IMG/VR virus record: IMGVR_UViG_3300044846_004136
Span: 1-31,259 of that record
Length of the DNA stretch: 31,259 nt
Direction: 5' to 3' (one strand)
Source: a virus
The stretch's first letter is position 1. Each line of letters opens with the position of its first letter. Both the position numbers and the translations under genes were made by a program. Shown piece after piece: positions 1 through 31,259 of this stretch. The notes below the pieces were generated by a model. It saw only the letters and a list, made by a program, of their open reading frames with translations, had not been told where the DNA came from and did not search any database.

Positions 1-12
1 TGGGTCATCCAC
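1..12. repeat. 12-bp terminal direct repeat, left copy (candidate cos)
   Basis: The first 12 bases, tgggtcatccac, are identical to the last 12 bases of the window. With the base preceding the right copy, the site holds a short inverted repeat, GTGG-gtcat-CCAC. It lies about 90 bases upstream of the terS-like gene and the operon encodes a lambda GpA-type large terminase, which is where a lambda-type phage has cos. Filled-in 12-base cohesive ends would produce exactly this duplication. An assembly overlap is the alternative. Confidence 0.6.
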
Positions 13-106
13 CACCGCCAAAAAACCAGCGTTTCCAAAAGTGGGCGGTCAGGAAAGCCACCAGCTGCCGGGGAAGCGCGCAGCCAAACCTAAGACAAGC
101 AAATGA
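1..106 (+). CDS. HTH protein, C-terminal part (continues from the right end)
   Basis: This is the end of the open frame that leaves the window at 31259. Joined with the 12-base overlap removed (31259 to 13) or kept (31259 to 1), the frame is preserved because 12 is a multiple of 3. It ends with TGA at 104-106. This tail is basic and rich in Lys, Pro and Ala, ending in PKTSK, and looks disordered. The stop overlaps the ATG of the next gene (ATGA), which suggests translational coupling to the terS-like gene. See the entry at 30625 for the N-terminal part. Confidence 0.6.
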   Translation, partial: GSSTTAKKPAFPKVGGQESHQLPGKRAAKPKTSK

Positions 107-687
107 CTCAGGCAGCTTTGGCAAAAGCCTTAGGCAAGTCAGTGGGCTATGTGTCCAAGCTGTGCCAGCAAGGTATGCCTAAGGAGCTTGAAGCTGCAAG
201 GGCTTGGCTTGATCTGCGTAAGGCTGGCAGGACGCGCAAGCTTGCTCCCTCAAAGCCTATGACAGCTGACGCAGCTGGAGCGCCTGAGCCTAGCGGCAGC
301 ACCATTGGTAGCCTGACTGCCGGGACAATCAGCACTGCCCTTGCACAGCATAAGGTGCTAGTGGATAGGGCGCGTGAAGTCTATGCAGCTAGCATTGAAG
401 CTAACGACCCAGCGCAGACCAAGCTAGCGCAGGCATACAGGCAAAGCTTCCTGCTGCTGCTGGAGATTGAAGCTGAGGAAAAGAAGCGCGCCTTAGAAGC
501 GCGTGACTACATCAGGCTTAGTGAAGCCTTGGAGATAATCACCCGGTGGACTTCCAAGGTTGTCAGTAGGCTTGATAAGCTGCCCTTGGACTGCGCGGAA
601 AGCTGCAACCCTGACCGCCCTGAGCTAGCCATTAAGATACTTGAGCGCTGGTCTAGAAGCGCGCGTGAAGACCTAGCCAACCCATAA
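103..687 (+). CDS. terS: Terminase small subunit-like DNA-binding protein
   Basis: This 194-aa protein begins directly with a helix-turn-helix (residues about 1-24, with ALAKALGKSVGYVSKL at its core). A Pro/Ala/Ser linker follows (about 45-75), then a mostly helical charged C-terminal half (about 80-190). Nu1-type small terminases have the same plan: an N-terminal DNA-recognition HTH, then helical assembly and TerL-binding regions. Its position at the head of the packaging operon and about 90 bases from the candidate cos supports the call. The ATG overlaps the preceding stop, and no upstream start in this frame is better. The assignment rests on context and architecture, not on a diagnostic motif, so another DNA-binding protein is possible. 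Confidence 0.6.
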   Translation: MTQAALAKALGKSVGYVSKLCQQGMPKELEAARAWLDLRKAGRTRKLAPSKPMTADAAGAPEPSGSTIGSLTAGTISTALAQHKVLVDRAREVYAASIEANDPAQTKLAQAYRQSFLLLLEIEAEEKKRALEARDYIRLSEALEIITRWTSKVVSRLDKLPLDCAESCNPDRPELAIKILERWSRSAREDLANP

Positions 688-692
688 GCCTT

Positions 693-1466
693 ATGAGTAA
701 ACCCATACGCATAGTCATAGCAGGTGATAGTCACGGAGATCAGTATGACCCAGAAGCTGTGGCTGCGCTGCTGGAATACTGTGACGATTACTTTAAGCCT
801 GACCTCAAGGTGCATCTAGGGGATGCGTTTGACCTGCGCGGGTTGCGCGCCGGGGCTAAGGATGTGGAAGCTAGGGAAAGCCTTAAGGAAGATGTGCGCT
901 GCGGACTTGCCCTGATGAAAGCTTACAGACCTCAGGTATACCTGCTGGGCAATCACGAGCGCAGGCTGTGGGATGCCACTGACAACATTGGTAGTGGTGA
1001 CCTAGCTGATTACTACCAAGGCGTTAAGGATGGGATTATGCGTGAAGTGCGTAAGGCAGGCGTAAAGAAGGTGCTGCCCTATCACGCAGATCAGGGAGTC
1101 TATGAAGTGGGCAAGGTTGCTATGGCTCACGGATACGCTCACGGCAAGGACGCTGTGATGAAGCAGGGAAGTCACTTCGCGCAGCGCGGGGGCGCGTTTG
1201 TGTGTGGTCATATCCACAGGCTTGAAATGGTTGCGCTTGAGAAGTGGCAAGGGGGCGCAGCTTTCAGCGCTGGTTGCCTGTGCCGTAAGGATATGGCTTA
1301 TAGCAGCCACAGGCTAGGCAGCTCCCGGTGGGGGTCAGGCTTCATAGCTGGGCTGATTGATGGGGATAACTTTAAGCTGTGGATGGTTCACAAGCTGGGC
1401 AAGTCCGGCAAGTGGGTTGCGCAGACTGACTTCAAACTACTCAAAGCAAGCCAATGGGAAGCCTAA
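693..1466 (+). CDS. Calcineurin-like metallophosphoesterase
   Basis: This 257-aa protein carries the complete dimetal phosphoesterase motif series: D12-x-H14 in GDSHGD, G42-D43-x-x-D46, G85-N86-H87-E88, H145 in MAHGYAHG, and G171-H172-x-H174. All metal-ligand positions of the family are present, so it should be an active phosphomonoesterase, phosphodiesterase or nuclease. The substrate cannot be read from sequence. It begins 5 bases after the terS-like stop in the context CCTTATG and overlaps the next gene by 13 bases, so it is embedded in the terminase operon. A role in DNA-end processing during packaging or in nucleotide metabolism is inference from position only. Confidence 0.9.
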   Translation: MSKPIRIVIAGDSHGDQYDPEAVAALLEYCDDYFKPDLKVHLGDAFDLRGLRAGAKDVEARESLKEDVRCGLALMKAYRPQVYLLGNHERRLWDATDNIGSGDLADYYQGVKDGIMREVRKAGVKKVLPYHADQGVYEVGKVAMAHGYAHGKDAVMKQGSHFAQRGGAFVCGHIHRLEMVALEKWQGGAAFSAGCLCRKDMAYSSHRLGSSRWGSGFIAGLIDGDNFKLWMVHKLGKSGKWVAQTDFKLLKASQWEA

Positions 1467-1951
1467 GCCAATCGTTAGATTTGCTGATGTGCGCGCTGCG
1501 CGGTCAGGACGGCAAGCCTAAGGGCTGGCTGGATGTTCACCAGCTGCGGGTGCTGTGGAAGATGCAGACATTAAGCGCAGCCAGCAACAGGGCTAAGCTC
1601 GTCTGGCAGCGTGGCTTCCTTGAGCGCAGGTCTTATCACCTGATCAGTGAGGCAGGGACTCATAGCTTAGCCTTTGCTTACAGACCACTTAAGCCCCTGA
1701 AGACTATGCAGCAAGTGGATGAAGCCTGCGCTAATGAGGGAGCTGAGAAGCCCCCGGCAGGCTGGATTTGCTGCGCTGAGTTTGCCGCCAAGTATGGTGT
1801 CAGTGTGCAGGCAGTGCATCAAATGACCTGCAGGCATAAGCTTAAGGTGCGCAGGTATAGGGTTAAGCGCGGGTTCAATGGGCTTAGGAATGTCATACAC
1901 TACCGGGATGCTGAGCTGCGCGCCCTGCACAAACTTAAGAAGCTCAAATGA
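1454..1951 (+). CDS. Winged-helix/HTH DNA-binding protein in terminase operon
   Basis: This 165-aa basic protein overlaps the phosphoesterase by 13 bases and the large terminase by 4 (ATGA). Residues about 103-137 (GWICCAEFAAKYGVSVQAVHQM followed by a basic KVRRYRVKR strand) look like a MerR/excisionase-type winged helix. Residues about 25-60 may hold a second helical DNA-binding unit. Its place immediately before terL is where small terminases often sit, so it competes with the gene at 103 for the TerS role, or the two work together. It could instead be a packaging-operon regulator. Confidence 0.6.
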   Translation: MGSLSQSLDLLMCALRGQDGKPKGWLDVHQLRVLWKMQTLSAASNRAKLVWQRGFLERRSYHLISEAGTHSLAFAYRPLKPLKTMQQVDEACANEGAEKPPAGWICCAEFAAKYGVSVQAVHQMTCRHKLKVRRYRVKRGFNGLRNVIHYRDAELRALHKLKKLK

Positions 1952-3768
1952 CAGATCAGGAACAGCAGCTTACTGACGCAGCTAGGGCTATCATCAGACC
2001 CAGCTACTCAGGTGACATTGTGGATTGGTGTGAGCAGAATGTGACTGAAGTGCCTGACAGCCCTATCAGGGGCAGGCTCAATCTGTCGCGCACACCTTGG
2101 GTGAGCGAGGCACTTAGGCTGGCTTCTGATCCTGAAACAAAGGTGCTATCAATCATAGCTTGCACACAGTCCGGCAAGTCCCTGTTTGCGCGCTTGTTCA
2201 CCTGCTGGGCAATCGTCAATTCCCCAGCTCATATGATGCTGCTGACCACTAACGATCCTGAAGCAAAGGATTGGATGCTACGCTATGTGCGTCCTTTGTT
2301 CAAGATGTGTCCACCTGTTGCCGCGCTTCTGTCTGATGAGGATAACGACAAAAGCACCACAGCTGACTTTAAGAATAATGTGACCCTATACTGCCGGGGC
2401 GCTTGGAATGAAAACAACCTACAGCGCCTGACACTAAGGCGCGTGATAATGGATGAGACTTGGCTCTATCCCAAGGGTCATATTGGGGAAGCTAGCGCGC
2501 GCACCCAGACCTTTAGCTGGATGGGTCAGGTGATCGCTATGAGTCAGGGCGCGTATGAAGGTGATGAAACCACCACCCTATTTAACAGCACTGACAAGCG
2601 TAGCTGGTGCTTTGCCTGTGTGAAATGTGGGGCAGTCCAGCCTTGGCTTTGGGATTATGTCAGGCTGCCGGAAACAGCTAAGCTTAATGGGGTCTGGGAC
2701 TTGAAGCAGGTAGAAGCAGGGACAACCTATGAGTGCGCGCACTGCCAGCATAGGATGCCTGACACACCCGGCAGCAGGGCTGAAGCCAATAGGATTGACC
2801 GGGGCGCAGGCTTCCGCGCTACCACCCAAAGCAGCAGCATTGGCAGTGTGGGTCTGCATTGGAATTGCCTAGCTAATAGCAGCTGGGGAAAAGAGGCAGT
2901 GAGTATGCTGCGCGCTAAGGAAGCCTATACCCTGTATGATGATAGTGAACAGCGCAGGGTCTGGAAGCAGAAGCGTTTGGCGCAGGCTTGGTCAGAGGAT
3001 GGTGGTGAGATAGCCAGCCAAGCTGAAGCTGGTGACTATGCCCTAGGTGATCCTTGGGACAAGGAAGCTTGGGTGACCCCTGACGCTAGGGTGCTGGACT
3101 TTGCTGCTGACCTGCCTGCCGGGAGTATCCCCTTCAGGACGCTGGCGGCAGATATGCAGCGTGGACATATGTGGGCTGAGGTAAGGAGCTGGTCAAAGTC
3201 TGGACATAGCAGGCTGCGCTGGTGGGGTAAGCTGGATACTTGGCAGCAGCTTGATGATCTGGCTGCTGAGCATAAAGTAAACAAAGCCTTTTGTGGGGTG
3301 GACTGTGGTGACCAGACCCAAGAGGTATATGCCCAGACTGCGCTGCGCGGGTGGAAGTCCCTAAGGGGTAGCGGTCAAACTGACTTCACTGTGCAGGATG
3401 CAGGGGGCAAAAGCACCAAGCGCTTTTATTCAGACAAGCAATTTGTCTTTATCCCCGGTCAAAGGAACAGGGCTGAAATGATTGTTTGGAGCAACCTGCA
3501 AGCTAAGGATATGCTGGCGGGTCTGCAGAAGCGCAGGCTGCATACATACGGCAGGAATGTCCCTGACGATTATACCCAGCAGCTTACAAGTGAGATAAGG
3601 GTAAAGGATGCGCGCTCAGGGAAAGCCCATTGGATACTGCCCAGCAATAAGACCTGCGGCAATCACGCTTGGGATTGTGCGCTAATGGGTCTGATCCTAG
3701 CTGTGCGCTGGGGCATCATAGGCAGGGAAGCTACTGAAACTGCAGTGCCTACCCAGCCAGCTGAATGA
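1948..3768 (+). CDS. terL: Terminase large subunit, GpA family
   Basis: This 606-aa protein is the ATP-driven DNA-packaging motor and endonuclease. It has an N-terminal ATPase with Walker A CTQSGKS (72-78) and Walker B RRVIMDE (164-170). A zinc knuckle C224-x2-C227/C263-x2-C266 follows, as in lambda gpA relatives. The C-terminal nuclease has the acidic positions typical of GpA: D402 in AADMQR, D452 in VDCGDQTQEVY, and an Asp in NHAWDCAL near 576. Length matches lambda gpA (641 aa) slightly shortened. GpA-family enzymes generally cut at cos sites, which fits the 12-base terminal repeat. The gene overlaps its upstream neighbour by 4 bases. Confidence 0.95.
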   Translation: MTDQEQQLTDAARAIIRPSYSGDIVDWCEQNVTEVPDSPIRGRLNLSRTPWVSEALRLASDPETKVLSIIACTQSGKSLFARLFTCWAIVNSPAHMMLLTTNDPEAKDWMLRYVRPLFKMCPPVAALLSDEDNDKSTTADFKNNVTLYCRGAWNENNLQRLTLRRVIMDETWLYPKGHIGEASARTQTFSWMGQVIAMSQGAYEGDETTTLFNSTDKRSWCFACVKCGAVQPWLWDYVRLPETAKLNGVWDLKQVEAGTTYECAHCQHRMPDTPGSRAEANRIDRGAGFRATTQSSSIGSVGLHWNCLANSSWGKEAVSMLRAKEAYTLYDDSEQRRVWKQKRLAQAWSEDGGEIASQAEAGDYALGDPWDKEAWVTPDARVLDFAADLPAGSIPFRTLAADMQRGHMWAEVRSWSKSGHSRLRWWGKLDTWQQLDDLAAEHKVNKAFCGVDCGDQTQEVYAQTALRGWKSLRGSGQTDFTVQDAGGKSTKRFYSDKQFVFIPGQRNRAEMIVWSNLQAKDMLAGLQKRRLHTYGRNVPDDYTQQLTSEIRVKDARSGKAHWILPSNKTCGNHAWDCALMGLILAVRWGIIGREATETAVPTQPAE

Positions 3769-3899
3769 TTGACCGCACCAGATTAGCCCTGACCATTGGG
3801 CAAGGTTGCGCCTTCAGTGATGTAAGCTGTATGGGTCACAGCTTGGGTATGGCTGTGGGCGCAACCCCCTTTGACTTATTCTGCATCACAAATGGCTAA
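3765..3899 (+). CDS. Possible 44-aa small protein between terL and the gpW-like gene
   Basis: An open frame starts at ATG 3765, overlapping the terL stop as ATGA, and ends with TAA at 3897-3899. It overlaps the next ATG (3892) by 8 bases, so it exactly fills an otherwise 123-base gap in a gapless operon. The product (MIDRTRLALTIGQGCAFSDV..., ending FDLFCITNG) has two or three cysteines and no motif I recognise. The same DNA forms a strong nested inverted repeat, so the frame may instead be a by-product of a structured RNA. Confidence 0.4.
   Translation: MIDRTRLALTIGQGCAFSDVSCMGHSLGMAVGATPFDLFCITNG
3804..3866 (+). other. Nested inverted repeat / RNA stem-loop after terL
   Basis: Outer arms GGTTGCGCC (3804-3812) and GGCGCAACC (3858-3866) are perfectly complementary. 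Inside them, AAGCTGT (3824-3830) and ACAGCTT (3838-3844) form a second perfect stem around a 7-base loop. No U-run follows, so it is not a canonical terminator. It could control translation of the gpW-like gene, act as an mRNA processing site, or be a protein-binding site. Confidence 0.5.
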
Positions 3900-4146
3900 A
3901 GGCACTTACATTGGCTTTCCCAAGCAGGACTTGCTGGACATTTACAACGCTGCCCTAGCGCAGATTAAGTCCGGCACTATTGTCACAAGCTATTCTGACA
4001 GTGGCACTTCTGTTGGCAAGGTTGTGGTGGGTGACGCAAATGACCGCGCTGCGGAAGCCTACTTTGCCCTATCTCAGCTAGAGCCTGAGAATTACCCTGA
4101 GCGTATCACAGTGATCAGGACTGATTGGAAGGGTCTGACAGACTAA
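3892..4146 (+). CDS. Head-tail joining protein, gpW-like
   Basis: This 84-aa protein is placed between terL and portal, exactly where lambda W lies (W is 68 aa). A helical N-terminus (DLLDIYNAALAQIKSG) is followed by a beta-prone segment (TIVTSYSDSGTSVGKVVVGD) and a second helix (RAAEAYFALSQL). That helix-hairpin-helix order is expected of gpW/gp6-type connectors, which dock below the portal and stabilise packaged DNA. I chose ATG 3892 over the in-frame TTG at 3871, because the latter would add residues not typical of the family. The assignment rests on context and predicted fold only. Confidence 0.65.
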   Translation: MAKGTYIGFPKQDLLDIYNAALAQIKSGTIVTSYSDSGTSVGKVVVGDANDRAAEAYFALSQLEPENYPERITVIRTDWKGLTD

Positions 4147-4153
4147 CGCCTTT

Positions 4154-5677
4154 ATGCCCAAAGCACAGCCCCACAAGCGCACCAAGTCCGGCAGCGTCAG
4201 TAAGAAGACACTGAAGCAGGCTGGTGCTAGTCAGTTTAACAGCGTCAGCTGGTCTAACAATCGCGCCCAGATTTACGGCACTGCCGTAGATTTCAGCGCG
4301 GACTATACCCCCACTGACCGGGTGGAGATGATGAAGCGCCTGCGCTATGGTGAGCGCAACTGCGGTCTGGTGCGTCAAATCCTTGGGGACTATGTGACAT
4401 ATGTGGTGGGCAGTGATGGTATCACCCACCAAAGCCACTGCGCTGATACTGCCAAGGCTACTGCCTATGATGAATACTTTGCTGATTGGTGCAGGAGCTG
4501 CGATCTGACCGGGCGCTTTAGCTGGGCAGAAGTGCAGCGCATCACAGTCAGGGGCGCGCTGCGTGATGGTGATAGCTATGCACTTAAGGTGTTTGACGCT
4601 GAAGGGCGCGCCAAGCTGCAGCTGGTGGAAGCTCACCGGGTTGCTAACCCTGAAGGTGAGCAAGTGCCTAAGGGTATGCTTGATGGTGTGCAGTTTGACA
4701 AGGTGGGGCGTATTGTGGGCTATTCAGTTATTCTTGGTGACAAGACAGCCAAGCTGATCCCTGCGCCTTCTGTCTGCCATATTGCTGAGCAGGATTATTG
4801 CAGCGGCAGCCGGGGACTCCCCTTGCTTCAGCATAGCTGGTCGGATATTCAAACGGAAGACGAGCTGCTTAAGCTGGAAGCCCTCGCAGTCCGTAATGAC
4901 TCAGATTTTACTAGGGTGTTGGTCAAGCAAGGTGGGTATGTTCCTAACAACCTAGCTGCTGAATTGTCCGGCACTAACTCTAACGGCAGCAACCTTGCTA
5001 GCCAAATGGGTGGTAAGCTGGCTGTGCTTGAACCCGGTGAGGATTTAAAATCCATACAGTCAAACAGACCCAGCCCTGTGTTTGTGGGCTTCCTTGAAGC
5101 TATCCAGCGCGACATAGCGCGCGGCACAGGTTTGCCGTATGAGTTTAGCGGCAACCCTTCACAGGCAGGGGGCGGGGCGCTGCGTTTGATTGCCGCCAAA
5201 GCTGATAGATCGTTTGCGCGCTGGCAGACCATCACTATTGAGCGCCTATGCACACCCGCTTGGGGCTTTGTGATTGGCACTGCTATTGCCAATGGTGAGC
5301 TGCCTGACTCCCCTGATTGGAATAAGGTCAGCTGGACTACACCCAAGCGCTTGACCATTGATGCTGGCAGAGACGCTGCGCAGGATCGCGCTGACCTTGA
5401 AATGGGATTGCTCAGCCCTAGCGAGCTATACCAGCAGAGGGGGCTTGACCTTCGCACTGAAGTCCAGAAGCGCGCTAAGGACTTCCGTTATATTATTGAT
5501 ACGGCAGAAAAGGAAGGCGTGCCGCTTTGGATGCTATACAAACCGGGCTTCAATTGGCTGCAGCAGGGGCAGGGGAAACCCACAGCTACTGAAGTGCAGC
5601 TTGCCGGGGAAGACCCGCTTGCAGGTATTCCTCAGCCTGAAGCTGAGCCTGAAGCTGAAGACGAAACCAACACCTAA
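4154..5677 (+). CDS. Portal protein, lambda gpB family
   Basis: This 507-aa protein has the length of lambda gpB (533 aa) and sits directly before an S49 protease, as B precedes C. Family-like features include an N-terminal basic segment, RLRYGERNCGLVRQILGDYVTYVVG (near 70-95), a stretch around GALRDGDSYAL, and the loop GTGLPYEFSGNPSQAGGGALRLI. The last is highly characteristic of lambda-type portals. It forms the dodecameric vertex for DNA entry and head-tail attachment. The start follows CCTTTATG with no Shine-Dalgarno sequence. The Glu/Pro-rich end (PEAEPEAEDETNT) looks disordered. Confidence 0.93.
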   Translation: MPKAQPHKRTKSGSVSKKTLKQAGASQFNSVSWSNNRAQIYGTAVDFSADYTPTDRVEMMKRLRYGERNCGLVRQILGDYVTYVVGSDGITHQSHCADTAKATAYDEYFADWCRSCDLTGRFSWAEVQRITVRGALRDGDSYALKVFDAEGRAKLQLVEAHRVANPEGEQVPKGMLDGVQFDKVGRIVGYSVILGDKTAKLIPAPSVCHIAEQDYCSGSRGLPLLQHSWSDIQTEDELLKLEALAVRNDSDFTRVLVKQGGYVPNNLAAELSGTNSNGSNLASQMGGKLAVLEPGEDLKSIQSNRPSPVFVGFLEAIQRDIARGTGLPYEFSGNPSQAGGGALRLIAAKADRSFARWQTITIERLCTPAWGFVIGTAIANGELPDSPDWNKVSWTTPKRLTIDAGRDAAQDRADLEMGLLSPSELYQQRGLDLRTEVQKRAKDFRYIIDTAEKEGVPLWMLYKPGFNWLQQGQGKPTATEVQLAGEDPLAGIPQPEAEPEAEDETNT

Positions 5678-5689
5678 CCTTTACACCCT

Positions 5690-6532
5690 ATGCGCAACCT
5701 CATCAAAGCTATCAGCGCTGGTAAGCCATTCCTTGTGGACTACCAAGTTGCTGAGCAATACCTGCAGCTTAAGAAGTCTGCCGGGATCACTGACCTTATC
5801 ACCCAGCTGTTTGGTGAAGCCCCTAAGCCCTACCAGACACAGGGCGGCACTTATGTCATTCCAATTACCGGGATGATTGCCAAGGGACTCAGCCCCTTTG
5901 AAGCCATTGGCGCAACTGACATTGATAAGCTGGATGACCAGATTGATGAAGCGCTGGCTGCTAACCCCAAGCGCATCCTTTTCCATATCAATTCTGATGG
6001 TGGCACTATTGATGGTGTGGAGGAAATCGCTGAGAAAATCCGCGCGCTGCCTGTTGAAACTATTGCCTATACTTCTGGCAGTATGAACAGTGCTGCCTTC
6101 TGGATCGGTAGTGCTAGTGACCGGGTGGTTGCATCAGCCAGCAGCAGTGTGGGGGCGATTGGCGTATACAGCGTAAGCACTGATTTGTCTGAGCAGGCTA
6201 AGGCTATGGGCATCAAGGTTAAGGTCTTCCGTAATTCCTCCAGCCCCTTCAAAGGAATGGGTGTGGCTGGGACTTCCCTGACTGATGAGCAGGAAGCCCT
6301 GACCCAAGCTGAAGTAGATAAGGCTGGGGACACCTTTAAGCAGGCTGTCCTGCAGAAGCGTAAGCTTGCTAAGCCTGAGGATATGCAGGGGCAGGCTTTG
6401 TCTGGTAAGGACGCAGCTGCGCGCAACCTGATCACCGGGCTAGCCCCCACCCTTAAGGTGCTACTTACCCAGCTGGAAGGGCAGTCATATGCTGCCGGAA
6501 GCCAGACAGCCAAGGTTGCCAAAGCCAAGTGA
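5690..6532 (+). CDS. Prohead S49 serine protease (ClpP/SppA fold)
   Basis: This 280-aa protein belongs to the SppA/lambda gpC family. Core motifs are IPITGMIAKG (58-66), FHINSDGG (98-105), SGSMNSAAFWIGSASDRVVA (129-148) with the probable nucleophile S134, and SSVGAIGVY (152-160). The likely catalytic Lys is K188, in a downstream VFRNSSSPFKGMG segment. Phage members cleave scaffold and portal or coat termini during prohead maturation. Unlike lambda gpC (439 aa) it is only the protease part. The scaffold-like protein is encoded as a separate downstream gene rather than as an internal Nu3-type start. Confidence 0.92.
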   Translation: MRNLIKAISAGKPFLVDYQVAEQYLQLKKSAGITDLITQLFGEAPKPYQTQGGTYVIPITGMIAKGLSPFEAIGATDIDKLDDQIDEALAANPKRILFHINSDGGTIDGVEEIAEKIRALPVETIAYTSGSMNSAAFWIGSASDRVVASASSSVGAIGVYSVSTDLSEQAKAMGIKVKVFRNSSSPFKGMGVAGTSLTDEQEALTQAEVDKAGDTFKQAVLQKRKLAKPEDMQGQALSGKDAAARNLITGLAPTLKVLLTQLEGQSYAAGSQTAKVAKAK

Positions 6533-6559
6533 GCTTTTGACTCCAGACGCATAAGCAGA

Positions 6560-7021
6560 ATGGAAACCAAATCTCTTACCATTGAAGACCAGCTTGCTGC
6601 TTCCAAGGCTATCCTTGGTGCTGTGCAGGCTGAGAAGGCTGAGCTGCAGGGCGCGTTTGAAACCCTTGCTGCTGAGAAGATGGCTGCGCTTGCTGAAGTG
6701 ACTAAGGTTGCTGAAGGCAATAAGCAGACAGTGGAAGCCCTTGAGCAGAAGCTTGCCGGGTTTGAAGCTGAGAAGGCTGAGCTGCAGAAGCAGCTTGCTG
6801 AAGCCCTTGCCCATCAGGTCAGCGCTTCCAAGGAAGCTGCCAAGATTGCTTCTAGCGTTGGTATCTCCCCGGTTGCCGTCAGCCCTTCTGACGATCTCAG
6901 CGCTACACAGGCTAAGCCTAGCGCTGATGAAATCCGTAAGACCTTCCTTGGTATGAAGCCCGGCGCTGAGCGTCAGGCTTTCTTCCGTCAGCACCTTGCT
7001 GTGCTGACTGCCACTAAATAA
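6560..7021 (+). CDS. Capsid scaffolding-like coiled-coil protein
   Basis: This 153-aa protein lies between the prohead protease and the major capsid gene. Residues about 15-100 form an Ala/Glu/Lys/Leu-rich coiled coil with recurring AEKAELQ blocks. An Ala/Ser/Pro linker follows (about 100-118), then a basic amphipathic C-terminus (about 120-153, KTFLGMKPGAERQAFFRQHL). A helical rod with a basic, coat-binding C-terminal segment is the usual plan of dsDNA phage scaffolds. It would guide shell assembly and then be removed by the protease. Sequence alone does not identify the family, and a decoration protein is less likely because of the coiled coil. Confidence 0.65.
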   Translation: METKSLTIEDQLAASKAILGAVQAEKAELQGAFETLAAEKMAALAEVTKVAEGNKQTVEALEQKLAGFEAEKAELQKQLAEALAHQVSASKEAAKIASSVGISPVAVSPSDDLSATQAKPSADEIRKTFLGMKPGAERQAFFRQHLAVLTATK

Positions 7022-7052
7022 TTTTTCCCTCTAACCCTAATATATTAATCCT

Positions 7053-7925
7053 ATGTCGATCGCTGCTGCTCCCGCTGTTCTTGCTGAACAGGTGCTTGCT
7101 GGTCTTAAGGGACGCCTTGGTGTCCTTTCTGCCTTCTCCACAAACCTCACCCCTACTGCTGTCGGTAAGACTATGCAGGTCAGCCTTATTGGTGGTGGCT
7201 CTGCCAAGGTCTTTTCTAAGGCTGCTGGTGGTTATCACGAAGCTGAAGAAGCTTCCCTGACTTCCCAGACAGTCACGCTTGTCCACCTGCACAGCACCAA
7301 GGACTTTGCTCCTGATGATCTGGCTGAGTATGGTGAAGCCTATATGATTAACGCCTTTGTTCCGCAGGCTGTTAATGAGCTGGTTGCTGAGTGCCACAAG
7401 CGCATTGGTAATCTTTTCACTGTCGCTAACTACAGCGCTGGTGAAGTGATCACTGCCGCTAACTTCAACTACTCTCAAGTGGTTGACCTTAACACTGACC
7501 TTTCGATTGCCAAGGCTTCTGACGCTCGCGCGCTGCTCCTTAACAGCACCTATGCTGGCGCTCTCCGCAAGGACGCTACGCTGGTTGCTCCCTTCAATGG
7601 CGCTGGTCAGTCTGCTGCTATCGTTCAGACAGGTGTTATTGGCACTGTGTCTAACTTTGGTGTTTATGAGTTCACTGACCTTCCGGGTAACTCTGAAGGA
7701 TTGGCGGGCATTGCGCTGGGTCAGGATGCGGTCTGCGTGGCTATGGCGCTGCCTAATGCTTCTATGTTCCCCGGTGAAGTCTCCACTGCTTCTGATGCCT
7801 CTGGTATCTCTGTGCAGGTGCTGAAGTCTCAGGGCACTGATGGCATTGTGCGCCTGTCTGCCGCTATCCGCTTTGGTGTCGGTAAGGGTCGCGCTTCCTC
7901 GGCTAAGCGTATCTGCAGCGCCTGA
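7053..7925 (+). CDS. Major capsid protein (HK97-like fold expected)
   Basis: This 290-aa protein is assigned as major coat from its position after protease and scaffold, its length, and its mixed alpha/beta composition. Features include an N-terminal helix (PAVLAEQVLAGLKGRLG), a long spine-like helix around LAEYGEAYMINAFVPQAVNELVAECHKRIG, and a Gly/Ala-rich A-domain-like C-terminal half. Codons differ from neighbouring genes (many TCT, GCT, GGT and CTT; few AGC), as expected of the most highly translated gene. An AT-rich leader (taatatattaatcctATG) precedes the start. A terminator follows 20 bases after the stop. Confidence 0.85.
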   Translation: MSIAAAPAVLAEQVLAGLKGRLGVLSAFSTNLTPTAVGKTMQVSLIGGGSAKVFSKAAGGYHEAEEASLTSQTVTLVHLHSTKDFAPDDLAEYGEAYMINAFVPQAVNELVAECHKRIGNLFTVANYSAGEVITAANFNYSQVVDLNTDLSIAKASDARALLLNSTYAGALRKDATLVAPFNGAGQSAAIVQTGVIGTVSNFGVYEFTDLPGNSEGLAGIALGQDAVCVAMALPNASMFPGEVSTASDASGISVQVLKSQGTDGIVRLSAAIRFGVGKGRASSAKRICSA

Positions 7926-7946
7926 GTCTAGCGCTCAGCTCAGATC

Positions 7947-7978
7947 AAGCTCACCTTGGAAACAGGGTGGGCTTTTTT
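7947..7978 (+). terminator. Rho-independent terminator after major capsid gene
   Basis: AAGCTCACC (7947-7955) pairs with GGTGGGCTT (7966-7974), including one G-U pair, across a 10-base loop. A run of six T residues follows at 7973-7978. It would end or attenuate transcripts after the capsid gene, so downstream tail genes would be read through at a lower level or have their own promoter. Confidence 0.85.
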
Positions 7979-8099
7979 GTGCCTGTGCGCCTTGGCTAGC
8001 TTGGTTGGTATCAGGGTAGCACCCACCCCCGGCAAAGCCTGCCACAGCCAAGCCAGACCCCTAGGACAGCCTGCCCTGCTTGTCAGTCCCGGCAATAGT

Positions 8100-8429
8100 A
8101 TGGACAGCAACCTTGCAGCTATGTGGCTAGCTGACGCGCAGGCTATCTGCGCTGAGGCAGGGCAGACAGTCACCATCAATAGCGTAAGCTATGCAGCTAT
8201 GGCTAGTGACCCCACCCTTACCCCCAGCCTTGAGCAAGGGGGTCTAATGGATAAGATCACTACGCTAATCAAAGTGCCAGCTACCACAGCTGCCCTAGCT
8301 GCCAAGTCCCATATGCAACCCGGCAAGCGCCTGACCTTTGATGCGCGCCCCTACCGGGTCACAGCCTTCACTTACAAACCCGGCAGTGCTTGGCTGCAAA
8401 TGCAGTGTCAGGACGCTGACCAGCGCTAA
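8100..8429 (+). CDS. Head-tail joining protein (FII-like candidate)
   Basis: This 109-aa protein is the first gene after the capsid terminator, where lambda encodes its FI/FII joining proteins (FII is 117 aa). It begins with helical MDSNLAAMWLADAQAICAEAG and continues as a beta-rich domain that ends with RPYRVTAFTYKPGSAWLQMQC. Such a beta fold after a short helix fits the gpFII/gp17-type head-completion family, but I see no diagnostic motif. The frame is open further upstream to 7956, but those TTG/GTG starts lie inside the terminator hairpin and encode an implausible Pro/Ser segment. ATG 8100 is therefore preferred. It ends in a TAATG overlap with the next gene. Confidence 0.55.
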   Translation: MDSNLAAMWLADAQAICAEAGQTVTINSVSYAAMASDPTLTPSLEQGGLMDKITTLIKVPATTAALAAKSHMQPGKRLTFDARPYRVTAFTYKPGSAWLQMQCQDADQR

Positions 8430-9379
8430 TGGCTGATATAGTCATTAAGGTTAACAGGACTTTAGCTGCTACGCTGGTTAAGTCCTTTAATGACTTTGGC
8501 GCATACACCCGGCAGCTGACTGAAGACCTTGTGAAAGAGGAAGGCGCGCTGACCTGCCGTGAAGCTATCAACCACAGCCCCCCGCTTGATGGTGATGCCG
8601 GGGGCAAGGGTGATAAAAAGGTTGCTGAGCGCTGGGGTAATTGGGCTGTGGCTAATGACATTTTAACCATTGTGACTGAAGACAGCAAAAGCGCTGCCAC
8701 TGCTGTAAATGCCAAGTCTGGTGCTTTTGAAAAGTATGTTGCTTGGCGGCAGGGAAAGCCCCCCAAGTCTAGTGGTATCATAATGAAGCTGTGGCAGGAT
8801 CAGGATGTGCGGCGCTCATTTGCGCGCGCTAAAGTCCTGCTGCGTAAGTTTAACGGATCGCGCAACCATCAGGTGCTTAATGAGCCTAGCCTAGAAGCGC
8901 GGCACAATCGCATTAGGGGGCTGTATAAAGGACGCATCAGGAAGACCAGCAACGGCAAGCAGTTGATGGGTGCTAGTGAAAGCTACGCTTTTGCCCCGGT
9001 AAAAGTAATTAAGGACTATATCAAGAAACGGCAGAAGCGCGTTGGCTGGATGAAAGCTGGCTGGGTTGCTGCTATCCATAAGATTGGTAAACCTAAGATT
9101 AACGGAATGGACAAAGCCTTTGGCTTGCGGAAGCTGCCAACTTGGATCACGCGCCATAACGCAAACCACGGATTTGTAGGTCTGAACAAATACCAGACTA
9201 TGAGCAATAATGTGATGATGACTGTGCGTAATGATCTAGGGGACATTTTTGGCGTTGGCTACCTAGCCGGGACTAGGCGCTATGTTATGGGTGCGCGCGC
9301 TGGTAAGCTGCAGCGCAGGCTCAATCACTTTATGCGCATAGCCATTGAAAAGGCTAACAAAGCCCAGAAGCCTACCTAA
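8429..9379 (+). CDS. Neck/tail-completion protein, unassigned (Z position)
   Basis: This 316-aa, strongly basic protein starts in a TAATG overlap with its upstream neighbour and precedes the tail terminator-like gene, the place of lambda Z (192 aa). Features include an N-terminal helix with acidic EDLVKEEGAL, a region WGNWAVANDILTIV resembling tail-completion proteins, and then a Lys/Arg/Trp-rich half (DYIKKRQKRVGWMKAGWVAAI). The C-terminus (LQRRLNHFMRIAIEKANKA) is helical. It is longer than usual HK97 gp10/Z proteins. I infer a role in neck or tail completion from context and cannot assign a family. Confidence 0.5.
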   Translation: MADIVIKVNRTLAATLVKSFNDFGAYTRQLTEDLVKEEGALTCREAINHSPPLDGDAGGKGDKKVAERWGNWAVANDILTIVTEDSKSAATAVNAKSGAFEKYVAWRQGKPPKSSGIIMKLWQDQDVRRSFARAKVLLRKFNGSRNHQVLNEPSLEARHNRIRGLYKGRIRKTSNGKQLMGASESYAFAPVKVIKDYIKKRQKRVGWMKAGWVAAIHKIGKPKINGMDKAFGLRKLPTWITRHNANHGFVGLNKYQTMSNNVMMTVRNDLGDIFGVGYLAGTRRYVMGARAGKLQRRLNHFMRIAIEKANKAQKPT

Positions 9380-9384
9380 CCTTT

Positions 9385-9819
9385 ATGAGTATCAAAAGCC
9401 CCCTAAGCATTATTGAAGACGCGCTTGCCGCCAAGCTCACAGCTGAGACTTCCCTTGCTGCCTACCATATCAATAATGGTGAGACAGCTGAGGAGCTGCA
9501 GCTACCCAGCATTGTGGTTGCCTGTGAGTCTGCCAGCTACCCCACAGGGTTTGCCCAAGGTCTAGGAAACTATAACTGCCAAGTCAGCATTGGGGTCTTT
9601 ACCCAGATTGATGACACCCCCCGCGCTACCCACCGGGCTGCTGTTCAGGATGTGCTAGGCAGCTTGTCTGATCTGCCGGGGCTTAAGGCTGTGTTCACAG
9701 CTCAGGGTGATGCCAGCTGCTATGACATTACCCTGACCGGGCTGCAGGAAGGGCGCGGGGAAAGGTGCTTTGACAGCACCCTTACCTTTGAAGTCCTTAT
9801 TGTCCTGAGCGCTGTTTGA
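9385..9819 (+). CDS. Tail terminator-like protein (gpU-like)
   Basis: This 144-aa protein has an N-terminal helix (PLSIIEDALAAKLTAE), then alternating strands (PSIVVACESASY, NYNCQVSIGVFTQI). A helix (THRAAVQDVLGSL) and two final strands (CYDITLTGLQEGR, CFDSTLTFEVLIVLSAV) complete it. This alpha/beta order and length match lambda gpU/HK97 gp10-type tail terminators, which form a hexameric ring capping the tail tube. It precedes a small beta protein and the tape-measure region, as expected. The start follows CCTTTATG without a Shine-Dalgarno sequence. Confidence 0.65.
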   Translation: MSIKSPLSIIEDALAAKLTAETSLAAYHINNGETAEELQLPSIVVACESASYPTGFAQGLGNYNCQVSIGVFTQIDDTPRATHRAAVQDVLGSLSDLPGLKAVFTAQGDASCYDITLTGLQEGRGERCFDSTLTFEVLIVLSAV

Positions 9820-9866
9820 CTTGGGCTGCATTGGTAAACCTTCCTCACCCTTAACCCTATACCACA

Positions 9867-10211
9867 GTGGCAACTACGCAGAAGGGCACAGCCCATATTT
9901 ACGGCATCAATGGCACTATCACCGGGCTGACAATTCAAAGCTACTCTGTAGGCAAGTCCTTTGCTAACGCTGATGAAGTCACTAACGCTGCGGGTGTGGT
10001 GATTGGTGTGCGCTACTCTGATGAGCGCACCACCCTTTCTGCTGAAGGTCTAGTGCCTTCCAGCTACACAGCGAACATTGGTGACAACCTTACCTTCACA
10101 GGTAATGGCATTGCTTTCTCTGGGCATATTCAGTCCATTGAGGAGCGCGGTGAAGCCAAGGGCTATATGCGTATTAGCATCACAGCCATTGATTATGAAG
10201 GTATTTCCTAA
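9867..10211 (+). CDS. Tail tube-like protein (candidate major tail protein)
   Basis: This 114-aa beta-rich protein starts at GTG in the context ccacaGTGGCA. Strands such as GTAHIYGINGTITGLTIQSYSV, ERTTLSAEGLV and MRISITAIDY fit a tail-tube beta-sandwich. Its position between the tail terminator and the chaperone/tape-measure genes is the standard one for the tube protein. It is smaller than most tube proteins (lambda gpV is 246 aa), similar to a gpV N-domain alone. If it is not the tube, then one of the unassigned proteins at 12176 or 12897 would have to be. Confidence 0.5.
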   Translation: MATTQKGTAHIYGINGTITGLTIQSYSVGKSFANADEVTNAAGVVIGVRYSDERTTLSAEGLVPSSYTANIGDNLTFTGNGIAFSGHIQSIEERGEAKGYMRISITAIDYEGIS

Positions 10212-10260
10212 GCGCTGAGCTTAGCTTTGCTTTCACCAGAAGCGCTGGCAGCCTAAGGTT

Positions 10261-10845
10261 ATGGCTGACCAGCGCTTTCTTTCTGCCTTCCTTACGCCTG
10301 CCGTCACAGTAATCCTAGGCAAAAGGCTCAAGCCCTTCTGCCTCCGGCACAGGCTTTTCCTTGAAGGCATAGGGAGTCCCTTCCTGCAGGATCAGACTGA
10401 GCTGACAGCAGCTGACTTAATTGTGGCGCTGAAGGTCTGCGCTGATGAGCGCATTGACCAGCCCACCCTTGGGGACAAGTGGCTTAACCTTAAGCTCACA
10501 CTGTCAAAGCCTTTGCTGGCTAGGGGGTGTGCCGCGCTCATCAAACATATAGACCGGGCTGACTCATACCCAAAGTTTTGGGAAAGAAAGGACAGACGAT
10601 CAGGCGCGGCAAGCACAGTGCCTTGGGAGCTTTCAGTTGCCTGCAACCTGATGAGGAATGGGGTGAGCTATCAGGACGCTTTCAATATGCCTGAGGCAAA
10701 GGCTTTTTGGCTATCTGCTGCCTTCAGTATCCAGCAGGGAAGTAAGCTGGAGTTTATCAGCACTGATGATGAAGACCTGATTGCCCAGCTTACCCAGATT
10801 GACCAATCGGCAAAAGTAGAAGCCAACCCTAAACCCACCCCTTAA
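10261..10845 (+). CDS. Tail assembly chaperone-like protein
   Basis: This 194-aa, mostly helical protein lies directly upstream of the tape-measure gene, the usual place of tail assembly chaperones that coat the tape measure before tube growth. It contains an N-terminal FLTPAVTVILGKRLKPFCLRHRLFLEG segment, typical of proteins listing pre-assembly substrates for phage tails, and central helices including WELSVACNLMRNGVSYQDAFNMPEAKAFWLSAAF. I looked for the usual -1 slippery sequence near the 3' end and saw none. Only a single form seems to be made. Confidence 0.55.
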   Translation: MADQRFLSAFLTPAVTVILGKRLKPFCLRHRLFLEGIGSPFLQDQTELTAADLIVALKVCADERIDQPTLGDKWLNLKLTLSKPLLARGCAALIKHIDRADSYPKFWERKDRRSGAASTVPWELSVACNLMRNGVSYQDAFNMPEAKAFWLSAAFSIQQGSKLEFISTDDEDLIAQLTQIDQSAKVEANPKPTP

Positions 10846-10847
10846 CA

Positions 10848-12176
10848 ATGTCCCTAGGTCTAGAGTTTAACATCAGCGCTAAAGACCAAGCCAGCGCTGC
10901 CGTTGAAACAGTTAACAAGAAAATCAAGGACTTTGGTAAGGATGTGGCTAAGTCCTTCCTATCCTTTGCTGCTCCCTTGGCGCTTATGCAAACAGCTTTC
11001 GGCGCTATTGGCAGCTATATTGAGGACTACAATAAGCGTATGCAGGAAGCTGTGGATAATGGTGCTAAGCTTAAGGATGACGCAGCTGACCTAGGTGTTA
11101 GCGTAGAAGTATGGCAGCGCCTGAAGGGTGCAGCTGATGAGTCCGGGATAGCTGTAGGGAAAGTGGGCAAGCTTTACACTGAAGCTGTTAAGCTGATTGA
11201 CGCAGGAAAAGACCCCCTAAGTGATGCTGCTAAAGTCCTGCGTGACGCGCTTGGGTTTGCTGCTGAGGATGTGGCTAAAGGCAACCTTGATGCTATTGCC
11301 GTTATTGAGCGTATGGGCAAAGCGATCTCAGGCGCTTCTAGTGAAGCTGACGCTATGCAAATGGCTACTGCCTTGCTGGGTGAGACTTTGGCTAAGGAGC
11401 TGCTCCCGGCACTGCGTGAAGCTGCCAAGCTTAAGGAAGGCTTTGTAGACACTGAAGGGCTGACTGAAGAAGAAGCTGCTGTGCTGCGCGCGGCAAAGGC
11501 TGAGGAACGCAGAAAGAAAGCGCGTGAGGAGTTTAATGACGCTAAGAAAGCAGTGACCCAGCGCTTCCTAGAAACAGACCCAGAAGGCAGGGCTATGGTG
11601 GGTGAATATGCTGGGGCTTCTGGCTATGGTGGAGCTAGCACCGGGGCATTGGCTTCAAACGAAGCTATGCAGAAAAGGGTCAGTGAAATATTAAAGAAGC
11701 GCGCTGAGGATCAGAAGGCTGCTGACAAGGCTACTAATGAAGCTGCCGCCCAGCGTGTGCGTGATGCTGCCGCAGCTGCCAAAACTGAAAAGGATAAGAA
11801 GGACGCTGCTGCCAAGGAAAAGCCCAAGCAGGATGCCAAGGAAGCTGCTGACAAAGAGAAGGTAGACAAAGCTGCAAAGGACAAGGAAACCAAGGACAAG
11901 AAAGAGCTTGGTGACGCGCTTGACGCTAAAGAGAAGCTGGACGCTGAAAACGCCAAAGGCACAGGCAAGCTGACTGTATCCAGCTTGCGTGAGATCGGGG
12001 GCGGTCTAGCTGGTGAAAGCATTTTAAGTGGCTTGGACATTCAGCAGAAGCAGCTGGATATTTCACAATCAATCCTAATTGAGCTGCAGAAGCTTAACAT
12101 CAAGACCCTGCCTGAAGCCCCTACCTCTATTGACTTCACCAAGGGTGGTATCAATCAAACAACCTTTAACGCCTAA
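10848..12176 (+). CDS. Tape measure protein
   Basis: This 442-aa helical protein sets tail length. The N-terminus (LEFNISAKDQASAAVETVNKKIKDFGKDV) resembles tape measures of Gram-negative siphophages. A hydrophobic helix (about 35-55) follows, and then an extended coiled coil. Residues about 290-370 are a low-complexity Lys/Ala/Asp/Glu rod. At the usual 1.5 angstrom per residue it predicts a tail of about 65 nm, which is short. The ATG follows the previous stop by 2 bases, and the gene ends in a TAATG overlap with the next gene. Confidence 0.75.
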   Translation: MSLGLEFNISAKDQASAAVETVNKKIKDFGKDVAKSFLSFAAPLALMQTAFGAIGSYIEDYNKRMQEAVDNGAKLKDDAADLGVSVEVWQRLKGAADESGIAVGKVGKLYTEAVKLIDAGKDPLSDAAKVLRDALGFAAEDVAKGNLDAIAVIERMGKAISGASSEADAMQMATALLGETLAKELLPALREAAKLKEGFVDTEGLTEEEAAVLRAAKAEERRKKAREEFNDAKKAVTQRFLETDPEGRAMVGEYAGASGYGGASTGALASNEAMQKRVSEILKKRAEDQKAADKATNEAAAQRVRDAAAAAKTEKDKKDAAAKEKPKQDAKEAADKEKVDKAAKDKETKDKKELGDALDAKEKLDAENAKGTGKLTVSSLREIGGGLAGESILSGLDIQQKQLDISQSILIELQKLNIKTLPEAPTSIDFTKGGINQTTFNA

Positions 12177-12895
12177 TGACTAAACTAATTAAAAAAGGTG
12201 CTGGGGCTTCCGGCAATTCCTTGGAGCTTCAGCCTGATTGGACTATTGAGAATGATGGCTTTGGGCTGCTCACTTCCAAGCTGACCTTTAAATGTGATAA
12301 AGGTAGCGCTGGTGCGAAAGCCCCCAAGTCAGGTGACGCGCACCCGGAAGACGGCAGGCTTAAGTGTCACCGATCCAGCTACAGTATCAGCAGGGGTGGA
12401 TGGGCTGTGATAACCTCAGACTATGTGGGGATTTCCACAGGTGAGCGCACCACTATCCAGATTAAGGGTGATGTGGTTACCGGGACGCAGCCAATCCAAG
12501 TGCATAAGGATTTCCTTAAAGTGCTTAAGCCTTTGGGCTGGGACACAGCTACGCAGTCCTTTCCTGAGACTAAAGACCTTGCCGTTAAAAATGGGCTGGT
12601 GGGGGTTAAATCTTTCCTGATCGCTGACAGCTCAGTTAGCGCTTCCTTCTATGTAGCCAATAAGTCAGTGGTGCAGGATGGGGTCAATATGGTGGGTAAG
12701 ACCTTCCTGACTATGCCCGGTATGGAAGATGTGGTGCTGCCTAAGGGTAATGCAGGTATGACTGAGTTTCACGACAGATACGCTATGCTTACCGGGCTTA
12801 ACTATGAGAAGTATGCCCACCTATACAAAGTAAGCTTTACCATTAGGATTAGCCCCGGTGGTTACCATAACAAGGTCTATACCAAATCTAACTAA
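12176..12895 (+). CDS. Tail protein of unknown type, 239 aa
   Basis: The start is a TAATG overlap with the tape-measure stop, so the two are probably translationally coupled. The protein is beta-rich and contains two isolated cysteines (FKCDKG, LKCHRSSYSI) and a run of strands from about residue 60 to 100 (YSISRGGWAVITSDYVGI...). The C-terminus (HLYKVSFTIRISPGGYHNKV) also looks like strand pairs. A gene here normally encodes a minor or distal tail protein that starts tube assembly. I recognise no family. Confidence 0.5.
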   Translation: MTKLIKKGAGASGNSLELQPDWTIENDGFGLLTSKLTFKCDKGSAGAKAPKSGDAHPEDGRLKCHRSSYSISRGGWAVITSDYVGISTGERTTIQIKGDVVTGTQPIQVHKDFLKVLKPLGWDTATQSFPETKDLAVKNGLVGVKSFLIADSSVSASFYVANKSVVQDGVNMVGKTFLTMPGMEDVVLPKGNAGMTEFHDRYAMLTGLNYEKYAHLYKVSFTIRISPGGYHNKVYTKSN

Positions 12896-12896
12896 G

Positions 12897-13400
12897 ATGC
12901 TACAGCAAGGCGTTGGATACACATACACAAACAGCCCCGGTGGTGCGTCCTTGGTCATAGACCCTGTTGTTTTGTCTGCGCCTAACACCCCCTTCAGGGT
13001 GTATGAAGACAGCACAGCTGAAGGGCAGGCTATCCTGCGGGTCAGCGCTGGCACTTTTAATAACAGCTTCCCCACTGTTGCTGGTGTCATAATTGGTGAG
13101 CCTGCTGCTTACCTGCCTGCACCTTCAGGGGACAGCATTGTTTATCTTACGATCCCTGCCAGCCAAAGCACAGGCGCGCCTTTCCCTGCCGGGTCTGTCA
13201 GCGTGACCCTAGCTAGCGGCAGCACCATCCCCACCAATACGGCAAGCACAGCCTATGTTGGTCTGGCTAAGGTCAAGGTCACCCCTGTGCCTGAAAGCAC
13301 TGCCAAGGTCTACACCTTCAACCAGCTGGTCACAGGTAGCCTGTGGGGTGAGCGCTTTGAATGTGGTAGCCAGCTGGATTATTGGTTTAGCCAGATTTGA
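12897..13400 (+). CDS. Beta-rich tail protein of unknown type, 167 aa
   Basis: This starts at ATG 12897, one base after the previous stop. An upstream GTG at 12858 would overlap that gene by 38 bases and is less likely. The protein is Ser/Thr/Pro/Val-rich and shows repeated strand-turn segments (SIVYLTIPASQSTGAPFPAGSVSV, STAYVGLAKVKVTPV), like baseplate or fibre-adaptor domains. It ends WGERFECGSQLDYWFSQI. No catalytic motif or signal peptide is visible. Its operon position suggests a tail-tip component. Confidence 0.5.
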   Translation: MLQQGVGYTYTNSPGGASLVIDPVVLSAPNTPFRVYEDSTAEGQAILRVSAGTFNNSFPTVAGVIIGEPAAYLPAPSGDSIVYLTIPASQSTGAPFPAGSVSVTLASGSTIPTNTASTAYVGLAKVKVTPVPESTAKVYTFNQLVTGSLWGERFECGSQLDYWFSQI

Positions 13401-13401
13401 T

Positions 13402-15207
13402 ATGACTACGCGCATTAGCTTTGGTATTCCTCACCGGGTAGGCGCTTGCGCCTGTGAGATCGGGAAAGACCGGGAAGCTTCTGGGGTGGTGGAAATGACT
13501 GAGACTAGCACCAGCTGGGATAACTGCGTGGCAAATAAACCTAGGGATAATGGTAATGCTATCTACTCAATCAGCTACACTGACCCTACCCCCGGTGATG
13601 GTAAGAATGATGGTGTGAGCGCGCTGGCTGCTTCAATCAGCTGCTGGTCTACCTATGGTGCTGCCGTGTTTGGTGACCCTGAGCTGATCTATAAGACCAA
13701 GGGTGATGTGGCAGCTGGGGCTGGTGGGTCTTTCCCTAGCATCCAGATCACGCTGCGCCCACTTAAGACAGTCCTTAACTATGAGTATGCTGGAAACCTA
13801 AACACATCAGGGCAGGGTGAGGTAGGTTATGAGTCAGCTAATAGCGCGCTGGATTTAATCAGCGTTAATTATTGGGATGGTAAAGACCCAATCCCCATTA
13901 ACTTTGTCGAAGGCGCTTTAGACAGTGCAGCTATGTATAATGCCTACACTGACAATCAGTATGACTTTGAGTATTACATTTTTGATGTGATGCAGGGTGG
14001 TGCTATGGTCACGCTGGCTGAGACGCATTATTTCAAAAATGCAGACCGCCCCGGTGATGAGCCTACCCCTTGGCAACCTTTGACCGGGCTTGAGCTTGAC
14101 CCCACCTTTTACCCGCGCCTGCCATCAATGGATGCCTATGCCTTTGGCAGAAACGAAAGCTTTGATTATAGGTATAGGTTTCCAGCAAACTACCTGACAA
14201 AATACGGCACACTTAATATGCCCACAGGTTATCTAGTCACGCTGCCTGAAGTGCCGGAAATTAACATTGATGAAATACCACAAGGGCAGTGGACTTGGCA
14301 GACAATTAGCCAGCTTGATCCCAGCTTTCAGCCCCCACTTAACCCGGTATTTGAGCCTGATAATAGTGACATATTCTTTAGCGCTGACTATATCAGGGAA
14401 GGTGTAGCGCCTGTGATTAAGGGCTGGTATTGGGATGGCGGCACACCCCCTACCAATGGGCTTAAGGGTCTGTTCCAATCCACCAGCTTTAAGATGCTGA
14501 AGGAAGTGCGTAAGCGCTACCCTTTTAGCTTTGCAGTCAATCATACGCGCGCTGAGTCCTACAGGGTTGTTGATCATAAGGAAGGAAACCAAATGCTGTA
14601 TGAAGATAACGAGTCACCCGGCACAGGTTACTTGCGTAGAGAGCCTGCATTTTATTCCTATGATGTGACAAAGGAAAACACCTTTAAAGCTATTGCTTGG
14701 TGGCGTATGGAAGTAAACGCTGAGCTGTGTGGGTGGAATAGTAAGAAGACAGTCAGCGTAGATGCTGAGACGCAGCAGCAGACAACCACCATAGCTGGCG
14801 CGACCATCAAAGGTCATATCAAATTAGGGATCAAGGTATTGCAGCCTAGCTATTCTGAGCAGGGGCTTTACTCCAATGCTTTCACTAACCTAGGCTTCCC
14901 AATTTTCTGGGACAGGTTTTGCGGAATAGCCCCAAGCTTTGTCTATAGGTGTAAGGTGGACACTTACTTTGATGAGGACTTTATACAGCGCTATGAAGTG
15001 CTGGAGTATGACGGCGGCACTATCCCTTGGCAGGTGACCTTAGATAAGGATAACGCTAAGGGTCAGCCCATAAAGTTTCTGGATTTCCCCATTACTTCTG
15101 AAGCTGAGCTGCCGGGACAAAGCCCACCCGGAACAGGGGACACAGTGCCGGAAAACAGCCTAGTCTTCATTAAGGAGTTTGTGGTTACTGAAGTGATCCT
15201 GCCTTAA
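13402..15207 (+). CDS. Large tail-tip protein of unknown type, 601 aa
   Basis: It starts at ATG 13402, one base after the preceding TGA. The open frame extends upstream to 13255 but only inside the previous gene. The protein is rich in aromatic residues and Asp/Gly/Pro, with an early cysteine pair (GACACEIG) and many Tyr-rich strands (DNQYDFEYYIFDVMQGG). The repeated use of PLNPVF-, YPRLP- and EAELPGQSPPG-type loops suggests a multi-domain beta structure. Its place between small tail proteins and the fibre is where lambda encodes gpJ-type hub proteins. I see no clear homology to them. Confidence 0.55.
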   Translation: MTTRISFGIPHRVGACACEIGKDREASGVVEMTETSTSWDNCVANKPRDNGNAIYSISYTDPTPGDGKNDGVSALAASISCWSTYGAAVFGDPELIYKTKGDVAAGAGGSFPSIQITLRPLKTVLNYEYAGNLNTSGQGEVGYESANSALDLISVNYWDGKDPIPINFVEGALDSAAMYNAYTDNQYDFEYYIFDVMQGGAMVTLAETHYFKNADRPGDEPTPWQPLTGLELDPTFYPRLPSMDAYAFGRNESFDYRYRFPANYLTKYGTLNMPTGYLVTLPEVPEINIDEIPQGQWTWQTISQLDPSFQPPLNPVFEPDNSDIFFSADYIREGVAPVIKGWYWDGGTPPTNGLKGLFQSTSFKMLKEVRKRYPFSFAVNHTRAESYRVVDHKEGNQMLYEDNESPGTGYLRREPAFYSYDVTKENTFKAIAWWRMEVNAELCGWNSKKTVSVDAETQQQTTTIAGATIKGHIKLGIKVLQPSYSEQGLYSNAFTNLGFPIFWDRFCGIAPSFVYRCKVDTYFDEDFIQRYEVLEYDGGTIPWQVTLDKDNAKGQPIKFLDFPITSEAELPGQSPPGTGDTVPENSLVFIKEFVVTEVILP

Positions 15208-15251
15208 GCCTTTTGACCTTCCAGCAACATTGAAACCTAAGCCCTGCTAAT

Positions 15252-17342
15252 ATGCCCCTGCCTTCTGCCGTTAAGCTGTTTATTGACCCGCGCACAGGGG
15301 ATGCCTTTGGCAACTTTGCCGGGACTACCAGCCTGAGCAACCCGGTCTTCACGCTGGGTGACACTGCCACTGTGGAGCTTTACCTAGTGGAAAGCACAGG
15401 GCTTAGCACCTACCCCCGGCAAGAGATTGGATTTCCCACCAGCCCCGGCATCAGGGTTGCCATTGGCGCGATTGATGAAAGCCCCCTAGCTGGCACTTGG
15501 ACGCTGAGCTATGGCGGGGACACTACCACAGCCCTTGCCTTCAATGCTACCCCTGCCGTAGTGCAGGCTGCGCTTAACCTGCTTGCCAGCATCACTGCCG
15601 CAGGTGGGGTGACAGTCAGTAAGATTGGGGATAATTATAACATTGTCTTCAATACTGTGGGCGCGCGCACTGAGCTGACCACCAATGGTGCTGCGCTCAT
15701 TCCCCTTAGCGCTGCCACTGTAGCCAGCCTGCAGACCGGGGATGCCAATAAGCCTGCTATCTACCTTGTCCACCTGCAGCGCACTGTTGCCGGACTTGCT
15801 ACCAGCTTCAGCCCCACAGCTGCCAGCCAGATCACAGTAGAAAGCCTGACAGCTTGGGACGGCACTAAAGCCACTTACCGCGCCAGCATCAGCCCTGACC
15901 CTAAGGGCGGCAGCTTCAGCCTAGCCTTTGACGCGCAGACCGGGACTGATGTGAGCAGCGCTGCTATCAGCGTTGGAGCTTCCGCGCTGGATGTGCAAAA
16001 CGCTTTGACCATTGGCGCGCTGGCTGACGGCAAGGTTAGCGTGACACAGGTGGGCGCTTATGCCTATGACATTACTGTTAAGACTCAGCCTGCCACTGCC
16101 GGACTGACAGCTGACGCAGCTGGCTTGCTTTCCTTCACAGGCTATAAGGGTGAGCTTAACCTTAACACAGCTGAGGCAATCAGCCTGCTGGATGGTGCAG
16201 CTTCCGTAGAGACTTCCCTTGAAGTGGAGATTACCAGCGACAGTAAGACGCTGACTGTCCTGCAAATCCAATGCACCCTGCAAAATGCAGTGATTGATGC
16301 AGGCGCTGTGCAGCCCTTAGTGCTTGATAGCTACCTTAGCCAGACCACAGCAGACGGCAGGTATTTCAAGCTCAGCCAAAACCTAGCTGACGGCACTGCC
16401 GGGACTATGCGCACTAACCTTGGTGTGTATAGCACAAGTCAGGTGGACACAGCCCTTGCGCTCAAGGCTAACTTGTTTGAACCTGTCTTCAGTGGGAAAA
16501 TCCAGACCCCTACTATTAAGAACATCCTTAACGCTGATCTGGTAATTGACTCCTATAATGACACAGGCGCGGGGACTCACTACCTGCACAAGTTTACGCC
16601 CCTTGACGGCAAGCTGGTGCTGGCTACCAATGGTGGTGGTCTGACTTTTCCTGACGGCACTACGCAAAGCACAGCTGCCACAAGCCCCGATTTATCTCCA
16701 TATGCTTTGCTGTCTGGGGCAACCTTCACCGGAAAGATTAATGCAGCAGCACCCACAGCAGGGTCTGCTTCTTTCAACCTTGGCGTGGGGACTGCCCCCA
16801 CTACCTCTGTTGCGGGTGATGTTTGGATTGCTACTAACATTAACTTTAAGGACTCCCTTGGGACTCAAAAGACTGTTGCTAATACCAACACTTCAAACAC
16901 CTACACCGCACCGCAAATCATTCAGACAATTGCCGGGACTATTAACCCAGCGTTAAGGATTACGCAGCTCGGATCAGGGGCTGCGTTATTGGTGGAAGAC
17001 AGCACCACCCCAGATACATCAGCCCTTGTGGTTGATACTTCGGGTAATGTTGGTATTGGTGTGGCTGTCGGTTTTGTCACATCAAAAAAATTAAGTGTTT
17101 ACGGAGACAGTATTTTTTATGGGGACATTCTTTGCAATAACCTGACTGCTGGGGTAGGTGCAACTTTGAGCAATGTCACCCTTACAAGCCTTACTTTTAG
17201 CTCCAACAGTATCACTCTTAACCACATTGCATCCCAGAATAACCCCACCACATCTGGGACAGTCCATTATGCTGATTATCCAAAAGAAATCATTATCACT
17301 TTGAATTCAGTATCTTACGCAGTCCCTGCCCGCATCATCTAA
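15252..17342 (+). CDS. Tail fibre / receptor-binding protein
   Basis: This 696-aa protein is the last of the tail operon. Residues about 80-155 and 219-297 are two diverged copies of a beta repeat (G-T/S-W/F-T/S-L-x-Y/F...; VVQAALNLL / DVQNALTIG; then VTVS and a YxIxF/V strand). I associate this repeat with large surface proteins of Planctomycetes/Verrucomicrobia and their phages. From about 360 on are fibre-like segments (DGRYFKLSQNLADG, TSQVDTALALKAN, FPDGTTQSTA, DTSGNVGIGVAVG). The C-terminal 100 residues lie in DNA distinctly richer in A+T, suggesting a swapped receptor-binding tip. No chaperone gene follows immediately. Confidence 0.8.
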   Translation: MPLPSAVKLFIDPRTGDAFGNFAGTTSLSNPVFTLGDTATVELYLVESTGLSTYPRQEIGFPTSPGIRVAIGAIDESPLAGTWTLSYGGDTTTALAFNATPAVVQAALNLLASITAAGGVTVSKIGDNYNIVFNTVGARTELTTNGAALIPLSAATVASLQTGDANKPAIYLVHLQRTVAGLATSFSPTAASQITVESLTAWDGTKATYRASISPDPKGGSFSLAFDAQTGTDVSSAAISVGASALDVQNALTIGALADGKVSVTQVGAYAYDITVKTQPATAGLTADAAGLLSFTGYKGELNLNTAEAISLLDGAASVETSLEVEITSDSKTLTVLQIQCTLQNAVIDAGAVQPLVLDSYLSQTTADGRYFKLSQNLADGTAGTMRTNLGVYSTSQVDTALALKANLFEPVFSGKIQTPTIKNILNADLVIDSYNDTGAGTHYLHKFTPLDGKLVLATNGGGLTFPDGTTQSTAATSPDLSPYALLSGATFTGKINAAAPTAGSASFNLGVGTAPTTSVAGDVWIATNINFKDSLGTQKTVANTNTSNTYTAPQIIQTIAGTINPALRITQLGSGAALLVEDSTTPDTSALVVDTSGNVGIGVAVGFVTSKKLSVYGDSIFYGDILCNNLTAGVGATLSNVTLTSLTFSSNSITLNHIASQNNPTTSGTVHYADYPKEIIITLNSVSYAVPARII

Positions 17343-17351
17343 TCTTTCCCT

Positions 17352-17480
17352 ATGTGCTACCTTCTTACATTCCTTGCTGGCTTCCTCACAGGTCTGCTGG
17401 TGTTCGCTAACAACCCTGCCAAGCTTCAGGCGCTTACTGCCAAAGCTAAGGCGCTGGTCAGCAAGCTGCGCGGCAAGTGA
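17352..17480 (+). CDS. Small 42-aa membrane protein
   Basis: ATG 17352 follows ctttccct, the same pyrimidine-rich context seen at other starts. The product has one hydrophobic helix (LLTFLAGFLTGLLVFA, residues 4-19) and then a basic tail (KLQALTAKAKALVSKLRGK). It lies 9 bases after the fibre gene and 3 bases before the lipoprotein gene, at the start of the membrane/lysis block. A holin-like or lysis-modulating role is possible, but one TM helix and size are the only evidence. Confidence 0.55.
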   Translation: MCYLLTFLAGFLTGLLVFANNPAKLQALTAKAKALVSKLRGK

Positions 17481-17483
17481 TCT

Positions 17484-18329
17484 ATGCGCCTGCTTTGGCT
17501 GCTCATCACAGTAGCCTTGGCAGGCTGCGCTGGGTCTAAGAAGCCTGAAGCCCCAGCTCCCGCGCCTGTGCCTGTTGAAGACAGCACAGCTACCTTTGGC
17601 AATAAGCAGGACAAAGCTGACCAGCGTATTGCTGCCAGCATCCAAGGCGCGCGTGAAGCCAATGCTGATGGGAAGCCTGCTGCCGTAGAAGCTGAGCTTG
17701 CCGTAGCTGCCAGCTACTTACCAATGGTGCTGCCGGGTGACCTTGCCTTTGTGCGGCAGCGTATTCAGCTTAATGACCCCAAGGCATATACTGAAGCCAA
17801 AGCCTATGGTGCTAAGCTGAAGGCTGACCTAGATGACCTATGGGTTAAGCTGGAAGCCCAGCAGAAAAAGTCCGCAGCTGAGATCACTGAGCTGAAGCGC
17901 CAGCTGTCTGACCGGGACAAGGCTATTGAGCAGGCGCGGAAAGATAAGATTGCCCAGCAGCTCAGCACCTTGGGCGCTGGACTGATCGCGCTGGGTGTGG
18001 CGCTGCTAGCCTTTGGCAGCTGGGTGGGTGTCAGCAAGCTCAGTGCCGGGTTAGTCATCCTTGGGGGTATGCTTTGCAGCGCCCTGACTTGGGTAATGGA
18101 CAGCCCTGCTTTCAGCTGGCTCATCATAGGGGTCTGCGCGCTGGTCGGACTTGCCGCCCTGCAGGGGATGGTTGCTGGCAGCATCAAGCTCTGGCGCTAC
18201 TTGTTCCCAGCTGCAAAGGTGGAAGCCAGCCCCTTTAACATAGAAGACTGCCCAGACTATGACTGTGGGTGTGAAGACTGCAAAGCCAAGCAAACCGACA
18301 CCACCCCACCCACCACCCCTGAGCTATGA
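17484..18329 (+). CDS. Lipoprotein with C-terminal TM helices (u-spanin-like candidate)
   Basis: This 281-aa protein begins with a lipoprotein signal (MRLLWLLITVALAGC, lipobox L12-A13-G14-C15). A Pro/Ala spacer follows, then a helical, coiled-coil region (about 100-157). Three hydrophobic helices follow (about 160-180, 186-204, 211-232), then a positively charged segment and a Cys-rich tail with C256, C261, C263 and C266. An N-terminal lipid anchor plus periplasmic coil plus C-terminal TM anchor is the topology of unimolecular spanins (T1 gp11), which fuse inner and outer membranes in Gram-negative lysis. The known type has one TM, so three TMs and a CxC-x2-C-like tail are unusual. Its position before a holin candidate fits. 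Confidence 0.6.
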   Translation: MRLLWLLITVALAGCAGSKKPEAPAPAPVPVEDSTATFGNKQDKADQRIAASIQGAREANADGKPAAVEAELAVAASYLPMVLPGDLAFVRQRIQLNDPKAYTEAKAYGAKLKADLDDLWVKLEAQQKKSAAEITELKRQLSDRDKAIEQARKDKIAQQLSTLGAGLIALGVALLAFGSWVGVSKLSAGLVILGGMLCSALTWVMDSPAFSWLIIGVCALVGLAALQGMVAGSIKLWRYLFPAAKVEASPFNIEDCPDYDCGCEDCKAKQTDTTPPTTPEL

Positions 18330-18721
18330 GCGCTGCCGCACCCACAGGCTTTGAGTCAGTGACCGGGGATGAGTCCATTAAACAGGGCATCATAGCTGCC
18401 GCGCTGGGCGGGTCTGCCCTGATTGCCAGACAGCTAATGTCTGAGGAAAAGGCTAGCTGGGGATACCTGCTGCGATCAGCTGCCGCAGCTATGGTCACTG
18501 CCTACTTTGTGAACCAAGCTAGCAAGTCCTATGTAGAGCAGGAAAACCTGCGGGTCTGTATTTGTGGTGTGGCTGGTTTTGCCGCGCCTGAAATCCAGCA
18601 GTATGGTCTGCAATTCCTAAAGGCTAAGATGCAGGCTAAGGTGCAAGCTGCCCAAGCTGAGCTTAAACCTGTGAAGCCCCGGAAGCCCCAAGCTAAGAAG
18701 GGAAAGAAAAATGCCAAGTAA
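18326..18721 (+). CDS. Holin candidate (LydA-like)
   Basis: This 131-aa protein starts in an ATGA overlap with the lipoprotein gene. It has three hydrophobic stretches (about 20-36 GIIAAALGGSALIARQL, 46-64 GYLLRSAAAAMVTAYFV, 75-90 RVCICGVAGFAAPEI). The third, with a GFAAPE segment, resembles LydA-type holins. The C-terminus is highly basic (KPVKPRKPQAKKGKKNAK), as is common for holins facing the cytoplasm. It would form membrane lesions that trigger lysis. Three TM helices correspond to a class I topology with N-out, C-in. Confidence 0.65.
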   Translation: MSAAAPTGFESVTGDESIKQGIIAAALGGSALIARQLMSEEKASWGYLLRSAAAAMVTAYFVNQASKSYVEQENLRVCICGVAGFAAPEIQQYGLQFLKAKMQAKVQAAQAELKPVKPRKPQAKKGKKNAK

Positions 18722-19049
18722 TCCTGACAGCTCACGCTTCAACCCGCATAACCTGCTTATTGCTGTGATAGGCTGCGTGATGATCTCAGGACTGTGCGCG
18801 GTCACCCTTTACCTGACGGCAGACTTTATCCTTACCAGCATCCACAAGGCTGACTTTATGGTGCTGCTCATCACGCCTGACCAGCCCGGTGGGTTTGCTT
18901 CTGATGATAAGCGCCTGCAGGAAAACCTAAGCAGCGCCACCCAAGCCTTGATAACCTGCCGGGACATAAGCCTAGCCCTAGCCTTTGGCTGTGTGCTGAT
19001 TGGGGGCGCGCTTGCTTACCGGGCGCTTAAGCCTGCAGCCAATGGCTAA
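18711..19049 (+). CDS. Two-TM membrane protein in lysis block
   Basis: This 112-aa protein overlaps the holin candidate by 11 bases. It has two strongly hydrophobic helices (about 14-39 and 86-106) joined by a charged extracytoplasmic loop containing DQPGGFASDDKRLQENL. Both termini are predicted inside. That topology fits a class II holin or a holin-regulating antiholin, but no family motif is visible. The next gene starts inside its 3' end. Confidence 0.5.
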   Translation: MPSNPDSSRFNPHNLLIAVIGCVMISGLCAVTLYLTADFILTSIHKADFMVLLITPDQPGGFASDDKRLQENLSSATQALITCRDISLALAFGCVLIGGALAYRALKPAANG

Positions 19050-19311
19050 GATAAAGAAAAGACTGAAGATAGTGGAAGCTGACCTGACGGCAGAAGACTG
19101 CTGGGGTAAGGTTAAGCGTAAGGGCGGCAACAGGTATGAAATCCGTATTGACCCTGACCACAGGACTGAGCGCAGCAGGCTTAACAGCCTTGTCCACGAA
19201 AGCCTGCACTGCGGGGATTGGGACTGCCCTGAGAAGAAAGTGCGCCACCTGACCGCAGTGGTGGTGGAAGCCCTATGGCGGCAGGGGTATAGGCGCGTAA
19301 GGCTGCGTTAA
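19042..19311 (+). CDS. Small HExxH metallopeptidase-like protein
   Basis: This 89-aa basic protein contains H52-E-S-L-H56 followed by CGDWDC (C57, D59, D61, C62). This is the zincin zinc-binding and catalytic motif plus nearby acidic candidates for the third ligand. The HExxH motif falls in a predicted helix (RLNSLVHESLHCGDW), preceded by beta strands (YEIRIDP), like minimal zincins. I chose ATG 19042 (MAKIKKRLK) over an in-frame upstream ATG at 19000, which would overlap the preceding gene by 50 bases. There is no signal peptide. It may act in lysis, or in modification of host or virion proteins. The length is very short for a full peptidase. Confidence 0.6.
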   Translation: MAKIKKRLKIVEADLTAEDCWGKVKRKGGNRYEIRIDPDHRTERSRLNSLVHESLHCGDWDCPEKKVRHLTAVVVEALWRQGYRRVRLR

Positions 19312-19335
19312 TAAAAGGCTTTGCTATTAACGCAG
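19303..19335 (+). other. 11-bp perfect hairpin at the late/early boundary
   Basis: CTGCGTTAATA (19303-19313) and TATTAACGCAG (19325-19335) are perfectly complementary around an 11-base loop, aaaggctttgc. The left arm contains the stop of the preceding gene. The right arm runs directly into the first GTTTACAAA element. There are only three T residues after it, so termination is possible but weak. An operator or origin hairpin is equally plausible. Confidence 0.6.
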
Positions 19336-19395
19336 TTTACAAATGGCTTTAAAAGGTAGGCTGTTTGTAAACTTTTCTGCGTATAAGTTTACAAA
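19335..19395. promoter_or_regulatory. Three GTTTACAAA elements (operator/iteron-like)
   Basis: GTTTACAAA occurs at 19335-19343 (+), 19364-19372 (- strand, within the near-palindrome GTTTGTAAAC at 19363-19372) and 19387-19395 (+). Two of the copies are each followed closely by ggtaggctg. They sit in a locally A+T-rich stretch between the lysis block and the early replication block. The first covers the A of the ATG at 19343. A repressor/activator operator or a small replication origin would look like this. TATAAG at 19382 could be a -10 element. Confidence 0.55.
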
Positions 19396-19630
19396 GGGTA
19401 GGCTGGACAGCCCCAGCTGCCGGGATTGGCTAGGAAGCCCTATGCCCCCTAGACCTAGGCAGACAGCCAAGCTGCCCCCTAAACCCCCCGCCAAGGGCAA
19501 GCTAGGGGGGTCTAAGACCCTAAGGGCTAGGCAGGCTAAGCTGGCTTGGCTGAAGGCTAGGAAGGTTGAGCGCGCCCGGTGGAAGCTTGAGCGCTGGGGC
19601 AGTCCCAAAGGACTTAGGCAAAGGGCTTGA
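19343..19630 (+). CDS. Small basic Pro-rich protein, unknown
   Basis: This 95-aa protein is highly basic and Pro-rich, with PMPPRPRQTAKLPPKPPAKGKLGG in the middle and Arg/Lys/Trp-rich helices at the C-terminus (KLAWLKARKVERARWKLERW). It would be the first product of the early block. Its start and first 18 codons cover the GTTTACAAA repeats, so repressor binding would directly affect it. Codons (AGG, CTA, GCT) match the rest of the phage, which supports it being real. A nucleic-acid-binding or host-takeover role is conceivable, but nothing identifies one. Confidence 0.45.
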   Translation: MALKGRLFVNFSAYKFTKGRLDSPSCRDWLGSPMPPRPRQTAKLPPKPPAKGKLGGSKTLRARQAKLAWLKARKVERARWKLERWGSPKGLRQRA

Positions 19631-19663
19631 CGGCAGGCAGATCAGGGGCAGGCTAGGTGACCT

Positions 19664-20002
19664 ATGACCAACCCGATTATGACCACCCCCACCCCGGCGC
19701 AGCTCCAGAAGCAAACCTTTAACCTACGCAACCAAGGCTATTGGATGCGCCTTGGCGCTGACTCCTTAGCTGCTTACGCTAGCTGCGCTACCAATCCTGA
19801 AAAGAAGCGTAAGGAATATGCGCGTGAAGCCCGCAAGGATTACAAGCAGGCTGCGCGCTTTTACTCTCAGGCTGCTGCCAGCTGTGAAGCTTGGCTTGAA
19901 GCTGATAACGGCAAAGGCGTTCGCTGGTTTTATCACGCCTTCCCCGCTATCCTTAAGCGCTGCGCTGATCGCTGCGCTGCTGCCGCCAAGCTCATCAAGT
20001 AA
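19664..20002 (+). CDS. Unknown early protein, 112 aa
   Basis: The start follows GTGACCTATG. The protein is helical, rich in Ala/Lys/Tyr/Arg, and contains a repeated aromatic/basic pattern (YWMRLGADSLAAYASC, KEYAREARKDYKQAARFYSQAAASCEAWLE) like a tetratricopeptide-style helical pair. Four cysteines occur (ASC, ASC, RC, RC). Another MTTPTPAQLQ start lies six codons downstream and is an alternative. I recognise no family. Its position suggests an early host-interaction or replication accessory gene. Confidence 0.55.
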   Translation: MTNPIMTTPTPAQLQKQTFNLRNQGYWMRLGADSLAAYASCATNPEKKRKEYAREARKDYKQAARFYSQAAASCEAWLEADNGKGVRWFYHAFPAILKRCADRCAAAAKLIK

Positions 20003-20021
20003 TCCCTTAAGCACTACCACT

Positions 20022-20606
20022 ATGAACCCTGAGGAAGTCACCGGGATTTGCAGCTGCTGCGGTCAGGCGCTGAAGTATTCACACCTTTACGCAGGCAAGG
20101 TCTGGGGCGGTCAGTGCCTAGCTACCCACCTTGGCTGCAGCGTAGATGCCCTGCGCTTCAAGGGTAAGGAGCTGGACAGTGAGCGTATGGCTGCTGAGCA
20201 GCGCACCTACCAGCAGCGCCGGGAAGCCCACCTTGAGCAGCAGCGTATCATCAAGGAAGTTGCTGAGCCTAGGCTTGCCGCGCTTGCTGCCTGCCCCTTG
20301 GTGATCGCGCTGGTGCAGTCCTTCAACCCCAAGCACTGCTTTGGCTACCCCCAAAGCGCTGCCACCTTCCGGGCTGACATTCTCTGGAAGCTGTTTGAAA
20401 GGGGCAGCTTGTCTGAGAAGCAGGTTGCTGCCGTAGCCAAGTCCCTGCGCTACACCCTGACTGAAGCTGACGCTATCCTGACTGAGCGCGTGAAGACTGA
20501 TGGGGCTGACAGCTCTATGGCTGTGCAGCAGCTGATCATCAAACATAACCCGGCAGCTGGTCGCTACTTCTGGAATGACCTGCACCCTTCCTTCTACACC
20601 CGCTAA
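20022..20606 (+). CDS. Zinc-knuckle protein of unknown function, 194 aa
   Basis: Residues 10-39 carry C10-x-C12-C13 ... C32-x3-H36-x2-C39, a probable zinc-binding unit. Next come a charged coiled helix (ERMAAEQRTYQQRREAHLEQQRII, about 60-85) and a C-terminal domain with FERGSLSEKQVAAVAKSL. That last element, S-L-S-E-K-Q, recurs in many phage proteins next to replication modules. I chose ATG 20022 (context accactATG) because the upstream extension lies only inside the previous gene. The zinc knuckle suggests nucleic-acid binding. Confidence 0.6.
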   Translation: MNPEEVTGICSCCGQALKYSHLYAGKVWGGQCLATHLGCSVDALRFKGKELDSERMAAEQRTYQQRREAHLEQQRIIKEVAEPRLAALAACPLVIALVQSFNPKHCFGYPQSAATFRADILWKLFERGSLSEKQVAAVAKSLRYTLTEADAILTERVKTDGADSSMAVQQLIIKHNPAAGRYFWNDLHPSFYTR

Positions 20607-20615
20607 TCTTAACCT

Positions 20616-20993
20616 ATGACCACCCGCCCTATGAAGCCCACTGCCCCTACTGACCGCACTGACCTGAAGACTTGGACACCCGCCCAGCTGGAATACGCTG
20701 CGCCTTTCTGGGTGCAGAAGCTGGAAGCCCGGAAGCTTGAAGACCTTGCGCTGGTTGCCTACTGCCAGCCTAACACCCAGCCTTGGCTTGACGCGCTTGC
20801 GATCCAGAAGCGCACCCTTGAGCAGCTGGACTATTGGAAGCTGATTGCTGCCGGACTGCGCACCTTCCGGGTGCTGCCCCCTTCCCTGCGCACCTTCAAG
20901 CGCAGCGGCAGCTGCCTGACCCATAGAGGCACTGCCCCCCGCAGACCCAGCAAGGTAGGCAGCTGGGACAAGGCTGCTGGTATCTGGAGCTAA
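20616..20993 (+). CDS. Unknown early protein, 125 aa
   Basis: The context is TTAACCTATG, 9 bases after the preceding stop. The N-terminal half has a Trp/Pro-rich segment (TDLKTWTPAQLEYAAPFWVQKLEARKLEDLALVAY) and a central helix (IQKRTLEQLDYWKLIAAGL). The C-terminal 40 residues are basic and Pro-rich (SLRTFKRSGSCLTHRGTAPRRPSKVGSW). No motif is recognised. A second start MKPTAP six codons in is possible. Confidence 0.5.
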   Translation: MTTRPMKPTAPTDRTDLKTWTPAQLEYAAPFWVQKLEARKLEDLALVAYCQPNTQPWLDALAIQKRTLEQLDYWKLIAAGLRTFRVLPPSLRTFKRSGSCLTHRGTAPRRPSKVGSWDKAAGIWS

Positions 20994-21014
20994 CCCATTA
21001 CCTACACCCGCCCT

Positions 21015-21173
21015 ATGAAAACACACAAGTCACACACCACCCAGCCTGCTAAGACCACCCTAGCTGAAGCCCAAGCTAACTACTTCAAGGGGATGGGGCT
21101 GCTAGCCCTAGGTTTCACCCTGATCCTGCTGCTTGCCCTTGCCTGCAACAGCCTGACCACCCGCAAGCGCTGA
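21015..21173 (+). CDS. Small 52-aa single-TM protein
   Basis: ATG 21015 follows cccgcccT, matching the phage's start context, and the stop at 21171-21173 is 4 bases before the DNA ligase start. The N-terminus is basic and polar (MKTHKSHTTQPAKTT). One hydrophobic helix spans about 26-43 (GMGLLALGFTLILLLALA), and it ends NSLTTRKR. The orientation is probably N-in. It has no recognisable motif. Confidence 0.5.
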   Translation: MKTHKSHTTQPAKTTLAEAQANYFKGMGLLALGFTLILLLALACNSLTTRKR

Positions 21174-21177
21174 ACCT

Positions 21178-22053
21178 ATGACCGCCCCTAAAGCTATGCT
21201 TGCCGCGCAGCTCAGCTGCCTGAGCAACCTGCCTGACCGGGTTTGGGCTATTGAGCCTAAGCTTGATGGTATCAGGGTGATTATCACTGCTGACCCTGAC
21301 GCGCAGCTGGTGACCTACCACACCCGGAACGGCAACCCCCTGACCAGCCTTGAAGCCCTGACCCCTGACATACTCAAGCTGGCTGTGGCAATCGGGTCTA
21401 AGGTGGTAATGGATGGGGAAGCTACAGCAGGCACTGACTTCTTTAGTGGGGTGGGCAAGCTGCGCCAGAAGTATGAGGCAGCTGAGCTAGCCTGTATTAC
21501 ATTGTTTGACCTGATTGCAGTAGATGGGTGGGGTGACAGTGAGGGAGTCCCCTATTGCCTGCGCAGGGACTGCCTTGAGACTATGTTTGAAAACGCTGGG
21601 ATGAAGGGCAGCGCTCAGGACAGTGTGCGTATGACCCCGGTGATTGATACCCTGACCACTTCAGACCTGCAGCTGCAGGCAGACACCCTGCTGGAAGACG
21701 CGCTAGCCCTAGGCTTTGAAGGGCTGATGCTCAAGGATGTAGATGCTACCTATACACAGGGCAAACGCACCCGCGCTTGGATCAAGGTGAAGCCTAGCCA
21801 GACCTATGACTGCAGGGTGGTGGGCTTCATCCCCGGCACAGGCAGACTTGACGGCACACTTGGCAGCTTGCTGGTGACCTATAACGGCAAGCCTGTGCGG
21901 GTTGGCTCAGGTATGTCAGACCAGCTGCGGCAGGAAATCTATGACAGCCAAGCTAAATACATTGGCGCGCTGGCTGAAGTCAGCTGCCTGAGCCTGACCC
22001 CTGCCGGGTCACTGCGTCACCCCAGCTTGGTCTGCATACGCTGGGATAAATAA
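21178..22053 (+). CDS. ATP-dependent DNA ligase
   Basis: This 291-aa protein contains the nucleotidyltransferase motifs in order: motif I K28-L-D-G (with R33 behind), DGE (79-81), motif III LFDLIAVD (109-116), motif IV EGLMLK (181-186) and motif V WIKVKP (201-206). An OB-fold part follows (VVGFIPGTGRLDGTLGSLLV). K28 is the predicted AMP-accepting lysine. The length is that of the minimal phage/PBCV1-type ligases. It would seal nicks during replication and recombination together with the nearby RuvC-like, Erf and exonuclease genes. The start is ACCTATG, 4 bases after the small TM gene. Confidence 0.95.
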   Translation: MTAPKAMLAAQLSCLSNLPDRVWAIEPKLDGIRVIITADPDAQLVTYHTRNGNPLTSLEALTPDILKLAVAIGSKVVMDGEATAGTDFFSGVGKLRQKYEAAELACITLFDLIAVDGWGDSEGVPYCLRRDCLETMFENAGMKGSAQDSVRMTPVIDTLTTSDLQLQADTLLEDALALGFEGLMLKDVDATYTQGKRTRAWIKVKPSQTYDCRVVGFIPGTGRLDGTLGSLLVTYNGKPVRVGSGMSDQLRQEIYDSQAKYIGALAEVSCLSLTPAGSLRHPSLVCIRWDK

Positions 22054-22062
22054 GGCTAGCCT

Positions 22063-22386
22063 ATGCCAACCCCTGACCTATTCACAAACTACCCACAAGC
22101 TATGTCTAAAGACCAAGTAAATTGGCAGGTTCACTGTCTCATTCAGGAGCTATACTTTTTAAATGATAGGCTGATTGATGGTGACCACACTGAGCGCAGC
22201 GCGCTCAAGGTTGCTAAGGGCTGGGCTGCTGATCTGAAGGAAAGGCTGAGCCTTACGGAAGGGGTCACCCAAGCTTGGACTGATGTGCATATTGCTTATG
22301 GGGGCTTTATCTGCCTCAGCTGGAATGTCACCTTTTACAATGGGGAAACGATTAAGGGGGCGCTAACTCCTGTGCGCAAAAAATGA
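22063..22386 (+). CDS. Unknown early protein, 107 aa
   Basis: It lies between the ligase (9 bases upstream) and the transglycosylase (4-base ATGA overlap). The N-terminus is helical and acidic (QVNWQVHCLIQELYFLNDRLI, ERSALKVAKGWAADLKERL). The C-terminal half looks like three or four beta strands (AWTDVHIAYGGFICLSWNVTFYNGETIKGALTPV). No TM helix and no known motif. Overlap with the lytic gene suggests translational coupling only. Confidence 0.5.
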   Translation: MPTPDLFTNYPQAMSKDQVNWQVHCLIQELYFLNDRLIDGDHTERSALKVAKGWAADLKERLSLTEGVTQAWTDVHIAYGGFICLSWNVTFYNGETIKGALTPVRKK

Positions 22387-22817
22387 TGCGCCTGCTTTCC
22401 CTGATCCTATGCAGCTCAGCCCTAGCTGCTGACCCGGCAGTGACCCCTAAGCTAGTCAGGGGCATCATAGCTATTGAGTCTAGCGGCAGGGCTTGGGTGA
22501 CCGGGGACAATGGTGCTGCCGCAGGGCTTGCCCAATTCCACCTAGCTAGCTGGCTGGACACAGGCGTTTGGCGCGCAGCTAGGGGTCTGCCTACCTACCC
22601 CTATAGCTACGCCTATAACGCAGCCTGCAGCCAAGCCTACCTGCACAGCTGGCTGGAGCTTAACGCAGCTAGGTTCAGGAAGGCTACCGGGCGCACCCCC
22701 ACCCCAGCTGATCTGTATGCCATACACAATCTAGGCTTCAAGGGATACGCACAAAGGTCATTTGACTTTGCCAGATGCCCTAGCATCACCAAGCAGAAGG
22801 CAGCACACCTAAGATAA
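22383..22817 (+). CDS. Secreted lytic transglycosylase (endolysin candidate)
   Basis: This 144-aa protein belongs to the soluble lytic transglycosylase (goose-lysozyme-like) superfamily. It has A30-I-E32-S-S-G35, where E32 is the predicted catalytic acid, then G44-A-A-A-G48-L-A-Q51-F52, the hallmark SLT motif. Near the C-terminus, DLYAIHNLGFKGYAQRSFDFARC matches the lysozyme-like YN/NLG segment. A cleavable signal (MMRLLSLILCSSALAA, cut near residue 16) directs it to the periplasm. It would cut peptidoglycan glycan strands between MurNAc and GlcNAc. It is located in the early block, about 3-5 kb from the membrane/lysis genes. Confidence 0.88.
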   Translation: MMRLLSLILCSSALAADPAVTPKLVRGIIAIESSGRAWVTGDNGAAAGLAQFHLASWLDTGVWRAARGLPTYPYSYAYNAACSQAYLHSWLELNAARFRKATGRTPTPADLYAIHNLGFKGYAQRSFDFARCPSITKQKAAHLR

Positions 22818-22834
22818 CTTTAAGACCAACGCAC

Positions 22835-23323
22835 TTGAGCAACCTGCATATCCCAAGCCAACCCTACACCTTTGCAGCCATTGACCCCGGAATGTCTGGG
22901 GGTGTGGCAGTAATCACTGTAGCTGGTAATCAGTCCACCATCAGCTTGCATAAGATGCCTGAAGACCTTGCTGAGCTGCAGGACATTCTGCCCTTTGGCT
23001 GCACTGTGGTCATAGAGAAAGTGCCACCCTTTGTGGGCAGGCTTATCCCTTCCAGCGCTGCCTTTAAGCTGGGTAAGTCTGCCGGGTGGGTGGAAGGCTT
23101 CTGCGCAGGACGGCAGCACCCGGTGATCCTTGTGACCCCCCAGAAGTGGCAAGCCCCCTTGGGCATCCCAAAGGGCAATAGGACGCAAGCCCAATGGAAA
23201 GCTGCCCTGAAAGCTGAAGCTAGCAGGCGCTACCCTGATGCTGAAGGGCTGACCCTAGCAACGGCAGACGCGCTGCTTATTGCAGATTGGTTCAAGTCTC
23301 AGCACCCCTTCCTTAATTTTTAA
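22835..23323 (+). CDS. RuvC-like Holliday junction resolvase
   Basis: This 162-aa protein has the RuvC/RNase H fold signature: AAIDPGMSGGVAV (D17), TVVIEKVPP (E61) and a final TADALLIADWF helix (D145, D151). These supply the acidic metal-binding set. The expected length of RuvC proteins is about 170 aa. It would cut four-way junctions formed by Erf/RecE-type recombination and concatemer resolution. No ATG is available: the best start is TTG at 22835 (gcacTTGAGC), so initiation may be weak. It comes 17 bases after the transglycosylase. Confidence 0.88.
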   Translation: MSNLHIPSQPYTFAAIDPGMSGGVAVITVAGNQSTISLHKMPEDLAELQDILPFGCTVVIEKVPPFVGRLIPSSAAFKLGKSAGWVEGFCAGRQHPVILVTPQKWQAPLGIPKGNRTQAQWKAALKAEASRRYPDAEGLTLATADALLIADWFKSQHPFLNF

Positions 23324-23326
23324 CCT

Positions 23327-23566
23327 ATGACTGATAAGAAAAACCCCAAGTCCCCTGCCTCTAGCTATACGCAGGTAGGCAGCACCAGCTACATCCTGCT
23401 TTCTGACGGCAGCTTTGCGCGCAAGCTCAAGCCTGTGGTGGTCAATGGTGTCAGCTATTACAATCTGAGCAAGGGCAAGGGTGTGCTTATGCGCATCACT
23501 GCTGACCGGGTTGCTGAATACATCAGCGCCATTGAAAACCCGCAGCCTGAAAAACCTGTTGCCTGA
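23327..23566 (+). CDS. Unknown small protein, 79 aa
   Basis: It starts in TTTTTAACCTATG, 3 bases after the resolvase stop. It appears as a small beta domain (YTQVGSTSYILLSDGSFARKLKPVVVNGVSYYNL) with a short helix (TADRVAEYISAIE) and a Pro-rich end. No cysteines and no recognised motif. The resemblance to small SH3-like or DNA-binding barrels is only superficial. Confidence 0.5.
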   Translation: MTDKKNPKSPASSYTQVGSTSYILLSDGSFARKLKPVVVNGVSYYNLSKGKGVLMRITADRVAEYISAIENPQPEKPVA

Positions 23567-23573
23567 TCCTTCT

Positions 23574-23645
23574 GCACCTGTAGCACAATGGTTGTGCGCC
23601 TGTTTTGTAAACAGGGGGCTGTCGGTTCAAATCCGACCGGGTGCT
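23574..23645 (+). tRNA. trnT(ugu): tRNA-Thr (anticodon UGU)
   Basis: A full cloverleaf can be drawn: acceptor GCACCTG/CGGGTGC (6 Watson-Crick pairs and one G-U), D arm GCAC-aatggtt-GTGC, anticodon stem CCTGT/ACAGG with loop TTTGTAA. The variable loop is GGGCT, and the T arm is GTCGG-TTCAAAT-CCGAC. The anticodon TGT decodes ACA. The discriminator is T and no CCA is encoded. It lies in a 108-base gap between coding regions and is the only tRNA I find. ACA is used in the phage genes alongside ACC and ACT. Confidence 0.95.
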
Positions 23646-23674
23646 TTCCTTTCCCATCCAAATAATAACCCGCT

Positions 23675-24424
23675 ATGACCACTAAGAAAACTAAGACCCA
23701 GAATGAAGACCCGCAGACTGAAGCCAGCCTGCTCCCTGTGACCCCCGCCCCGGAAGCTGCAAACCTCACGCCTAGTCAGGCGCTTGTCCTTGCAGTGGCT
23801 GGCTGTGCCAACGCTCGCGCCCTGCGCGTCAATCCGCACTTCCGCAGCAGATACTTTGCGCTTTCGGATTTGCTGGAGATCGTCAAACCCACCTTTGCCA
23901 AGTATGGCTTGGCTATCATCCAGATCCCTAGCACTGAGGATGGGCGTATTAGCATCAGCGCGCAGGTCTTCCACACTAGCGGTCACAGCTGGGACTTTAA
24001 AAGCGTTGGCATTAAGTCTGAAGGTCTGACCCTGCAGGCGCTTGGATCTGCTATGAGCTACCTGAAGCGCTACCAGCTGGCTACCCTGTGTGGTGTGGCT
24101 GCGGACTTGGAGGATGATGACGGCAATAGCGGCAGCAAGCAGCAGCCCTATGCCAGCAGCCCTAAGCAGACCGCCCCGGCAGCTCAGCCCGCCGCCAATC
24201 ACCAGCGCGCTGATGACAGCAGGCGTGAAGTCAGCTTTGATTGGCTGACCACTGATGCTGAGAAGAAAGCAGCTGAAGCTATCCTAGTGCGCAAGGGCTG
24301 GCTTCCTGATGGTGCGCCCCTTGAAGCGCTTGCTGAAGCCCATATTAATACGCTGCGCCAGCCTTCTATGCGCGCTGCCTTTGCCAAGGCTGTTGAAACT
24401 GAGCTGTCCCAAACCAATGGCTAA
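23675..24424 (+). CDS. erf: Erf-family single-strand annealing protein
   Basis: This 249-aa protein matches the P22 Erf recombinase family. The diagnostic region is GSAMSYLKRYQLATLCGV followed by an acidic EDDDGN (about residues 124-150), with upstream FALSDLLEIVKPTFAKYGLAII and QVFHTSGHSW. Erf proteins form rings that anneal complementary ssDNA and circularise phage DNA. It pairs with the RecE-like exonuclease 1.3 kb downstream. A disordered Gln/Ala/Pro linker (about 150-190) precedes a separate C-terminal helical domain (DWLTTDAEKKAAEAILV...). The next gene overlaps by 8 bases. Confidence 0.92.
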   Translation: MTTKKTKTQNEDPQTEASLLPVTPAPEAANLTPSQALVLAVAGCANARALRVNPHFRSRYFALSDLLEIVKPTFAKYGLAIIQIPSTEDGRISISAQVFHTSGHSWDFKSVGIKSEGLTLQALGSAMSYLKRYQLATLCGVAADLEDDDGNSGSKQQPYASSPKQTAPAAQPAANHQRADDSRREVSFDWLTTDAEKKAAEAILVRKGWLPDGAPLEALAEAHINTLRQPSMRAAFAKAVETELSQTNG

Positions 24425-24662
24425 GCATAACCCTAAGCTTAACCCTTGCCGCCCGGTCACTGACAGCTGCCAGAAGCTGTGGGACTTGGCTGGTGAAGTG
24501 AAGGAAAGCAAATGGATCAATGGCAGTGGTGAGAAGGCTATTGCTGCTGAGCTTGTGGTGTCTGAAGGCTTTAAGCCCCGGCATATGCGCAAGGTCTTCT
24601 TTCTCTCCGGCAGGCAGCTGCGTAAGGCTGTGACCATCTATAAAGCGCGCTACAATGTCTGA
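24417..24662 (+). CDS. Small basic protein of unknown function, 81 aa
   Basis: ATG 24417 overlaps the Erf gene by 8 bases (caATGGCTAAG, where Erf ends ATGGCTAA). The frame extends upstream to 24309, but only inside Erf. The protein is basic and helical with KLWDLAGEVKESKWINGSGEKAIAAELVVSEGFKPRHMRKVFFLSGRQLRKAVTIY. The last part could be a small HTH/DNA-binding unit. It overlaps the next gene by 8 bases. Confidence 0.5.
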   Translation: MAKHNPKLNPCRPVTDSCQKLWDLAGEVKESKWINGSGEKAIAAELVVSEGFKPRHMRKVFFLSGRQLRKAVTIYKARYNV

Positions 24663-25164
24663 GCCTGAACACCCGCACACCCCACAGTTTGTCAGCAAGG
24701 ATACCTTTACTGTGCTGTGGGAAACCCTGAAGACCTGCCAAGCTAGTGAGCAGCACCTGTATAAGCAGCTTGAGCAGTCCAAGTCCCAAGCTGATTGGCT
24801 TGCCTATGAAGCTGCGCGCCTTGGCAAGCTGGCTAAGGAATACAGTGACCGGGCTGACGCGCTCAAGGCTGAGCTGGGCAGGGTCACTGAGGATAACCAC
24901 AGCCTTAATGGTCACCTGAAGACCATACTAGACGAGCTGACCGCAGTGCGCCTTGATCTCAAGTGGTATGTCAGCCAGCAGGCTGTGCAGCGCAGCGTGA
25001 ATGATGAAACCCTGACCGCCCTGATTGATGCTGGCAGGGCTATGCGTGACAGCTTGAAGCAGTGGAAGATTACCAGCTTTAACTATGGTGTGCAGGAAGC
25101 TAGACCTGCCTACCCTGAGCTTGTCCAAGCTTGGGACGCTGCCTTTGATAACCTACCCAAATGA
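24655..25164 (+). CDS. Coiled-coil protein of unknown function, 169 aa
   Basis: It starts in an 8-base overlap with the preceding gene. Residues about 20-100 are mostly heptad-like helix (TLKTCQASEQHLYKQLEQSKSQADWL, KLAKEYSDRADALKAELGRVTEDNHSL). They are followed by another helix pair and a C-terminal LVQAWDAAFDNLPK. No catalytic motif. Its setting within the recombination genes suggests an accessory factor. Confidence 0.5.
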   Translation: MSEPEHPHTPQFVSKDTFTVLWETLKTCQASEQHLYKQLEQSKSQADWLAYEAARLGKLAKEYSDRADALKAELGRVTEDNHSLNGHLKTILDELTAVRLDLKWYVSQQAVQRSVNDETLTALIDAGRAMRDSLKQWKITSFNYGVQEARPAYPELVQAWDAAFDNLPK

Positions 25165-25490
25165 AAACCCCACCCACACTGCCCCCTGAAGTGATTGCTG
25201 AGCGCGCTGCTGCGCTTGGTCTGTCTGAAGATCAGGTTAAGTCCCTGCTCAGCTGCGGTCATAACACCCCTAACGAAAGGGCTGCGCGCCTAGACCCGCG
25301 CAACCACCATATTATCTGGGTGGACGGCAGACCTAAGCTGCGGGTGCGTATCCAGAATAAGGTCAAGCTGTTTGCACTGCCTGAAGACATTGACGCTATG
25401 CGCGCTGAGCGTGACCGCTTGCTGATCCAGCTGGGCTATAAGGGTCAGGACTTCAAGCGTGAGCTGCGCCAGAAAGGGGTCAGCCTGTGA
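25161..25490 (+). CDS. Unknown small protein, 109 aa
   Basis: The start is an ATGA overlap with the upstream stop. The N-terminal part is a helix-rich UBA/CUE-like segment (VIAERAAALGLSEDQVKSLLS). A beta segment follows with IIWVDGRPKLRVRIQNKVKLFALP, and then a C-terminal helix (DAMRAERDRLLIQLGYKGQDFKRELR). It is basic overall. I recognise no family, and the next gene starts at a GTGA overlap with its stop. Confidence 0.5.
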   Translation: MKTPPTLPPEVIAERAAALGLSEDQVKSLLSCGHNTPNERAARLDPRNHHIIWVDGRPKLRVRIQNKVKLFALPEDIDAMRAERDRLLIQLGYKGQDFKRELRQKGVSL

Positions 25491-25729
25491 GCAACCACAC
25501 TGAATACACACCCTGCCCCGGTCAGGACGCTAACGGCACTACCAAGCACTTTGTGACCATCAAGCGCGGCAACGCTAATACGCTATTCCTTTCTTTCAAT
25601 GGTCAGCTGCTGCGCTTTGATACAGCTACTGACTGCCTGACCTTCTGCTGTATGCTAAACAGTGGTTTCATCACGCAGACCTTTGCCCCTGATAACCTTT
25701 CCTCAAAACCCAAACCTAAGAAAAAATAA
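25487..25729 (+). CDS. Unknown small protein, 80 aa
   Basis: The GTG start (GTGA) overlaps the previous stop, so translation is likely coupled. The protein is a compact beta-like domain (TKHFVTIKRGNANTLFLSFNGQLLRFDT) with three cysteines in a mid segment (DCLTFCCMLNSGF) and a Lys-rich tail (SSKPKPKKK). It overlaps the exonuclease gene by one base (TAATG). No motif is recognised. Confidence 0.5.
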   Translation: MSNHTEYTPCPGQDANGTTKHFVTIKRGNANTLFLSFNGQLLRFDTATDCLTFCCMLNSGFITQTFAPDNLSSKPKPKKK

Positions 25730-26604
25730 TGATCACCAAGCAAATGATTGAAGCCCTGCCTACTGCCAATTGGACAAGGGCTGACTATGATGCGCACAGC
25801 GCGCTTAACCAGACACGCGCCAAGCTCCTATTGGTTTCGCCCGGTCACTACCTGCAAAACACCCTTGCCCCGCAGAAGGAAACTGAAGCCCTGCGGATTG
25901 GTAAGCTTACCCATATGTTTGTCCTTGAGCCTGAGCTGTTCGCCAGCTCGGTGATCTGCACCCCGGAAGACGCGCCTAAGAAGCCCACCCAGAAGCAGCG
26001 TGAAGCTAAGAAGCCAAAGGCTGAAACCATTGAAGCTATTGCTTGGTGGGATAACTTTGACCAGATCAGCGCGGGTAAGATCGTGGCTGACCGGGATGAG
26101 TATGAGCAGGCAGTTGCCTGTGGTAAGGCTTTGGCTGCTGAGCTTGCCCACTATGGGGTCACGCCTATTGCCACTGAGCTGAGCCTGACCTGCACTTATT
26201 CTGATGTGCCGCTGAAGGCGCAGCTGGACTTCATTACTGCTGATGGCTGGATTGAAGACCTGAAGACCTTTAACGACTACCTTACGCCTAAGAAGGTTTT
26301 AAGCACAGTGTATAGCCGGGGCTACCACCTGCAGGGGGCGTTTTATTGCCTTATGTTCAAGCAGGTGTTTGGCTTCCGTCCTAAGGGCTTCCGTATGCGC
26401 TGCGTAGAGAAGTCCGCGCCCAATGCCACCCAGACCTTTGAGCTGAGCGCTGAGCTGCTGGCTGAAGGTGGTGTTCTGGTGCAGCAGGCTATTGAAACCT
26501 ACCGGGCTTGCACTTCCTTCAACAGCTTCCCCTTGTATCCCAAGGAAGTGATCCAGCTGAAGCCTTGGAAGGCTGACGCTATTGAAGCTATCACCTTTGC
26601 CTAA
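25729..26604 (+). CDS. RecE-like PD-(D/E)xK exonuclease
   Basis: This 291-aa protein matches the RecE/exodeoxyribonuclease VIII-type nuclease domain. Motifs are LLVSPGHYLQ, G58-K-L-T-H62-M-F-V-L-E-P, D167 in PLKAQLDFI, E176-D177-L-K179, and Q202/Y206 in GYHLQGAFY. These provide the PD-(D/E)xK metal site. RecE-type enzymes chew 5' ends to make 3' ssDNA tails for an annealing protein, here Erf. It starts in a TAATG overlap. The length of 291 aa is that of the nuclease domain alone, as in many phage proteins. Confidence 0.92.
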   Translation: MITKQMIEALPTANWTRADYDAHSALNQTRAKLLLVSPGHYLQNTLAPQKETEALRIGKLTHMFVLEPELFASSVICTPEDAPKKPTQKQREAKKPKAETIEAIAWWDNFDQISAGKIVADRDEYEQAVACGKALAAELAHYGVTPIATELSLTCTYSDVPLKAQLDFITADGWIEDLKTFNDYLTPKKVLSTVYSRGYHLQGAFYCLMFKQVFGFRPKGFRMRCVEKSAPNATQTFELSAELLAEGGVLVQQAIETYRACTSFNSFPLYPKEVIQLKPWKADAIEAITFA

Positions 26605-26608
26605 ACCT

Positions 26609-26845
26609 ATGCGCCCAATCTTTATTGAGCTTACGCTGCTCAGCGGCATCAGGACTTGGCTGCAGGTCAATCAGGTGGTAAGCATCACGCGCATTGGTAA
26701 GGCTACCTATGTGCGCTGTGTGGATGACTTTCCTGACCCTGAGTCTTCTAATGTGATGCGGACTGTGCAGGAAGACCCTGAATGGATCTTCAGCCAGCTT
26801 GAAGCGCTGACCCACAAAGCCCCTAACTCTCCTACCAATAACTAA
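26609..26845 (+). CDS. Unknown small protein, 78 aa
   Basis: ATG 26609 lies in AAACCTATG, 4 bases after the exonuclease stop. The open frame upstream to a TTG at 26582 lies within that gene. The protein has beta strands (IFIELTLLSGIRTWLQVNQVVSITRIGKATYVRCVDD) and an acidic middle, followed by a C-terminal helix (WIFSQLEALT). It sits between the exonuclease and the possible ssDNA-binding protein, so a recombination accessory role is possible. Confidence 0.5.
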   Translation: MRPIFIELTLLSGIRTWLQVNQVVSITRIGKATYVRCVDDFPDPESSNVMRTVQEDPEWIFSQLEALTHKAPNSPTNN

Positions 26846-26848
26846 GCT

Positions 26849-27277
26849 ATGAATGACAATGCCAATAAGCCCAAGCTGGTGACGATCAGCCAGCCCGGTG
26901 AATACACTGTGCGCGCCTGCAAGGTGCGTCCTGAAGACTGCAGCAAAACCCAGAAGGGTGACCCTAAGATTAAGGTGCTGATGGTCACTGAAGACAGCCA
27001 GAAGATTAATGACACATTTTTCGGCAGCACTGAAGGTGCGCTGAAGCGCGCTGCTGCCTTTGTCTGCACTGCCACAGGTAAGAAGATGGGACTGCCGCCC
27101 AAGGATGAGCAGGGTCTGTTTGACTATCTTAACAAGGCAGCTGGCTGCTGGCTTAAGGTGACTGTGGTGCAGGAAGATGTGACCTTTGCTGATGGTATGA
27201 CCCGCCGGATTAGCAAGGTGACCAAGTTTGCCCCCGCAGTCCGTATTTCCCCCGCGCAGGAAGCCCCGCCTTTCTGA
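26849..27277 (+). CDS. Possible ssDNA-binding/DUF669-type protein
   Basis: This 142-aa protein looks like a beta-barrel (LVTISQPGEYTVRACKVRPED, KIKVLMVTEDSQKINDTFFG, WLKVTVVQEDVTFADGM) and ends in EAPPF. That acidic/PPF end resembles the C-terminal tip of SSB proteins that recruits partners. DUF669-type proteins with a similar layout are commonly found between exonuclease and helicase genes in phages, as here. I infer ssDNA binding, but no specific motif proves it. The stop overlaps the next start (TGATG). Confidence 0.55.
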   Translation: MNDNANKPKLVTISQPGEYTVRACKVRPEDCSKTQKGDPKIKVLMVTEDSQKINDTFFGSTEGALKRAAAFVCTATGKKMGLPPKDEQGLFDYLNKAAGCWLKVTVVQEDVTFADGMTRRISKVTKFAPAVRISPAQEAPPF

Positions 27278-27501
27278 TGCTGCGCGCCAAGGGCAGTAGG
27301 TTTGATCATTGGGCTTACCTGATGCCAAGCCAAGCTTATGATCCGGCGCTGGTGGAGCGTAAAGGCAGGCTGGGGTATGACTACCCTAAGCTTGTCAGCA
27401 TCACCAAGCGCCTGCTTAAGACCACCCAGCCCAAGGCGCAGCGTTATGTGCGTGAACACTTCCGGCACAATCCCTTCATCACCATCCACCCCGCAAAATG
27501 A
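27277..27501 (+). CDS. Small basic protein A of a tandem paralogous pair, 74 aa
   Basis: It starts in a TGATG overlap. The segment YDPALVERKGRLGYDYPKLVS-I-TKR is closely similar to YDRALVIKSGRLAYDFDKLVS-V-TRR in the next gene, and both end in a shared (I)xIxH/LH tip. The two genes therefore arose by duplication. The protein is basic, with a probable two-helix body and a shared GRL-x-YD-x2-KLVS-x-T-R motif. I recognise no family. Confidence 0.6.
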   Translation: MLRAKGSRFDHWAYLMPSQAYDPALVERKGRLGYDYPKLVSITKRLLKTTQPKAQRYVREHFRHNPFITIHPAK

Positions 27502-27713
27502 AAACTAAACTGCCCCAGCCTTCTGGACTCAGGTGCAGGGTTGAACCTGCCAAGCAGTATGACCGCGCCCTAGTGATCAAGTCAGGCAGGCTTGCGTATG
27601 ACTTTGATAAGCTGGTTAGCGTGACTAGGCGCGTGTATAAGCTCAGCCCGGAAGACGCGCGGGATTGGGTGGAATATAATATTTGCAACCTCCCTAACAT
27701 CAAACTGCACTAA
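27498..27713 (+). CDS. Small basic protein B of a tandem paralogous pair, 71 aa
   Basis: It starts in an ATGA overlap with protein A. Shared positions are YD-x-ALV, GRL-x-YD, KLVS and T-x-R, and the middle helix diverges (SPEDARDWVEYNICNL against QPKAQRYVREHFRHN). Protein B is less basic. The pair could be subunits of a small complex, perhaps linked to the ssDNA-binding candidate upstream or the methyltransferase downstream. Nothing in either shows the function. Confidence 0.6.
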   Translation: MKTKLPQPSGLRCRVEPAKQYDRALVIKSGRLAYDFDKLVSVTRRVYKLSPEDARDWVEYNICNLPNIKLH

Positions 27714-27779
27714 CCCAGACAAACCCATTGACACAAGGCTGCCTGACCCCCAGCCCTAGTCACCCAATACATACCCGCT

Positions 27780-28766
27780 ATGACAATGCGCTACCTTTCT
27801 ACCTTCAGTGGCATAGAAGCTGCCTCAGTTGCTTGGCACGATCTAGGCTTTGAAGCTGTAGGCTTTTCTGAGATCAATCCTTTCGCATCAGCAGTGCTTG
27901 CTGCGCGCTTTCCCAAAACCCGAAACTATGGAGACATTACCAAACACGCCAGCTGGGGACTCAAACCCGGCTCAACTGACATTCTCATTGGTGGAAGCCC
28001 CTGCCAATCATTCAGTATCTGCGGCAAAAAACTTGGGTTCGCCGATCCAAGGGGCAACCTTACCCTTGTCTTTCTCCAGCTCATTGAACAGCTGCGCCCG
28101 CAGTGGGTGGTCTGGGAAAATGTCCCAAACTGTCTTTCAACAAACGGCGGCAGGGACTTTGGAAGCTTCCTGCACCAGCTGGTCAGCAGTGGGTATGGCT
28201 GCTGCTGGAGAGTTTTGGACGCTAGACACCAAGGAAGCCCTAGACCCCTGCCCCAGCGCCGCAGGCGCGTTTACCTTATCGCAAACCTTACAAGCATCCA
28301 ACATTCCGCAGAAGTGCTTTTTAAGCCCCAAGCTATGCCGGGAGATGCTGACGCGCTCAGCAGCATTGGGGAAGACACTGCCGCCCACGCTCAAGGAAGC
28401 CCTTACCCTGATTGCCAGCCAGACCTGAAGATGGTTGGTTTTCAGATTGGCAACCTGAGACGGCGCGCAGGTGCTACGCCTGATGACAGGTTTATTACCT
28501 GCCTCAAGTCCAGCACCGGGGATCAGACCCCCTGCGTAGCCTATGACGGCAAGGCGCGCCACCTGACTAGCGTAGAATGGGAAAGGCTGCAGGGCTTCCC
28601 TGACAATCATACCCAAATCCCTTGGAAGGGTAAGCCAGCTGAGGAATGTCCTGACCACCTGCGCCAGATTGCCTGTGGTAATTCTATGGCTGTGCCAATT
28701 ATCAGGATGCTGGGTGAGCGTATCAAAGCTGTCCACACTGCCCACAATCTGAACAGCCACCTATGA
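27780..28766 (+). CDS. DNA (cytosine-5) methyltransferase
   Basis: This 328-aa enzyme has the C5-methyltransferase motif order: motif I FSGIEAASVAW (9-19), motif IV G-G-S-P-C75-Q-S with catalytic C75, motif VI E113-N-V115, motif VIII Q159-R-R-R-R163-V-Y-L-I-A, motif IX/X G-N-S-M-A-V-P near 308-314. All are intact. It transfers a methyl group from SAM to cytosine in a specific site. The target recognition region (about 165-290) gives no visible clue to specificity. No restriction enzyme is adjacent, so it is an orphan, likely protecting phage DNA. ATG 27780 is preferred; ATG 27786 (MRYLSTFSG) is an equal alternative. Confidence 0.95.
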   Translation: MTMRYLSTFSGIEAASVAWHDLGFEAVGFSEINPFASAVLAARFPKTRNYGDITKHASWGLKPGSTDILIGGSPCQSFSICGKKLGFADPRGNLTLVFLQLIEQLRPQWVVWENVPNCLSTNGGRDFGSFLHQLVSSGYGCCWRVLDARHQGSPRPLPQRRRRVYLIANLTSIQHSAEVLFKPQAMPGDADALSSIGEDTAAHAQGSPYPDCQPDLKMVGFQIGNLRRRAGATPDDRFITCLKSSTGDQTPCVAYDGKARHLTSVEWERLQGFPDNHTQIPWKGKPAEECPDHLRQIACGNSMAVPIIRMLGERIKAVHTAHNLNSHL

Positions 28767-30088
28767 CCAACCTACCTAGCCCCGGTCACAACCTACCCTG
28801 TGACTTGGATGCTGAAAGGACTGTGCTTGCCTCAATCCTTGTGGACAGCGCGCAGGACAAGCCAACGCTGACCAGCTGCCTCAAGGCAGACCTTCAGCCT
28901 TCTGACTTCCTTGAGCCTAAGCACCAGCTGATCTACCTTGCCTGCCAGAAGGTAGCTGAGGAAGGCGCGCTGCCTGATGAGCTGGCAGTAGCTGACAAGC
29001 TGCGCACCACCCTGCAGCTGGATATGGCTGGGGGTGTCCCTTACATAAATGAGCTGACCGGGAAGCTGTTTGCCCCTTCCCCTAATGTGTCCAAGGCAGT
29101 CACGATCATTAAGGACAAGCTCAGCCTGCGCAGGCTCATCTACGCATCTAAGGAGCTGCACACAAAGGCACAGTCAGGCATCTTTAGCCCAGCTGAGCTA
29201 GCAGCCAGCTTCCAAGCTAGCACCAAGCTCATCCTTGAGTCCGGCAAGCGCTCAGAAACCACACAGCGTATGGAGCTGGATGAGCTGTGTAGCTTTGACC
29301 GATTTAATGACCCCAATACCCTAGTGGGTAAGCGCTGGCTGTGCAAAGGTGGTAGCCTGCTATTCTCAGGGCAGGCAGGCGCGGGGAAGTCTACCCTACT
29401 GACTCAGCTGTGCATCAGCTGGGCGCTTGGGCGTGACCTGTGGGGTATGAAGCCTGTGCGCCCCCTGCGTATGCTGATCCTGCAAAGTGAGAATGATGGC
29501 GGGGACTTAGGGGAGCAGCTTCAGGACTGCCTCAAGGCTATGCAGCTCAGCCCCACTGACAATCAGCTGCTGCGTGAGCGCGTCTTTATCTACCGGGAAG
29601 CTGTGAAGACCGGGGAAGCCTTTGGCGCGCTGCTGGAAGACCTGATTACTACCCACCAGATTGACTGCGCAGTGGTTGACCCCCTTCTAGGCTTCAGTGG
29701 TGGGGACATATCCAAGCAGGACTTCTGCAGCCACTTCCTGCGGCATATCCTGCAGCCTATCCTGATGCGCACCGGGTGCTGCCTCATAGCTGGTCACCAC
29801 CAGAATAAGCCCCCCAGAAAGAAGGAAGACCAGAGCAGTATGCTTAGCACCTATGACTTTACCGGGAGCAGTGAGTTAGCCAATTGGTTTAGAAGCACAG
29901 CCATTTTGAGAAGGGAAGACCCTGAGCTGCCACACTTCGTCTTTAAGCTAGGCAAGCGCGGCAGCAGGGCAGGGATGAAGGACAAGCAGGGTAACTTTAC
30001 TGAGTCACTACGGATCAGGCACAGCAAGGTTAGGGGTGAAATCAAGTGGGAGATTAATGACCTGCCGCCCCCTTCTGAGGAAGTCTGA
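28763..30088 (+). CDS. Replicative helicase/loader (DnaB-N domain + RecA-type ATPase)
   Basis: Residues about 12-125 (DLDAERTVLASILVDS..., DFLEPKHQLIYLACQKV, GVPYINELTG) resemble the N-terminal domain of DnaB helicases. After a linker, Walker A G203-QAGAGKS-T211 and Walker B DCAVVD (301-306) mark a RecA-type ATPase that resembles AAA_25/RepA-like proteins more than DnaB itself. A later GHHQNKP and SSELANWFRSTAIL also match the AAA_25 type. At 441 aa it should be a hexameric helicase or helicase loader driving replication. No primase motif is present. It begins in an ATGA overlap with the methyltransferase. Confidence 0.85.
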   Translation: MTNLPSPGHNLPCDLDAERTVLASILVDSAQDKPTLTSCLKADLQPSDFLEPKHQLIYLACQKVAEEGALPDELAVADKLRTTLQLDMAGGVPYINELTGKLFAPSPNVSKAVTIIKDKLSLRRLIYASKELHTKAQSGIFSPAELAASFQASTKLILESGKRSETTQRMELDELCSFDRFNDPNTLVGKRWLCKGGSLLFSGQAGAGKSTLLTQLCISWALGRDLWGMKPVRPLRMLILQSENDGGDLGEQLQDCLKAMQLSPTDNQLLRERVFIYREAVKTGEAFGALLEDLITTHQIDCAVVDPLLGFSGGDISKQDFCSHFLRHILQPILMRTGCCLIAGHHQNKPPRKKEDQSSMLSTYDFTGSSELANWFRSTAILRREDPELPHFVFKLGKRGSRAGMKDKQGNFTESLRIRHSKVRGEIKWEINDLPPPSEEV

Positions 30089-30120
30089 GCGCTCAGCTTA
30101 ACCCCTTGAGCTTGCCCCCT

Positions 30121-30249
30121 ATGCACACCCCTTACCAGACCCGGCACAGACCTAATACCCTAAAGGGTATTATAGGGGGCTATACCCCCTGCTTAATCGC
30201 TGACGCTAGCAGGGGATGCCACCCCCTATCCCATCCCCACACCCCTTAA
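30121..30249 (+). CDS. Doubtful 42-aa small ORF in a structured intergenic region
   Basis: ATG 30121 follows ccccct, which is the phage's usual start context, and the frame ends at TAA 30247-30249. The product (MHTPYQTRHRPNTLKGIIGG..., ending PLSHPHTP) is His/Pro/Gly-rich. The same 130 bases contain several perfect inverted repeats, which argues that the DNA or RNA structure is the conserved feature. Listed because it fills the gap; more likely noncoding. Confidence 0.25.
   Translation: MHTPYQTRHRPNTLKGIIGGYTPCLIADASRGCHPLSHPHTP
30153..30228. other. Cluster of perfect inverted repeats (origin or structured RNA candidate)
   Basis: TAATACCC (30153-30160) and GGGTATTA (30165-30172) form an 8-bp perfect stem with a TAAA loop. 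Next, TAGGGGG (30173-30179) pairs with CCCCCTA (30222-30228). Inside it CCCCTGCT (30186-30193) pairs with AGCAGGGG (30208-30215) around a 14-base loop. AGGGGG/CCCCCT (30174-30179 and 30185-30190) is an alternative local stem. The cluster follows the helicase and precedes the HTH/terminase genes. No U-run follows, so it is not a simple terminator. A replication origin or a regulatory RNA fold is plausible. Confidence 0.6.
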
Positions 30250-30260
30250 GCGTAGATCAT

Positions 30261-30593
30261 ATGGCTAAGAAGACTAGAAGACATTGGCAGAAGCTGCAGC
30301 ATTGGGCTAAGCAGTGGAAGACTAAGCCAGAAGCTATGCGCGCTAACCTAAGCACCCTGATTGCCTCTAGGAAGGCTTTGAAGGCTCAGAAGGTGTCAAG
30401 GGTAGGGCAGATAGTCCAAAGCCTGCCTGAAGCCTTCCCAGCTAGCCTAAGCAGGCAGCTGATGGGTGAAGCCCTGAAGACTGCCGGGGCTGAGCCTACC
30501 CCTGCCAGACTCAAGCGCCTAAGGGTGTATGCAGTCAGGTATGGCTTCCTAAGGTTTGATAACCTGACTAAACGCTGGAACAAAGTCCCTTGA
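30261..30593 (+). CDS. Small basic DNA-binding-like protein, 110 aa
   Basis: I chose ATG 30261 (context gatcatATGGCT); the frame is open upstream to 30216 but the added segment is Pro/Ser-rich and overlaps the inverted-repeat cluster. The protein is strongly basic (MAKKTRRHWQKLQHWAKQWKTK) with helices (RVGQIVQSLPEAFPASLSRQLMGEALKTAGAEPTPARLKRLRVYAVRYGF). The pattern SLSRQLMGEALKTAG...RLKRLRVYAVRYG resembles a helix-turn-helix plus wing. It probably binds DNA and may regulate the following HTH gene and the packaging operon. No known family is recognised. Confidence 0.55.
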   Translation: MAKKTRRHWQKLQHWAKQWKTKPEAMRANLSTLIASRKALKAQKVSRVGQIVQSLPEAFPASLSRQLMGEALKTAGAEPTPARLKRLRVYAVRYGFLRFDNLTKRWNKVP

Positions 30594-30624
30594 GTTTGCC
30601 AGATTGTGTATAAGTCTGGGGACA

Positions 30625-31259
30625 GTGGCAGCTGATCCAACCAAGCGCAGGACTAAGGAACACCTACAGCAGCTGCGTGATGCTGAGGGAAGACCTGAGG
30701 AAGCTGAGTTTGATAGCTGGTTTGATAGTCTGCCTAAGGCTAAGCAGGCTGAGTATAGGGCGCTTGACCCACCTGTTATCCCTTACCGGGAGCTGCCACT
30801 GCCTAGGTATAGCTTCCCTGTTTATGATCAGGATGCTAAGTTTGCTACGGCAGACCCTAGGCGCGCTGAAGACCAGACCACTTCTATTGACGATACTTGG
30901 GTGACCAAGGAAAGGGTGCAGGAGATTATATCTGATGTGCTAGCTATGCTTGGCGCATCACCTGACAAGGCAGTGCAGCATCATTTTGATTTGGTGCGTA
31001 TAATTCTGCAGACCACTGATGCCCCTACACAGGTAGATTTGGCTAAGCGTATGGGACTGACCAAGCAGGCTGTGAGCTTTCGAGCTAAGAAGCTGATCCA
31101 TCACGCTAGCAGCATAGCACCGGGCTTGCTTGAGCGTATGAAAAGCCCTGAAAATGTTAGCGCGCAGCTCCAATCTGATAATAAAATTATAAACGCTGAG
31201 CAGGTGGGGTCACTAAGAAATCTATTCACACCCACCCCCGCAGCGCGTGGGTCATCCAC
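30625..31259 (+). CDS. HTH protein spanning the genome junction (5' part)
   Basis: GTG 30625, in the context ggacaGTGGCA, starts a frame with no stop to the window end. It continues at the left end to TGA 104-106, giving about 242 aa with the 12-base repeat counted once. Residues about 134-158 (TQVDLAKRMGLTKQAVSFRAKKLI) are a clear helix-turn-helix of the sigma-region-4/regulator kind. Upstream is an acidic region (about 18-50) and a helix (ERVQEIISDVLAMLG). The C-terminal tail is basic. If the 12 bases are cos, packaging cleavage splits this gene, and an intact copy exists only in circular or concatemeric DNA. A GTG start in a similar context occurs at 9867. Confidence 0.7.
   Translation, partial: MAADPTKRRTKEHLQQLRDAEGRPEEAEFDSWFDSLPKAKQAEYRALDPPVIPYRELPLPRYSFPVYDQDAKFATADPRRAEDQTTSIDDTWVTKERVQEIISDVLAMLGASPDKAVQHHFDLVRIILQTTDAPTQVDLAKRMGLTKQAVSFRAKKLIHHASSIAPGLLERMKSPENVSAQLQSDNKIINAEQVGSLRNLFTPTPAARGSS
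31248..31259. repeat. 12-bp terminal direct repeat, right copy (candidate cos)
   Basis: tgggtcatccac is identical to bases 1-12 and is preceded here by g, making GTGG-gtcat-CCAC. Both copies lie within the reading frame of the junction-spanning HTH gene, and the frame stays open whichever copy is removed. A length of exactly 12 matches lambda-type cohesive ends and not the common assembler overlap sizes. Confidence 0.6.

Follow-up and report, generated by a model that had tools for sequence, protein, structure and literature searches.

Complete loss of at least eleven restriction-site-like words from an uncultured phage genome, in a family whose missing-word sets differ among relatives

The DNA analyzed here (31,259 bp in all, hereafter the window) is a viral sequence whose ends are identical over 12 bases (1-12 and 31248-31259) and whose gene spacing across these ends is that found in a relative, G001. 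Both features suggest that the phage genome, circularly permuted and about 31,247 bp long, is present in full, so that the preliminary description of this DNA could fairly speak of absences from a whole genome; GGCC, CATG, GTAC and ACGT are also lacking at the joined end junction. The features needed below are the following:

1..31259, no strand: whole genome, eleven words absent (GGCC, CATG, GTAC, ACGT, CCWGG, GGWCC, GGNNCC, GAWTC, ACTGG, RCCGGY, GRGCYC)
1948..3768, + strand: large terminase (PHROG 15, E 2e-43), used to find relatives and to place them in a tree
4154..5677, + strand: portal protein (PHROG 21, E 3e-46), used for relatives and for the host lead
23574-23645, + strand: tRNA-Thr (TGT), a phage gene
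27780..28766, + strand: C5 cytosine methyltransferase (Pfam PF00145, E 6e-51), an accessory gene
28763..30088, + strand: DnaB-like helicase, adjoining the methyltransferase and marking its insertion point relative to G001
7056..7059, no strand: TCGA, copy 1 of 4 (the others start at 7503, 13907 and 31080)

Genes for a small terminase, a head protease, a major head protein, a holin-like protein, an ATP-dependent ligase, an Erf-like annealing protein and an exonuclease VIII-like protein were recognized in the window too. Its 42 predicted genes stop with TAA (25) or TGA (17) and never with TAG, though CTAG is present.

Counts over the whole window bore out the absence of the four words: each has 0 copies, for a composition-only expectation of 164 (GGCC) or 121 (CATG, GTAC and ACGT alike). 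As a refutation test, we ran 100 codon-preserving shuffles, in which synonymous codons were permuted while every protein and the codon usage were retained, and the claim withstood it, since the shuffled sequences contained on average 128.1 GGCC (sd 9.3), 59.0 CATG (6.1), 62.1 GTAC (5.9) and 39.6 ACGT (4.7), with minima of 108, 43, 50 and 27, respectively. Observed counts are therefore far under both the composition- and the codon-controlled expectation. That no ATG start is preceded by C, which had also been pointed out, is a direct outcome of the CATG zero and not independent evidence.

The purge is wider than had been seen before, with at least 11 words wholly gone from the window. Further zeros were found for CCWGG (0 observed/105 expected), GGNNCC (0/97), ACTGG (0/61), GGWCC (0/41), RCCGGY (0/33), GAWTC (0/32) and GRGCYC (0/21), and, when overlapping words are counted once, about 640 sites are missing, or about one per 50 bases. 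Ten of the eleven words are known Type II sites, and ACTGG is a Type IIS site; the number of words is not a number of enzymes, since words overlap. Several absences have sharp, enzyme-like edges between W and S: CCWGG is at zero whereas CCSGG is not purged, GGWCC is at zero, and GAWTC is at zero, yet the full GANTC count is 34. A stricter test (palindromic words of 4-6 letters, both strands, at most 5% of an order-2 Markov expectation) returned 16 purged words in the window, against none in any of 20 sequences simulated with its trinucleotide content. When 12-kb cuts were compared by this test, the window slice had 15 purged words, and 65 other phage contigs, a non-random sample reached via methyltransferase and portal searches, had 1 at the median and never more than 14. 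ACSGT, YCGCGR, GYCGRC and CGWCG were also listed as purged, and these either match no enzyme that we can name or are an outcome of CGA scarcity. In 12 kb, three unrelated phage contigs from the C5 methyltransferase search (L048, L041 and L042) showed 12-14 purged palindromic words, so that purges this extreme are not confined to one phage group.

Other words of the window had been described as rare or extremely common, and here the earlier picture held in part. TCGA is indeed rare, with exactly 4 copies, but a maximal-order Markov model predicts just 2.6, so that no specific avoidance of this word is seen. The trinucleotides CGA and TCG are far fewer than expected (108 vs 391) whatever the context; TCGA sits at its expectation once this is considered and was ruled out as a target of its own. 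AGCT (444 vs 277) and GCGC (414 vs 224) are enriched as stated, but CTAG (131 vs 106) only slightly.

Relatives were gathered by terminase, portal and helicase searches and are contigs from many metagenomes, most of them fragments. The near relatives, which come from independent metagenomes (clade A), add 153,667 bases, in which only 3 GGCC, 1 CATG, 0 GTAC and 0 ACGT were found. More distant relatives, at about 60-70% identity in terminase and portal and with a matching gene order, have word sets that differ in an on/off manner. In clade B (G003-G007 and G009), GGCC and CCWGG are at or above expectation, and its members differ from one another, one or another lacking GCGC, CTAG or CATG. CCGG is missing in G015 and G019, AGCT is missing in G027 and G031, and ATAT is missing in G022, where some ACGT is retained. 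GTAC is absent from all genomes of the family in which its expectation was usable, and GGNNCC and ACTGG are gone or nearly so family-wide, less cleanly in the outgroup G021/G023. High-G+C, more distant portal relatives show few purges. On the terminase tree, at least 3 changes of state are needed for GGCC, 4 for CTAG, 2-3 for GCGC and 2 for CATG; these are minimum numbers on a single gene tree of relatives that share ancestry, on which the direction of any given switch would be a matter of reconstruction.

CpG is scarce in clade B and in the L114 group, where CG is at 0.16-0.24 and TA at 0.34-0.63 of expectation and TG/CA is in excess; the contigs concerned are L101 (G003), L103/L104 (G005), L105 (G006), L257/L258 (G015) and L259/L260 (G019). 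In clade B, the remaining CpG is concentrated in CCGG, and in the L114 group in GCGC; CpG is normal in G027 and G031.

Aligned relatives indicate how sites were lost. Between G008 and the window, each of the 8 ACTGG differences in aligned codons leaves the amino acids unchanged and is thus synonymous. Between the window and clade B, the fraction of sites with the same amino acids is 0.26-0.45, about what a protein identity of 61-64% predicts (this comparison with chance is an estimate), so that purging appears to have proceeded without visible cost to the protein sequence. Leftover sites are clustered: 10 of the 11 ACTGG copies of G008 lie at 4932-13268, which is 26% of the genome (P ~1e-5), and in G005 two CATG and one GGTTCC lie within 7295-7423. 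Such patches may be newly recombined DNA that has yet to be purged. An N6/N4 methyltransferase gene is located at 7741-8883 of L107 (G008), inside the 4932-13268 stretch, a position that suggests one recombinant segment.

Phage C5 methyltransferases that protect their own genome are known from the Bacillus SPbeta type, and the window encodes a C5 methyltransferase as these phages do; here, however, it is an accessory gene whose absence leaves the purge unchanged. In G001, whose large terminase is 99.5% identical to that of the window, there is no space for a methyltransferase upstream of the helicase, and 0 of 283 palindromic words distinguish the two genomes, so that the word profile does not depend on the gene. 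G001 and the window share most of their sequence, and the comparison shows that the methyltransferase is dispensable for the purge rather than providing an independent replicate. A full-length C5 gene is present in just two of 38 related records, the window and L018, and G008 carries its N6/N4 methyltransferase in place of it. The window enzyme aligns to the solved enzymes M.HhaI and M.HaeIII only across the catalytic part, and its nearest named relative is that of Pseudanabaena phage Pan4 (51%), a phage nearly free of purging, which therefore gives no host lead. Several relatives have a C5-methyltransferase-like protein of about 212 aa (ASPPCT...FFFIENPRGMLR) upstream of the exonuclease VIII-like gene:

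L218 1222-1860, - strand: small C5-methyltransferase-like protein
L219 1015-1656, + strand: small C5-methyltransferase-like protein

What could have removed so many words? We consider it highly probable that the missing words result from selection by one host, or a succession of hosts, equipped with uncommonly many Type II restriction enzymes; at least eleven Type II-like specificities, sharp W-versus-S edges and on/off differences among relatives all argue for several enzymes as the agent. The preliminary description had proposed selection by several enzymes, which stands as the best explanation, and had tied it to the C5 methyltransferase of the phage, a link to which the same absences in the near-identical G001, where the gene is lacking, lend no support. 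The phage methyltransferase itself might have set the word content, methylated words being kept and the rest purged; in favor of this, kept words such as GCGC, AGCT and CCGG are enriched, and some members do have methyltransferases, but the full-length C5 gene is found in 2 of 38 records, the profile of G001 is indistinguishable without it, and most purged relatives, though many are fragments, have no recognizable methyltransferase, making this origin very improbable. Such a methyltransferase "amnesty", by which the kept words would be those that the phage methylates, was rejected given the identical profile of G001 and the rarity of the gene among relatives. Sites could also have been lost when methylated bases mutated, as in the deamination of methylcytosine, without any cutting of unmethylated DNA; this would fit the TG/CA excess that comes with CpG scarcity in clade B and in the L114 group. 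Even so, CATG, GTAC and GAWTC are completely lost too, and, were a mutation bias the only force, some sites should still be present in the 185 kb of clade A, so that we judge such a process very improbable as the cause of the purge.

We give next to no credence to base composition, di- or trinucleotide bias or codon usage as a source of the absences: strong CGA/TCG depletion does account for TCGA, and a strong dinucleotide bias runs across the family, but the main words never came near zero in codon-preserving shuffles or order-2 Markov simulations. Just as little weight falls on an assembly or library artifact, for although all the sequences are metagenome assemblies, the same words are absent in several independent data sets and kept in related contigs, and reading frames are intact. 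Selection by restriction enzymes does not, on its own, account for the extremely low CpG of some relatives, for which mutation, host composition or a further defense may be the source.

That phages avoid Type II recognition sites is established as a general phenomenon (Rusinov et al. 2018, PMC6286503), and the window resembles that pattern in its near-complete elimination of Type II sites beyond composition, but differs from it in lacking at least 11 words in one small genome and in belonging to a family in which the set varies among relatives of about 60-70% identity. Under the stricter test in 30 kb, Anabaena phage A-4L (KF356198) has 10 purged words and Microcystis phage Mic1 (MN013189) has 11. 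A-4L lacks GATC, GGCC and GGWCC, three specificities documented in Anabaena PCC 7120 (PMC4390886), and this match calibrates the inference from many missing Type II words to many enzymes; the genera reported to have most systems per genome include Microcystis, Helicobacter and Neisseria (PMC8262939). A-4L and Mic1 are both phages of cyanobacteria rich in restriction-modification systems and share with the window the purge of GGCC, GGWCC and GRGCYC, to which A-4L adds GAWTC and CYCGRG, and Mic1 adds CCWGG. They are nevertheless unrelated to the window phage, keep GTAC and ACGT and purge GATC, whereas the window keeps GATC and has 16 purged words.

Verrucomicrobia phage P8625 (KP792622), which is described as a Puniceicoccales phage, and Akkermansia phage Moulinsart (ON453896) are among the nearest named phages. 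Their genomes (31-33 kb) have the terminase, portal and Clp-like protease order of the window, with portal E-values of 6e-12 and 8e-17, respectively, and P8625 lacks GTAC and GGWCC as the window does. Although head-gene order is common to them and terminase and portal are homologous, protein identity to the window is only about 22-25%, and these phages of verrucomicrobial hosts have only 3-4 purged words. Portal relatives located on bacterial genome contigs carry Verrucomicrobiota titles in 7 of 8 cases, and all of them lie outside the strongly purged clades. Against 373 Opitutales genomes, the initial 20 kb of the window yielded weak homology only, with no convincing spacer-like match, and a megablast of positions 1-25,000 against plasmids and named phages gave no match. 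Self-depletion in about 45 Opitutales genome samples revealed no genome that fits the purge set of the window: some samples avoid GGCC, GTAC and CCWGG, but CTAG as well and not CATG. A search for RE_NgoBV, the GGNNCC enzyme family, was uninformative, since no genome matched, controls included. With neither a spacer-like match nor a fitting genome among these Opitutales, no cognate enzyme was seen for the missing words, and Verrucomicrobiota serves as a lead for the family at large rather than as a host assignment for the window phage.

Selection by restriction enzymes could have worked as follows. A double-stranded DNA phage would replicate in a host, or in a succession of hosts, with unusually many Type II restriction-modification systems, and its unmethylated DNA would be cut at the recognition words. 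Mutants losing a site, often without any change in protein, would survive more often, until all sites of at least 11 specificities were gone. Whenever a lineage met a new enzyme set, the matching word would be purged or become free to return, leaving each relative with a set of its own. The window falls within a known phenomenon, of which it is an extreme instance, and its family is one whose sets change fast. One could further imagine, although we find it rather unlikely, that purge sets and CpG scarcity together record a host defense hitting CpG broadly save for methylation-protected words, with the family changing hosts by swapping its safe words.

The missing words are probably a record of which defense enzymes the host of each virus has, so that those of an uncultured phage become readable as a list of the restriction enzymes that it survived. 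With a family whose members differ so cleanly, host assignment and defense turnover could be tested from sequence only, and one could ask how fast a phage purges the sites of a new enzyme.
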